The position numbers and the translations under genes were made by a program. DNA of 64,000 nt, taken from contig CAJNDT010006005.1 of assembly GCA_905221615.1 (NCBI GenBank), positions 318,501-382,500 of the forward strand. Direction: 5' to 3'. The DNA comes from Symbiodinium sp. CCMP2592. Lineage: Eukaryota > Sar > Dinophyceae > Suessiales > Symbiodiniaceae. The notes below the pieces were generated by a model. The model was given only the letters and a program-made list of their open reading frames with translations, searched no databases and had not been told where the DNA came from. Of this stretch, positions 1-64,000 are shown piece after piece; position 1 is the first letter of the stretch, and every line of letters begins with the position of its first letter.

Positions 1-3000
1 CTGCTTTGGACATTCTACGTCGGCACGCACTGAAGGCTGAACCATCTCTCGAAGTGTTTGTTAGCCGTGGAAAGCTGTTCAAGCGAAAGCTGTTCAAGCC
101 AGCGAACGCTGTCAGGCGGTTTTTACAGCATGCAGCATGAAGCCAAAGCTGCAGAGACGGTGCTTGCGAGTAGGAGCCCCAGCAATGTTGCCGGAGATCT
201 TGCCCGGGATGAGACCTTGGCGAGGCAGATCACTGCTTCTTCTAGTCCTCCAAAAGAACAGACAGCTAACAAGAGTACAAGAAGTCCAAGAGGCCGCTGT
301 AACCGGCGCACGCGGTGTAAGCCTCCAGTTGGCAATGTTCCATTTCTGTCGGTGCTTGGCAACACCGCATGGAATCCACAAATACGTTGAGGAATCTGAG
401 CTGCTCTGTCCATGCTTGGCAATTTCTTCTGCACCGGATGGGCTGCACGTTCCTTGGCCCGCTTCCTCGTGGAGCCATCGCCCGCAAACCGTCCCGGGCT
501 TCTCTAGTGCTGAGCTCTACTTGGTGGCATCAGATACGGGACTTATCAGAGAGTGTCGAAAGCACCATGAGCTGACTTCTACCAGCGCACGGGCTCCTCA
601 TAGTGTCGTAATGCAACTCCATCAATCCTGACCTTGGTCGGCACTTGCTGCGCACGTACACACATGTCATCGGCCCTGACGTATGAGAATACCATCTTCC
701 AGATGGGCAAAGCGTTGCTCCAGAGAGGGTCTGCTTCAAGCCGACTTCTAGGCAAAGGCATGGATCATTCATCAAGTCAGGATCAGCTTAACACCACGAG
801 AGATTTCAAGAAGAAGTGGCAAGATGTTGACTGTACGTTGGCAGTGTTTCCATCGTTTCGCATTTTTCAGAGCTAGTCACGCCTGTTGTGTTTCTTTTCC
901 CCCTTGGTGACACGGCATGGCACGGCTTCTGCCGGGTTCTGCTTGTGCCGAAGAATGAAACGGCAAACGGGAGGAAGTCAGAGAGGAAAACAGAGAGGAG
1001 GAGAAAGAGACGGAGAGAGGGAGGGAGGGAGGAAGAGAGGAGAGATGAGGAAAAGCGCATGTGATCCGGTGCGGGAGAAGCATGGAAAAAGGAATAGAGC
1101 GGAGGCGCCAAGGTTACAGCCAAGCCCAAACAAGTCGGATGCGATGCCGGACTGAGCTGCACACGAGCTCTTCAGCGCGAGCTGATGCCGCGATGGAGAA
1201 AGCGAGCCATTGTGAAGATACTCCTTTGGTTACAAAAACTGCACGTCATGCTGGCTGCAGTACAGAGGTCGAAACCATCAAGCTCAAGACACATGGGAAT
1301 CCCCTTCACTTCGCTGACTTGTCTGCGGGTCCTCGAAAACGTCCTCCTGTTCCTGATACTTGGGAGGAAAGCGCTCCAGCTCCTGGTGCAGAAACGGCTA
1401 TTTGTCATCATGTCAACAAATTCAATTCGCCATTCGAGGCCTCGGTGTCCTTCCAAAACTGCGATTTTGTGGAGCGGTACCTGCATTGGGATGTCTTCAG
1501 ATAGCTATCTAGAAGCTACCTGCAACGGCTACAGCCCAACACTAAGGAGTGTCACAGACACAGGCTGGGAGGCACTTCTCCGGTCCAAGTGCCAACACAG
1601 TGTTTCCACGGTTGAAGCCTCGGCGAGAAATCCCTCAATCATCGTCGATCTCCCTGCGTAGCTCCAGATTCGTGTTTGCATCTTCGGCACCCATGTTGTC
1701 GTCGAGGCTGCACCTCATATAAGATGCTTCAAACTCACAGCTTCTGAAAAGAGCAGGTGGAAGCACAAGAAAGTCGGATTCGCCTAGTGGCCTTACAGCC
1801 AAGTTCGCTGCTTTCGCCCAACCGTGCGCTGTGATTTGGAACCACAAATGGCTGCGGAGCAAGGCAGCCAATCTCTTGTGCTTCCGTCTGAGTGCATCGC
1901 TACATCTTTAACATGACCCTGATGATGTTGATCACAAAGGTGCTGGCCATAATGGACGACGACGATGGACATCTAAGGCTAAGGCAGCGAAATGCTGATG
2001 ATACACAGGCGTCTGATAATGCTGACACAGAGTAACGAGAGGGGAAGTCGAACCTTTGTCAATTACTTGCCATGCACTCGGAAGCCTTGTCCTGGCCCAA
2101 CGACCTGCTGTCAAAACTAGTCCAGACCAGACATGAACGGAGCTGGAAGCCAACACTGACACAGCGGGCCAGAGGGGCTGAGATTCTGTTGGTTTGCGTC
2201 TGCGTCTCTTTTCCGTCCCAAGTTCGAAACTTGCACAACGCTGAACCGAGCTGTCCAAGTCGTCAAACTCACTGCCACTGGCTGGCAAAAGCTGCCAGGC
2301 AGGAAGCACAAACCTCGGCTTCCGTGAGACAGCTTTACTTTTCCGACATGAAACGTCAACAAACAGTCGACGACCGTTTTGCAAACCCTTCGGCAAACAG
2401 CAATACAGCAAACATGGCTTGATGAGCTGGTAACCTCTCATCCGTCGATAAACTCACCACAGCATATGAAGCATTGATGACCTCCAGCCATTGGTGTCAT
2501 CCATGCTGCTAAAGCAGCAAAATTATCACAGCAGGGGCCTCGTCGATCCTCCCTGCTCGCCAGTCGTGGCCCTCAAAGCTCGGAGCGAGCTTTGAGGAGG
2601 AAGCGTAGCATCCGCACCATCCAATCCAGACCTGCCTAGGACCGTTCCAACGGGACGGTGGCTGCAGGGCCATGCGCAACGAGCCGTGAACACCTCTACG
2701 ATAGGTCCAAGCCGCTGTCGGGCCCTACAAGTAACTGCTTGCCCGGCACCCAAGGCTTCAGCGCTTGGCCCCGACAAACGTCGCGGGCAGTGGTGAGCAA
2801 ACACCTGTCAAGCGAAAGGCAAGCAAAGACAGTCCATCGGCCAGCATCCCCTCAGCTTGAGCACTGGCATCTGGCACTCCTGGCATCTCCTGGCCTTCAG
2901 GTCTCCGCCGAAGTTGAAGACATCAGGGCTAGGCGCTTCTACCTCCAAGTCCTGCGGGCAGGTGCAGCTGCCGGTTCCACACAGGCTTCATAGGTCGGAG

Positions 3001-6000
3001 ATCTGCGGAATCAACACTGAAATTTCCATGTCGCGACAGGTCACACAGTTCACATCTCAATCCTCTGCATCACCTGGGCCAAGCTGCACTCGCACAGCAT
3101 CGGTCTTACGGGCTGCAGTGGTCAGCAAGATTCAAGACAATGGCCCCTTTGCGACTTGACAGTTATGATTATACAATTGCAGTACTGCAAGGTTGCGGCA
3201 CATATTGTTGCATGCCAGCGGCGAAATGCCAGGAGCAAGTGGCAAGTCTGGTTCATGGGTATGGAAGGCAAACGGTGCCTCGCTGAGTTGTCCCGGGGAC
3301 GCAAGGCAACAGTAGTAGGTCTGGGGCCACTTATAGCAGCAACATTCAGATCGATGCAACCAAGAAACCCATCAAGTGCCATATGGATGAAACCCTTCGG
3401 ACCATCCACATGCCCAGTATTCACCAATTCTATCCCAATGGTTCCAAATCCTGGAGCAAAGCAAGCAGTGCAGGAAGCAACAAACGAACAGAAGTGCATT
3501 GCCACGACCGTCCTGCCATGCGCATTCGCAGCTTCAGTGGTGGGCCTAACAGATGCTGACTGCGCGATGTTGCGCGAAACTCTGCGAGTACGGCCACGCA
3601 TAATCAAAATACTCAGCAACGAACATCGCGACTCAGAAATGGCATGTCCACAACCTTTACGAGACCGGCCGAGTTGCCCCACGACCAGCTTAGTCCAGTC
3701 CGCCGCGTCTTCTCCTCGCATAGAGTTTGCCATGCACTTGCGCGTGCTTCTTGCATGCGAGGGGAGGGTCGAGATGTCCTCCTCATACCAGCCTTAGCAA
3801 GCAGCTGCATGACTGCCAAGCCGCCCTTGTTTCCCATAAGCTTGACAGACCTGTCCATGCAAGCAGGAAGCAGGGTACCTTCTGCGATGGAGTTGGTCGA
3901 GTTGATGAAGGTTTGATAGTCTCCGGCTTGATGGGCTTCTTTTCGACACCCAAAGTCGAATGGCCGGTACCTCGGCTGCACAACGCCAAGTACCGACAAG
4001 TGCAAGCGTGCAACTCGCATCCAACATTGGCGAGGCAAGCGCGAAGTGACTCGTAGCGGTCGTAACGTCCACTGCCGAAGCCTTGGGTGGGCGTGTAAAA
4101 TTAAACATGAACACAAGAAACAACGCAGCTCACAGCCCCCCTTCCAGAACAAGTAAGAGCAACTGATCAATGGCTTTTCCTGTCCTCTTCGAAGCGTGAA
4201 AGGCCCTTCCACCAACACTGCTGGAGCGGCCATTGGTCGACGATGAACATACCTTGAGTGCAGAAACAACATAGACCTTGCTCCGGCTGTGACTCTGTGA
4301 CCCACCACCAAGAGTCCAAGAGTGGAACAGGAATGACTTCGTGCGAAGTTCCAGAATCTCACCGGGCGCCCCTTTACAGGAACCCGAGTTCGCAGTCCGC
4401 ACCCCTCCGATGCTCCGAGGTCTGTGGTCTGCATGGCTGCCCAAGAAGGGATTCCTCTTCGTCGCGTTATGGGCAAGTTGACAAGCCAACTTACCAAACA
4501 AAGCACAGATGCTGAAACCACGAAGTCCATGTTCTAACCCCAAAATCCGAAAGAAATCACTGCCAAACCCATCTCAAGGCCAAAATCTTCATGCTCCAAA
4601 ACCCTACTTCAAACCGTTAGGAGGGGGATGGGGTGCAAGCCTTGGCCGTAACACGGTGTTGTTCGAGTTTCGGTTCTTGCAGGATCTCACAACACTCCCA
4701 CATTTCTAGGAAGGTGCTCTTCGTAGCAAAATCGATCTTAAGAACCTGCGCAGTATGAGCGGTAAATGCACGACAAACCGACGTCGGTACTTGATGCTGC
4801 CAGGCAGCAGCAGGAAGAGAAGCCTCAACGGCAGATGATTGCGATTGTAGAAAGTTCCTACTGCCTCTAACCAGGAGGGCATATCTGACGGACCTGACGT
4901 GTGAAAGTGTTTCCATGTGCACTTGTAGGAACACTTGCACGACCAAGGCGACGATGCCACAAGAAAGCTGCCCAGACTGCCACATGTCACGGCGGCCAGC
5001 GCACCATGGCCGTGTGGGCCCAAAGCCTACTGGTACCAGTCCGTCAGTGCGTTAGCCCAGTTCAATTCCGCACTTCGCGGGCGAGCACGCGCGAAGCAAA
5101 AGACGAGAGCCAGAGCCGCCTCCGTCTCGGCAGGGGAGGGAGGGCTCATTGCAACATGGTACCAAATTCGAGGTATCAGGTTGAGCAGAAGCAGGCGAGG
5201 AAACGACAGACTTTTAACAAGCGCAGCCTGCCGGCACAGCAGCTAGAGAAGCATCTTGCTCTTTCGGGCTACACTTGCCTCTGGCAGGTTTGCTGCCAGC
5301 AGGGGTGGCACATCTACACTCGCAAAAGAGCCGACCTGATGTATTCTTCCCGCGAGCATCGTGAACATAATGTCACTCAAGCTTGCCTTAACCGCCTAGG
5401 GCCTAGCCTGCATGCCACCGACCATCGCACTACGAAACTGGAGCCTCTTTGCCCGTGCTTCAGACCCTTAAGCGCCGACTTGAACCTGCAGACTCCCCGG
5501 TCCTGTCAGAGTGCTTGGGAATTGCCGAGTTAGCGCAGCACACAAAAAGGAAGGGTTAAGGGCGTCTGAAACCCAGACATCGGCCACGGTCTGCTTGACG
5601 ACAGGCCAGTCTGTACAAATGCAAGCCCTACAGGCCGTACTGGCACACTGAGACGTCTGTGGAAGCGGCTTCAATTGCCTGACCTTCCCATCAAGTCACG
5701 TAGAGGTCGGACTCTGGCACGAGACTGCTGCGACGGATGCCGCACGCAAAGCTTCTGCAATGAAGCCTCGGCCCTTGCCAGTAAGCCTCACTACCGGCGC
5801 CATGCGACAAGCCAGTGGCATTCGGCAGACTCGATCTCCTAAAGCGATGCAAAGGGCTCTTGAAAGGCTTAGCCACTTGTTAGCTCTAATTCTTGACGGC
5901 TTGACGCTCCTTCCGTGGCAGAGGACGCCCGGAGGAAAGCTGCTGTGCCCGGCTTGGCAGAGTAGGCACTGGAAAATGCCAATGGCTGCCGTCGCAGGAG

Positions 6001-6274
6001 ACCTCCAAAGGCAGTGAGTCCATGAAGAGTCGAGTCGGAAACCCGGACTTGAGGACAAAAAACACGAAGAGGTGCAGTGGATGTCATAGCAGACCAGAGA
6101 TGGGCTTTACGCCGGCATCGGTTTGCTAGAGACGGTGGATCGCGAGTCCTATCTCCATCATATCAGAGTGACCCACAAGGAATCGAATGCTTCTATTGCC
6201 CTACTCACCTCACAGCAAGCAAACAGGCCAGCTGCAAAACACAAGCAACACCAGCAGCACGGTACCCAGCACAC
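1..6274. other. No gene recognised; host intergenic or intronic DNA
   Basis: I could not support a gene here. A purine-rich GA tract runs from about 958 to 1050. Two patches on the minus strand have a coding-like feel without a recognisable family: about 3350-3500 (reads GTIGIELVNTGH) and about 3795-3925 (reads MDRSVKLMGNKGGLAV). The long frames crossing 3100-4530 on both strands overlap each other and are not convincing as whole genes. Because the neighbouring host gene is built from exons of 9-110 bases, undetected small exons are likely. Confidence 0.5.
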
Positions 6275-7925
6275 CTGTGCTTGCATGGAGTAGAGATCTG
6301 GAGGCGTCAGTGTAACTTTGCAGTTCCTTATTCGGAGGCACTGCCGTTGCGCACTTAAAGTGCGAGAGATTGAAGAGCCAAGGCTACCCCATCTGACTGC
6401 TTCCAAGCTTCTCTGCATCTGAGGTCTCGGACCAAATGCTCACTCTGGTCATGTGTCTTCCCTGCCACTTCAGGAACGCGCGGTTGCCTTGCCCAGCGCG
6501 ACAGGCAACAGGGCAGACTGCAAGCCGCAGTGCTAAATGCGAGGCAGTTGCCGACCATCCGCCAGTGATGGTCTCGCATGTGGTCATTGCTAACCTTTGC
6601 TGGCTTGGGGGCTTGTTCACTGGACAACCCCGTAGAGTTGTAGTGCTTTTAATCGTTACCGCCACGGTCTTCACGCTACATGATGTGCCTGTGACAGGTC
6701 TGCAAGGATTGGAGGTCTCTGGACCGAACTGTGCCGGGCATGTGTAATTTCGAACCAAATCTGCCAAGACGCCACCTGTACATGCCTAGCACCTCGGCGC
6801 GCGGAAGACAGCGCAGCAAATAGCCAGTACCAATCGTCACCTTGCTGCCGAGATCTGCCGCGACACTGGTCTACTGCTACAACCACAGGTTTGGACACCG
6901 GGGCTTCTGCAGTCCTTGGCCGGTACACGGACAAGGCAATCTGACTCCTGGAGCATGCGCACCCACATGCATCCGTGCTGATGTGATCGACTTCCGGCGA
7001 CTTCAGAATTACGGGTCATGACGGAGCCAAGCCTTCCACTGGCGAATGAAGGCAAGCGGTGTGCCAGAGGGTGCCGCCCTCTCTGCATCAGTGATGGGGT
7101 CCTTGAATCCAAACCACGCAGGAGAGCTACGTGCAAGCATCGATGGTTGCAGCCGAGCTTCGAAAGGATATTGGATCTCTGGCTCTCCGTCCTTGGCACC
7201 CGCCAAACCCTTCCACAGCTATCTGACTTGGGAACAGCTGCAGTAACCCCCATTCGTCCTCGTGCTCCTCCGCCGACTCGTCAGAAGAACCGAGTCCTGA
7301 CTCCAGGTTGATCTGATCCTCAGGTTTGGTGCTGGCTGAGTTTCCGGCATGGAGCGCTTGCAACTGCTAGTTCGTTCATGCATGCTTGAATTTTCACAAA
7401 CTCGAAAAGCTTGGCCAGGGTTCGAGTTTTCTCTTTTTTCGTTTGGTTACCGTCCGATCCGCGTCTGCACGCAACCACTTGGGGTGTAGCACCAGGAGCA
7501 CCCTGCTGCCAGTTTCGCGCAGCTTCTGGATGACAGCATCGATCTGGCTGTACTGAAACCTTTTGGTCAGGAGGGAGCAGGCATGGGTAAACTGTGAAAG
7601 TCGGACATGTACTAAGTCAAGCCTAGCAACAAGCCTCCTTCTCTGTTCTGATTGTTGAAGCCAACCTTGCATCTCCCATCTTGCCAAGCTACTATCCCGC
7701 GTTCATCAAGTTTGCTTCCAGCCGTCTGCACTCAACTTAGCAGAGACACATTTGCTCCATCAATCACAATGTCGAAAGGCGGTTGTTCTTCTAGCCATTT
7801 TTTGAAGCGCTTGAACCGCTTACCTTGGCTGCAGGAACCCGCAGCCCAGCGGCGCGGGGAAAAAATTTGAAAGCCGACATACCCGCACGATGGGCATGCA
7901 ATCAGGCAGAAACCCGACATTCACG
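6275..7925 (-). CDS. PRORP: Protein-only RNase P (PRORP), NYN nuclease domain, multi-exon
   Basis: This would be the enzyme that cuts the 5' leader from precursor tRNAs in nucleus or organelles. I rebuilt exons on the minus strand by splice logic: about 7925-7883 (CPSCG zinc motif), 7828-7750 (ends VIDGAN), 7665-7631 (VGFNNQNREGG), 7559-7451 (FQYSQIDAVIQKL, VLHPKWLR), 6840-6782 (DDWYWLFAALSS), 6668-6660 (a 9-base exon, TVA), 6594-6552 (VSNDHMRDHHWRM), 6487-6444 (NRAFLKWQGRHM) and 6340-6275 (LTPPDLYSMQAQ). The order, and the metal-binding Asp residues in DGAN, DDWYW and NDHMRD, match the PRORP metallonuclease domain. Intron 7630-7560 is GT-AG and intron 6551-6488 is GC-AG. An exon between 7451 and 6840 is unresolved; a candidate reading SVYRP lies near 6905-6935. 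The N-terminal PPR part is missing. It may lie in or beyond the retroelement region to the right: an open stretch at about 7960-8045 reads EEEALLERMVIKLAIDG. The C-terminus is also unresolved. Confidence 0.8.
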
Positions 7926-8016
7926 CATTCACGCAGAGCCACCGGAGTTCTTGACCCCATCAATTGCAAGCTTGATCACCATGCGCTCCAATAAAGCTTC
8001 CTCCTCATGCTGGGCC

Positions 8017-8130
8017 CATGCTACCGCTCATGCTACCGCTAATGCTACCCCTAGTGCCCCACGGCTCACACTACTGCTGCTTCTACTCCTACTCCCCCTC
8101 CTTCTACTACCACCACGACTACTACTAGTA
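8017..8130. repeat. 12-bp repeat plus degenerate TAC microsatellite
   Basis: Three copies of a 12-base unit (catgctaccgct and variants) at 8017-8051 run into an impure TAC/CTAC tract at 8069-8130. This is the same trinucleotide that flanks the large elements elsewhere in the window, but no element terminus is visible here. Confidence 0.7.
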
Positions 8131-8171
8131 TTCATTCATTCCAATCTCAGCCAGTTGCTCAACTGCTACTC

Positions 8172-8775
8172 ATTCCAATGCACGCTTAAAGTATTCGGCT
8201 TCGGTTCTTTTCGCTCCTGCCACCAGTCACCTCGCTACTGCTATGCACGAACCTCGCCATAAGGATATGCTTTGGGAATCTGTCGGTTCCACCTGACAGA
8301 TCGCAACCCTGGCACAAGTGTTCCTCACTTGGCCGATGCCCGGTTCCCGGGCAAAGCACCCTTCCGAAACAGAAAAGGGTTACGATCGCAGAACATGCGC
8401 AAACCCCAGGTGCAGCGGGGCTTACAAGAAGTAAGGTAGCTCCACGGGAGACCGTACCTCAGGGGCGGTTGGGTGGGCAAAGAGAAAACTGTAAGCCGTT
8501 TTGGATCAAGACCTTGAACCGAAATGGCAACCACATTTCGTTTCAGCTCTGCCTGCAATGAAGACTGCTCACCCAGTGCCTACCAAACACAAAGCAGTTT
8601 TGCATTGCAATGCACGCTTACAGTATTCGGCTTCGGTTCTTTTCGCTCCTGCCACCAGTCACCTCGCTACTGCTATGCACGAACCTCGCCATGAGGATAT
8701 GCTTTGGGAATCTGTCGGGTTCCACCCGACAGATCGCAACCCTGGGACAAGTGTTCCTCACTTGGCCGATGCCCG
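8172..8775. repeat. Direct duplication of about 175 bp (8172-8346 and 8604-8775)
   Basis: The two segments are nearly identical, including the stretch cttcggttcttttcgctcc, and differ by scattered substitutions and one-base indels. The second copy is joined to the start of the broken RT/RNase H polyprotein. The stretch between them (about 8500-8603) is also a diverged copy of 10504-10602. Part of a retroelement has therefore been duplicated or inserted twice. Confidence 0.8.
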
Positions 8776-9432
8776 AGCAAAGCACCCAAGGCACTAATCC
8801 CAAAGCATTAAAGAAACCGTGCAAGCGCAAGCAGAGCGGCGGGTGGCAGTCCCCACACAACGCGTGGGAAATGAACCGAACAGGTGGAAAACGATTGGCT
8901 GACATGCCAGGGGTCGTCCCAGCCCGATCGAGAGATAGGGTCTGCCCAGTTGGACTTGGAAGGGATGTGCTCGAACCACATCTGCACATTCAGCCCAAGC
9001 AAAAACACAGGCACCATGTGTGCAAAACGCTCCAGATCCTTGGATGCCGAACGGCCTTTCACCAATGCCATGAGCGACGCCAGGTTATCGAGAAACCAAA
9101 AGCCGCGCCGGTTCCGAAAACGGTCCGGCCGACAAAGCAGGGCACATGCAACCATTGAGATCTCTGGCTACTTCTGCCGGTTGCCAAACCTCATACCACC
9201 ATGGCTGGATGTCTGCCACAAATCCTTCTCGGATCTGCTCGGTTCCAGAGAACCAGACCACCAGAAAGCCACCGGTACCTCCGGTGGCCGGCTCCTCGGC
9301 GGCATCAGAGGCGGCGACGAAGCGCTCACACGGCAGCAGATGACAGGCAATTGGCGCTCGGGCTTGGCTCGGATGACAGCCCGAACGTGCCGGAAGTTGT
9401 CCGCCAGGTCTGGTGTCAAAACCGTGCAAGTC

Positions 9433-9436
<4 letters not shown>

Positions 9437-9469
<33 letters not shown>
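9437..9469. repeat. (CT)n microsatellite
   Basis: An uninterrupted CT run of about 33 bases inside the pol remnant. Read on the minus strand it encodes alternating Glu-Arg, so the long frame through it is partly an artefact. Confidence 0.95.
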
Positions 9470-9472
<3 letters not shown>

Positions 9473-9972
9473 ATGGCCCATAGGCTCCCGGCCCCGACTT
9501 TATCGTAGACACCCTGCTCGAAGAAGTTGAGAATGCCATACATCTTGGAGGCCTGACCCGGATGCAGAGAGGAACTAGATTCGGCTTCGGAGAGCATGTC
9601 TTCAATCTTGGAGACAATGCGGGACCTGAGCCAAAAGCGAACAACTCCTTGGGACAGGGCCTGCGACATGTCGCGAGAACGGCCCGAACAATCGCCGGTG
9701 ATAGACCTTGGTTGCCGCTTCAGCAAACAGGGTGCCCAACATCTTGTTACGCTGGACAAAAGCCCATTGCCCCGAACCCCGAGACGATTTCCAATCGCCA
9801 ACAGTTGCATCGTCGAAGTAGAGTGACACCAGCGTCATCACGAGGCGGCGCCCGAGGGCTTCAACCAGCCTGGACTAGCGGTTGAAGGAAGTGACTGCGA
9901 ATGGAAGGCCGAATAAATGCCCAGCGTACAGCTGGAATGCTGGCTTCTGCCACTCGTGGTGCCAAAAGCAGA

Positions 9973-9977
<5 letters not shown>

Positions 9978-10034
<57 letters not shown>

Positions 10035-10060
10035 ACACACGTACACACGTGCACACGTGC
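9978..10060. repeat. (CA)n microsatellite with GTACACAC tail
   Basis: A pure CA run from 9978 to about 10032 is followed by CACGTA/CACGTG variants to about 10060. It interrupts the reverse transcriptase part of the pol remnant. Confidence 0.95.
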
Positions 10061-10512
10061 CTCGTCGGGTCCCATGGGGGAGTGGCGGTAGGCGTTGGGC
10101 CAGTGCTCCCCGTCCGTTTCCCAGGAGTCACTCTCCTGTGCTTGTTCCGACATCTGGCCGATGTAGCCCTCAGCCGCTGAGCCGGACGCGGCGGGCAGCA
10201 AAGCACCAGCTTGTTTGCATCCGACGACATTTCGGACTGGCCTCCATCGGCGGCGTTGTACATGATGCGGTGCTTGCCAGAGCCTTTTTGCTGATGACGC
10301 ATCGCGGGATGACCCGGAAGGGCATGCCTTTCACTGCTCTTTGTATGGCCTGGTAGGACCGGGGTGGCGTACAGAAGCCTTGCTCGAAGTCGCTGGTGGG
10401 CTGTTCCAGCAGCACGCTGTCGAGCTTCCCGGGCTTAAGCTTACGAATAGTCATGGCGTTATGTCACCAACCATTTGCTCCAACGTGATGAAGGCGGCCT
10501 GCTGCTTTAGAC

Positions 10513-10528
10513 CTTGAGCCAAAATGGC
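10513..10528 (-). other. 16-base match to the core of the dinoflagellate spliced leader
   Basis: The minus strand reads GCCATTTTGGCTCAAG, identical to the last 16 bases of the dinoflagellate spliced leader as I remember it. The upstream bases do not match. The segment is also in an open frame of the pol remnant (reads AAILAQGL), and the diverged copy at 8513-8528 has two mismatches. It may be a spliced-leader relic from a retroposed transcript or a chance coding match. Confidence 0.5.
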
Positions 10529-10601
10529 AGCCACATTTCGTTTCAGCTCTGCCTGCAGTGCAGACTGCTCACCCAGTGCCTACCAAACACGAAGCAGTTT
10601 T

Positions 10602-10655
<54 letters not shown>

Positions 10656-10738
10656 CACAACTACTACAACTACTACAACTACTACAACTACTACAACTAC
10701 TACGACTACGACTAAGACTACGACTACTACTACTACTA
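10602..10738. repeat. (TAC)n at the 3' flank of E1
   Basis: TAC repeats with TACAAC and TACGAC variants directly abut the 3' terminal sequence of E1. On the strand of the element it reads (GTA)n after CAGCGTTCAATTGAAAA. Confidence 0.95.
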
Positions 10739-11028
10739 TTTTTCAATTGAACGCTGTGCGAGCGGGCTCTGCACATAGCGGGCGATTGCCGCGGTGCACT
10801 CACTTTGGTGTGAAACTGACTCAGACCCTATAGCTGATCCGCCCAGGTCAAAAGACCTTTGAGTGGTAGCGGCCTACAGGCTTTGAGCTAACTGGCAGTG
10901 ATCAGCCAAAGCGAGTTTGCAGGCTGCAGGGTATCAAGCTCCAGATTGTTGTATGTACCTGAACATTGAAACGGAATTCGCGTTGTGTATGCTGTCAGCA
11001 GAGCAGCAGTAGCGCGACCGGCAGCAGG

Positions 11029-11337
11029 CTAGGGCATGATTTCCGACTGACAGCGGCGGCATCCGGCAGAAGGGCCATCAGTCTGTCTCGGAAGAGACGC
11101 AAGTGAGAACAGGCATGGCCTCCGCGACTTACTGCTTAGTCTGCCAGTGGCACCATTGGTTGCAGCGTTGGAGAGGGCATGCAGGGCGCTGCCTTGCCGC
11201 TGCTTGCCGCCTCCGGATGTCTGGCGTCGAGTGTCGACCCGAAGCGGCTCAGATGGCTCTCCCATTAGTGAATCTGGAGCCAGGGGAGAGGCGGTTCGAC
11301 CACTTTTGTGGTCCGGGCTGTGGATCGTGTCAGCCAT
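11029..11337 (-). pseudogene. Remnant of gag-like ORF2 fused to the 3' region
   Basis: The first about 50 residues (MADTIHSPDHKSGRT to ALHALSNA) match the start of ORF2 in unit A (63300-62617). After a junction near 11165 the frame runs into sequence homologous to the 3' untranslated region of unit A and stops after 102 codons. The conserved core and the APGGLARKARG tail are lost, so it cannot supply ORF2 function. Confidence 0.8.
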
Positions 11338-11494
11338 GCTGGGTCAGCCTGAAAAGCTGCGGGTAAGCCTGCGCATGCCTAAAGCATGCTTGGCCTTGAC
11401 GTGGGGGGGGCCATGCCCACCTATTGTGGGGTCCGGCCTTCCCACGCACAGGCACCCTATTGGTGCACGCATTCCTAGGTTTGGAGGGCCAGCA

Positions 11495-11513
11495 CTCACC
11501 CCTTGAGGGTGAG
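11495..11513. other. Hairpin just after the ORF1 stop of E1
   Basis: A perfect 7-bp inverted repeat (ctcaccc ... gggtgag) with a 5-base loop lies 7 bases from the ORF1 stop codon. The same hairpin is conserved at the equivalent place in unit A (about 63457-63475). It could influence termination, reinitiation or RNA processing between the two frames; that is inference. Confidence 0.6.
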
Positions 11514-11519
11514 TCAGAG

Positions 11520-14500
11520 TCACTCCTGTCTTCTCAAGAAAAGGAGGTAGCAGTCTTCCATAACATGTTTGCGATCTGAGGCCGAGGCTGGGTATGGGCG
11601 GGTGGCATCATCCCCCACATACAGCGCGCCTCCATTTGGGTGAATCCAGAAGGACCGGTAGTGGCCGGAGTGTATGTCAGCACCTATGTGAAAAACTCCC
11701 GAAATGACTGCATATTGATGCCATTGCCGGCCCTGACCCTCAATCCAAGACGGCATTGAGAGGTGCCTGCGCAGGTCCAGCGGGGTGCGTCGTTTTGTGC
11801 CGTCCATCCATCGAGCGATTGTGACTGGCAGGATGTCAGGGGCCCATGCCAGGGCGCGCTGGAACGTGTGGTCATACCATGCCGTGCAGGCCTGCTGCAG
11901 TGTACGACAGGCTGAGGAAAGGGGCAGCAGCAACGGCGTGAGGCCGTCATCCTCACTTTCCGGCACTCCATTAGTGCGTCCTTCCCAGCGAGCGGGTTGC
12001 AGAGTCCCCGTGTTGTGCTCTAGCATGTATGTGACAAATTCGGAGGCGTCTTGTTGACGGCCATCGAATCGCCATCTAGGCACTAAGGACCGGAGAGCGA
12101 ATAGGCTTGGAGGGTTTATGTGCCTCGTATCCATTGGATCCGCTTCCGGGTTGATGCAGTGTTGGACCAGTGGTCCCAGTTCCGCTACATTGGACGCAGA
12201 GTCTAGCGCGGCTAGTAGGGCCTGAATGGTCGCATTGACATAGCAGGTGTTACCCGAGTTCACCATGTGTCGCATACGAGAATACAGGCCTGGCGGGAGA
12301 GTGCTGCCGACGGCGCCCGTCGTTGCCATGGCAACAGTGGGTGATGCAGCCGCGGTAGCTGGCTTGTCTGCAGCCCCAAAAAAGCCACGAAGTGACATTG
12401 TCACCGCGGTCTTGGGATGAGGCTTGGAACATTGTTCCCGCATCTTGTCCGTGCCTTGCACCTTGTGCCACCCAAGCAGAACCTGAAACAGGACAATGCA
12501 TTGCTCAGGGTGTTTGCGTTTGTCATAGACCGGCAGCCTGCAAAAGGGGCAGGGGTGCCCCTTTATCATCTGCACAGAATAGGCCTTGCAAAGCTGAAGT
12601 GCTGCCGGACCATCTCGCTGCCATGCTTGTGCATGGGCCTGTCGTTGATGATTCTTCATCTTGGTATGGTCCGGGGTCCAAAAACCGCACAAAATGCACC
12701 GATGCTTAAGCTCCTGAGCCTCTGGCCGGGTTGCAATGGCACTGAGTTTGTTGCTGAGCGAACTCTGCACCTTGGCGCGAAAGGCCGCCAGGCCCTGGAG
12801 GGCCTGACCCTGCATCTGTTCCTCAGTGGTGAGAGAGATCTGACGCAGTCGTTCCGGCTGCGTGCAGGCCCCCGATAAGAGATGGTCACGTAGGCCTTTC
12901 CATTGATGGAAAGCCTTGTCGCATGCAGAACATACAGGTAGACCATCCTTGGAGTGCCGACTGCGATCAAAGGAGGGGGGAATGTACCTTTGCACGTGCT
13001 CGCGATGCATTCGCGTGACGTGCATGTGTAAGCCATGTGCAGAGACAAAACCCGACTCGCAGTGAGGGCAGGCGTGTAGCCGCTGCTGTGAGGCCTCGGT
13101 GCTCGCCGGGAGGTTTTCCACCTCTCTCAGCATGTCCTGTAGGTCCTGTACGACGTGGCTCAGTTGCGTGACGTCACCGTATGTATGTGGTTCAGACGGC
13201 TGCTGGTGTGTTGCTAGGCCCGTCGCTGGTGGACTCAGCCTGGCCCATGGGCCCCGCGTCGCTGAGGGTTCACTGGGAGTGTGTGCAGGCAGGGCTGTAG
13301 TGGTGGCTTCGGAGGGGGCTGTTCTCTTGCACAACCGCTTGAGTCTAGAAGCCATCCTTGTTTGGATTTTGGCTACCGGGTCTTGGATTGAATATAGTCG
13401 GTACAGGTCAGCTGTAGGTGTGTGGCCGACGTGTGCAGGCTGATTGAGGACCGAGCGTATCTTGTGTGCATACCAGCCTCTAAGATGCCTGGCCGTCTCC
13501 TCCGTGAGGCCGACTTCGGGGAGTCCCGTGACCAAGGTGGCCCAAACGGTGGTGAACCAGACCTTTAGCCTGGCCATTGGCCCCGCGGTGCGGCGATTGT
13601 AGACGAATCGCTTGACCTGCTGGAGCTTTTTGGCAGCCTCCGCTATGCGGAATCGCAGCGTCTGCATTTCAAAGTTCCCATAGGAAATTTGGATGCCCAG
13701 GTACTTGATTTGCGCCTCAAGTTTGTATGCAGGGAAGGATCTGTGCTTGCCCAGTCGCCAATGCCGCTGTAGTGTGCCCGTCGAGTCGGGCAGCCAGCAG
13801 GTGTGCTTCTGAAGCACGGCTTCCGCCTCTCTGCCGTTAAGCTTGACTAGCATGGCACATTTGGCCGGGTTGACGCGTAATCCCAGTTTCGTCACCTCCG
13901 ACAGAAGCTGTAGGATCATCTTGTGAGCAGCGTCCACGTCTGCTTGGCTGCGGATGGTGCGATGCATGGTGAAGTCGTCCGCGTAACCTGTAAAGTATCT
14001 GCGGACATTGTCCCAGCCAAATGCGTCTATCAGTCTATGAAGGAGGCGGCCTGTGAGCACGGAAAACAGCGTGGGGGCCAACTTGCAGCCTTGTTTGATG
14101 CCAGTGGTAGTTTCCACGTCCTTGTAGGCCCCCTGAGAATGAAGTCTGTATTTAGATCGATGATGAAGGCCGTGTATGAGTTTCTTAAGCGGGGGATCCG
14201 CGCCCAGCTCATCTAGCAGGGACAAGATCTCACTTCGGGACACAGTGTCGAATGCCTGTGACAGGTCTAGTGCGAAAGTGATGCCGCCGACGAGACCTAC
14301 AGGACATTGTCCCCGCTGCTGATCCGCTCGGGTGAGATTCGCATTGCGACAGAGCTGCCTTGCTTCCCTTAAATGCTGAACCACTCTGCTCTGTGCATCC
14401 GAAAGACCTCTCCCAGGGAGGTATGCAAACTGGGGTAGAGGCTTCATGTATGGCAGCGTGAAAGGCTCCAGGAGCTCCTTGGCCGTGCCCGCCAGTCCTT

Positions 14501-16460
14501 TAGCATCCGGGCGAAGAATGCCCAGCGGCCTGAGTTGTGAAGGCTTGTCAGCCGGCTTGCCCGGTTTTGGGATTAAGCAGAGATCTGCGCGAGTCAGATC
14601 GTCGTCCAGTGACTGGTCCTGCGTCAGGCTTGAACAGTATTGTGAAAGCGCCGCAGAGATCGGCTGAGCACAGAGCTTCCAGGCTGCGGCCGGTGCCGCT
14701 CCTTTCGGAACTGCCTTGCTAGGCTTGATCGAGGCAATATGTTTTGCTAACTTGGTCTGTGGCAATAGGGGCAGGAGTCCCGAATCAGACGGGAGCTGTG
14801 GGTGCGCCGCAAAGACCTTAGTTGCATACTTCCCCAGTTCATCCAGTTCGTTTGCAGGACTGAGCAGGAAGCCGTGCGCGTCCTTAAGCTGAGCTTTCAA
14901 AGCCGGTTTCCACGGCCGGAGGTGCTTAAGAGTCTGATATGCCAGGTGCTGATCGCCCTGGCTCAGAGCCTGATCAACCTCAGCAAGAAACCGTTTGGTC
15001 TGGTCCTTGCGAGCCTGCTTAACCGCCTGTTTATGCTGATCACACAGCCTCTGCCGGGCTTCATCCTCCGGCGATGGCTCCGCACTGGGGTGAGCATTGC
15101 TCCCACGCGCCGAGCGCCACATGCGTCTGGCAAGGCTCGTCTCCGGACTATCTGGCATTGCCACTGGGGTCTTAGGGAAAAACCTGGATGCGGCTTCGCC
15201 AAGGAGGCGATCCCATGACGCCGGCTGCATGTCCGGAGTGAGTCGTGCTGTAACCCACTCGAGCATGTGCTGAGCTGGCAGCGTGTTGTCCCTGACAGCC
15301 GCTTGCAGAGCAGCGGTGTCATAATGATGCTGCTGTATCTGAGGGGCTGGCAGGTTCCAGTGCCGAACTGGTTTGACAGCTGCACTGATGGGTAAGTGCC
15401 CGCCTTTCTTCCAGCTTCCAAGCGGGAAAGCTGCCAGCGGCGTAGAGTTTTTGGCAGCTCCTCCAGCAGAGACCTCCCTCGTAAGCACAAAGTCAATTTG
15501 AGTGCGCGTATCCCCTTGCTGAAACGTATGTGGCGGCTGAGGCCTCCACGTGTTGAGGGCAACCAAGCGATGATTAAGCAGAAAGTTGGTAAGCTCTGGC
15601 TCATCAGATCTCGGTTCCTGTGGGCTAATGATCTCTGGACCAACCAGCCTAGGCTGCTTTTGCAAGGAACTATTGAAATCTCCTGCCAGGATAAGCGTGT
15701 CCCTGTGCGGCACGCGTTGCACGCATCTGCTAAGAGCCTTCAGGACATGTGCTCTGTCCTGACGATTGGTCTGTACCTGCTTGGCCGGTGACCAGACGTG
15801 TTGATACACAGCAACCAGGTTGATGCGGGCCCCGTGCCAGTCAAACCTGACCTCCAGGGCTCTGCCTATGACATGTTCCTGCCAGCGCACACTTTTGGGC
15901 AGTATGTGTGGGGACAGGAAAACCATAACCCCGTCCGCGCGAGTTGTTGAGGGCTCCTTGCGGGGTGGGGTCATCTTATCGTCATTAGGCATTGCCTCTG
16001 CAGGTGACTGTTTATGGGCCTTGCCCCCGCGTTGCTTTCGTCTAGAGGCCTTCGGATCTGCAGCAGAAGCAGACGAGATGCAGTACCAGCCTGCAACACT
16101 AAATTCGGCCGTAGCCTGCCAGTGGGTCTCCTGCAGGACGAACACATCACAGGTGTGGTGTGCCTCAGTGGAGAGCCATGATTTGACTTCCGACCATTGT
16201 TGCTGGCCAAGATGGCCTGCATTCCAGGACAGTACTCGGAGAGGCCTGGTGGCCTGTCCTGCCCGAGATCGTGGTGCAAAAGACTGCTTGGAGCCCGGCT
16301 GCGGTGGGCAGTTGCCCATGCGCCTGAGAAGAGCTGGGGTCAGAACCTGACCTCGGTAAGAAACAGGCTGCTGGCTTGCAGCCACCTGTCGGCAAACATG
16401 CTTGAAAGAATTCTTCCTGATCTGAGAATAATTTTGTGAGTGCACTGGGAGCAGCGCCAT
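11520..16460 (-). CDS. Retroelement polyprotein: endonuclease, reverse transcriptase, zinc fingers, ubiquitin-specific protease
   Basis: An unbroken 1,646-residue protein starting at an ATG. Residues about 74-370 are an APE-type endonuclease (SWNAG 78-82, QETHW, GDFN 260-263, QIDFVL). The final SDH motif is GGH. Residues about 600-1000 are a reverse transcriptase: FALDLSQAFD, GIKQGCKLAP, YADD at 826-829, YLGI. Four Cys/His fingers start at Cys1131, Cys1177, Cys1255 and Cys1304; two are classic C2H2 (for example CILCGFW...H). Residues about 1390-1646 form a complete USP/C19 deubiquitinase: NSGNTCYVN with catalytic Cys1406, QQDASEF, GADIHSGHYRSF with His1600, then GDDA. The protein would nick target DNA and copy the element RNA. 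The protease could cut ubiquitin from element or host proteins, or process the polyprotein. Domain identities are firm; the role of the USP is unknown. Confidence 0.92.
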   Translation of the reverse strand: MALLPVHSQNYSQIRKNSFKHVCRQVAASQQPVSYRGQVLTPALLRRMGNCPPQPGSKQSFAPRSRAGQATRPLRVLSWNAGHLGQQQWSEVKSWLSTEAHHTCDVFVLQETHWQATAEFSVAGWYCISSASAADPKASRRKQRGGKAHKQSPAEAMPNDDKMTPPRKEPSTTRADGVMVFLSPHILPKSVRWQEHVIGRALEVRFDWHGARINLVAVYQHVWSPAKQVQTNRQDRAHVLKALSRCVQRVPHRDTLILAGDFNSSLQKQPRLVGPEIISPQEPRSDEPELTNFLLNHRLVALNTWRPQPPHTFQQGDTRTQIDFVLTREVSAGGAAKNSTPLAAFPLGSWKKGGHLPISAAVKPVRHWNLPAPQIQQHHYDTAALQAAVRDNTLPAQHMLEWVTARLTPDMQPASWDRLLGEAASRFFPKTPVAMPDSPETSLARRMWRSARGSNAHPSAEPSPEDEARQRLCDQHKQAVKQARKDQTKRFLAEVDQALSQGDQHLAYQTLKHLRPWKPALKAQLKDAHGFLLSPANELDELGKYATKVFAAHPQLPSDSGLLPLLPQTKLAKHIASIKPSKAVPKGAAPAAAWKLCAQPISAALSQYCSSLTQDQSLDDDLTRADLCLIPKPGKPADKPSQLRPLGILRPDAKGLAGTAKELLEPFTLPYMKPLPQFAYLPGRGLSDAQSRVVQHLREARQLCRNANLTRADQQRGQCPVGLVGGITFALDLSQAFDTVSRSEILSLLDELGADPPLKKLIHGLHHRSKYRLHSQGAYKDVETTTGIKQGCKLAPTLFSVLTGRLLHRLIDAFGWDNVRRYFTGYADDFTMHRTIRSQADVDAAHKMILQLLSEVTKLGLRVNPAKCAMLVKLNGREAEAVLQKHTCWLPDSTGTLQRHWRLGKHRSFPAYKLEAQIKYLGIQISYGNFEMQTLRFRIAEAAKKLQQVKRFVYNRRTAGPMARLKVWFTTVWATLVTGLPEVGLTEETARHLRGWYAHKIRSVLNQPAHVGHTPTADLYRLYSIQDPVAKIQTRMASRLKRLCKRTAPSEATTTALPAHTPSEPSATRGPWARLSPPATGLATHQQPSEPHTYGDVTQLSHVVQDLQDMLREVENLPASTEASQQRLHACPHCESGFVSAHGLHMHVTRMHREHVQRYIPPSFDRSRHSKDGLPVCSACDKAFHQWKGLRDHLLSGACTQPERLRQISLTTEEQMQGQALQGLAAFRAKVQSSLSNKLSAIATRPEAQELKHRCILCGFWTPDHTKMKNHQRQAHAQAWQRDGPAALQLCKAYSVQMIKGHPCPFCRLPVYDKRKHPEQCIVLFQVLLGWHKVQGTDKMREQCSKPHPKTAVTMSLRGFFGAADKPATAAASPTVAMATTGAVGSTLPPGLYSRMRHMVNSGNTCYVNATIQALLAALDSASNVAELGPLVQHCINPEADPMDTRHINPPSLFALRSLVPRWRFDGRQQDASEFVTYMLEHNTGTLQPARWEGRTNGVPESEDDGLTPLLLPLSSACRTLQQACTAWYDHTFQRALAWAPDILPVTIARWMDGTKRRTPLDLRRHLSMPSWIEGQGRQWHQYAVISGVFHIGADIHSGHYRSFWIHPNGGALYVGDDATRPYPASASDRKHVMEDCYLLFLRRQE

Positions 16461-16749
16461 CCGCTATTTCGTCACAAGGCAAGCCGAGTGACTCCCTCCA
16501 CCACGCGGCTAGTGGAAACCCTACCGCCTGCCCAGTGGGCCCGTGTTGAGACAGGGTACTGGGTCCAGGAATTGGGACCTGGCGGCTCAGACGCAAACTG
16601 TTGGCACATGGCACATGGCTCAGCGTGAGGAACCAACCCTTAGTCGTTCGGAGAGAGGCCTTTTTGAGACCTCTAGCAACGCAAGGTTGGAATCCAGAGC
16701 CTGTTCGAAAGCCAGCGCGAAACTTCCAAAACGTCTGAGCCGTGGCGGC

Positions 16750-16852
16750 TACTACTACTACTACTACTACTACGACTACTACTACTACTACTACGACGAC
16801 TACTACGACTACTACTACTGCTACTACTACCAACTACCGACTACTACGACTA
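16750..16852. repeat. (TAC)n at the 5' flank of E1
   Basis: TAC repeats with TACGAC variants abut the 5' terminal GCCGCCAC of E1. To the right is unrelated host sequence, so E1 appears to sit inside a TAC microsatellite. Confidence 0.95.
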
Positions 16853-19800
16853 TGGCTCCAGTTCCCATTCGCCTCGCGTGAGATGTCCAGAGCCTGCAGG
16901 CTATGACCGCTCAGAGCACATCGTCCATCTTCGCTGAGAGTGGTCCACCCGACATGCCAACCTGAAGCATAACAAGCTTGTCACTCTTAAAGCTTGGCTG
17001 TATTTCTGGCTTGGTAGAAAAACCACGCTAAACCCAACACCAAGGACTGCCGATTTCAGCAGCGCGCGTTTGCCATTCTCCTCCCGTCCGACTGCTTCAG
17101 GCAGATCTGCAGACCGTAAGGCCTGAATGCCTCACGAAAAGATGAAGCGTGACAAGAGCGCCACAGGGAAGTGTCTAGCTTCTCGATGGCAGCCACTCAA
17201 CGGATCTGTGTCTGTGAGGGCTCTGATCTTTCCGTCACTCCGACGCGACGTATCTGCAGACGATGCTGCCACGGCTGATCTGCACTGATTTCGGCCTTCA
17301 ACGCCAAAGACACGGCCAATCTCGTCAATCAGTGGTGGATCCGATGGCAACGGCAGTTCGTCAATGAGTTGCCGCAACAGCTCATACTGACCTTGTCCGA
17401 CAAGAAGCAATGCTGAATGCTGGCACCGTGTACACATGTGCTGCGGAGTTCTCAGTGGAAGGCGGACAGGTTCTCCACGAAAGGTTCGCAGCATGATCGC
17501 AAACCTTGAAAAACGCCATCACCGAAATCAGTTCAGCAGCCCCTGGCACCCGCCCATTGTGCCGAGTTGCTCGGAGTCCTGGGGTTCAAGACCCAGGCTT
17601 GGGAGCCGTGCCCAAAGCGACTCGCAAGTGGAGCGGTCCCCGGCCTCTGCCGCCTCAGCTGCCAAGCGGTGCGAAGCGATCCGAAGCGGCCAAGATCGGC
17701 CAAGGGCCCTGCCTGCAGAAGAACTGCGGAAAGTGTCCGCAGTCGCGGCTTCACGCCCTTTGCCTCCCACTTCAGTCACCCAGGGTCTCAATTGAAACAT
17801 GAGCTCAGAAGCTGCGAAACTTGGGCAAGGCATGGCAACCAAAAAGGTATCTGGTGAAGGAGTAACAAACAGGAGGCAAGGTAACCGAAACCGGAGGCGT
17901 CTGCACGTAAGATCAAAAATGACGGTTGTGGGTTCTCGTTACTTCGTGTACTCGCGAAAGCTACCCAGCCTGCGCTTCCGCCACGAGGTTCAGTGCTTTC
18001 TCTTGAGCCCCGCAAGCGCAGCAAACTCGAACCATGGAGGTGACGGCACTCTCCTGTCAAGGGAGGCTGATCGGACATGGACAGCCATGTTTGCTGCCGG
18101 CCTGCGGCTTTCCGCCGTCCAGCTTCGAGCAGGACCTGAAGATGCAGCCGTAGTGTATCGGAGGCCACTCGGAGACCTATCGCTTCTGAGGCCTGCACTC
18201 AAGCAGCCACTCTCCTTGCCGGACAGCTTCGACTCTGCAATCGCTCGCAGCATGCGTCGCGGCCGCCTGAACACTCCAGTGAACCACGTGACATGTGAAC
18301 CCCTGTCTCTCGCGGAATCTGTCAAAGCGCTTAGGCTTAATCTGCAAGATTACCTGATTAGCTGAGCCTGCTGGGCTAACTCGATGGCGCACTGTGCCTT
18401 CTGGGCCAGAACGCTCAAAGCCTGGAAAAAGAAGGTGCGGGATTGCTCACCTCGGCTGCTGAGGAGCTTCCAAACGAGCAGTGTCCAACCAGTGTGGCAA
18501 TAAAGTTCATGTCGGGTAAAATCGGCGAGTCCTTTGCGCGGCTGTATGCTGCAAGAGCTGGCAAAGAGCCCCGCCAACGAGAATTTCGGATCGGCACAAC
18601 ACGACAAGAAGTTGTTCAGCAACGATGCCAAAACCGCAACATGTGTGCAGCATGATTCCACTGCCAAAGCTCTTTCGCCGGTTTCCGCCTCTCGAAGGAT
18701 GCCCAGAACCTGGACCAGATCATGTTAATGTGTTCAGTTGTGCTCGCAACTCGCAACACCTGCCTGAGCAAGGTCCACGGCGCTGCGCAGTCGCTCCTCA
18801 TAGCCTCACAAGACAAGACATGGAAAGAAAGACTCGCTTCTAAATGTCCCTGCATAGCACGAAAGCACAAAGCACGCAAACGGCTAGTTCCAGAAACGGC
18901 TAATCGGGCTGCGCAGAGCCCTACCCTGTGCCGGGCTGTCACGCTCATCATCACAGCTTGACGGATTCAGGCAGACTGGGATAAGCGCATGAAGGACTTC
19001 GAAGTAATGCGACCTTCGATAATACCCGCAGCTCGTATTTCCCAATCTGGGGATCCAGAGAGGCAAGCACAACGTAAGGCCCGTGGTTTGGCGCAATTTG
19101 GAATCACTGCGTCTTGCTCCCTTGATCTGCTGGCATGTTCTTGGGCTTCCCACACTGCAGCTACACATCCTGATAAACCTTCGCAACAACAACCTCCAAC
19201 GCACAAGGACTGCCAGAGCTCCAAGGTGTTGATGGCTGGGGGCCTTCCTTCACCTACCTTCTTTGGGTAAATGGCTGAAGGACATCTGTTGGGCAGGTCT
19301 GAGTGCCACACGCCAATGCTGACGAGGGGCTTGGATGCGAGTTCGAGCCAGACTTATCAGTCTTCTTGGGCATCCTCAGCTAACGCAAGTTCATGCTGCT
19401 CGTTCAACCCATCACCCCGCCAACGAACGATGTGACAACGCTTCTTGCAACCACGCTGCTACCGACACCTGCTATGTGGCAGCACGCCACAGTTTCTCGA
19501 GCGGCAAGTGGCAAGCGAGTTGGGCACAAGATTGCCGGAGCTCGCAAAGGTTTCATCGAAACAACGTGACTTCTTCCCTGCCCTGATACCACTGGCAGGA
19601 AGGTGTTGGTAAATTTGGAAGGCACATGAAGGCACAGAGGGTTAGATCCCATAAATACATCTTGGAAAATCTTTATGACAGATGCAGCTCACGTCGCCGC
19701 CCGCAAGCAGTGGTAGCTAATGTCTGGAACTATACTAGCAGCTCTGGCAACTTCTCCCTCATTAATGATAATGACTGCATGTTTGCGTTGGCTACCAAGA

Positions 19801-20097
19801 GAAAGAACCCAACAAGCTGAATACACTGAACACCAGTATTTGCCTTGCCAGCGTGTCCGGCCCTGGCTGGCATAACAGGAAGCGTCAAGCCAGCCCACGT
19901 GCTCTTTTGCAGTGCAGGTGCATAGCACTCGCGCGAACTGTCCTGTCGAAGTCTGCAGAGAGTGTAACAGCGGACATTTCCACGCCACCACACAGATCTA
20001 CCTTCTCCTGCACGGGTCTCTGGCTGCAAGGCCAGGCGGCCAGCCATTATGCGAGGCCTTGTTGCTGTACACACTGGCGCCTGGTGGCCCGAAGCCG
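16853..20097. other. Host DNA with possible unassigned exons
   Basis: No gene could be assembled. Coding-like stretches on the minus strand read QYELLRQLIDELPLPSDPPL (about 17400-17310), ASDTLRLHLQVLLEAG (about 18160-18110) and FTRHELYCHTGWTLLVWKLL (about 18520-18460). They could be exons of one unidentified host gene on the same strand as the astacin gene. A 188-codon plus-strand frame at 17799-18365 overlaps them and has no recognisable domain. Confidence 0.3.
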
Positions 20098-22891
20098 TCA
20101 GACGCGGCGCTCGCACTTGTACATGGCCAGCAGTTGCCTCGCATCGGCCACTCGCACCAGCCGTTCCCAAATCACAACCAGAAAGTCATCTCTGCCCAGC
20201 TGCTGCAAGTCCAAATCGCTCAGATGCTTGCCTAGATAGCACACACAGCAAGACTGTGAATAGAATAGTTTGCAAGCTCCTTAGGCAACATCCAAAATCC
20301 TCCAGGCAGGCGAGTGACGGTTTCCAACCAACATTTTAGCTGACGCTGGAATCGTGTCAAACTCGTCATATACGGGCGCATAGTGCATCAAACTCTCAAA
20401 GTCATAAGGTGCATAGCCGGACTCGTTGTCACCAGTGTATGCATTCCTAGCTGCTGGCACCAGGTGCACAAGAGCAAGTCATCGGTGACTACATCCACAC
20501 CGCAATTAAAAAACTGTCATTGCACTTGCACTTTGCACTTTGCCCGGGGTCGGAGATCACGGTCCGATAGATAAACACGTATACTTTCCACCCTGTGGTG
20601 TGTGTGGGCTCGCGTTTGACTTTCTTTGTTTCGGCGGGCATCTGAGCTCGTTCCGTTGCCAGTTTTCGTCCTGACCCTTGCATGTAATCATAAATCCATC
20701 TCAACACGGTCAAGACCATCTGCACCATCAATCATTCGAGTTTCGGCTTGCACCAGCAACAGGCCAGATGTTTCCAACATTGTATTCCGCACATGCGGTA
20801 CTAAATATCATCGAGTTGCATGATAAGGGCGGTGCACCGTCATGCAGCTAAGTTCCTGTTGCTGGGTAAAATCACCCTGTCTACCTGCACCTATCTACCG
20901 CGCCTTCAAACTGCCGAGCTATCTCAACAACGGCTCTATCTGCGCGTGTCTGTCTGCATATCTCTGCATAGGCATCATTGGCAACGGTCATGAGCCCGGG
21001 GATAGAGAGATGCTTTACATGCGCTCCCGGCTTGGCCGTCCCCGGATGTAACTGGTGAGGGGGTCGGGCGAGCCGCGCGGCAGGATCACATACCCATGTC
21101 AGTGTGATATGCAACGCAAGCCCACATTCTGCAAATCTCCCCAGTTGGAACAAGAGACCGCTGCCTGAGTTGAAACCAGAACCACGGCGAAATCTGCAAA
21201 GTCCACCGAACGCTTGCAAAATCACAATCACGGGGATTCATGCGCCACAAGCCAACGTGATAATCCGCGCTGAGAAGAGACAAATGGGCGAGCCGGAACT
21301 CGGCCAAGATGTTATGGAGGCGGACAGCCAGAGCTGTGATGGCTGGAGAGTGTGACGTGTTTTGCATATTGAGAAAGTGCGCTGCAGCAGTGTCTGCGGC
21401 ACCAAGGTCTCAAGCGCTAACACTCATGTGTGGTCCTTCGGGCTTGGCACTGTCACGACTTCTTCCGAAAATGTCTTTTTCGGATGCGCTCACTGCCTTC
21501 ATCGCGAACTGTTAGAGAGCAAGCAAGGCTTGCCGACCTTTGTCGTGAGAGAATTGCCAGCTGTGGTAGCAGGGTGCAGGTTTGGATGGCATCCACAAGA
21601 AGTGTTACTTGAATGTCACAGCGGCAACGGCCGATACACCCAGCATATCAGCATGAAACAGGGTATAGCCCAATCAGGCCCTATCCGAAAGACAAGCCTC
21701 TAGTCGCAGGCTTCGAAACACAACAGATAGGAAACCCCGATTCTGCACAGCGGGGACACATGCCAATGCTACACATAGTCCACGAAGGAAGGTCTGGCAT
21801 CCGCTCGTGAGCGCGCATGCACATCTATATCCCAATGGGCAGCGTTGCTGCGAGATGACGTCTGACGGCAATCCAATTTCCAGAGTTCATCAGACTCACA
21901 TACTGATGTCAGCTGCAGCAAAGAATCGGGTCGACTTCCCACTGATACTCCCAACCAGGCGCGACATTCTCCCACTTCATGACCTTCTAACTGAGCTTGG
22001 GAATGCTTCTGTTGCTGGTGAAATCAGGCTCCAGGTAGTCAAGCTACCAAATATGGGCCCTTCCCGAAGTATTTCCTTTGCGAATCTGGACGCTTCTGCT
22101 CGTGTTCCATGCCTGCAGCAACCAGCAGCAGTATCACGCAATGCGAGCTTGCCCCGTTCACGACCCACGAATCTCTGTAGAGGACAAGGCTATACTTCTA
22201 CACCGGGATGGCTTCCCCTCCATCCATCCCTGTTGCAATCGCTCGCCAGCACTACACAACCTCCTCCTCCATCCCGGATCCCAAAGTCACACGGTGGACC
22301 TACTGCCAACAAGGTACCGAGCAGGTGTCCTAATTCATGCATCACCGATCCAAGTTCACGGCTGGTACTGCACCAGCCTCGGCACTTTGGGGGCTGCAGT
22401 TGTGGGGTGCAGTCTTTCGGGCTACGGCGAATACAACCCAAATACGGTGGCCCGAACTTCTGAAACCTGATAACTGCCAGGACAGGAAGGAATCATCCTC
22501 AGCCAAGTTGCCCAGGTTCATCCTGGAGTTGTCAGCAGCGCCAATGAAAGCACTGTAGCCTTTCTGGTATTGAATCTACTGCTACAGTCTTGCATACAGG
22601 TGCCGCGAACCTCCGACACAACACCAAGCAGCAAGAGGTGTAGTCATCCACGCCAACAGATGCATACGTCTGATTTGGTGGTTTGGAATGCTCCATGAAA
22701 AGTATGCACGTCTTCGACATATAAGCTTGGCAAGCCTCAGCATTCGTGTGATGTGAATCAGGAAAGGGCTGCAAACAGCAATGCTTTACACATTCGTGTC
22801 TCTCTCACGGAGCGGCAGCACGGAAGACTTCCTTTCGTCCACCATCCAAGTTCTCATCGAAAACATACGGGACCACAACGTGACTCTTCCA
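20098..22891 (-). CDS. Astacin-like zinc metallopeptidase (M12A), eight short exons
   Basis: Exons on the minus strand: 22891-22814 (VVVPYVFDENLD), 22735-22625 (AYMSKTCILFMEH), 22575-22512 (YSAFIGAADNSRMNLG), 22377-22318 (WCSTSRELGSVMHELGHLLG), 22112-22048 (MEHEQKRPD), 21983-21928 (VMKWENVAPGWEYQW), 20446-20319 (YDFESLMHYAP) and 20231 to 20196 or 20098 (KHLSDLDLQQL). The zinc signature HELGHLLGMEHEQ is split by a 205-base intron, and the Met-turn is SLMHY. Joined, the exons keep frame and give about 200 residues, the usual size of an astacin catalytic domain. Donors are GC (22813, 22511), GT (22624, 22317, 22047, 20318) and GA (21927); all acceptors are AG. It is probably secreted, but the 5' exons with signal and propeptide are not assigned. 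The last exon may run to a stop at 20098 after MYKCE. Confidence 0.85.
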
Positions 22892-24340
22892 CTGTTGCGA
22901 AATACCCTCCTGAGATATGGTGCGAGAGTGCCTGTCCCTATCCACCGCATCATGCTAAGTACCCGCTCCCTCTTCTGCAAAGAGATTGACAACAACAAGT
23001 CGGGCCATGGTGTACCCGCGAAGCTCGGCAGCTTTTAGAAGAAAACTACCGTGATTTCATTCCGGTACCTGGACCAATGCATCCAATGCCCATTTTAGGG
23101 CCCATACAACCGCGCGTCAAACGCCTGATATCTTGCATCTTCAAGCTAAGCATCTCCAGAAAGAGCGGCTGTACGATTCGACCACAAGCCTGCGCCACTT
23201 GCGCAGTTGTGCGGCCAGCCTTCCATGAAAGAAAACACTAAAACCAGTCAGCGTTGACAAACACGAACCTACCATGCGGCGCCGATTCTGAAATTTAGTT
23301 GGCCTATTAATGGGCCCGATGGTTTGGAACGGGGGCGTGTATCGGGTTGAATTCCTAGTGGGTCCAAAACAAGTTTGAAAGCATCCTCAGGCCAGGAAGG
23401 AGCGTTCGGCCAAAAAATGCCAAGAAGCACTTCCGCATCCATCCAGGAAGTGCTTGCACCTCTTGCTGGCTCAAGGCTTCTCGCTGCAGCGCGGGCAACA
23501 GGAGCAGGTCCCTCACAGCACGTCGCATGTCGGATGCCGCATGCCATTGCAAGCAGAGCCTTGTGCAATTCAAGGCCTGAGCTTTGCAGGCAGATCCTCC
23601 TCCATTTGATCTGCATCCCGCTTCCGTGTCATCAAGGTAACGTACGACCTTTCTTCGGGCAAGCTAAGCATCCATCGTACACATCTGCAACTGCACATAA
23701 GGTGAACATTCACCAGTCTAGGAACAAATCGCTTTGCAATATGTTAGTCCGGCTCCTCGGCACACCCCCATCTTCATAGAAGCCTCGATGAAAAGGGAAG
23801 TGATGAAAAGAGTCGTGCACGTGGGCTAAAGCCGCAAAGACACCAATGTAGCGGTAAAACTTCACATCACAATTTGAAGGATCCCGAGGACGCAAACGAT
23901 CGGGATTGAATGCGAAACTCTGCGCCACCTGCAGGAGCAAAGCGGCAACCAAAATTCGATGCACCGGCCAGACAACGAACCACCCTCGCACCGACCAAGT
24001 GTATGTCTCACTCCCGGCCAGGCATCATGTCAAAACTTGTTGCCGAAGCTAACCTCAGAAATCCTGCATGTGTGTCGGTGGAAAGCCCATGTTACCATCC
24101 GTGCTGCAGTTGTGACCCGCAATGAACCCGAACAACCCAACGACACCCCGACTTGTCCAACCTACTACCAACCTACTACATTCGAACGCAAGGAACGAGC
24201 ATGCAACATCGTCCACAAGATGTCGTGCAGTTATATAATGATCAACACAAACCACGGGAGCAAGCAACAGCAGCGCGGCGCGGCAGCAGAGGCAACGGCA
24301 GCACCATAACCCAAAAAGAACACAAAAAGGAGCAAGTGCG

Positions 24341-24382
<42 letters not shown>

Positions 24383-25170
24383 CCATGCTGTAGCAATTAC
24401 AACAAAATACAAAGTATAGTAGCAAAACAGCAGAGCGTAGCAGAGCACACAATGCACGCATGACTTGTCAAGGATATCTGGAAACAAACGATGTTTCGTG
24501 ATGGTCAAGCACGGGATGTATCTGCAATGGAGCTTTCCCGATTAAGTTGCGACGAGGCTTCCACCAACCACCCGCCTTTTCATCCGGCCGGATGATGGCC
24601 GCATTCAGAACGCTAGCGCCACATCGGCATTCATCAGCACCGACAATGCCGAAGACGTCCATCCCTGCCAGGAGCTGATGCGGCTGACACAACAGCGTTC
24701 GCGCCTATTCTTCCACACGCCTTGTTATGCCTGCTGCGGGGTCCCGGGCGAGAACGGCTATGTTTCATTGCGAAGCTACGGCGGCTAGAGGATGTGCGGC
24801 CGGGAAAAACACCACGGCGAGCCCTAGCACGCGTCAGGGAAGATGCGGTGTAAGTTTTGGCACGGGCGCCACAAGTAGGCTGCCGCAGTTCTGTCCGATC
24901 TGTGGGCTCCTCAGCGCCTCCTCATTTTTTCAAACGCTGGTGAAAGGGGCGCCGGCCGACCTCGTGCAAAAAGGCTTCTTCAACGAGAAAAACATGGAGC
25001 CGTAGCACCAACGAAACAAAGACCACATCGATACGACGGACCCGGATATGGTACAAGCACGCGCTGAAACGGCGCAGTGCTTTGCGAGCTGACACACCTC
25101 TGCAGTGGTGGGGAACTACTTTTGTACATCGAGTTAAATTTGGTTCCCCTTCAATAGTTTTCTTCCGAGA
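22892..25170. other. Host DNA; possible upstream exons of the astacin gene
   Basis: Minus-strand stretches read like coding: about 23545-23420 (MRRAVRDLLLLPALQREALS) and about 23990-23860, where a hydrophobic run RILVAALLLQVAQSFA resembles a signal peptide but has no ATG in frame. They lie upstream of the astacin exons on the same strand and could be its first exons. A 92-codon plus-strand frame at 24727-25005 has no recognisable domain. Confidence 0.3.
24342..24381. repeat. (CAG)n microsatellite
   Basis: Thirteen uninterrupted CAG units. There is no sign that it lies in a coding exon. Confidence 0.95.
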
Positions 25171-25615
25171 TTAGTCGCCCGGTGCAACGCTAGGCGCACT
25201 GGTGTTGGAAAACCATTGCTGCGGGACTACCTGTCCACCAGATCCGGTTTCGACGATTTTATGCTCCCCAAGCCAGGAGCCCAGCACGAGGGCAAGCCAA
25301 GAGGGACCGCCAGCTGCCCCTGCTGCCTCAGCTCGCTCGCGACGCGATTGGTCCTGGCATGTCTTGGCGGTCGGGTCGCGCCGCACCAGTGGCTGTTGCA
25401 TACAACATTGTTGGCACTCGTCGCTCCAGCGGCTCCCAACTTCAGCAGCGAGGACATCGAGCCGTTCAGGCCCTCCACGGGTGAGCTCCGCGCCTGCGTG
25501 CTGCGACAAACGCGACCCCCACCCGTGTCGGCCCGGGGGACGGGCCGACCGGCGCAATTAACTGGGGACACCATGGCCACCACATGCGCTCGGCTTCGCC
25601 GAAGCAGCGGGCCGA
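25171..25615 (-). pseudogene. LINE (R2-like) C-terminal fragment, degraded
   Basis: The minus strand, in more than one frame, reads VSPVNCAGRPVPRADT, then VAFVAARRR, then RLDVLAAEVGSRWSDEC. This order matches the C-terminal domain of the abundant dinoflagellate LINE seen in better copies at 26340-28954 (VDTTCVS, then VVFAVEVGGRWG). Frame changes and lost sequence show it is dead. Confidence 0.55.
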
Positions 25616-26339
25616 GCCGGTTGCCATTGCGAGTCTAATTTCATGCAGGCGCCTCCACAATCGAGTGGAAATCATTACAAAAGCACAGGCTGCTACTTAC
25701 TTACTGTGAAGCGATGCCGCTACTGGCACGGCCCGGAATTTTACCAGGGCTGCAAAACCCGTGCGGCAAGTGATATCCGAATGGATGATCGGAATGCAAT
25801 GCAGTTCTGTTTTGCGTTACTAGATGTGTCGGCCGAGTTTTCTACCAGGCTTTCTAACCAAAAAAAGCACGCCAGTCTGCAAACTTGGCGGCAGACACTT
25901 CAAGCCTGGAGCCCGAAAGGAGGGTAGGTTGCGTTGAGCCGATGGCACCGCGAATTTGCGATAACCCGACTGTGCAAACGGGTTGCCCGTTCGATCAGGC
26001 CTTCATAGGCCGGCCTGACGAGGCCGTGATGGCATTGTCAAACGATCGGCACCGTATATCGCTAGGGCTCCGAACGGTGCCGCGGCGGCGAAACTGGATT
26101 TTGCCCACTGCGGCATCGGGTCGGCAAGGCGGGCACTGCCGGGATCGTGGGCTGAGTAGCTGAGTGAAAATGCCATGAGCCAGCGGGATCGTGATGCCAG
26201 CAGGGTATCTTAACATTGTCCAAGCATAACGACATGCCACGCAACCTTGATGTCGTCAGTGTGCCTGGCTGTTGTTTCGTGCGCACATTTTGCGACAAAT
26301 ATCAGCGCCGTCCGCGTCCGAGTGCACCTGCACGCTACG

Positions 26340-27397
26340 GCGCTAGACGTAGGTCCGCGCTGGGAGTTGGCTGGCAGCCGGAGTGACAAGCCATCGCTCG
26401 TCTTGTAGGACCTCATGCACAGTCGGCTCCCGACAGCCGGCAGCAGAGGCGACAGAGTCGAGAGGCAGTTCGAGCAATGAGCTGGCGAGCGCCCTCTGCG
26501 CCGCGACGGCGAGGATGGCACTCCAACACGAAACGTAGGCTCGCGAAGCCGATCGGACTGCAGCGTGCGCTCGCGTAGCTCCCGCTCGCGAAACCAAACG
26601 CAAGAAGGCTGCATCCTCGGATCCCCAGCGAGCGTCGCGTGCGAAAGTGCGAGGCCTGGTCGAAAATCAGACCCTGCCGGCGGCTCACCAGAGCGAGTGA
26701 CAAGCTGACGCAAGTGGTATCGACAGCAAGCTGAGCCCCGTGCCAAAGCCAGGCCGTTGCAAACGATCTCGATCCGGGGACAAAACAATTCATGTCTGCA
26801 ACGTGCACGTTGCGCCCGACCCACGCACCTGCTTCCTGGCAAACCCGGGCGACCGCTCGCTCGAGTGGGAGGGCTCGAAACGCGAAGGCACCGCAGGCGG
26901 CTCGATATTTGCTGAATGGGTCAAGAGCCGCAGCGCATGGCAGCGCCAGGCGAAGGTGGCGGAGGAGGAGGAGGAGCACCCGCAACTCTTCTGCAGCACG
27001 GATAGCGACTGCATCACGAGTGGGGCAGACCGTCAGTCGGCGGCAGGGTGGCGAAATGAAATGCGTCTCGAACGCGCGCTGGTCACAAGAGCGGCTAGCC
27101 TCGGATGGCCCGGCTCGTCATCGTGCGCAAGCGGCTTAGGGGCATCCTGGGCAGGAACGTGGCAGCCCTGAGCGGCCAGGTGATCAGCAGCGTGCGTAGC
27201 TGTGGCAACGACACATGAACCGCTGGCGTGAGGTGCTGCGAGCGCGCGCTGGAGGTGGCTGCGATCTGCGGGGAGCGAGGGCGGATCGCTGTCAGCAGCC
27301 AGTCAGCAGCTGCCGGATGCAGCCCTAACCCACCAAATCCCAAAGCAAGCTGCGAGGCCCGCACTGTGGCAGCTCGCAATTCGTCATCGCGGTGCAC
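26340..27397 (-). pseudogene. LINE (R2-like) C-terminal fragment, minus-strand arm of an inverted pair
   Basis: Frames on the minus strand read ASQLALGFGGLGL (about 27370), RALPLERAVARVCQEAG and RNVHVADMN (about 26890-26800), LWHGAQLAVDTTCVS (about 26750-26700) and SCWSAILAVAAQRALASSLL (about 26530-26470). These match, in order, the plus-strand copy beginning at 27400. It is 5'-truncated and carries frameshifts and an internal deletion relative to that copy (the equivalent of AAYWASWLDALP is missing). Confidence 0.75.
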
Positions 27398-27399
27398 AA

Positions 27400-28954
27400 T
27401 GGAGCTTAAGCAGGTCGCAACAGCCGCGTCGTTGTCCGCAGCGAAGTGGGCCGTCGAAGTTCACGAGCGCATCCGGGAACTGCAGGACGCCTGCCAGCGA
27501 GCACTTCGCGAGCATGCGTGCATTGAGCTGCAGTTTAACCGTGGCAAAACTCGCATTTGGAATGCAGCGGGGGAGGAGCCCGCCCGCATCTCCGACCTGC
27601 GCGGCCACCGCGAGGAACCCATCTGGACTGGGGCACGCGGCTGGGTACCGACGAGCGGGCAGAGCACGATCGCCTCCCGCATCCCCGAGGTCCCCGACCT
27701 GCAGGCGGCGTGGCTGCTGTTGCACTACTGCGCAGTACCCCGGGCCAACATGGGCCAACTACCTCCTGCGGAACGTCCCGGCCGCACTCACAGCCCAGTT
27801 CGCTGCGGACTTCGACGCCGCCCCACAGCGGTGATCAGCTCCCAGCTGCTGCAGTACGGACCTCGCAGCTTGCCCTTGGGTTCGGCGGCCCCGGGCTGCG
27901 CTCGGCAACCGCCGACCGCTTTGCCGCGTACTGGGCCTCTTGGCTCGATGCGCTGCCAGCAATCCGAGCTCGCTCTCCGCAGATCGCCGACCACCTCCTG
28001 CATGCGCTCGCCGCACCCCATGCCAGTGGCTCCCTTGCCGTCGCATTTCGCCACCTTGCCTTCCGCGTCCCGAGCGCTGCTGCTGTCCCAGGCCGGGCCA
28101 CATGCCGCCTGCTTCTTTACAGTCCGCCCGACTCACGAAGCAGTCACCATCCCGCCCGCAGAGTTCCGGGTACTTATCCTCCGCCGCCTGCGCTTAGCGC
28201 TGCCGCTCGCGCCCCGGCTCTGCTCCTGCCGTGGTTTGCTTGACCCGCTCGGTGACCACCGTGCAGCCTGTGCGACCTCCGGGGCCCTTGCCTCCCGTGC
28301 TCTCCCGCTTGAGCGAGCTGTCGCTCGGGTTTGCCAAGTGGCCGGCGCTCGCGCCGCCCGCAACGTGCGCCTTGCAGACATGAACCTCTCCACCCCAGTG
28401 CCCGACGCGCGCCGGATAGAGATCGTCTGCAACGGCTTGCCTCTTTGGCATGGGGCTCAGCTATAGCAGTTGACACAGGTCCTGTGTCAGCCCAGTCACT
28501 CGCTCCGGCGAGCCGCGGCCAGGAGCTGATGGTCAACCAGGCCTCGCCCTACAGCAAGCCACGAGGCGTAAGCGACGCGACACGTACCTCGAGCTTGCGC
28601 GCTCGCTGCGCTGCCACCTCGTGGTGTTCGCTGTCGAGGTTGGCGGCCGCTGGGGCCCCGAGCCCGCGACTTTCCTCAGGCTCCTCGCACGGGCGCGAGC
28701 TGGGCGTGCGCACGCTGCCGTTCGGTCGGCTCTGGGTGCCGCCTATGTGTCTCGCTGGAGCAGCATCATCGCCGTCGCAGCGCAGAGGATCGCAGAGGGC
28801 CCTCGCCGGCTCCTTGCTGGAGCTCCCTCTCGACACCGTCGCCTCTGCTGCCGGCGAGCCGGCTGTGCATGAGGTCTTGCAGGACGAGCGCTGGCTGTAC
28901 GCCCCTGCGCTCAGCCGGCTCCCGCTGCGGGCCTACGCTGACGCCGCCACGTAG
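27400..28954 (+). pseudogene. LINE (R2-like) reverse transcriptase C-terminal half, plus-strand arm
   Basis: Starts in the late RT region (LQFNRGKTRIWNAAG, SRIPEVPDLQAAWLLLHYC) and continues through LDPLGDHRAACATSGALA, RALPLERAVARVC, NVRLADMN, RRIEIVCNGLPLWHGAQLAV, VVFAVEVGGRWGPE and VSRWSSIIAVAAQRI to a stop at 28954. The path changes frame several times. The catalytic YADD part and the endonuclease are absent, so it is a 5'-truncated dead copy. It faces away from the minus-strand fragment on its left. Confidence 0.75.
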
Positions 28955-29639
28955 ACTGCAGGTGCACAGGGACCGCACTCGTACTGGTCACAAAAAGTGT
29001 GCGTGAAAAAGAAAAGTGGGCCGTGAGTGCAGGCTGCACGTTGCGTGAGATGTATACTTGACAGGGCGGCTTGTTTAGTAAGTAGATAGCAGACATGTGT
29101 AAGATAGGTATATCGAGCAAGTGCACTTATTAACTTGACTATGTTGCACTTAAGCAGGATATAAGTATACCAAGTTGGACTGGGGAAATGGATAACATAG
29201 TAACTACATAGCGGCTTTTGATAAACACATAATATGTTCAGTATGTATTTAGGTGAGATGCAAGACATATTATGCTAAGTCCAGACCAAGAAGTTAGCCG
29301 ACTTAGGTCGGGAAGCTAAGTAACATAGCTAAGTTGAGCAAACCGACTTAGCAAGTTGTAAAAACACTGCAAAACCAGGTCTTGTGCTCGCTGGCAGCAC
29401 GTTTATACGTGTGCTTCAGCAGGGCACTTTGTATTTCTCCTCGTTTTCAGATGATGTATATATATATACACGGTTGAAACATGAAATTAATGTGTCGAAA
29501 TTTGTTGTTGTTGGTTCGACTCTGTTTTGTGTGCTCGCTGGCAGCATATATATGCGCCTAGCAGGGCAGTGTTGCTGTTGATGTTTGTTGGTTGAAAATT
29601 CTGCAATGTTGACATTCTGCATATGGAAAAGCGAAGGAC
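28955..29639. repeat. AT-richer non-coding DNA with short repeats
   Basis: Contains repeated ctaagt/acttag motifs at about 29270-29355. Two copies of a segment beginning tgtgctcgctggcagca lie at about 29386 and 29536, about 150 bases apart, each followed by agcagggca. It is probably the 5' flank or an intron of the gene starting at about 29670. No coding signal was seen. Confidence 0.5.
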
Positions 29640-29669
29640 TTGCATGCCGTGCATTCGAGTCGATCATGC

Positions 29670-31999
29670 ATGGTGCAAAGGATGCTGCAGCATGATGATC
29701 TGCATGTTCTGCAGAGCTCGCCAGCGATCAAACGATTTCTGAGCTTTGTTGAACTTCCCACGAAAGCCATGCAGCTGTCGGCAGATGCGAGGGAGGAGAT
29801 CGACAGCCTGGTGAAGAGCACTTTGTCCGGGGGCGAGTTCCTTGTGAAGAATGTCCAGTCAATCTTCACCCTCTTAGAGAAACACGGCCTCATGACCCAT
29901 ATGCGCATCCCCCCCGAATTCGTGGGAGTGCATCCCAAGAATCGGGATGGGGCCTGCTTGGTGGCCGATGACGTACACGAGTTGCTCGAAAGCATCGGCC
30001 ACGTCGGCTTCGTGCCGAGCCGAGTGAATGCTATCGCCATTGAAGTGTCTTCGCAGGACGAGTTGGACTTCAACGAAAGCCTCGTCACCCAAGCGGGGGG
30101 ACGGCTCGGGACCTTGGAGAAGAGCCGCTTGAAGGCCCTCAGCCTCTCAGACTCCCACACAAACTGGGCTCTCCGCTTGGTCAAGTGTGCCGCCAAGCAC
30201 GACTCGAACTTCTTGTCGAACCCGGCGGGCGAGCTCTCCTTGGAACGAGTTCGACAGCGAGACCCGACTATGGCGGATCACGTCGAGGCCGGCCTGCAGT
30301 GGCGCCTGATCTCCAAAGACGTCGGCGCCATTTGGCCCGACTTACTGCAAATGGTGCAGTCGAGCTACAATGCCTCTTTACAAAAAACAGAATCAGAACT
30401 ACAGCTTCTTCGCCGTGTGTGCACGTTGATCGCCCGCCATGGGGCAAAAGTTGAGTTTGCCCTGGTGAAGAAGCAAGCTTTGGCATCGAAGCCGCCGTGC
30501 GGGGAATGTCTTCCACATCTTTTCAAAATCGCGATGCGGCGATGGGCTAAGATTCGCAGCTTTCATTGTTTGTATATGTATCTAAAGTTGGGGTGGTCTG
30601 GTATATAGATAGATATGGTTTTCAGGTACTGCGGTGGCAGCGATGCCTTCATGTTGACTGAGACAGAGATGTATGTGAGATCGCATGGGCAGAGCAAGCC
30701 GATGGGGCCCTCTTGGTGGGAGGCCTTGTCCACGGAGTGCAAAGGGGCTGATCAGGTTCCCTTTTTCCGGCAAGCTATGATCAAGCTGGGTCTCACAGGA
30801 CACTCGCTGACAGCAACTGCCATCAAGAAGGTGTTCAGCAAGGAGGCCCTGCCCAAAGCGGTCGCTGCCGATCGCTGTATGGCTCGGCTCCGAGAGCTGG
30901 TGAAGGAGGGTGGTGGCCCGAGCTTGGACAAGCCAGACGGGACCAAGGTTGCGAACCTCCTCGGTGTCGCCGATGCGAACATGGCGAGAGTGGTTCTGGG
31001 CATGCCGCCCCGGGAGGGAAAGAAAAAGTACGGCCATCCCGAAGCTGTCGCCCATGACACTGTGGTGATAATGAGCAGCATGCTGAACCTCACCTTGGTG
31101 TCGCCATGGGCGGGGAGTGCTGAGGCAACGAAGCCCATTGCACAGCAAGCTTCCAGCAGCTCGCACGAGAGAATGCGGGAGCTGAACCCCGACGGGTCGC
31201 TGAAGAACCCGTTGGAAGTGCTGGCGGATTCCGGCTTTGTGCAGGATGCCTTCTGCCGAAGGAAGAAGGATAAGATGGAGTGTGTCATCATTGAAGTGAA
31301 AGCACTTCATGTTCAGTTGAAGGGAGTGAAGTCTGGCGGCCTCATGAAGGCTATCATCGATGAGTTCATGTCTGGGCAGTGGGTGCTGTTCAAGCCCAAA
31401 GCCGAGCCACAGGTACTGGATCAGCTCGAGAATTTCGGACCCGCATCTTCCCCCGATTTCCAGGCATGCAGCATCGTTGCAGCCATCCACTCCGAGGTGG
31501 CCCGATTGGTTGAGCAGCACTCGTCTGATGAGGTTGCCGCGAGTTTGCAGCTCCAGCTGAAGCCGTTCAAGTCTGTGGTCAGCAAGAAAAGCTTCGCCAA
31601 GAACAAACTTGTGCTTGTGCCATTCACATGCAAGATCCTGATGCGAGAGAAGAAGTCTGCGGATGCAGTCCCGAATGCCGTGCAGGTCACCGTGCCATCT
31701 TGGAAGATGGACGATCGGGAATTTTGGCTTGTAAGCTCCAATCAGGCGCCCAAGGAAGATGACGATGGCAACATCCTGACGAAGGGATTCATTTCGCCAT
31801 TCTTCGCCATTGCAGGCCAGGAGGAAGAGGACTTGGTCAACAGACATCGTTCATGTCGGGGAATAATCAGAGCATCGTGAGACTCCCCATGTTAAAGAAC
31901 ACCAAGGCTGTTGCCGTTGGTGATCACTTGTGCACATTGCGGGTGAAGGAGAAGGCCGAGGCAAAGGCTGGTCCTCCTGCCAAGAAGGCCAAGAAGTGA
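29670..31999 (+). CDS. Unidentified host-like gene, at least two exons
   Basis: Exon A: 29670 (first ATG; the true 5' end may be an upstream exon) to 30538, ending LPHLFKIAM. Intron 30539-30625 starts GC and ends tttcag. Exon B: 30626 to about 31830, joined in frame as AMRYCGGSDAFMLTETE. Near 31830 the frame changes and the protein continues SGNNQSIVRLPMLKN to a stop at 31999 after AKKAKK. The join is either a very short intron or a one-base error. Other features read KNRDGACLVADDVHELL and SDSHTNWALRLV. I know no domain for it. From memory it resembles a multicopy dinoflagellate protein family of unknown function, which I cannot verify. Confidence 0.6.
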
Positions 32000-32289
32000 T
32001 GGCATGTGAGAATGCACAGGTGTATAAGGTGCTGATCCGGGCTGACATGCCACCGTGACTCGACCCTGCATGCAGGATTCTTCGTGCACTTTTGCGACTC
32101 TGCATTGATTGCTTCCAAAAGCCAATAGGATGTAACAGGACTTTGACACATGATCCCGCCGTGCAGGGCTTTCTATAGCTCGCAGGCAGCACTTGCATGC
32201 ATGCATCCGCCCATGTGTGTTTGCGAAATGCAGCCATTGTAGCTTATCCATCCTGCCCGTGGTTTCGCAGATAATACTAAAGTGCCATC

Positions 32290-32856
32290 ATGAGCCTTAC
32301 CGTTGAGAAGAAGCTGGTGATCAGTTCCGGGTCAACGACTTGTGTTCCCCTTCAGAAAAAAGTTGATGGACTCGCATTCGTTTGTCTTGAAAAATGGAAT
32401 AGGAGCCTGGTCAAAGTTTTCACCGGCAGTGCACTTGATCTCCGGCAGGGGAGGAGCAAAGGCTCCATCGACACTCCGGTTTATCAGAAGCTTGTTGAAG
32501 CTCGCCAGAACAAGGCCAACGAACTCCTGCAGGAGGCCATCACCACCGAGCAGGAGGAGAAGAACGATCAGGAGCCGAAAACTCGCAAAGTGAAGCCGGT
32601 ACGAGCTACATCCACACATGCTCTCATTCTTCCTACGAAACTCACAGTGGACATAGATGGGCACCAGTGCACAATGCTACTCGAAGGGATCGGCACCATG
32701 ACCATTTGGCTCGAGTTTACGGAGGATAACATGAACTGGTTCAGGGATCAGGTCTGTGGCGAAGAGACCAAGCCACGGAGGAAGAGGAAGGCGAGGGCAG
32801 CAGCACGTGGCGAGAACCCCGCCGACCAGGAAGATGACGAAGAGGAGGATGAGTGA
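32290..32856 (+). CDS. Unidentified protein with basic/acidic C-terminus
   Basis: An ATG-initiated frame of 188 codons preceded by an acceptor-like ttcgcag at about 32268. The N-terminal half reads MSLTVEKKLVISSG and WNRSLVKVFTGSALDL. A middle segment reads EFTEDNMNWFRDQV. The tail is KPRRKRKARAAARG followed by an acidic DDEEEDE end, consistent with a nuclear protein. No family was recognised. It lies on the same strand as, and 290 bases after, the preceding gene. Confidence 0.5.
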   Translation: MSLTVEKKLVISSGSTTCVPLQKKVDGLAFVCLEKWNRSLVKVFTGSALDLRQGRSKGSIDTPVYQKLVEARQNKANELLQEAITTEQEEKNDQEPKTRKVKPVRATSTHALILPTKLTVDIDGHQCTMLLEGIGTMTIWLEFTEDNMNWFRDQVCGEETKPRRKRKARAAARGENPADQEDDEEEDE

Positions 32857-32939
32857 GAAACCGATTTGGCGCATAAGCCGTGTTTTCTTCCTATATGCAG
32901 CGATTCTGAGAAACATTCGGTTTGCAAGCATGCTTTCAT

Positions 32940-33060
32940 GTCAGGGAGAGAGGGAGACAGATGGGGAGAGACAGGTGGTGTGCAGACGGGGGGAGAGAAG
33001 AGAAGGGGAGAGGAGAGAGGAGGGGAGAGGAGAGAGGAGGGGAGAGGAAAGAGATGCAGG
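32940..33060. repeat. Purine-rich GA tandem tract
   Basis: Short GGAGAGGAGAGAG-type units are repeated with variation on the plus strand. The open frames crossing it are low-complexity artefacts. Confidence 0.8.
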
Positions 33061-33432
33061 GATGCAGTGCATGTGCACGGGCCATGCATGCAGTGCTTTG
33101 CATTCAGTTGCAGTGCATGTCGCGATGTGTCCTGCAGGCATGGCTCTTCGTACGGGGCATGCATGACATTGCATGCATGCACTTACAAGTGGCATGGCAG
33201 AGCAGCACAGACATACACTTTCAGTTTTCAAGCATGCCGTCTGCATGGGCTGTCCTTGTTTATAGCCCCATGGAGGAGCTTTGTTGCAGTGCTCTCTCTA
33301 TATGTATATATATATATATACATGCATGCCTCTTCACCTTTGATCGCAGGATCGGCTGCTTCGTGTCGTTTGGGAGCTGGGCCTGGACAGCTCAGATTTC
33401 GTGCACAAGCCCAGTGCTGTCCTTGGTTTCTT

Positions 33433-33454
33433 AAACCCATGCTTGCATGGGTTT
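33433..33454. other. Perfect 10-bp hairpin with 2-base centre
   Basis: aaacccatgc and gcatgggttt flank tt, and T residues follow. It resembles a bacterial terminator only by chance in this eukaryotic context. It lies upstream of the exon-like stretch at 33480-33690. Confidence 0.6.
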
Positions 33455-33465
33455 TTTGAAAACAA

Positions 33466-33920
33466 TCAATGTTGCGAGGCAATAAAAACCGCTACCGTTG
33501 GATGAACGGTAGCGGCTCGGTCCTGAAGTGGACCCCCCAGGAGGGCTGGAGCATCGGCTTGGAAGGCCCGAGCACAGACACCGTGTTTTGTATAGACAGG
33601 TTTCAGTTGCTTCACCATGCAGGACAGGAGCCCCACTTCAAGCATCCGAACAAGAAGATGGAGGAGCCCACAAAGCCAGGCTGTTCTAGAAGCCTATAAT
33701 CTTTATTTTGTATCAGCAGTGCATGCCAGGTTGGATGATGTGGGACAAGTCCACGGGCTGGTCGCCGTGCGACCAGCTGGTCTTGAAGGACGCCAGCCTC
33801 GTGGAGGCATGCATGGTGTGTGCCTTTTCAGAATCGGAGTTGTATGTGGCCACATGCAGGAACCCATCAAGCTGGTGGAGGCACCGAAGACCCCGCCAGC
33901 GAAGGTGCACCCATGTGTAG
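33466..33920 (+). other. Two exon-like stretches of an unidentified gene
   Basis: About 33480-33690 reads NRYRWMNGSGSVLKWTPQEG and IDRFQLLHH. After an acceptor-like tatcag at about 33716, 33720-33840 reads PGWMMWDKSTGWSPCDQLVL and CAFSESELYVAT. The composition is coding-like, but no start or family is clear. They may be exons of the gene before or a separate one. An 11-bp hairpin (33489-33515) lies inside the first stretch. Confidence 0.35.
33489..33515. other. Perfect 11-bp hairpin inside a coding-like stretch
   Basis: ccgctaccgtt pairs with aacggtagcgg across the 5-base loop ggatg. The inverted repeat is perfect and GC-rich, so it would form a stable RNA stem. Confidence 0.8.
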
Positions 33921-34029
33921 GTTCGTGGTTCGGAAAACAATGATTGTATGCTGAGGATGATGCAGGCCCTGATGGCGAGCACGAGGCCGTGCACTCACGA
34001 GTTTAAGCTCGTGATTCCTGCATGGGTTT

Positions 34030-34390
34030 GAATCAGGAGGGCTTGCATGATGAAGCAGCTGGCGATGTGCATTCCTCAGCTGCAGCTCGCCTCACCGTGT
34101 CCTGGTTTCGGTTCCTGACTTTGCCTGAATCAGGATGGCTTCCCTGCCGATGGCTTCGAGGTGCATTCCTGAGCAACTGCGGGTTTTTTTTGTTGGTTCG
34201 TGGCTTTCTGTGACCCAAGCAGGGGAGCCCTTTCGGCGATGGTCCCGAAGTGCATCCCTCAGCAACTTGCCCCATACATGCTTGGTGCCCTCGTGGTCGT
34301 GGGTCGTGGCCTTTATTGAGGTCACCGAGCCTGACCCGGCCGAGGCAGTGCATGTCTCAGCTTTCCCCGAAGCCTTTGTGGCCCGTGGTC
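34030..34390 (+). repeat. Diverged tandem repeats of about 90-97 bp
   Basis: Three or four copies share the order gaatcagg...gatg, aagtgcatccctcagcaact-like sequence, then a ggttcgtggctttct-like segment, starting near 34030, 34127, 34217 and perhaps 34325. The unit is too diverged for exact limits. No gene is seen between 33921 and 34783. Confidence 0.5.
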
Positions 34391-34783
34391 AGATAATTTC
34401 TTGACTCTTGCAATGCAGGACAGCTATGGTGTGGAAAACACCACACGTGATGCCGTGCAATCCTCAGTTTTGGTTTTGGTTCGGCCCCATGCACTGGTGG
34501 CATACAGCTCTTGTGAGGTCGACCGTGAGATGCTGGTGCATGGAGGTCGTCCGGATGTGGATGGGCCGGCACTGGCCTCAGCACCACGTCGTTTCGTGCG
34601 GGCACTTTCTGTGGCATGGTCGGTGCATGTGGGACTGCAGTCGGCGCCGGCAGGGCCTATGGCTCGCCGGCAGCCGTACACGTGGTCTTGAATTCAGGTG
34701 ATGCTGCCGCCAAAGCCCAAGAAGAGGGCTTTGGCACCGTGGGCCGGTGACCCGAGCCCGGGGCTCATGCGAGGGTCGGGGGT

Positions 34784-34829
34784 CTTATATATAGTGTTAT
34801 ATCTATATATATATATATGTATATATATG

Positions 34830-34864
<35 letters not shown>

Positions 34865-34871
34865 GTATCAT
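34784..34871. repeat. (TA)n with TATG interruptions
   Basis: A dinucleotide tract just left of the long (TAC)n array at the 3' flank of E2. Confidence 0.95.
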
Positions 34872-34929
34872 GTATGATTGTTTCTGTACTGTATAGGTGC
34901 CTATATTACTATACTACTATACTACTAAG

Positions 34930-35404
<475 letters not shown>

Positions 35405-35872
35405 GATCGCGACAGAGTCCAAGTCTGCCTAGCGGGCCGTTGGGCGGGCAAATTGCCCGGCTGACAGACAGCAATGTCTTTGACACTCCCGATAAAAGAA
35501 TGAGCATCGCTCCACGGAGCCAAGCATGCTCAAGGTTCGGACCGAGGTCCCAGCAACCGACACATGTGATTGATCGCTGGCCATCCTTGACCAGGAACTG
35601 CGAAAACGAGAATCAGCTATCAGAAGAAGCAGGCCTGACATACAATCAGCCATCAGCCATCGCCACTAAACAAACAGAATCGGCTAGCCCTCATCGCCTG
35701 GGAGACTCAGGAGGATTCAAGTTTTTCACGGAGCATCCGCTGCCCGAAAGATCGCATGACCTCAGTCGGTATAGCAGAGCACCAAAAGCACTGCTCAAGG
35801 AGGCGCCGCAACAGGCAAGAAGAATCATTTTTGCTGCACCCCATCGCTGCTTTGATGCCCCTGTCGGAGTCC

Positions 35873-36897
35873 TCAGATCGTCGAGCTGGTAATCCACGAT
35901 GACATGAAGCCCGACTTAACCAAAGCGCGGCGATCCTCATTGCACAAGCGCTGAGGCGAGTCGATGTGATAGGCCAGGAGTAGCAGGCGATCACCACTCC
36001 ACGGAAGCGTTGCATGAAGCTCGCGAGGAGGGAAAGAGATGGCCTCCCGAGTGGACAGGATGTGCCCACGTGGACCTGCATTGGAAAGCCTCATCATGCC
36101 CGCGTTGTCGCCAAGGAAGAGCTCGCCACCCTCATACACCGAACACGGTAGGGCAAGATTTAGGCTGGATTCCAGGTTGTGCATATCCTTGTGAGGCGGG
36201 GCCGCTGTGTTCATGGTAAGCGTTATTGTGGTGAACTCATGCTCGTCGTTCCAGGTCCTGACAATGGCCGTGAGTGCCCTCGTAACCCATGGAAAGCGCG
36301 ACATCCATACAGTTAGACCTGACATGGGCCCCCTGATCCAAGCACCCACCGTGAAGCGCTTGGGATCCTGAGTGGTCGAGCACATGTCCTCATTGATCTC
36401 CCAACGCATGTTTTTGTCCCGCGGAAGTAGAGAAACAAGTCGCTGTAGTTGGCACCAGCGAGCCTGACCATGTAGTAGGAACGAGTGAGCAAGGGCGTCG
36501 GCACGAGAGTCAGGAGGCGGAAGATCAGCAACATCAGCACCTCGAAGTAAGTAGATGTGCTGTGAGGCGAACTGAACTTGAGATCGAGCTCGAACGCCAT
36601 GATCGGCCTAGACCCTGCAAAGTAGTCACCATTGTGGACATGTTCCAAGGCAGGCTGTATCGACGGCACCCCACCAGATGGCTTCACCTCAAGCTGATCA
36701 GCACAATCCTCTTCAGCCATATCGTCCAGGAGAGACATAACCTCTACCCCCTCAGAGCCCTGGGCACAAAGTAGGCGCCGACGCTTGACCATCAAGGGAT
36801 CGTAGCACTGCCGCTGAGGTAGTGTCAGTACAGGGTACCAGGCAAAGTCAGACCTAGAGCTAGAGCCCAGCCTGGTCATGTAGCTCAACCGATGCAC
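35873..36897 (-). CDS. 2-oxoglutarate/Fe(II) oxygenase-like protein of E2, one frame change
   Basis: The clear part starts at 36409 or upstream in the same frame (reads QHIYLLRGADVADL from about 36580). GAWIRGPMSGL, then NTAAPPHKDMHN with an HxD metal pair, GGELFLGDNAG, the distal His in RELHATLPW, and Arg in GDRLLLLAYH match the double-stranded beta-helix oxygenase pattern. It aligns with unit A (GAYQQGPMAGL, HTDKRG, GGHLFVEDSAG, RRHLVLPW) and with unit B. An earlier part in another frame (36897 to about 36580: KRRRLLCAQG, SLLDDMAEED) appears to be its N-terminus, so one base is missing near 36575. Substrate unknown; a nucleic acid or protein side chain is possible. Confidence 0.65.
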
Positions 36898-37259
36898 ATA
36901 CTAGCCCTGCCAGTCGCACATCACTCAGGCACAAGAGTCTCAGCAACGCACTTGAGAGCGCAGCCACTGAACCCCGAATCAAGAAGCGAGGTGCATACCA
37001 CGTCCAGCGCCATTCCTGAGCAGTAGCTATCCAGCCAGCAAGAGCCCACGCAAAGACAGTAAGAGCAGACATCACGTAAAAAGAGCGCTGAGCAAGAACG
37101 ACGAGCTTTTCCAGCAGGACTGCTAGGCCGCCGCATTGACGCTCCCTGCACAATGACGAGGGCGGCACAGCCAACCTCCATGATCAGCACGCGCCACAGC
37201 TTGTAGCTGGCACGGCACAAAATCAAAGCAAGATCGTGAGCTAGCGATCGCTGACCATA
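36898..37259 (-). other. Unassigned stretch between ORF2 and the oxygenase gene
   Basis: Open frames of about 100 codons exist (for example 37174-36860, hydrophobic: FYVMSALTVFAWALAGWI). None has an assignable domain. It may hold the N-terminal part of the oxygenase gene, which in unit A has about 100 residues before its conserved region. Confidence 0.4.
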
Positions 37260-38369
37260 TCAGGCCTCCGAGACGGCCACGGCCAATGCTGAGCGCGCAA
37301 AGCGATCCACTTTAAGCTGCATCGCGAGCAAATGAAAGGCGGAGCTATGACAAAGCAGGCGAAGCGAATCACGAAGCTCCGCCGGCCCTTCTCCATGTTG
37401 CCCTGTCTGCACCAAGAAGACAAGAGAGTCTCCCCGCATTTCTTCAGCCATGGGACGTGTGGGATGAAAGCGAGCAACTGCAAACTCACGAGGGCAAAGC
37501 TTAGCAATGGCATCCACGTGTGCCAGCACCTCAGACTGCGAGAGCGGTGGCTTTGTAGTGTCCACCTGGTGCTTATTGTTCGCTGCATCCCAACGAAGAA
37601 ATGACCATGTAAGCGATGGGGTCCGCGACAGCCAGCCAAGTTTCTCCATCTTAGCCAAGGTTTCCTCCTTATCCACCACCTCCTCAAGACGTGTCTTGAA
37701 CTCCTTGAACAAGCAGTAAAGCAACGCCGCTCTCATCGGTCTATCAAGCTTGTTTGGCTCTTTTTGTTTGATCTGCCTCCAAGAGTTCGCCGCCGCATAC
37801 AGCATGGGGACCACGGACGACGGAACATTCAACTTCATGTGCATGACAAACGAAGATTCCACCTTCATCAGATTAATGGCATCCTCATGCCGCACAAGTA
37901 GGCGCTGCATGAGCTCCACCGTGTGCCGCAAGCCCCGAAGCTCAAACGATGGGGCTGCTGTCCACGCACGTTCATCACCGCCATGTTCACGGGAGCTCCA
38001 GCCATCACCACCACCGCCACCACCACCGCCACCACCCCCTCCATGACTACCCCAACGCGGAGCATAGCCACCAGGTCCTCTCTGCCAATCGGAGCCTCCA
38101 CGGCGCTTGTACCCGGAGAACGGCGCCGCTCCCTTGCCGCTACCTCCACCACGACTCGGAGCCCCACGCCCATCAGCGCCACCCTTGGCCTCATTGGCCG
38201 CTGTCCGTGCCGCTTTGGCTTCACGCTCCACAGCTACATCTTCCGGAGCACCGAACGGCGCACTGTTTGCGCCAGGAGCCTGATCCACGCTCGCATTGGC
38301 TCCCTTGGGCCAATACTGCTGATAAAAGCCCCATTCTTCATCATTGCCGAGCATGTCTGCATCGGCCAT
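37260..38369 (-). CDS. Gag-like ORF2 of E2
   Basis: ATG 22 bases after the ORF1 stop; 368 residues. The N-terminal third is low-complexity, with a run of 12 glycines and RGG-like segments typical of RNA binding. The C-terminal part (LMQRLLVRHEDAINLMK, LLYCLFKEFKTRLEEVV) resembles by position and pattern the ORF2 of units A and B (GFLLHEEQLALLQLQASLVY). It always lies immediately after the USP-ending ORF. The short spacing suggests reinitiation or RNA processing. The gag-like role is inferred from position and composition only. Confidence 0.65.
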   Translation of the reverse strand: MADADMLGNDEEWGFYQQYWPKGANASVDQAPGANSAPFGAPEDVAVEREAKAARTAANEAKGGADGRGAPSRGGGSGKGAAPFSGYKRRGGSDWQRGPGGYAPRWGSHGGGGGGGGGGGGDGWSSREHGGDERAWTAAPSFELRGLRHTVELMQRLLVRHEDAINLMKVESSFVMHMKLNVPSSVVPMLYAAANSWRQIKQKEPNKLDRPMRAALLYCLFKEFKTRLEEVVDKEETLAKMEKLGWLSRTPSLTWSFLRWDAANNKHQVDTTKPPLSQSEVLAHVDAIAKLCPREFAVARFHPTRPMAEEMRGDSLVFLVQTGQHGEGPAELRDSLRLLCHSSAFHLLAMQLKVDRFARSALAVAVSEA

Positions 38370-38391
38370 TGTGCGAAGAGGCCGGCGCCTG

Positions 38392-41300
38392 CTAGCAGGC
38401 AGGCTCGTCAATCAGGTCGATCGGGCCCGCGTCAGACTCCACGTCTGCTCGAGCCGGGACGAGTAGCGCAAGGTACACTCGCCGCTGCAGATCCAGCGTG
38501 AACTCAACCCGCACCGAAGCAGAGCTATCATCAGCATGCCACCAGCTGGAGTCCATTCTGAGCACCGCGCGATAGTGACCACAGTCCAGGGTTTCACCCT
38601 GATGTTCGATCAGAGCCGCGACCTGGAAGTCATGCCACCGTACGGCTACTCCTTCGGTGAACACCGGCACTTGTACACAGTCCGAGGGAGCAACCGGCGT
38701 ATGCACTTTATGACCATCACCACACCGCTCAATTTGAAGAATCAGCAAGCTGGGAACCTCAATCAAGGCATGGCGAAACTCCTGTGCAAACCACTGGCTG
38801 ATGAGATCCTGTAGGGGACTTGCCACAAGACCAATGGGGATCGCAATGGGATGAACGCCACGCTGAGGAGTTCGAACTTGGTCGAAACGCTGATATCGGG
38901 CTTCCCACCGAGCCAAGCTGAATCCCAATCCGCGAAGAAGAACTGAGGCAAACTCAGAAGCATCGTGTTGCCTGCCATCAAAGGACCACCTTCTCAGAAC
39001 GGAGCGAACTATGAGTTGTCCACTAAGAGCCAGCGCTTGATTGCGAGAGACCGCCTGCTCCGCTAGCCGATAGAAGCCCTGAATGGCATTTCCCAGCCCG
39101 TCGGCACCCTGCATGGCAAAGAGCAAAGCGTGAATCACAGCATTCATGAAGCAGAGGTTGCCACCGTTGCTTAGCCGAAGCCTAAGCAGCCAGCCGGACT
39201 CCAGGACCGGAGAGGGGCCCACCACGACTCCAGATGGCACCTGCAATGTAGAAGTGGCTACCGCAACTTTCGGTGGCCGCATAGTCGATGCCGAGGAAGA
39301 GGCAGCCTTGAGACCCGGACCAAAAGCCCGACCGATCGGGGTGGAGCCAACCTCGAACAACTGATACTGCGGAGTGCTCTGCCATTGTTTTGCTGCGGGG
39401 CCTTTGATGGAAATCGAGTCGACCATCCCCAGACCACGGAGCTGCCGCACTGCCAGAAGCTGGAACAAAGCAGAGCATTTGCCACTATGATCCAATTCAT
39501 TTTTGGCCCGACTACCACAGAATCGACACGGCACAACAAAGACCGCAGACAGACTTCGAGCCTCCGCCGTTGCCACCACTTTCACTTTCCTGTACTGCTC
39601 AGGATGAGACTGCCGCCAATGTGCCTTGATTTTTCCCGCCTCCTTGACCCACTGTCGGCAAAGTGCACAGCGAGTAGCCAACACACGAAGTCGAGAGCCT
39701 CCGGCGCCAAGCTGTGCGGGGGCAACCCTGAGAGCATCCGCAATCTGGCATGTGACCGTCTCCTGCCCTTGAGCGCCAGCTGGTGGTACAGGAGGAGAGA
39801 CGATTTCCTCCTCGCGAATGCGCTCCAGCATTTGGTCTTCTGTCAAACCCTCAGCCAAGAAGGACTTCACCCTAAAGCAAGTGCCTGTTGTGATGTGACG
39901 CTCCAGCGATCGCCAATCAAAAAGCCGACCCTGACAAAATCGACAAAATGGCAATCCAAATAGGGAGTGAACATCTTTGCGAAAAGATAATTTGGCCTGA
40001 GTGTTGATCTCGGGATGCCGGTGCATGATATGCATCTGCACGCTGGCTTCAGAGTCAAAGTACACCCCACACACCGGGCACGCACTGCTCAGGGCCACGA
40101 CCAATGGCTCCAAGGAAGAGCCCACCCCCACCAGGGGCACCTCCAGAACACGATCCAATTGGTCCAATACCTCAACGGCACGTGCTAACTCTGGGGCCTT
40201 GAGCTCAGCACTGCGACCACAATCGGTACGAATGGAGTCCACCTTCCGAGCAAGCTGATCACGAAGCGCCACCGCTGGAGTAAACTCAGCTCGAGTCAGC
40301 ACCTGCACATTGCTCACCCCCTCCTCGTAGATGCGAAGAATCTTCCGGTAGTGACCTGCCAGGACGGAGACGCACCCCTTATAGACAGGCATCGTCACGC
40401 CCACAAAGACCAAGGAGTATGCAAGACATGGCCACACTGTTGCCTGATATAGGCGAGCACGCTGACGCTGCGTGAGCGCTCCGCGCGTGCGCAGAACCCG
40501 ACCAAGCTCCTGGAATCTCTGCTGCGCGACCTGGGCTCGAGCAGCGAAAGTCTGTTGCTCAAAGCTATCGTAGGACAGCACCGCGCCCAAGTATGGCATA
40601 GTGGCTGCTGTAGGAATCCAGTAATCCTGAGAACCAGACCTAATGCGCACATGCTGACCTCCGTCACGCCATACCAAAATGGACCGGCATGCCCTGGCAA
40701 CCGCACTACCACGAAGCCTCAACACAATCAAGCTCTTCTGGAAGTTGATCGACATGCCTAGCGATCCCAGAGTGTCGATCAGCAGCCTGATCTCGTCCAG
40801 CGCCAATCGAAAGCCTGCAACATCTCGCAAAAGCCAGTGTGCATGAAGATCATCCGCGAAAAGACTGTAGCGATCATCACGCAGCCGCCGGCCTTTTTCC
40901 CGGAGAGCCTCGCCAAGCCTTCTATGCATTCTCGCAGTCCAGGCAGCAAAAATAATGGGGGCAATGGGACACCCCTGCCTCAGCCCTCGAGTCATGCGTA
41001 CTGCCTCCGAGGCCCCACCATGCTGAACAAAGCACCTGGTTTGGGCATGCACACCAACCAGAAGGACAGCGATGGCCTCGCCGACACCCGCCTCGAGCAA
41101 GCTAGCCAAGATCTCCGAGTGGGGCACCGCGTCAAAGGCCTTCCGCAAATCCAAGCTTATCATAAGCCCTCCAATTAAAGGCTCAGTCGCTTCACCAAGT
41201 AGTTTGGAAGTGTGGTCATGCTGATGCTGTTTAAGCAAGGTACGAACAGCACTGCAATGGAGTGTAGCACGAAGAAGCGGGTCAGCAGTAGAGGTACCCG

Positions 41301-43452
41301 GGCGATAAGCATATTGAGGCGTGGACCGCATACTGGAAAGTATGACCGAAGAGATCTCGTTCCGCAGGACAATGAGAAAAGCCTTCGCGTCCACGGGCAT
41401 TAAGCCGATACTTCGCAGGTTCTCCGGACTACTAGGGGTTTTGCCGGCCTTGGCCAGCCACGCTAGCTGCACCCATGACCAATCTGATGGAATGTGCGGC
41501 CGATCACCACACAGTGAAGCCTGTGCAATCTCTGACAACCGGTGGGCCGCCTCTGCACAACCATTCTTCCAGGCCTGCACCTGGGGCTCTCCATTAGGCA
41601 CCGCCTTGCCGGATCGCATAGAAAGGAGCGCAGCTTGCCAAGCTTCCGGTCTGAAGATCTGTGGTGCAATTGGCTGCAACTGGACCGAACATATGTGCTC
41701 TGGACTCCGAGCCTTGAATAACTCCGCGGCATATACCGCTAGCATCTTGCACTCCGCCCTGGGATGCATGACGTTTCCATCCGCATCACGCAGCCGAATA
41801 GAGCGTCTAGCTTTGCGAGGAGACAACCACCGAACACACTGAAAAAGCCCCTTACTATCCCCCTTGCTCGCAGCGGACTCTGCAAGTTCAAGAATGTCAA
41901 GGAGCTGCTGCCGCCTTCGAGCGCGCGCCAGAGCGCGAAGCTCCCGATGCCTTCGTCGGAGCTGAAGAAAGAGCCGAAGTCTGTGAAAGGCATCCCTCAT
42001 GGTGCGGACGCGCTGTGCCGCGAGCTGTTTCCTAGCCTCCCAGAAGTGAACAATTTCACCATCAAGCCCTCGTAGACCCGGCTTCCGAACTGAAGGTACT
42101 GATACTGGATGCTGGGCTTGAATGTCGCGCCTCAAATCAGCGATGGCAGGCAACTCCCTGTGCAAGGGTTCACTGCAGCCACGAGCCCCACGACTCAACC
42201 GCCATGGAGTCCACCGCAGAGGAATCATTGCCTGTAGGAGCAGGTGACCAGATGATCTCCAGCCCGCAATCGGAGCAACTTTGGGCACACAACGCTTGGC
42301 AGCCGAGTCAGCAAGAACTGACCGAACCAAAATGAAATCAATCTGCGATTTGCCCTTACTGTGGAAAAAGGTATGGCTCTGGGATTTGCGGCCCCAAGTG
42401 TTAAGGGCACATAACTGATGCTTCTGAAGTAACCCCGTGAGCCACTTACGCTCAGAAACAACTTCAGCAGTTTGATTGTGCGGCAGCACACCACCACCCG
42501 TACTCGGTGGAGACTTCTCCAGACCAGAATTCAGATCTCCCGCAACAATGATAGAGGATCGCGTAGGCAAGGAGCGCAATGCCGTGTCCAGTTTATCCCA
42601 CAGACCCCTACGCAACTGAAGAACCCTTGCAAGCTCAGCAGAACCAAAGGGAAGAGTATGCTGATACACGCCCAAGATGTCGAGATGTTGCCCTTGCGCA
42701 AAACACCGCGCCTGAAGAAGCCGCCCCGGAACCAACTCTTGCCATCGCAGTGTGTCCCGCGAGCAGAAGTCCTCCCTGATCCCGAGCATAACGCCACCAG
42801 AGCGAGGTTTGGCACACGGGCTGCCCACAAACGTCCAACCGTCTTCGCTCCACTCTTGAAGATTCGATCGATGCGTTTCTTGGAGAAGCAGAATATGAAC
42901 TTCCGGATGCTGTCTGAGGTATAGCTTGATCTCTGCGAATAAGAGCTCCGACAGACCCCCACAGTTCCATGACAATACTCCGACTCTCTGCTTCAGGGTT
43001 TCCCTAGTTGGCCGCATACCTGCTCCAGACGACAAGGAGGCGCTAAACAGCTGCTTTCCTTTGTAGTTCGAGGTGCCCTGGCGCTCCGCTCGGGCAATGG
43101 CACGCTTCAATGACCTCTTCTTGATTCTCGATGAATGAATGTCAACCACATTGATAGAGCCGGCCTTAAATCCCCTCTCGTTTGCCACCGAGGCCGAGGC
43201 CAAGGTAGCTCCAGACACCCCAAGGGGAGGCATGTCAACCCTCGCGCCGAGAGACACATCTTCACCTTGACTGCCCACACATCGGGTCTCTCCCCGGAGT
43301 TGGGACCGGGACGAGCGCGCACCGCCAAGAAGCTTGTTCTTCGGCCGTACATGCGCATGCTCCACGTGGGTGGCACTGCGTTGCGTAAACTCATCATGCT
43401 CCACTGCAGGACACGTTCCAAGACCCTGGAAAATCTGTATCTGAACACCCAT
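38392..43452 (-). CDS. Retroelement polyprotein: endonuclease, reverse transcriptase, zinc fingers, ubiquitin-specific protease (E2)
   Basis: Intact and diverged from E1. I chose the first ATG at 43452 (1,686 residues); the frame is open to 43542 without ATG. The endonuclease (VLSWNCGG, LLQETHRS, AGDLNS with Asp306, SQIDFIL) ends in SSGHLLL instead of SDH. RT: ISLDLRKAFD, GLRQGCPIAP, FADD at 865-868, YLGAVLS. Cys/His fingers start near residue 1125 (CPVCGVYF...H). The C-terminal USP has NGGNLCFMN with Cys1434, GRQHDASEF, and DCGHYRAV with His1626. All catalytic positions of the USP survive although the domain is strongly diverged from that of E1, which argues for selection on it. Confidence 0.9.
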   Translation of the reverse strand: MGVQIQIFQGLGTCPAVEHDEFTQRSATHVEHAHVRPKNKLLGGARSSRSQLRGETRCVGSQGEDVSLGARVDMPPLGVSGATLASASVANERGFKAGSINVVDIHSSRIKKRSLKRAIARAERQGTSNYKGKQLFSASLSSGAGMRPTRETLKQRVGVLSWNCGGLSELLFAEIKLYLRQHPEVHILLLQETHRSNLQEWSEDGWTFVGSPCAKPRSGGVMLGIREDFCSRDTLRWQELVPGRLLQARCFAQGQHLDILGVYQHTLPFGSAELARVLQLRRGLWDKLDTALRSLPTRSSIIVAGDLNSGLEKSPPSTGGGVLPHNQTAEVVSERKWLTGLLQKHQLCALNTWGRKSQSHTFFHSKGKSQIDFILVRSVLADSAAKRCVPKVAPIAGWRSSGHLLLQAMIPLRWTPWRLSRGARGCSEPLHRELPAIADLRRDIQAQHPVSVPSVRKPGLRGLDGEIVHFWEARKQLAAQRVRTMRDAFHRLRLFLQLRRRHRELRALARARRRQQLLDILELAESAASKGDSKGLFQCVRWLSPRKARRSIRLRDADGNVMHPRAECKMLAVYAAELFKARSPEHICSVQLQPIAPQIFRPEAWQAALLSMRSGKAVPNGEPQVQAWKNGCAEAAHRLSEIAQASLCGDRPHIPSDWSWVQLAWLAKAGKTPSSPENLRSIGLMPVDAKAFLIVLRNEISSVILSSMRSTPQYAYRPGTSTADPLLRATLHCSAVRTLLKQHQHDHTSKLLGEATEPLIGGLMISLDLRKAFDAVPHSEILASLLEAGVGEAIAVLLVGVHAQTRCFVQHGGASEAVRMTRGLRQGCPIAPIIFAAWTARMHRRLGEALREKGRRLRDDRYSLFADDLHAHWLLRDVAGFRLALDEIRLLIDTLGSLGMSINFQKSLIVLRLRGSAVARACRSILVWRDGGQHVRIRSGSQDYWIPTAATMPYLGAVLSYDSFEQQTFAARAQVAQQRFQELGRVLRTRGALTQRQRARLYQATVWPCLAYSLVFVGVTMPVYKGCVSVLAGHYRKILRIYEEGVSNVQVLTRAEFTPAVALRDQLARKVDSIRTDCGRSAELKAPELARAVEVLDQLDRVLEVPLVGVGSSLEPLVVALSSACPVCGVYFDSEASVQMHIMHRHPEINTQAKLSFRKDVHSLFGLPFCRFCQGRLFDWRSLERHITTGTCFRVKSFLAEGLTEDQMLERIREEEIVSPPVPPAGAQGQETVTCQIADALRVAPAQLGAGGSRLRVLATRCALCRQWVKEAGKIKAHWRQSHPEQYRKVKVVATAEARSLSAVFVVPCRFCGSRAKNELDHSGKCSALFQLLAVRQLRGLGMVDSISIKGPAAKQWQSTPQYQLFEVGSTPIGRAFGPGLKAASSSASTMRPPKVAVATSTLQVPSGVVVGPSPVLESGWLLRLRLSNGGNLCFMNAVIHALLFAMQGADGLGNAIQGFYRLAEQAVSRNQALALSGQLIVRSVLRRWSFDGRQHDASEFASVLLRGLGFSLARWEARYQRFDQVRTPQRGVHPIAIPIGLVASPLQDLISQWFAQEFRHALIEVPSLLILQIERCGDGHKVHTPVAPSDCVQVPVFTEGVAVRWHDFQVAALIEHQGETLDCGHYRAVLRMDSSWWHADDSSASVRVEFTLDLQRRVYLALLVPARADVESDAGPIDLIDEPAC

Positions 43453-43753
43453 CCGAAGAAAACGATTGGACCAAGTCTGGCCGATTCCTGACGCAGTAAG
43501 CTCGAAAGGCAAGCTCACAGTCGCGCGGAAAGAGTTCTGCAACGTCCAGCACTATATCAGCTTCACTAGCCGAGCACCAGAATGAATGCAAAAGTGCCAG
43601 CACGTAATGTCGACTCGGATGATGAAGAGAGTCCCAGAAATGAGTTTCCAGAAGGATGTCTATAGCTGCTGCTTTAAGACGCCAGCAACAGGAAGAGGTG
43701 CAGCAGTGAACTTCCATGAGACCACCCTACAGTTTTGAGCCGCTCGTGGCGCT

Positions 43754-43880
<127 letters not shown>

Positions 43881-44395
43881 ATTTTTCAATTGAACGCTGC
43901 GCGAGCGTGCTCTGCGCTTTGCGGGCGCCTTTGGTCTCGTGCACTCGTGAAACTGCTTCTAGCATGCATCGTTCATACCTCTCTAATCAGCTCAAACTTG
44001 AAAGACTACAGCTACAAAAGCTTCCTCCTCCGACACCTTGGAGTGAACAGACGCGTCCATCTGTGCACCTGTCACAACAAGTAGGCCGTACCTCAGACGA
44101 AGCCGACACCTGGAGTATCCGTCTTGTGGCGTCCCACACGGATTACTCATGTTGAAGACAGAAGGCCGTAAGGGTCATATGCCCATGACCGGATGTACCT
44201 GAAAGCAACTCCGATGGAGTGAGGCTGTGGGCAGCTTGGACGTGGGCAGCCCTCTGGTGCAGCGAAGTGCTCTTTTAAGCAAGGTTAGCTCGCGGTTCAC
44301 AGGCTTCCGAAGAGATTTGCTAAGCGTCAGAAGAGTGCCGAATTCCCAGAGTCTGTGACATAAGGGATCAAAGAGTCTGTGACATATCTCTACCC
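43881..44395 (-). other. 3' untranslated region of unit B
   Basis: From the last stop codon (44396) to the terminal CAGCGTTCAATTGAAAA. Near the stop it carries two GTCACAGAC motifs (plus strand gtctgtgac at 44351 and 44375). No coding signal. Confidence 0.7.
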
Positions 44396-47300
44396 TCACT
44401 GGTCATGACCTTTCGGCCACTGCTGAGAGTAACTGTGCCAGGACCACTGCTGCCACCAATCCCAGTCGTCTTCTTGAGAGGAGCGTGCCTGCCTGGCCCA
44501 CTGGGTCGAGGATGAAGAGGAGGGGCCATCGCGCTGTCGCTTGCCCTCTGTGTCAGCCTCTTGCATCTGTGGGCGCTTGTTAGGGGCAGCAGCAGCCAGT
44601 TTGGCCATGCGCTTGTCTTCCTCGTGCCCCTTGTCATGCTGAATCCGCATCTTCATGATGGAGTAGGCATTTTTGTCGGGTTTGACCCTGAAGACACGAG
44701 CTGGGAGTCCGGCTGATTTGGCCGTCTCATTGTAGACTGCCACGATGGTGGTGGCGATCATGTTGAACTCGACCCACGAGGGGAAGTGCTGCTGAAAGGC
44801 CTTCTCGTCCCACATCTTGTTGAAGCAGGCATGGATAAGGCCATGCACCTTTGTGGGGGCATCCAGCTCACGATAGGCTCCTCCCGCGCCTGTGGCTATA
44901 GTGACCTTCCCATCGCTGGTGAGGACCCGCCTCACCGACATGGCGGTGTCCCATGTGAGGCCTGTTTGTGTCCTTACCGACTTGATGGCAGAGAACAGCG
45001 GGGGAACTTCGCGGAGTGCGTCCATCCTGGTAGACCAGAGGGTCTGTTGCTCATGGTTGGTGAGACCGCCGAGAATGACCGGAGCCACCAGGATATTCAT
45101 GGAAGCCAAGGCCCGAATCCAGTCCTGGTGGGACTGGGAGCTCAGCAGTTGAGCCAGCTCCTGCCGCGTGTATCGTACTGTCTGTGGTGGAGCCGGCTGT
45201 GGAACATAGCCGACGGGTTCCGCATTGGTTTCCGGAGGCTCATATGCTGACGGGGGACGGGAGGAAGGAGGAGGGGGCGTGTGGGAACGCGGAGCGGCCT
45301 GGGTGGCAGGGGCAGGGGAAGAGGCGGACTTGGGAGGGTGCGGAGGGATCGGGGAAACAGGGATAGCCGGTGGGGGAGCAGGTGCTGCCGAGGAGGAATT
45401 TTCCGGAGGCTGAGGGCACGGGGTGGGCACCATGGACGGTGGGGCCTTAGCCGGAAGCGCTGGGGCCGCCTTCGGTGCTTCCGCCTGGCTTGCCTTGAAA
45501 GCCGCCTTTTCAGCCGCTGAGGAAGTGAAGGGGCACGGGGGGGAAGGCGGCGGCTCAAAGCCGGCTGCTTTGTCTGTTCCTTTGGTCCTGGTACTGCTGG
45601 GGGGAAGAGGAATCTCCTGTGGGTGCTTTGGGGGAGGGGGAGGAAGAGGTGTGTGGGATGCCGACAAGGCGCTTGGTGCCGCAGGTTGTGACACCGGGTC
45701 ATGCTTCTGCGTGACAAAGTGGTTTTTGAGGCCGTGGCCAGTACTGAACTGGATCTGTCGGTTATGCTTCCGGCAGTGGAGGCAGCACAGCCACATGGAT
45801 CCTGATACTTCCATTTGTCCCAAGCCGCGGGGGATGAGCTCCAGCACATCCTGCTCTGTAAGATCTTGGTTATAGTGATGGGTCTCACGGACTGTGGCCA
45901 TGAGCGCCGCAAAGGAGTTGTGCTGGATGCTGTCTGCCACATAGGTTTCAATATCCTCCTGAGTAGGAGGAGGAGGAGCTGATGTGGCGGTTGCCGTGGT
46001 CTGTGACCTAAGTGGCTGAGGTAAGCTGTGCTCTTCAGGTCTATCAGACTGGATTTCCAGGGAGATGTCGGGTAGCTGGCTCTGCAGCATGCGATCGGTT
46101 CGTTCTTTGGTAGTGGGGTCTCCCTGAAAGCCCTTCATCCACTTCCAGCACCTGGTGTAGGCGACTGTCGTGTTGTTGGCTGTCACAAAGTAGTGGCCGT
46201 CGTTGTCGTACTTTTTGTTTCTTCACGCGCTTGTCCCAACGCTCCGAGAACAGGTAGATGGGGCCAAACTTGGCGGAAACATTCCAGCCCGCTTGAGGGG
46301 AATGACCAAGGTCTCGACTCAAGATCTGCCAGAGAAATTTGCAGAAGATCATGTATTCCAGGTTCGCCTTCGCTGTCATAACCTGACGGCTGAAGGCGTG
46401 CTGTATGGCCTCCCTCATCAAAGAGTGTCTGGGCTTGCCATAGATGATGCCTTGAAAGATGTGATCTCCTTTGACTCCAATGGCCATGACCATGAACTCC
46501 TTTGGGAGTTGGCCAGGTGGGGAGGGTCTGTGACCCACTTCACCTGCCTTCGTTGAGTGAGCTGTGCTCCAATCTGCTGCCAGAAGCTTCAGTACCTGTT
46601 CCCAGGGTACCACAAAGCCACATTTGATATCGACATAGAGGCCGCCGTGCTGGTAGTGGTAGACGTAGCGGAACACGTCAGCTCTATGAGCAGGTTGACT
46701 GAGGCGGTCCAGCAGATTGGAGCCGTACTTTCCGGCAAGTTGCCGCAGGGTAGCCCGAAGGATACCATCATCACAGAATTTGCGGGTGAAGCCTGCAAAC
46801 ATTTTGGCCGCAACTTGGGCTGGCTCCGGCTTGTCGTCGTGGACATAGGTCTGGAAGAGGAGGGCCGGGACGGGGGCGGCCTCCCATTCTGGGAGATGCA
46901 TGAAGCGCATACCCCAGGGGCCATGTCCGTACTGCATGGCAACCTCCGAAAGATCTCGGACAGTTCGGCATTGTGAAAGAGCCTGGGCAGCAAGCATTTC
47001 GACATGCATGTCCTGCTGGCGAGCATTCCAGCCAGCAACCACGAGGACAGGCAGTCCTGGGGTGTTGCGCATTTCCTCAATGGCTCTTGTGACAAGTGCC
47101 GGGATGACGATGTCCGCAACATCGGGGCGGAAGTGGAGATTCTTGGAGTTGTAGAGCCATTCTACCCCTCCTACACCAGGCATCTGTGCCAAATCCATGA
47201 TTTCCTGATTTGGCAGGTTTTTGTCCGCAAAACCATATTGGACCCTGCCGTCTATCAGGTAGTCATAATTGACTTGCTTCTCCGGGCGCAAGCTTCTTGA

Positions 47301-47597
47301 CAGCGGAATGAAGCGAACATTAATTTGTCCGTCAAGGTGGCTCTCCAAAATGGAGGCCACCGGCTGACTCTGAACCGCCGCCTTGAATTTGTGCGGCCCA
47401 AAGAGGCCAAATTGCCAGTGGAGGAGCTCCATGATGGAGGGGACGCTGCTAGCAGAAATGTTGAGGGCGGCGCCTGGACAGCTTAAGACCTGTCCCGTCA
47501 GCAGTGGGAACACTCCGTACGTATGTCCCCGCAGCATGTGCTGCAAGGTGCTATCGCTGAGCACCAGAAAGGGTCCCAAACTTGGAGGGGTGTCCAT
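44396..47597 (-). CDS. SGNH-like / GT32 glycosyltransferase / zinc finger / capsid-like polyprotein of unit B, one frameshift
   Basis: ATG at 47597. The N-terminal part (FLVLSDSTLQHML, VLVVAGWNAR) resembles SGNH hydrolases. Residues about 250-460 match the GT32 DXD-type glycosyltransferase fold (LLFQTYVHDD, RADVFRYVYHYQHGGLYVDI). The DXD motif reads DIK (Asp323). The frame then breaks at the T5 run 46212-46216; removing one base joins KKQK to YDNDGHYF and the second frame to 44396. That part has a C2H2-like finger (CLHCRKH...H), a long Pro/Ala/Ser-rich linker, then a globular domain (LGGLTNHEQQTLW, FNKMWDEKAF, KMRIQHDKG) shared with unit A, and a charged tail. I guess a capsid or RNA-binding role for the last domain; it is unproven. 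Confidence 0.7.
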
Positions 47598-48097
47598 GGT
47601 CTCAGCTTTAGCTGATGGGCCAGAGTCTGTGACACGCGGCCAAGAGGTGAGCTGTGCTCTTCGCGGAGTCGCAGTTTGTTCTGAAGTCTTAGCTTCTGCA
47701 AGGCATGTCTGTAGAGCAAGCTGCTGTACTTCTGCTGCTGCCTACGGTATCGACAGTTCGAACTGACAGCTGCGGTATGCATGCACAGCATTACAGAGTC
47801 TTATGACCAAGCATGAAGCTCAGGGCAACGCAGGACGACTGGAGTCATAGAACACCAGCAGAGGGCACGCGAGCAAGGACTGCTGGTGCCATGTGGTAGC
47901 TGGGGCCTCGGATTGCAGGATAGAGCAATCGATGATGCAGCAGTAGCTGGGTTCAGGCATGCTGCAAAATCAATTTCTCATGGCAGGTGGACGACACATC
48001 TCGGACTGTGACTAGTTGGGTGGCTGTGCCACACCTTGTCGGAGGCTGTGCCATATTCCTAGCATGAGTCGGTGACATCCCTGTGGCTCACAAGTGC
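47598..48097 (-). other. Spacer of unit B between F-box-like ORF3 and the glycosyltransferase gene
   Basis: About 500 bases without a convincing frame. It contains the 48020-48032 palindrome, a second GGCACAGCC at 48044-48052 and a 4-bp version at 47649-47659. Confidence 0.6.
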
Positions 48098-48730
48098 TCA
48101 AAGGAGACTGTAGTAGTGGTCATATAGAACACGGTGATCCTCTTCGCCTTTGCTGATTGTTGCTGCTTGCCCGTCTTGGTTGAGGGGGTTCAGGAACTTC
48201 TGCACCACGACGTGCTTGCTGTGCTGAATGTGGAGGGTGAGCTCTTCAGACGCGAGGTGCCACTGGGGCGTGTCATAGGACTGGACCATGACGCGTAGGT
48301 CAAGAGTCATTGCTGCCCTGGCCGTGCGGTAAGGACTTACAAAGAGCTTGTGCTGAACCAGGGGGAGCACTGCTGCGCACCAGGTTCTGCTAACCGACGC
48401 CATTGAAATGGCCGTCAGCAAGTCTGGTTGCAGTATCGCCAGCCTGACATGAACGCCCTGCTGGTCGTAGTCCGTGTCAACGTACCGTTGCACGAAGACA
48501 GCTAGGCCATCATATGGGCGGCGGGAGGCCCAGAGGCGTGCTTGCTCCTGGATCTCGTCCCTGAGCTGCAGTATGGGAATGAGAGTGCTGGGGGGCCTAT
48601 ATGCAGCGATTTCAGTTTCCAGCATTTCCCTGTCCAGACCGGAGTCCGAGTAGAAATCCACAACGACCACTCCGGGAATGATGAAGGAGAGAGCACGGCG
48701 ACATGATTCGGTGCAGAGAGAGGATGACAT
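48098..48730 (-). CDS. F-box-like protein 3 of unit B
   Basis: ATG at 48730; 210 residues. Third of three adjacent related frames. The N-terminus has a hydrophobic SFIIPGVVVVDFYSD segment matching LLPGVLTLDSYDA in the second copy. The middle has GVHVRLAILQPDLLTAIS followed by MASVSRTWCAAVL, which follows the F-box helix pattern (L-x2-A-x-V-C-R-x-W). F-box proteins link substrates to SCF ubiquitin ligases, but the motif here is weak and the assignment is tentative. No leucine-rich, WD or Kelch repeats are visible. Confidence 0.5.
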   Translation of the reverse strand: MSSSLCTESCRRALSFIIPGVVVVDFYSDSGLDREMLETEIAAYRPPSTLIPILQLRDEIQEQARLWASRRPYDGLAVFVQRYVDTDYDQQGVHVRLAILQPDLLTAISMASVSRTWCAAVLPLVQHKLFVSPYRTARAAMTLDLRVMVQSYDTPQWHLASEELTLHIQHSKHVVVQKFLNPLNQDGQAATISKGEEDHRVLYDHYYSLL

Positions 48731-48914
48731 TCGCTATGGTTATGGCTGGACAGCTGAGAGCAAGCCGAGAAATGACTGCGGAGAATCCTACCTTGAGCTC
48801 TGACCAGTGAGCCGCAACGCTGAGCCGCAACGCTGAACGGATTTGCCTTTTGAAGGAGAAAATCGGCGCGTCTCATGGTCTGTGACCAAGTGGCTGGAGG
48901 CTGTGCCATCTGAC

Positions 48915-49427
48915 CTAAAGAGGGCGACGCAAGACAGAGGTCGGAATGAAGTTCACCTGCTCATAGTGGACGCTGATGGCCTCTCTCGAAAGGGTGCCAG
49001 CTTGATCCGGCAGAACTTCAATGAACACTCCTGCTCCTTGCTTTCGCAGATGGATGTAGGCTCTCCACACCCCAATCCAGGGTTTGCCGTCTAGGAGACG
49101 AGCGATTTCGGAGTACCACGCACGGCAGACCGCCGCAAGCGGTATAGCCTGTAGCAGATTCAGATTGACAATGCCGAGCTGAGCATGCACGCCATTGTGG
49201 TCGATCCTGAGTGTGTCGCCGATAATGGAGTACTGCGAGAAGGGGCCCGTTCTAGCCCAACGTAGAAGTAGATCCCGTAGACGATCACGAGTTGCACGAG
49301 CTTCATCATGAAGCAGGTCCAGATCGTTCCAGTAGGAGGTGGGGTAGGGCGAGGCGTCGTAAGAGTCAAGAGTGAGTACCCCTGGTAGAAGATGTATCAT
49401 AGCGTGGCGCAGGGAGAGCCCATCCAT
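48915..49427 (-). CDS. F-box-like protein 2 of unit B
   Basis: I chose the ATG at 49427 because MDGLSLRHAMIHLLPG aligns with the starts of the two related frames; 170 residues. GVHAQLGIVNLNLLQAIP then LAAVCRAWYSEIARLL is the best F-box-like match of the three. A palindrome (48876-48888) follows 26 bases after its stop. The three frames are separated by about 180 bases each, suggesting tandem duplication of gene plus spacer. Confidence 0.55.
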   Translation of the reverse strand: MDGLSLRHAMIHLLPGVLTLDSYDASPYPTSYWNDLDLLHDEARATRDRLRDLLLRWARTGPFSQYSIIGDTLRIDHNGVHAQLGIVNLNLLQAIPLAAVCRAWYSEIARLLDGKPWIGVWRAYIHLRKQGAGVFIEVLPDQAGTLSREAISVHYEQVNFIPTSVLRRPL

Positions 49428-49607
49428 GGCGGTTAGCGAGTCTCTTAGAGCCAGCTGACAGAAAACTGGCAGGCAAGGGGCGTGCCGAGAAGTGAACACA
49501 ACTCAAAGCGCACGCTCTACGAACTTCGACTTGTACGGAGGATGCCCAGTTTTCAAGCCGAGAGCACTGTTGCTGGCTGCAAAAAGTTAGACACCTTAAT
49601 GGCACAT

Positions 49608-50267
49608 TTAGTCCTGTTGCTCGGTCTCATTCTGCAGGGCATCATAGCTGTCAAAGAGGAGCGCATGCCAGGCGTTGAAGCCCGAGGCGCGGTAAGCAGC
49701 GGCGGGAGCTGTGCGAGCCAGAGGTGAAGTGAGGTTCTCGACCGGCAATCTGAACGCCATCGAGACCGGGAGATAGAAAATGTCCTGGCCTTCGCGAACC
49801 GACACTGAGCCTGACTTGCGCAAACGTGACATTGCCACCAGAAGTTCCACTGTATTGATACGGGCTTGACCAGATATCATGGCTGATATGAGGTCATGCC
49901 AGACTCGATTAACAGTGGCAAGTCGTCGGACTTGTTTTAGACGCGGCTGCGTGACCTCGTAGACAAGATGCATGCCCGTCGAGTCCAGTGTGTCTGGCGC
50001 AGTTGGGGGGATGTAGGTGATGGAGAGGGCCGGCCAGTGATTGAAGCACTCTTGAAGAAGTTTCAGGAGGCCCGTTCTGGCTGCTGTCAGGCTATCCCTA
50101 CGAAAAGCAGCTTCGGTGGGGGTGAGGCCTGGTCCTGTAAGGCTGGACTGGCTGCTCGAGTCATCGATGGCTGTTCTGTCCAGGTCCGTCAGCTGCAAGT
50201 AGAAGTCGAGGCTTAGAAGCATCGGCGTCAGGAAGTGAAAGATTCGCTGGACGAAGGCGTCTTCCAT
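49608..50267 (-). CDS. F-box-like protein 1 of unit B
   Basis: ATG at 50267; 219 residues. The start MEDAFVQRIFHFLTPMLLSL aligns with the other two copies. GMHLVYEVTQPRLKQVR then LATVNRVWHDLIS gives the same F-box-like signature. It is the longest copy, with an extra C-terminal part (SGFNAWHALLFDSYDAL). There is no equivalent in unit A or E2. Confidence 0.5.
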   Translation of the reverse strand: MEDAFVQRIFHFLTPMLLSLDFYLQLTDLDRTAIDDSSSQSSLTGPGLTPTEAAFRRDSLTAARTGLLKLLQECFNHWPALSITYIPPTAPDTLDSTGMHLVYEVTQPRLKQVRRLATVNRVWHDLISAMISGQARINTVELLVAMSRLRKSGSVSVREGQDIFYLPVSMAFRLPVENLTSPLARTAPAAAYRASGFNAWHALLFDSYDALQNETEQQD

Positions 50268-50453
50268 CAGCACAGTCTAGCGAATGGAGGGCAGAGCCGA
50301 ACTTTAGAGCCTAGAAGGACTGAAGAATTGCAGTGACGTTGTCACAGCGGTGCAGAAACTACATGTGCTTGCGTACCTGCTTTAACCTCAAAATACGAGC
50401 AGAGATGGTCAGAGACTGTGTCTCAGCTCAAGAGGCTGTGCCATTCGCGCGAA

Positions 50454-51413
50454 CTAATCATCTGTGGTGCCTAGCGGAAGGCGAAAACCCAACTCAGTCA
50501 GGCGCTGTTGCAGCGTTGGTGAGAAACGAGAGACTCCTCTTACCGTGTAGGCCGCCAAAACGACCCGAGTATAGGTTTCCCATGGTAGAGTTGCATGCCA
50601 CAACGCATCCGCCCGGAAGAAGAGGCTGAGGCCACGAAGGTCAAAGCAGCTTCCCCGGATCATCCCCTGCTGGTGCGGGATCTCCTGGTAGTCGCAACCG
50701 TCAGGGTCTTCGATCCATATGCCGCCCTGGTCGCAAATTGAAATCGGGATGAGCAAAGTGCCCAAGGCTGCATTGCGAGCATCTTTATGCGGTGGGGAGT
50801 GCACATCTACCAAGACCTCGAGTGAAGTCCACTGGTGTTCTGGATGGCATGAGTACACGAAGGCGTTGAAGAGTCGAGTGACGTTGGGATGGGAAACCGT
50901 CTCCTTAAGCAGGCCAGGAAGAACTCGGCAGAAAGCCCCTACCCGAAATCGCTGGCCACATGAAGAGCCGGCCGCACGGGGAGTGCACTCCCATCTGTCG
51001 TGGGCTTCGAAAGGTAGGTACTGCAGAACCTGACGGACCGATGACCAGATGGAGAGACAGCGAGAAGTGATGCAGCTGCTGGCTATCTGCTCTGCCTTGG
51101 GTACCATGTGTGGCAATCCTCCGTGTGGGATGGGATTGACCAAGCAGCCTTCCTCTGCCTCGGAGCAGGTCATGGTAGTCATTGAATCGAGATATTTCTC
51201 GAATTGCTGCCACTGCAGGGGTGGGAGAGCTTTGTGTGCCCATGCCGTGATGTCATTGGAGGGCCATGTTCCCGCTGCCGGCGGCAGGGACACTTGGGCC
51301 TCCTCACAGTACAACTTCAGCGCCGAAAGAGTGAGGTAGTCCTCCATGTAATCTGCGAAGATCGCAGCGGGAAAGGAAATGGCCCGGATTGGGCCATCAT
51401 CCTCGCCAGCCAT
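50454..51413 (-). CDS. 2OG/Fe(II) oxygenase-like protein of unit B
   Basis: ATG at 51413 (MAGEDDGPIRAISF); 319 residues, uninterrupted. The conserved core is C-terminal: VDVHSPPHKDARN with the HxD metal pair, GGIWIEDPDG, the distal His in ALWHATLPW and Arg in YTRVVLAAYT. Equivalent cores occur in E2 (PPHKDMHN, LHATLPW) and unit A (LHTDKRG, RHLVLPW), so the metal ligands are kept across three diverged copies. Such enzymes hydroxylate proteins or nucleic acids; the substrate is unknown. It is followed by the first F-box-like frame after 186 bases. Confidence 0.75.
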   Translation of the reverse strand: MAGEDDGPIRAISFPAAIFADYMEDYLTLSALKLYCEEAQVSLPPAAGTWPSNDITAWAHKALPPLQWQQFEKYLDSMTTMTCSEAEEGCLVNPIPHGGLPHMVPKAEQIASSCITSRCLSIWSSVRQVLQYLPFEAHDRWECTPRAAGSSCGQRFRVGAFCRVLPGLLKETVSHPNVTRLFNAFVYSCHPEHQWTSLEVLVDVHSPPHKDARNAALGTLLIPISICDQGGIWIEDPDGCDYQEIPHQQGMIRGSCFDLRGLSLFFRADALWHATLPWETYTRVVLAAYTVRGVSRFSPTLQQRLTELGFRLPLGTTDD

Positions 51414-51675
51414 TTGCACTAGCGCAAGTGGTGAGCCGGTAACCGATACTAAGCCGAGCTCAAGCAAACGGTAGCTGGATAGTGCAGACAACTGCGCTCA
51501 AGACATATGCTCAGGTTTTTCTCGGGCTAAGGCCAGCGCTGTAGGCATTGGGACGGAGTCTGTGACTCAGGTAGCTTGGGACTGTGTCCTATTCCGCGAC
51601 GAAATGGTTACAGTAGCCGCGTGGCGGAGGCTGTGCCATATGCCGCTAGGGTGGACTGTGTCCTTCGATTGAAGC

Positions 51676-52892
51676 CTAGTCCATTTCCGCCCAAATGCCC
51701 TGCAGCTCAGTAGCCGGTGTCGAGGGCGCTGGCTCGTTCGAGCTGGCAGCCGGGGGAGGTGGTGGAGGCGGAGAATGCTCGAGGGGATTCTCCAGCATGA
51801 GGTAGCCATCCTGGTTGCTGTACTTTTGGTACGGCAGTACCTCTGTGTACATAGTCCGGATGTGGCTGCCCATGGTCCGGAGCCTGCAAGCTAGGAAGAA
51901 CCGAGCGTAAGCAGCAGATTCCTCCCAGCTACCGGAGTCAATAGAAGCCCGTGTTGGATCTTCTGGCCCAAAAAGCCCGGATGCGTTGGATTTTTGCTGC
52001 CTGGGGTAGGAGAAAACAGCGGTGGCCAGTCGAATATTGCCGGTTTCTTCGTACAAGCCGGCTTGCACTGTGATCGAGGGATCTATGGCAGTCTCGTACC
52101 AGCTTCCTCCGGGAAAGGCAGATTCTGGCCATTTGGGTGGAGTGAGGCCAGCGAGATTCTCCCATTCTGCCAGCTCGACGCGCAGGTGTTTGGGGAGCTT
52201 CGGGGGCATCGGGAAGCCCGACGCAGTGTTGCGCCAGCACTTGTTGCCCACAACTTCGACGGAGATCGTCTTGCTGAGCCGGTAGTAGTCGCCTCTGACG
52301 GTCCTGGTGGGACGCTCCATGAGCTCGTGAGGAGGACGATGAAGCACTCCTCCCTGGCCTATACGGCGCCCAAGCTAAGAGGATAGACACTTTCCCCCGC
52401 CGTACCTCCAAAATCGATCAAGACATAGGTGGGGGGGTCAAAGCGAACCATGATGTTGCCCATGTGGATGTCCGCGTGGACCAATTGGCTGGAATGCACT
52501 GCATTGAGGGCAGACCGGATGTCAGCCACGAGATTGACGACATGGTCCGTTGTCATGGAGGGGATATGGGCAGGGAACAGTCGTGGCAGTAACAGTGTTG
52601 GGCCTTGCTGCCAGAAAGCCTCGATGATGGTATTGATCGGCGGGAGGCGCGATAATCTGCTAAACTCTCGTCTGGCCATGTACTCTTCCTGCGGCCGCGT
52701 GACTTTCTTGAGCACAAAGTTTGCAGCACTGGAATTGAAGACCGCGCTGGCGTATCCCGTAGCGATGCTCTCGCCTGAAAGCTCTGGCGAGATGGCGGCC
52801 GTCACTTGGGGGTCGACTGGTCGTCGAAGTCCAGGCATGTGGCTCCGACCGAGAGCCTCATGCACTCCATCAGGATAGGGAGCACGATACAT
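51676..52892 (-). CDS. Protein-kinase-like ORF4 of unit B, one frameshift
   Basis: First ATG in frame at 52892 (MYRAPYPDG). Kinase elements in order: ATGYASAVF loop, NFVLKKV (ATP Lys), REFSRLSRLPP (helix C Glu), VHADIHMGNIMV (catalytic loop with HAD for HRD), LIDFGG (DFG). The frame then runs into TAG near 52359. One extra base at the G3/C3 run 52369-52371 would restore GQGGVLHRPP and the remainder to 51676 (GDYYRLSKTI). The aligned ORF in unit A is uninterrupted. It resembles atypical kinases with an HGDxHxxN-type loop more than classical Ser/Thr kinases. Confidence 0.7.
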
Positions 52893-53061
52893 CCCAGCGT
52901 GAGTGGGAGATATCGTCTGTGACGAATCCGTGCTGCACTGTGTGCTACCTGCCACTGGTAGCTTGAGCCCTGTGACCTAGTTACAAAGCAGCTGAGTGCA
53001 GATGCAGGAAAACGCATGGCAATTAGTTTTGCTCTCTGGTAGCTGGCTCCACCGGCAGTGC

Positions 53062-53331
53062 CTAGGTCTCTGAAGATGCTTTCTTAGTGTCCTGTTCCGG
53101 AGCCTCGTCAGTTCGTCGATGTTTGGGAGCTGGCGGTGTAGGAGGACGAGCCTTGCCCGAGGGCAGAGTGCATCGTTCAGCAGACTGAGAGCTGGTAGAA
53201 GACGCCGAGCCAGGGTCTGTGTATAGTTGCGAGGCCTTACGCTTGAGAATCTCGTCCAGCTGATGTACCAGATTCAGAAAGTGTGGGACTTGATCAGGAC
53301 CCGGTAGGTCCGCAAAAAGTGTGAGATCCAT
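53062..53331 (-). CDS. Small proline-rich ORF3 of unit B
   Basis: ATG at 53331; 89 residues. It has an N-terminal amphipathic stretch (FLNLVHQLDEILKRKASQLY) and a C-terminal LPSGKARPPTPPAPKHR that matches LPSGRQRPPTPPRSPKK in the equivalent unit A frame. Its conserved position between gag-like ORF2 and the kinase supports a real gene. Function unknown. Confidence 0.55.
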   Translation of the reverse strand: MDLTLFADLPGPDQVPHFLNLVHQLDEILKRKASQLYTDPGSASSTSSQSAERCTLPSGKARPPTPPAPKHRRTDEAPEQDTKKASSET

Positions 53332-53557
53332 GATGCTAGAGGCTCGAGCCAGGCTGGCGCGCTCAGGAAGTTGAATAGATCGGTATGAACTGCTCTCAAA
53401 GGTCCCCCTGCGTTTTGATGCGCAGCTGGAACTTTGTTGAAAGAATCAGCGTGGCGATGCTAGGCACCCTGTACGAAGGTATCAAATGTGCAAGACTGAC
53501 CAGGTCATCAGCTGTGCTGAGGGAGTTAGTGCACTGTGTGCTTCAACTAGGCCAAGC

Positions 53558-54247
53558 TCAGGGGCGGCCTCGAGCCTTGCGAGCCAGTCCTCCCGGCGCC
53601 TTTCTTCGAGTCAAAGAGGGCGCGAGAAGGGAGAGGTATGGCAGAAGGTCTGAGTAGATGGCCACCCTGAAATCAAGGATAACGTGCGTTTTGAGCTTGT
53701 TTGGCTTAGCTGAGCAGTGCACTATGTCCTGTGCCAGCTTGGTCTTGTCTGTGGTGATGTTGATCATGGAGTCAACCACCTTCAGTAACTTGCCGTACTC
53801 CGTCTTGTCCACGTGTTCTGGGGGGTTGCCCTTGGTCAGTTCGTGGAGAAGAACTAGGGAGACTGCATTTGAGCACGATCCCTCGGGGTGAGGTTCTCCT
53901 TGGCGCAGCTTCTTCAAACCTCCCTGCCAGGATTTCACGGACGCAACTAATGCCTTCGAAAGTTGGTGGTCTTGGGGAAGTTTGTACACCAATGACAGCT
54001 GGTGTTGTAGTAGACTCATTTGGTCGTCGTGCACAAGGAATGCTTTGGTAAGCTCTTCCGGGCTCAGCGCCTGGATGGCACCTGATTGTGCTCGAGGCTG
54101 GGTGCCTTGCCCGAGCCCTTGGACCGCTCCAGGTCCTTTCTGTCTCGGGACAGATTTGCGGCGCGGCTGGTCCTGTTGCCTCGGCAGGGCAGCGGCCTTG
54201 GCCGCAGGCGAGAGAGACTCGAGAGGAGGTTCTTCTGAAAAATCCAT
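53558..54247 (-). CDS. Gag-like ORF2 of unit B
   Basis: ATG at 54247, 89 bases from the 5' end of the element; 229 residues. A basic, Gln-rich N-terminus is followed by the conserved core (LTKAFLVHDDQMSLLQHQLS, VHCSAKPNKLKTHVILDFR) and the tail RKAPGGLARKARGRP, all shared with unit A (LTQGFLLHEEQ, AHCSARQNALKTHLILDFR, KKAPGGLARKARG). The basic tail suits RNA binding. That unit B keeps this frame first, while lacking RT, suggests ORF2 acts in cis on its own RNA; this is inference. Confidence 0.7.
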   Translation of the reverse strand: MDFSEEPPLESLSPAAKAAALPRQQDQPRRKSVPRQKGPGAVQGLGQGTQPRAQSGAIQALSPEELTKAFLVHDDQMSLLQHQLSLVYKLPQDHQLSKALVASVKSWQGGLKKLRQGEPHPEGSCSNAVSLVLLHELTKGNPPEHVDKTEYGKLLKVVDSMINITTDKTKLAQDIVHCSAKPNKLKTHVILDFRVAIYSDLLPYLSLLAPSLTRRKAPGGLARKARGRP

Positions 54248-54335
54248 TCCCGAAGCGTCATCAAAGTCCGTGCCGTTTCGGGAGCGTTTGTGCTCCGGAC
54301 TCTAGCGCGGCCGCTTGAGCACTTGTGGCGGCTTA

Positions 54336-54410
<75 letters not shown>

Positions 54411-54480
54411 GACTACGACTACGATTGAAACTATACGACTACGACTACGACTACTACTACTACTACTACTGCTACTACTA

Positions 54481-54553
<73 letters not shown>
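54336..54553. repeat. (TAC)n between unit B (5' side) and unit A (3' side)
   Basis: TAC with TACGAC interruptions and a short ATTGAAACTATA break near 54423. Left: the 5' terminus of unit B. Right: the 3' terminus of unit A, attttcaattgaacgctg. Confidence 0.97.
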
Positions 54554-54554
<1 letters not shown>

Positions 54555-54978
54555 TTTTCAATTGAACGCTGTGCGAGCGGGCTCAGCACATAGCGGGCGA
54601 TTGCCGCGGTGCACTCACATGGTGTGAAACTGACTCAGACCCTATAGCTGAACAGCCCTGGTCGAAGACCTTTGGGTGTTGGCGGCCTACAGGCGTCAAG
54701 CTAACTGGCAGTGGTCAGCCGAAGCAAGTTGGTAGGCGGCCAGGTTACAAGCTTCAGATTGTTGTGTGTACCTGAGCGAGGATAGTGATTATGCAGCACT
54801 AATTGCAGAGTCACAGTTCTGCGACTGGCAGAAGGCAAGGCATGTTTTTCTCTGACAGCGGCGGCGATCAGTAGAAAGGCCGTCAGTACATGCCGGAAGA
54901 AACGAAGTATAAGTGCAGGCATGGCCTCCGCATTTCGCTGTATAGGTTGCCATTGGCACCGGTGATCAAAGTTGGGGC
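54554..54978 (-). other. 3' untranslated region of unit A
   Basis: About 425 bases after the final stop, closely matching 10738-11155 of E1. This is the best anchor for the 3' end of the A/E1 subfamily. Confidence 0.8.
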
Positions 54979-57900
54979 TCACTGGTGCCAGGAGCGGCTG
55001 TCACTGGCCCCTGAGTCCGAGCCACGATTCCACCACCCTCCTCGGGTCCAGGCATCGCCGTCTCTGTAGCGCTTGTCTGTGTGAGACTGTGTCTCTTCAC
55101 CAGAGCGCTTGTCTCGCTGTTCCCGCTGCTCACGTAGCTCGCGTTGGCGATGCCATTGGTATGTGGGCGTGTCGCCCTTGTTGTGTTCGATGCGGAGCTT
55201 GCGGACAACGTGTCCATCCCGAGGCTGGTAGAAGATGGCGCGATTTTGACCACCACTTTTCCTGGAGGACTGGTCATAGATGCACTTGAAGGTGGAGGCC
55301 ACGATCTCGAAGTTGTCATCCGTTTCGAGCAATGCGCTCATGTCCGGATGATCCCACATTTTCTGAAAAAGGGCGTGCACTATGCCATAGTAGGTCGTGG
55401 TGGACTTGAGCTCGGTGTAGCGATCATCTTGGCCAATGGATAGTGTGAATTGGCCATTGGCCCCGACCATAAGCCGCGCTTGCGTGATGTCAAGCCAGTT
55501 GGCATCCTTGTCGGTGGCGACCTTCTTGATCGGGGCGAAGATCCATGGCACCTTGCCCAGTGCTCGAAACCTATTGGTCCAAAGGTAGACCTGCTCAGAG
55601 GCCGTGAGGCCACCCACGATAGCCTGCTCCTTCATAATGGAAATGGTCGCAAAGGCATGGACCCACTCCAGCATCTGGTCAGACTGACAGATGTGGATAA
55701 TCTGATCTCTCTTTGGCAGTTGATTTGCCTCTTGCTCTGGAGAGGGGTTGACACTGTACTCCACCAGCTTGGTCGTGGTGACCGGTCCCTGGTATTTGAC
55801 CTCTGCACGCGTAGAGGGGGCATCCACAGGGGATGAGGCTGTGGTGTCAGCCGGGCCTGGGGTCTGTGGGACGGTCTCCTCGGTGGGGGCAGCTGTCGGA
55901 GTCACATTCTGGGTTGAGAATGCGTTGAAAGGCCGATCGCTTGTCTGGCCAGGGCCAGCAGACTTGTGTGACTGCGGTGTGCCCACCGGCAGCATCGGAG
56001 TGTCTGGCGTGCCCACAGTGTCTTCCGCCCATCCCAACGTGGGATCAGCAGTGACATGTGTCTCATCCTTGATGTCCGCCGGTTGGTCATTGACCCCCTG
56101 TTCTTCTTTCGCTGCAAGAGGCCGGTGGCCCTGCGCTTGTGGGGTAGGACCTGGCGGAATGGGAGGGAGACCGAGCCCAAAGCGTGCCTTAGACACCGAC
56201 GCTGTGGGTCTCCACTGGGGCGGACGGTCCGCCGTGGGTTCTGGTGGTGGCGGAGCCTGGCCTGACGCTGCAATGGCTGCAGCTGAGGGAGGGTTTGCTC
56301 GGCCGGGCGCTGCGACCACATACTGTTGCGAGGCGGGGGGCCTGGTGGCTCGGGCACTGATCGGTCGTGCCGGGATTGCATGAAGTGGTGTGTGACTCCC
56401 AACTCATTTGGGAACTTCAAGCGTCGGCCGCCGCGCTCGCAGTAGCGGCAGGAAAGCCAGTCAGGATCTTCAGGGTGAAGGCAGAGGCCTCGGGGGATGT
56501 TGCGAAGGACAGCCTCGGCCGAAATGCCGTGGTACTGCGGCTCCTTTTCGACCGCCGCCATGATCGCGTCGAAATCACCCCGTTCGAGGCTGCTGAGCAC
56601 GGTCTCGCCGACAACTCTGACGCCTGCATTGGTGAGCATTGCTCCCGCTCGTGCTGGATGGGGTGCTGCAGAGGCAGCGCCACCGGCTTCAATGACCTCC
56701 GAAACGATTTGGGGCACGCTCTGCATGAGAGAGTTTTCATTTCTTTGAGCTGCCCTGGGGTCGCCCTTGAAGCCTTTTCGCCAGCTCCAGCAGCGGGTGA
56801 ATGCTACTCGAACCTGACCGCGGGTCTCAAAGTAGTGACCATCAGACTCAAGCTCTTTGGACTTGGCGAGCTGAGTTGAATGTCGCTCGCGGAGCAAATA
56901 CACCGGTCCGAACTGTCGGGTCTGGTTCCATCCTGGCACTGGGGTGTGGCCCATGTCGTGCGTGAGGAGCTTCCAAAGTTCCTTGCAGAAGATCATGTAG
57001 TCCAGGTTGGCGACCGAGGCAAGTATTTGCCTGCTGAAAGCGTGATTGATAGCGCAGAGCATGAGGGGATGGCGCGGTTGTCCATAGATGATGCCCTGGA
57101 AAATGTGGTCATTTTTGACCCCAATGCCCATGATCATGTACTCCTTGGGCAGAACCCCCTCCACTCCATTTGGGCATTGCCCCAGCTCTTTGCTTTTGCG
57201 AACTTGGACATTGTCCCATTCTGAAGCGATGAGCCCTAAAATTTGATCGAAGGGCATTCTCAGCGCCATCTTGATGTCCAGGTACAGGCCACCATGAAAA
57301 TAGTGGTAGACGTATCTGAAGACATCAGCCTTGTGAGCAGGTTGCCTCAAGCTTTTGATCAAGTGTTCTCCGCTGTCTCCAGCGTGCACCTGAAGGGTCT
57401 CGAGTAAAACCTCGTCATTGCAGAAGGAGCGCTCGAAGTCAGCCAGGAATTCCTGGCACATGCTTTTGGGACCTGGGTGGTCATCGTGCATATATGTCTG
57501 AAAAAGAGTGCGGGGCATCGGCCGGCGACTGACGTAGGGTTCCAGGAAGGGCCTGAGGGCCCATGCCTTGCCCGTGTGTCGAGCAGCCACCGCACCCACC
57601 TCAGACAGTGTCTCCGAGCAGCACAGGTCAAATGTGGCGTTCATCTCCTTGTGGACATTGTCCCCGTGGCAATTCCATGAGCACACAACCAGAACATGGA
57701 TCGCATTTGGCTTCAGTCGCCGCATCGTTTGAATTGAGCGGGATACCAGTAAGCCAATGACCTGATCCGCCACCGTCGGACGAAAGTGACAGTTGTTTTG
57801 GTTGTATATTTGGTCAACCAGGGGAGGAGGGCCTTGGAGGCTCATGATGGTCTCATCACTGAGCTCGTACCGTCCCAGGCCATACTGGTCCCTGAGCTCC

Positions 57901-58283
57901 GCGATCCAGTCGTAGTTCGTCTGCTTATGGGGTAATAAGCTTTGTCTGATGGGGATCAGGCGCACACTAACTTCGTCATAGTAATGATCCCGGAGAAAAT
58001 TGATCAATGCAGGGCTTTCCGCCGGGAAAGGTCGCGTTTCTCCAAGGACGCGGATGAATTGCCAGGCCAGTACCTCCAACACCGCTGGGTTGGGTGGCTG
58101 CGCACCCGCGTACTCTGCTGTGAGAGTGGTACCCGGGCAGGAGATGACATAGCCGTGCATTGCACCCCGAACCATGTCAATGATTCCGTAGGATTGGCCA
58201 TTGGCCCCCTTCCAGAGCAAGTGTTGCAAGGTGCTGTCACTGAGCACCAAGAAGGGCTTCGGCGTGGTAGGTGTGGCTGCCAT
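54979..58283 (-). CDS. SGNH-like / GT32 glycosyltransferase / zinc finger / capsid-like polyprotein of unit A, one frameshift
   Basis: ATG at 58283 (MAATPTTPKPFLVLSDST). Parts as in unit B: SGNH-like start (FLVLSDSTLQHLL, VLVVCSWN), GT32 region (RTLFQTYMHDDHPG, KADVFRYVYHYFHGGLYLDI) where the DXD reads DIK (Asp336), then WNQTRQFGPVYLLRER, a C2H2-like finger (CRYCERGGRRLKF...H) and a Pro-rich linker. The frame breaks at the G6 run 56335-56340. Shifting one base continues through PPASQQYVV to the shared C-terminal domain (VGGLTASEQVYLW, FQKMWDHPDM, KLRIEHNKG) and a basic tail ending at 54979. The intact product would be about 1,100 residues. Acceptor and donor sugars are unknown. Confidence 0.72.
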
Positions 58284-58875
58284 GCCCGGTTGCCTGTGCT
58301 CTTTGAGCACCGCACCCTTACCAGGCTAGGGGAAGTTGAGGCTGTGAGGAGCTGCGCAGGAATGTCAGAACTGTAGCCTAGGGCAGAGCAAGCTGGAATA
58401 GTCGAAATTCTGGGCTTTGAGCCTTCTGCTTTGTATATTGTTATGCTTGATGCCTGCAGTGATCTTGAGCCCGGCAGCGCAGCAGGAAAGCTGCAAGTGC
58501 ATTCACGCTGAGGCAACGCTGCAGAGTGAGCTTGGCTTGTTCGAGTGGGCAGGGGCACTGGTCCGGCCATGCCAGAAGGTCGGCGTCAGCAGGGGCCGCC
58601 TGAGAGCATCATCGGACCTTAGAGCGAGATGCCGGCAGCAGTAGCAATAGACATGAGCGATCCGTGTGTCTCGCGCTGACAGATAAGAGCAGTGTGTGTC
58701 TGCTGTCTTTTCAGGTCACCAAGCCGCCAGGGGGGTGTCGGCAGCTGAGGCTGTTGGTCAAAATTGATTGAGCTAGTGGTGCTTCAGTCCTGCTCAGAGA
58801 GGGCGTGCAACAGCTTCCGTATTTGGAGCTGAAAGCCTGCTGGGCATTGCCCCCATGCCAGCGCATCGCTATACG
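58284..58875 (-). other. Spacer of unit A between oxygenase and glycosyltransferase genes
   Basis: No convincing frame. Unlike the corresponding region of unit B, which holds three F-box-like genes in 2.8 kb, this stretch is only 590 bases. Confidence 0.6.
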
Positions 58876-60163
58876 TCAGCTGTGCTGCCGTTGAAAGCTG
58901 GAGGAGCTTGTAGCTGTGCAACGTGCCTCGAAGCCTGTGTACTTCAGGTACAGAGCGGAATGCGCGGAGAGCTTGTCCGCATCTCGGATGTGGTAAGTAC
59001 CGAGTATGAGTCGGCGTCCCGTCCATGGCAGTACCAGGTGTCGGCGTGAGGCATCAAAACTAAGGTAGGGCAAGGTCACGGGGAGAACTTGTCCTCTGGG
59101 TCCGTCGGAGTCCAACAGGTAATCCCCGGCGCTGTCCTCCACGAAGAGGTGTCCGCCCTCGAATCTGGAGAGAGGGATCAGGATGTTGTTCACCCCTTTT
59201 GTCGGTATGCAAGCCAGAGGCCATATTTCGTGCCAGAAACAGTGTCGTGCGTGGATGGCGTCCGGCCATGGTGTGCACGACCGTGTTGAGGAGACACGTA
59301 GCCATCGGAAACCGATGCGTTGGTGTCCTCAGACCGGCCATTGGCCCCTGCTGGTAGGCGCCGAATGTGACAATCCGCTGGTCAGCAGACTGTGGCAGTG
59401 CCACCGATGCATGGCGACAGGCAGAGGTGGTAGGCATAATGTCCAGCAGGGCATCCAGTTGCTCGAAGGTGACCCACCTGCGATGTAGGTAGTCCGCTGC
59501 GGCCTGTTCGACTGCACAAAGGGTGAATTTGTGCTCCATTTCATCCATGTCAGGAGGGAGATGTAGGCATATGCCTGGTGCCTGCGCCTGTGGAGCGTAT
59601 AGGCTCAGGGCTGAAAAGATGGAGCCCTGTCGTTCCTCCTCTTGTGCCACGTCCTCGTCAGTAGTTGGAGAGGTCGACCGAAGGATGCTTTGAGCCGTTG
59701 GCATCGTGAGTGTCGGGCGACGGCATTTGCGTGCCGGTTCGGGGGCCTCCTCGTCAGATTCGTCTAGGTCCATGGGGATACATCCCGAGCTGCTACGGAG
59801 CCTCCACATCGCTAGGGGCAGCTGGTTGGCCTGAGCATTCAGACCATCTATCTGGGTCTGAGAGCCGACAAGTGTGAACAGGAATGATGGTATGAGAGGT
59901 TGATAGCCTAGTATCCGGTGGCAGATCCCAGCTGATGCGGCATTGGCGAAAGCAGCACTCTCTAACCGTCGCTCTGTTTCGATCCGAACTGCAACATGTG
60001 CAGCAGCGTCATCTGAAAGAGAAAGAGGCCGTGATGATGTACAGCGGCGTGTGAGCCGACAGGCTCGTGAAGAAAGGAGAAAAGAGTTGAGTACCGGCCG
60101 ATACAGCTCTAGCACGACATTGTCGCCATCAGGATGACATGTGCGGACATTGTCCCAGCTGCA
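58876..60163 (-). CDS. 2OG/Fe(II) oxygenase-like ORF5 of unit A, one frameshift, no own ATG
   Basis: In the same frame as the kinase ORF and separated from it only by the TAA at 60164; no ATG precedes the first 100 codons. The first part includes MDLDESDEEAPEPARKCRRP (acidic then basic) and GAYQQGPMAGL. After LHTDKRG the frame breaks at a CCCCTTTT run (59192-59199). Removing one base continues NNILIPLSRFEGGHLFVED, RRHLVLPWTGRRLILGTYH to the stop at 58876. The HxD, distal His and Arg are present. It could be made by readthrough of the TAA as a kinase-oxygenase fusion, from a spliced RNA, or have lost its start. In unit B it is a separate ATG-initiated gene. Confidence 0.6.
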
Positions 60164-61924
60164 TTAGGGCGGTGGGGGTGTCGGGAAGGGGCACTCTTCC
60201 AGGAAGCGATCTGGGTATGCCTGCATATCCCCCGCGACGCCACGCAGCAAGTCCGCGGCGGTGTGAAGGCTTCGAGACCAATCCTCGATGGTGGTTTTGC
60301 GAGATCCTGGTTTGGGTGTCCTTGCAAGATCTCGAGCCACGAAAGCACCGCCAGACTGGAGCATGTGGCCCTTGGTGTCGAAGGGGACATCGCTGCCTCC
60401 TGAGGCTGCCATCGCTCGGAATCTGGCGTTCGGGTCATAGACCGGAGCTTCCTTCATGACAATGTTAAAAGGAGGCGCTGATTCCGGTGGGTCCAAGGTA
60501 GCCTGCATGGGCTGGGGTGGGGGCTGGCGTGGGGCAGAAAAGGTCTGCGAGGGGTTTGGGTCCTCCTCAGGGAGGGCGGGAGGTTCTCCCCAGATGCCCG
60601 GCAGCACAGTAGCAGCACTTGGGGGGTCCCGCTGCGTATAGGATTCCCAGGGAAAGATCTCTTGGTATACATATCGGAGATGTCGGCCACAGGTCCTCAA
60701 TTCCGTAGACAGGTAGAACTTGGCCCAAACAGCAGATTTTTCCCAGGAGCCAAGACCAGGTGAAAGATCTGACGGATCTGGCTTTTCCGGAACCAGTGAG
60801 CCGTTGTTGTTGCCAAACTTGTCGTCTGATCTGACAAAGGTGGCGGTATCTGTCCGGAGTTCCCCGTTGGCTCTCCACAGGCCAGCATGCACGGTGACCG
60901 CGGGGTTAAAGGCTGAGTCCGTCCAGGAGCCAGCAGGGAAGGGGGAGCTGGGATAGATGGGCTGTGGCCATTGGTCCCGCTCCAGCCATAGCTGCAGTTC
61001 TCGCTTCATGTGGCTAGGAATTCCTCTGCTGACTCCGTCATTGACGCCGCTGCCCTTGCGTCGTTTGGTGGGCTCCTCATCCGACAGGAACTGTTTGAGG
61101 ATCGTTTGGCTCAGCCGATAGAAATCCCCATACGCCGTCCGGACTGGAGCAGGTGGAGCTTCTAGGGTTGGTGGACGATGTAGATCACCTCCATATCCCT
61201 TGGCGCCGTAGCCATTACTCAAGGGGTATATGGCCTCGCCCGAGCAGCCGCCATAGTCAATCAGTACGAAACTGGCCGGTTGGTGCCGGACCATGATGTT
61301 GTCCGCGTGCACGTCCCCATGAACGATTTGGGCTGAATGCAGCATCTGCAGTGCAGCCGCGATGTCGAATTTAAGTCGCTGGACTGTGTCCCCGGTGAGA
61401 GGACGGGGAGCTGACCAAAGGCGCGGCATGAGTGCCCGGGGGCCGTCTGCCGCGTAGATGGTGTTGATCACGGAGAGAGGCGGAAGTCTTGTAACTCGAT
61501 GCAATTCCTTCCGAAAGTCTGCCTCGTGCTCCACCTTGACCTGTTTGATGACAAAGTTGGGGTCCTCATGGGACAGGTGGACTGTGCTCGTGTAGCCTCT
61601 GCCCACTGTCTTGCCGACCGTGCCCTTCAGGAGACTGATGCAAGCGGCCGACGTGGGCCCCGCTAAGGTGCAGGGGGTAGGGACTCGTTGCACGGTTTGT
61701 GCGTGGTCCGTCATTGCTGCCACAATAGCCGTGGCCATGCGATGGGGGTCCTGGTCTAGACCCAATCGGATGTGAAGGCTGTCCAGGGCCGCAGTGTCAG
61801 AAGGAGCCGCCATGTGCGAAGCGGAATGGAGCGGCAGAGTGCCGGGCCTTTGACTTGATCCTTCTGTGTTTAGTCTCATGTACGCTAGCGCATTATGGAG
61901 GGTCTGACTGCCCTCAGCTTGCAT
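60164..61924 (-). CDS. Protein-kinase-like ORF4 of unit A
   Basis: ATG at 61924; 586 residues, open. Kinase motifs: glycine loop KTVGRGYTSTVHLS, VIKQVKV with Lys127, RKELHRVTRLPP (helix C), VHGDVHADNIMV with His202 and Asp204, LIDYGG with Asp223. The HGDxHxxN loop is like that of atypical and small-molecule kinases. After the kinase core come conserved segments (GDFYRLSQTIL, AGSWTDSAFNPAVTVHAGLW, YVYQEIFPWESYTQ) shared with unit B, then a Pro-rich tail ending FPTPPPP. Catalytic residues are intact, so activity is plausible. Target unknown. Confidence 0.8.
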   Translation of the reverse strand: MQAEGSQTLHNALAYMRLNTEGSSQRPGTLPLHSASHMAAPSDTAALDSLHIRLGLDQDPHRMATAIVAAMTDHAQTVQRVPTPCTLAGPTSAACISLLKGTVGKTVGRGYTSTVHLSHEDPNFVIKQVKVEHEADFRKELHRVTRLPPLSVINTIYAADGPRALMPRLWSAPRPLTGDTVQRLKFDIAAALQMLHSAQIVHGDVHADNIMVRHQPASFVLIDYGGCSGEAIYPLSNGYGAKGYGGDLHRPPTLEAPPAPVRTAYGDFYRLSQTILKQFLSDEEPTKRRKGSGVNDGVSRGIPSHMKRELQLWLERDQWPQPIYPSSPFPAGSWTDSAFNPAVTVHAGLWRANGELRTDTATFVRSDDKFGNNNGSLVPEKPDPSDLSPGLGSWEKSAVWAKFYLSTELRTCGRHLRYVYQEIFPWESYTQRDPPSAATVLPGIWGEPPALPEEDPNPSQTFSAPRQPPPQPMQATLDPPESAPPFNIVMKEAPVYDPNARFRAMAASGGSDVPFDTKGHMLQSGGAFVARDLARTPKPGSRKTTIEDWSRSLHTAADLLRGVAGDMQAYPDRFLEECPFPTPPPP

Positions 61925-62052
61925 TATTTATGAGCGATCCTGTAAGTTGCGAAACTTTTTCCATCCTAGCAGCGTGGTGCAGGAGGTCATTGACCACCTT
62001 CAGGGTAAGGGCCGCTCATTGTGCGCACCCGAGTCTCAGAATGGCATTGTCG

Positions 62053-62298
62053 CTATTTGTGGATCTTGTTCACCATGTTCTGGCGCTTCTTCGGTGAGCG
62101 AGGTGGCGTAGGTGGGCGTTGACGGCCCGACGGCAATGATGTAGCAGTGGGCTCTTTGGTCTGCACGGCCCGTTCCTTGTCGCCTGAGGTTGCCGAGGTC
62201 GCCACTGTTGTGGTAGATTTGTCCAGGCCAAGCTCGCGGATTTTATCCCATTGGGCAACGTAGTAGTCGAGATCAATGTGACTCTGCAGCCCTGGCAT
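62053..62298 (-). CDS. Small proline-rich ORF3 of unit A
   Basis: First ATG in frame at 62298; 81 residues. Ends with SGRQRPPTPPRSPKKRQN, matching unit B ORF3. The N-terminus (LQSHIDLDYYVAQWDKIREL) is helical-looking. Conserved position, unknown function. The 300-base spacer to ORF2 shows no other frame. Confidence 0.5.
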   Translation of the reverse strand: MPGLQSHIDLDYYVAQWDKIRELGLDKSTTTVATSATSGDKERAVQTKEPTATSLPSGRQRPPTPPRSPKKRQNMVNKIHK

Positions 62299-62616
62299 GT
62301 TGGGCGGCAACGAGGCTGGAAGGGACTCAGAATGCGATCTGGCAATTGGAAAGGCTGCGTGGCACGAAATAAGACGCTGCTTAGCACTTGCCTAACAATG
62401 GCAGATCGCTGCAATGATGGGAACACAGGCGCAAGATCAGTGCTTTTGCCACAGGCGTGGTTGCCTGGTTGCTTGTCATTGTGTACAGGAGTGATACAGC
62501 TTATGGCTGACAGTGCACTCCAGGAACAGGCAGAAGCGAGCATTGCTCCTGCGAAAGATAGAGATTGTTCTAATTGAGCCAGGCCGTGTCCAGCTGCTGC
62601 CATTGGCACCTCTCCT

Positions 62617-63300
62617 TCAGCCAGCTTTGCCCCTCGCCTTACGAGCCAGGCCACCCGGGGCCTTTTTTCCGAGGCGTTCTCCTTCATAGGAGTCCAGGAG
62701 GGCCGCAATCAGCGAGGTGTACTGCGCAAGCGGGGAGTGGAGAACCGGTCGGAAATCCAAGATAAGGTGCGTCTTGAGAGCGTTCTGTCGAGCCGAGCAG
62801 TGCGCGACCAGATGAATCACAGCCTCATGCGGCGATTCGCCGAAGTCCTCGATCAGCTTGATGAAGGCCTTGAACTGTGCAGTGTCAATGCCTGGTGGCT
62901 TTTGTTGAGACTGGGCCAGCTGGACGAGCATTGCTCCCGCTGTGAAGTGTGCACATGAACCCAGTGGGTGCGCTTTCCCTGGCGTGTGGCCTTTCTGCCA
63001 CGCGGCCACGGCCTTTGCTAGGGCCTGTGCCAGGGGGGCGTCCGTGGGTAGCTTGTACACCAGCGAGGCCTGGAGTTGTAGTAGGGCAAGCTGTTCTTCA
63101 TGTAGTAGGAAGCCTTGAGTGAGCTCGGCGTTGGAAAGGGCGTGCAGGGCCCTGCCTGGCCGCTGCTTGCCGCTGCCGGTCGCTTGGCGTCGAGCATCGA
63201 CACCAAAAGACTCTGACGGTTCGCCCATCAGTGAATCTGAAGCTAGGGGAGATGTGGTGCGACCACGTTTGTGGTCTGGGCTGTGGATCTTGTCAGCCAT
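62617..63300 (-). CDS. Gag-like ORF2 of unit A
   Basis: ATG at 63300; 227 residues. Acidic/basic N-terminus (MADKIHSPDHKRGRTTSPLA), core GFLLHEEQLALLQLQASLVY and HCSARQNALKTHLILDF, and a basic end KKAPGGLARKARGKAG. Its first 50 codons are nearly identical to the E1 remnant (11337-11029). It lies 183 bases after the USP stop; that spacer contains a hairpin shared with E1. Confidence 0.7.
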   Translation of the reverse strand: MADKIHSPDHKRGRTTSPLASDSLMGEPSESFGVDARRQATGSGKQRPGRALHALSNAELTQGFLLHEEQLALLQLQASLVYKLPTDAPLAQALAKAVAAWQKGHTPGKAHPLGSCAHFTAGAMLVQLAQSQQKPPGIDTAQFKAFIKLIEDFGESPHEAVIHLVAHCSARQNALKTHLILDFRPVLHSPLAQYTSLIAALLDSYEGERLGKKAPGGLARKARGKAG

Positions 63301-63483
63301 GCTGGGTCAGCCTGAAAAAGCTGCGGGTAAGCCTGCGCATGCCTAAAGCATGCTTGGCCTTGACGTGGGGGGGGCCATGCCCACCTATTGTGGGGTCCGG
63401 CCTTCCCACGCACAGGCACCCTAGTGGTGCACGCATTCCTAGACTGGGAGGGCCAGCACTCACCCCTTGAGGGTGAGTCAGAG

Positions 63484-64000
63484 TCACTCCTGTCTTCTCA
63501 AGAAAAGGAGGTAACAATCTTCCAAAACATGTTTGCGTTCTGAGGTCGAGGCGAGATGTGGGTTGGTGGCATCATCACCAACGTATAGCGCACCTCCATG
63601 CGGATGGATCCAGAAAGACCGGTAATGGCCTGAGTGGATTTCCGCTCCTACATGAAAAACCCCCGAAATGACTGAAAAGTGGTGCCACTGGCGGTCCTGA
63701 CCTTCCGTCCAAGTCGGCAGTGAGACTTGCCTGCGCAGGTCAATCGGGGTGCGTCGTTTGGTGCCGTCCATCCATCGAGCAACTGTGACGGGCAGGATGT
63801 CTGGGGCCCATGCCAGGGCGCGTTGGAACATGTGGTTGTACCATGCCATGCAGGCCTGCTGCAGTGAACGACAGTCCGAGGAAAGAGGTAGCAGCAGCGG
63901 CGTAAGGCCATCGTCTTCGCTTTCTGGCAGTCCATTAGTACGTCCCTCCCAGCGCACGGGTTGTAGGGTTCCGGTGTGATGTTCTAGCAGACTCGTGACA
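63484..64000 (-). CDS. C-terminal end of the EN-RT-ZnF-USP polyprotein of unit A (partial)
   Basis: Open to the window edge. Reads EGRTNGLPESEDDGLTPLLL, then VISGVFHVGAEIHSGHYRSF (USP His box) and GGALYVGDDATNPHLAS to the stop LRRQE, closely matching the last 170 residues of E1 (about 90% by eye). The RT, endonuclease and catalytic Cys lie beyond the window. Confidence 0.9.
   Translation of the reverse strand, partial: VTSLLEHHTGTLQPVRWEGRTNGLPESEDDGLTPLLLPLSSDCRSLQQACMAWYNHMFQRALAWAPDILPVTVARWMDGTKRRTPIDLRRQVSLPTWTEGQDRQWHHFSVISGVFHVGAEIHSGHYRSFWIHPHGGALYVGDDATNPHLASTSERKHVLEDCYLLFLRRQE

Follow-up and report, generated by a model that had tools for sequence, protein, structure and literature searches.

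Giant APE-type LINEs of Symbiodinium very probably inherit their enzyme genes as one unit

Elements and GTA arrays in the window

The window analysed here, 64,000 nucleotides of the 1.1 Gb genome of the dinoflagellate Symbiodinium sp. CCMP2592, contains a series of retroelement units separated by (GTA)n arrays, all of them on the minus strand. The arrays lie between Units B and A (54336..54554), between Unit A and E2 (43754..43881), after E2 (34907..35403), before E1 (16749..16852), and after E1 (10602..10738). Rfam and tRNA scans of the whole window returned nothing.

E1 (10741..16749) is a complete element of 6,009 bp that carries no cargo, and its ORF2 (11523..16463) is a 1,647-aa open frame coding for an APE endonuclease, a reverse transcriptase (RT) with the motif YADD, zinc fingers, and a USP domain. 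E2 (35404..43751, ends approximate) is a related LINE of another lineage whose ORF2 (38395..43551) has the same domains, with FADD in the RT. In Pfam searches Exo_endo_phos and RVT_1 score above cut-off in the ORF2 of both E1 and E2, placing the APE and RT domains in one ORF, and UCH does so as well; the motifs GNTCYVN/GNLCFMN and GHYR are present, which we take to be the Cys and His boxes of a USP deubiquitinase. ORF2 also matches the LINE-1 ORF2 in the PDB. The cargo of E2 is restricted to ORF3 (37263..38411) and a 2OG-Fe(II)-oxygenase-like protein with a weak Tet_JBP match (35876..36607), in agreement with the shorter series first read from the sequence alone; its ORF3 is weakly similar to those of Units A and B (17-23%), and in P0090 an ORF3 likewise follows an RT.

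Unit B (54556..64000, continuing to ~68199 outside the window) is a 5'-truncated, RT-bearing copy of a giant LINE of ~13.6 kb. The window holds the C-terminal end of its ORF2 (63487..63999; the USP region, 82% identical to E1), and the remainder was traced in the genome back to amino acid 81 in E1 numbering, at approximately window position 68199, where it abuts a (TAC)n array. ORF2 is followed by the small protein ORF3 (62620..63306), a kinase-like protein (60167..61927) in a frame of 587 aa (660 aa elsewhere), a 2OG-Fe(II)-oxygenase-like protein split between the overlapping frames 59063-60163 and 58879-59328 (together 58879..60163), and a GT32 polyprotein, whose N-terminal part (55905..58325) is an 807-aa frame with its last ~130 aa apparently out of frame, and whose C-terminal part lies at 54982..56403.

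Unit A (43884..54332) is an older unit that carries cargo and keeps both ends of the element but lacks ORF2; the 5' end at ~54332 runs almost straight into ORF3 (53561..54301). The kinase-like protein (51679..52976) occupies two overlapping frames (52362-52976 and 51679-52374), and is followed by the oxygenase-like protein (50457..51497), by three further frames of 195-222 aa that are found only in this unit, two of them weakly alike and none of a known family (48101..50276), and by the N-terminal (46047..47741) and middle plus C-terminal (44399..46222) parts of the polyprotein.

The sequence-only reading had Units A and B carrying the same ordered series of frames after ORF2. The shared order and homology of ORF3, kinase, oxygenase, and glycosyltransferase (GT) hold, but because Unit A has no ORF2 its series cannot be said to follow one. 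With the same gene order on the same minus strand, the ORF3 proteins are 41% identical, the two kinase frames of Unit A (52362-52976 and 51679-52374) are 45% and 36% identical to the kinase of Unit B, the GT parts of the polyprotein (46047-47741 and 55905-58325) are 44% identical over 475 aa (E 1e-134), and its later parts (44399-46222 and 54982-56403) are 28-30% identical. The two oxygenases give no direct mutual match at E<=1e-3. Each of them matches that of E2 (35876-36607), at 29% for the Unit A frame and at 38% and 31% for Unit B frames 59063-60163 and 58879-59328, and an unbroken B-type oxygenase copy from elsewhere in the genome matches that of Unit A directly (29%, E 5e-9).

Complete elements, target sites and deletion derivatives

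The complete form of the element is ~14.4 kb long and is represented by copies C1207 and C3124, both inserted into (GTA)n repeats and flanked by them. Its genes run in the order ORF2, ORF3, kinase-like, 2OG-Fe(II)-oxygenase-like, and GT32 polyprotein, with the APE endonuclease, RT, and zinc fingers of ORF2 followed by a USP-type deubiquitinase domain at its C-terminus. No long terminal repeats were seen at the element ends.

GTA-rich sequence adjoins 19 of 22 5' ends (counted with L014-L018 and L034-L036 left out, and with L028 giving no 5' end), compared with 321 of 20,000 background windows. At C3124 and at L024, as read by eye, the repeat beyond the 3' end is a duplicate of the sequence flanking the 5' end, showing that the arrays are targets; the possibility that they are tails of the elements is ruled out at these two copies. 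The target duplication is readable in two copies only, because GTA repeats mask it elsewhere. Judged by its insertion into one type of repeat, this is a microsatellite-specific LINE.

E1 is a deletion derivative with many near-identical copies, and in copies of this type ORF2 begins ~286 nt inside the 5' end. Eighteen of 28 ORF2 matches, copies of E1, are at 100% rounded identity and have no kinase nearby, and there is no kinase within 10 kb at any of 21 E1-type loci. Since E1 multiplies without the cargo, insertion has no need of the cargo in cis. At the deletion junction there is a short CCAAC match but no clear splice signal, which rules out splicing as the origin of E1, and a known RNA at its 5' end is ruled out by the lack of any Rfam match at E<=1. 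E1 and Unit A appear to be internal-deletion forms, one without cargo and the other without ORF2, and either may borrow its missing products.

Linkage of the cargo to the RT and selection upon it

Across the genome, kinase and GT genes occur together, with the GT downstream at a near-constant distance, at 47 of 60 kinase loci and 47 of 56 GT loci; the partner is missing within 12 kb at the other 13 and nine, respectively. ORF2 is at its predicted upstream place in 27 of 28 sampled kinase loci, one slice lacking it, and at B-type ORF2 loci the kinase begins 1.55-1.67 kb after ORF2 in six out of six. The same order is tiled by automatic gene models of other Symbiodinium species, among the models listed (P0056 and later in one of the sets). 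In one set of matches behind the counts, each place is represented by its best non-overlapping match. The kinase therefore does not normally occur apart from the RT, nor is the gene order peculiar to this locus.

These counts contradict the idea that the genes are chance neighbours lying between LINEs, or the remnant of a DNA virus or a virus-like giant transposon beside a LINE, as do the complete units of RT plus cargo that many loci hold between GTA repeats. Giant viruses commonly encode GT32 proteins, and the set had been likened to a viral gene complement. This comparison is not supported: Pfam scans of 24 ORFs in and around the units show no gene for a capsid, DNA polymerase, integrase, or packaging function, and the hallmarks of Polintons and DNA viruses (DNA polymerase B, integrase, capsid, packaging) are thus absent from this set. 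Viral contigs gave nothing with the Unit B polyprotein and nothing confirmed with P0059; the E1 ORF2 found one weak locus (L001) and A6 found four with GT matches only, so that the five viral loci contain either a GT match or, at L001, none, and no other cargo. We consider a viral or chance origin to have almost no likelihood.

Elsewhere in the genome, many copies of the cargo frames are intact. The 660-aa kinase frame is without stops in 20 loci, the 1,116-aa GT polyprotein frame in 18, and the 431-aa oxygenase frame is unbroken in three of the four copies examined. With codons containing gaps or stops dropped, dN/dS is 0.10 for ORF2, 0.10 for the kinase, 0.00 for ORF3, and 0.13-0.14 for the GT; ORF3, kinase, GT, and the C-terminal domain together span 0.00-0.14, close to the value for ORF2. 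The third-position test used protein-guided alignments, which bias toward its result. The near-identical pair C1207 and C3124 differs by few changes, and where its dN/dS is defined and non-zero it ranges from 0.33 to 0.92. The spacer between ORF2 and ORF3 is 98.9% alike, above the coding parts, and selection on proteins alone does not account for this likeness. The oxygenase is less constrained than the other cargo genes (0.32-0.40).

The low dN/dS ratios also speak against the cargo being passengers, a host gene cluster that was captured once and brings its carrier little or no benefit. The young E1 copies that multiply without cargo would fit such a history, as would the broken state of cargo copies in the window, where the kinase of Unit A, the oxygenase of Unit B, and the polyproteins of both are split into overlapping pieces. 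However, the set has been kept in Units A and B despite identities of only 28-45%, and frames are unbroken in many near-identical copies, and we regard passenger status as very unlikely.

The order of the cargo with the RT, the element ends, the preference for (GTA)n, the target duplication at a full-size copy, the many copies, and the purifying selection on RT and cargo are all evident at the level of sequence. With ORF2 upstream in six of six and 27 of 28 cases, kinase and GT linked at 47 loci, and low dN/dS, the earlier proposal that the set is an inherited and selected part of a LINE-type element is borne out, and we are confident that the dinoflagellate harbours a family of giant APE-type LINEs whose cargo genes are inherited as one unit.

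Predicted activities of the cargo and related elements

The kinase-like protein retains HxDxxxxN and D[FY]G in both Units A and B, presumably the motifs of protein kinases, and looks like a protein kinase, although its Pkinase match (E 9e-7, 29.0 bits) falls under the Pfam cut-off of 31.7; the lysine of VIK is replaced by R in P0081 and P0051. The polyprotein has a GT-A fold with a DXD sugar-binding region, as expected of GT32. Among solved structures, the predicted fold of its relative P0004 best matches Och1, a mannosyltransferase of fungi that acts on N-glycans. An SGNH assignment for part of the polyprotein is not proven: an LSDST block is visible by eye, there is no Pfam match, and the fold lists, in which the GT domain takes up the places, contain no SGNH match. 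Neither the oxygenase profile nor the polyprotein profile found a sequence match in the PDB.

The exact family of the oxygenase, including the TET/JBP label, is likewise not proven. The only Pfam family it touches is Tet_JBP, below cut-off (E 0.003-0.02) and in two of five domain pieces, while five relatives all keep H, D, H, and R, the residues for Fe and 2OG. Both features would suit a cassette for DNA-base modification, in which a TET/JBP-type oxygenase makes or extends a modified base, the GT and kinase add further changes to it, and element DNA is thereby marked within a nucleus that contains much 5-hydroxymethyluracil, a base reported as abundant in dinoflagellates (PMC11071213). Against this, the Tet_JBP match is sub-threshold, no PDB sequence matches, the AlphaFold2 model of the oxygenase relative P0001, aligned with the Unit A and E2 oxygenases (three sequences), has a pLDDT of 35.5, and both the affinity of the GT with Och1 and that of the kinase with protein kinases point away from bases. 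We think such a cassette improbable.

For the family as a LINE with selected cargo, we suggest that the element would spread as one unit, copied through RNA in the manner of human LINE-1. A long RNA, or trans-spliced mRNAs, would be made from the element, and ORF2 would nick a GTA repeat and reverse-transcribe the element RNA there. Acting in trans, the cargo enzymes could target host proteins or the element nucleoprotein, with the USP domain stripping ubiquitin marks, and so reduce silencing by the host or improve access to chromatin; we offer this anti-silencing role tentatively, as one that may well prove wrong. Bolder, and in our estimation unlikely, is that the lineage is a selfish genome of virus size with its own pathway of protein or base modification (deubiquitinase, kinase, oxygenase, and glycosyltransferase) that rewrites dinoflagellate chromatin, with RT-only E1 and cargo-only Unit A complementing each other in trans as a divided retroelement system.

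LINEs are mostly compact, and one of ~14.4 kb that seeks GTA microsatellites and has selected enzyme genes besides its polymerase widens the range of what a LINE can carry. Some of the enzyme-like genes that are annotated in multiple copies in Symbiodinium genomes may be accounted for by such elements. It also becomes testable why a kinase, an oxygenase-like enzyme, a glycosyltransferase, and a deubiquitinase persist in a LINE, and whether derivatives free of cargo depend on full elements. In the literature searched, with subscription papers mostly outside it, we recognised no description of such an arrangement.

As far as the published accounts describe them, several known elements share some of these features. 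SymbioLINE-Dnmt elements are LINEs of the same host group that carry one additional enzyme gene kept by purifying selection, a DNA methyltransferase in an ORF upstream of the RT (PMC5890265), whereas here there is no sizeable upstream ORF, the unit ORFs scanned with Pfam contain no methyltransferase, and several genes lie downstream of ORF2. The terminons of bdelloid rotifers are giant elements too (up to 40 kb), code for an RT, carry genes for accessory enzymes, and form head-to-tail arrays (PMC6431247), but they are Penelope-like, endonuclease-deficient, and located at telomeric repeats, rather than APE-bearing and in GTA arrays, and their genes differ (DEDDy exonuclease, GDSL esterase, Rep, and others). 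The non-LTR elements Utopia, NeSL, and Togen also insert specifically into repeats or microsatellites, and some have a ubiquitin-like-protease-type domain (a Ulp1-like protease; PMC4640811); theirs is a restriction-like nuclease, in contrast to the APE nuclease, (GTA)n target, C-terminal USP-type domain in ORF2, and large cargo seen here. The ORF3-bearing retrotransposons of bdelloid rotifers are LTR elements with one extra ORF (PMC5408684), and differ in this respect, but they too illustrate accessory genes shared between classes of retroelement: the oxygenase family described here is also present in an RT-RNaseH element.

Cargo genes in the window and in complete elements

The window (C5143:318501-382500; the assembly searched comprises 1.098 Gb in 5,383 contigs) carries on its - strand a head-to-tail series of LINE-type units, B, then A, then E2, with E1 lying separately, and each of its five (TAC)n arrays lies at an element border. 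Units A and B share ORF3 and the kinase-like, 2OG-Fe(II)-oxygenase-like and GT32 polyprotein genes in identical order, as the sequence-only reading had proposed. Its placement of this series after ORF2 is correct for B, whose ORF2 extends beyond base 64000 with 87% identity to E1 and can be followed back to aa 81, where it meets a GTA array, and incorrect for Unit A, which has both a 5' end and a 3' end and no ORF2. Element B therefore carries the RT, lacks its 5' extremity and measures about 13.6 kb. E2 has the shorter series that had been described, but retains ORF3 as well as the oxygenase. Third codon positions are the most divergent in all ten pairs compared, using protein-guided alignments, which favour that outcome. 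Only Unit A contains three small frames between the oxygenase and GT (48101-50276); two are weakly alike (23%), and none has a Pfam match or a relative among the proteins fetched.

Contigs C1207 and C3124 each contain, consecutively, a 5' end, ORF2 (1,649 aa), ORF3, kinase, oxygenase, GT and the C-terminal part. GTA arrays flank C1207's element on either side; that in C3124 has a GTA array before it and GTA/GCA-type repeats after. The cargo of each contains breaks particular to that copy. Lengths could be measured for 11 of 13 copies tried (C3124 and ten E1-like copies); C3124's is 14,359 bp from end motif to end motif, and C1207's, in which the 3' motif differs, is ~14.4 kb up to its GTA array.

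Co-occurrence of reverse transcriptase and cargo

Searches of the assembly gave 60 merged kinase loci (118 rows; 74 of 909 candidates scored) and 56 GT loci (58 rows; 56 of 1,197 scored), counts that are lower bounds. Kinase and GT lie on one strand within 12 kb at 47 loci (median distance 3,831 bp), so the order of the set is not unique to the window, and 13 kinase and 9 GT loci have no partner within that distance. Thirty-three kinase rows match from residue 1. The window, C5329 and C4983 were set aside because their ORF2 was already known, and C664 and C3602 because they are short; the remaining 28 form a sample biased towards long matches. In 27 of the 28, a 401-bp slice at the expected RT-motif site codes for ORF2 on the kinase strand at 96-99% identity, with YADD in 26 of the 27 (L058 covers aa 149-281); the slice at L063 contains no ORF2 at the predicted place. 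All six ORF2 rows at 87-88% to E1 are cargo-bearing, and the kinase lies 1.55-1.67 kb downstream of ORF2 at six of six B-type loci; none of 21 E1-type loci has a kinase within 10 kb. Among the loci sampled, the kinase is not normally found apart from the RT.

Those protein relatives retrieved with an organism name attached are from Symbiodinium and, together with the spliced-leader core described below, mark the source of the window as a dinoflagellate. Five automatic gene models together tile a single gene order: P0081 (S. microadriaticum; EN-RT-USP remains-ORF3-kinase), P0051 (S. necroappetens; ORF3-kinase-oxygenase-start of polyprotein), P0019 (S. microadriaticum; oxygenase-polyprotein), P0069 (S. 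microadriaticum; EN-RT-ORF3) and P0090 (CCMP2592; RT and E2-type ORF3). In contig C975 a different element, about 8.8 kb of it, splits an E1 copy (L014:5457-10000, L015:1-4290); its 1,277-aa frame combines an oxygenase-like portion with weak matches to RT and RNase H. Because this oxygenase belongs to the same family (35% to that of E2), the gene seems to move from one class of retroelement to another, as is described for other ORFs in rotifers (PMC5408684).

Selection and protein domains

Comparisons of B with C1207 and C3124, which are >99% alike and in effect a single comparison, give dN/dS values of 0.10 for ORF2, 0.00 for ORF3, 0.10 for the kinase, 0.36-0.40 and 0.32-0.35 for two parts of the oxygenase, 0.13-0.14 for GT and 0.09-0.10 for the C-terminal part. 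Between C1207 and C3124 the changes are few and the ratios, where defined and non-zero, are 0.33-0.92, a pattern that fits copies which decay once they have inserted. The oxygenase-GT spacer is the least alike between B and these copies (86%). The ORF2-ORF3 spacer (63300-63486) is 98.9% identical, exceeding the coding parts, perhaps reflecting a control signal or recent exchange. Stop-free frames of 660 aa (kinase) and 1,116 aa (GT) occur elsewhere in the genome at at least 20 and at least 18 loci respectively, and the oxygenase frame is 431 aa in three of four copies inspected.

ORF2 of E1 (11523-16463, - strand) and of E2 (38395-43551, - strand) encodes APE endonuclease, RT and UCH/USP domains, all above Pfam cut-offs, and C2H2-like fingers scoring below; the RT motif is YADD in E1 and FADD in E2. 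Both end in a USP-type deubiquitinase domain whose Cys and His boxes look active. Among cargo identities GT32 is the best founded, with fold evidence taken from P0004, a relative. Motifs of the kinase are clear, but it scores below Pfam cut-offs; the oxygenase matches Tet_JBP weakly, with H, D, H and R invariant across five relatives. The putative SGNH part was recognized by eye only.

The cargo-less form and GTA repeats

E1 (10741-16749, - strand) aligns with B at 87% as far as B 63128, resumes at 80% from B 54960, and on this alignment is a B-type element minus about 8.2 kb. In the fetched 10-kb stretches, matches in E1-type copies are confined to ORF2 and the beginning of ORF3; seven of ten E1-like copies measured are 6,009 bp, the others 5,983, 5,994 and 6,212 bp. 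A search with E1 ORF2 gave 28 scored rows from 4,579 candidates; identity rounds to 100% in 18 of the 28, and 16 of those 18 span the full 1,647 aa, the window copy included. Because of this identity and of ends that are exact within GTA repeats (window 10741-16749; L007-L012, L019-L025), the subfamily looks very young.

At the 23 loci examined we located 22 5' ends, one of which (in L013) is that of an oppositely turned neighbour. At least eight GTA occur in the 60 bases preceding 19 of the 22, a level reached by 321 of 20,000 random 60-mers drawn from sequences including the GTA arrays; at least eight GTN follow 11 of 15 3' ends within 60 bases. Two of the three 5' exceptions (L008 and L022) adjoin another element's 3' end, and tandem stacking therefore recurs.

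The cargo and ORF2 form one DNA unit, present in many copies, with a target preference and under selection. A long RNA would be made from the element and reverse transcribed by target priming at GTA repeats. Since E1 multiplies without cargo, its presence in cis is not required for insertion; the cargo may act in trans, aiding the element against host control.

An exact copy of CCATTTTGGCTCAAG, the 15-base core of the dinoflagellate spliced leader, lies on the - strand at 10513-10527, separated from the E1 insertion by 75 bases, and 8513-8527 holds a similar one; the 21-base leader was not found in the window with up to three mismatches allowed. A GC-rich stretch contains an inverted repeat (26436-26500 and 28791-28855) with 65-nt arms, 88% complementary and 2.3 kb apart.
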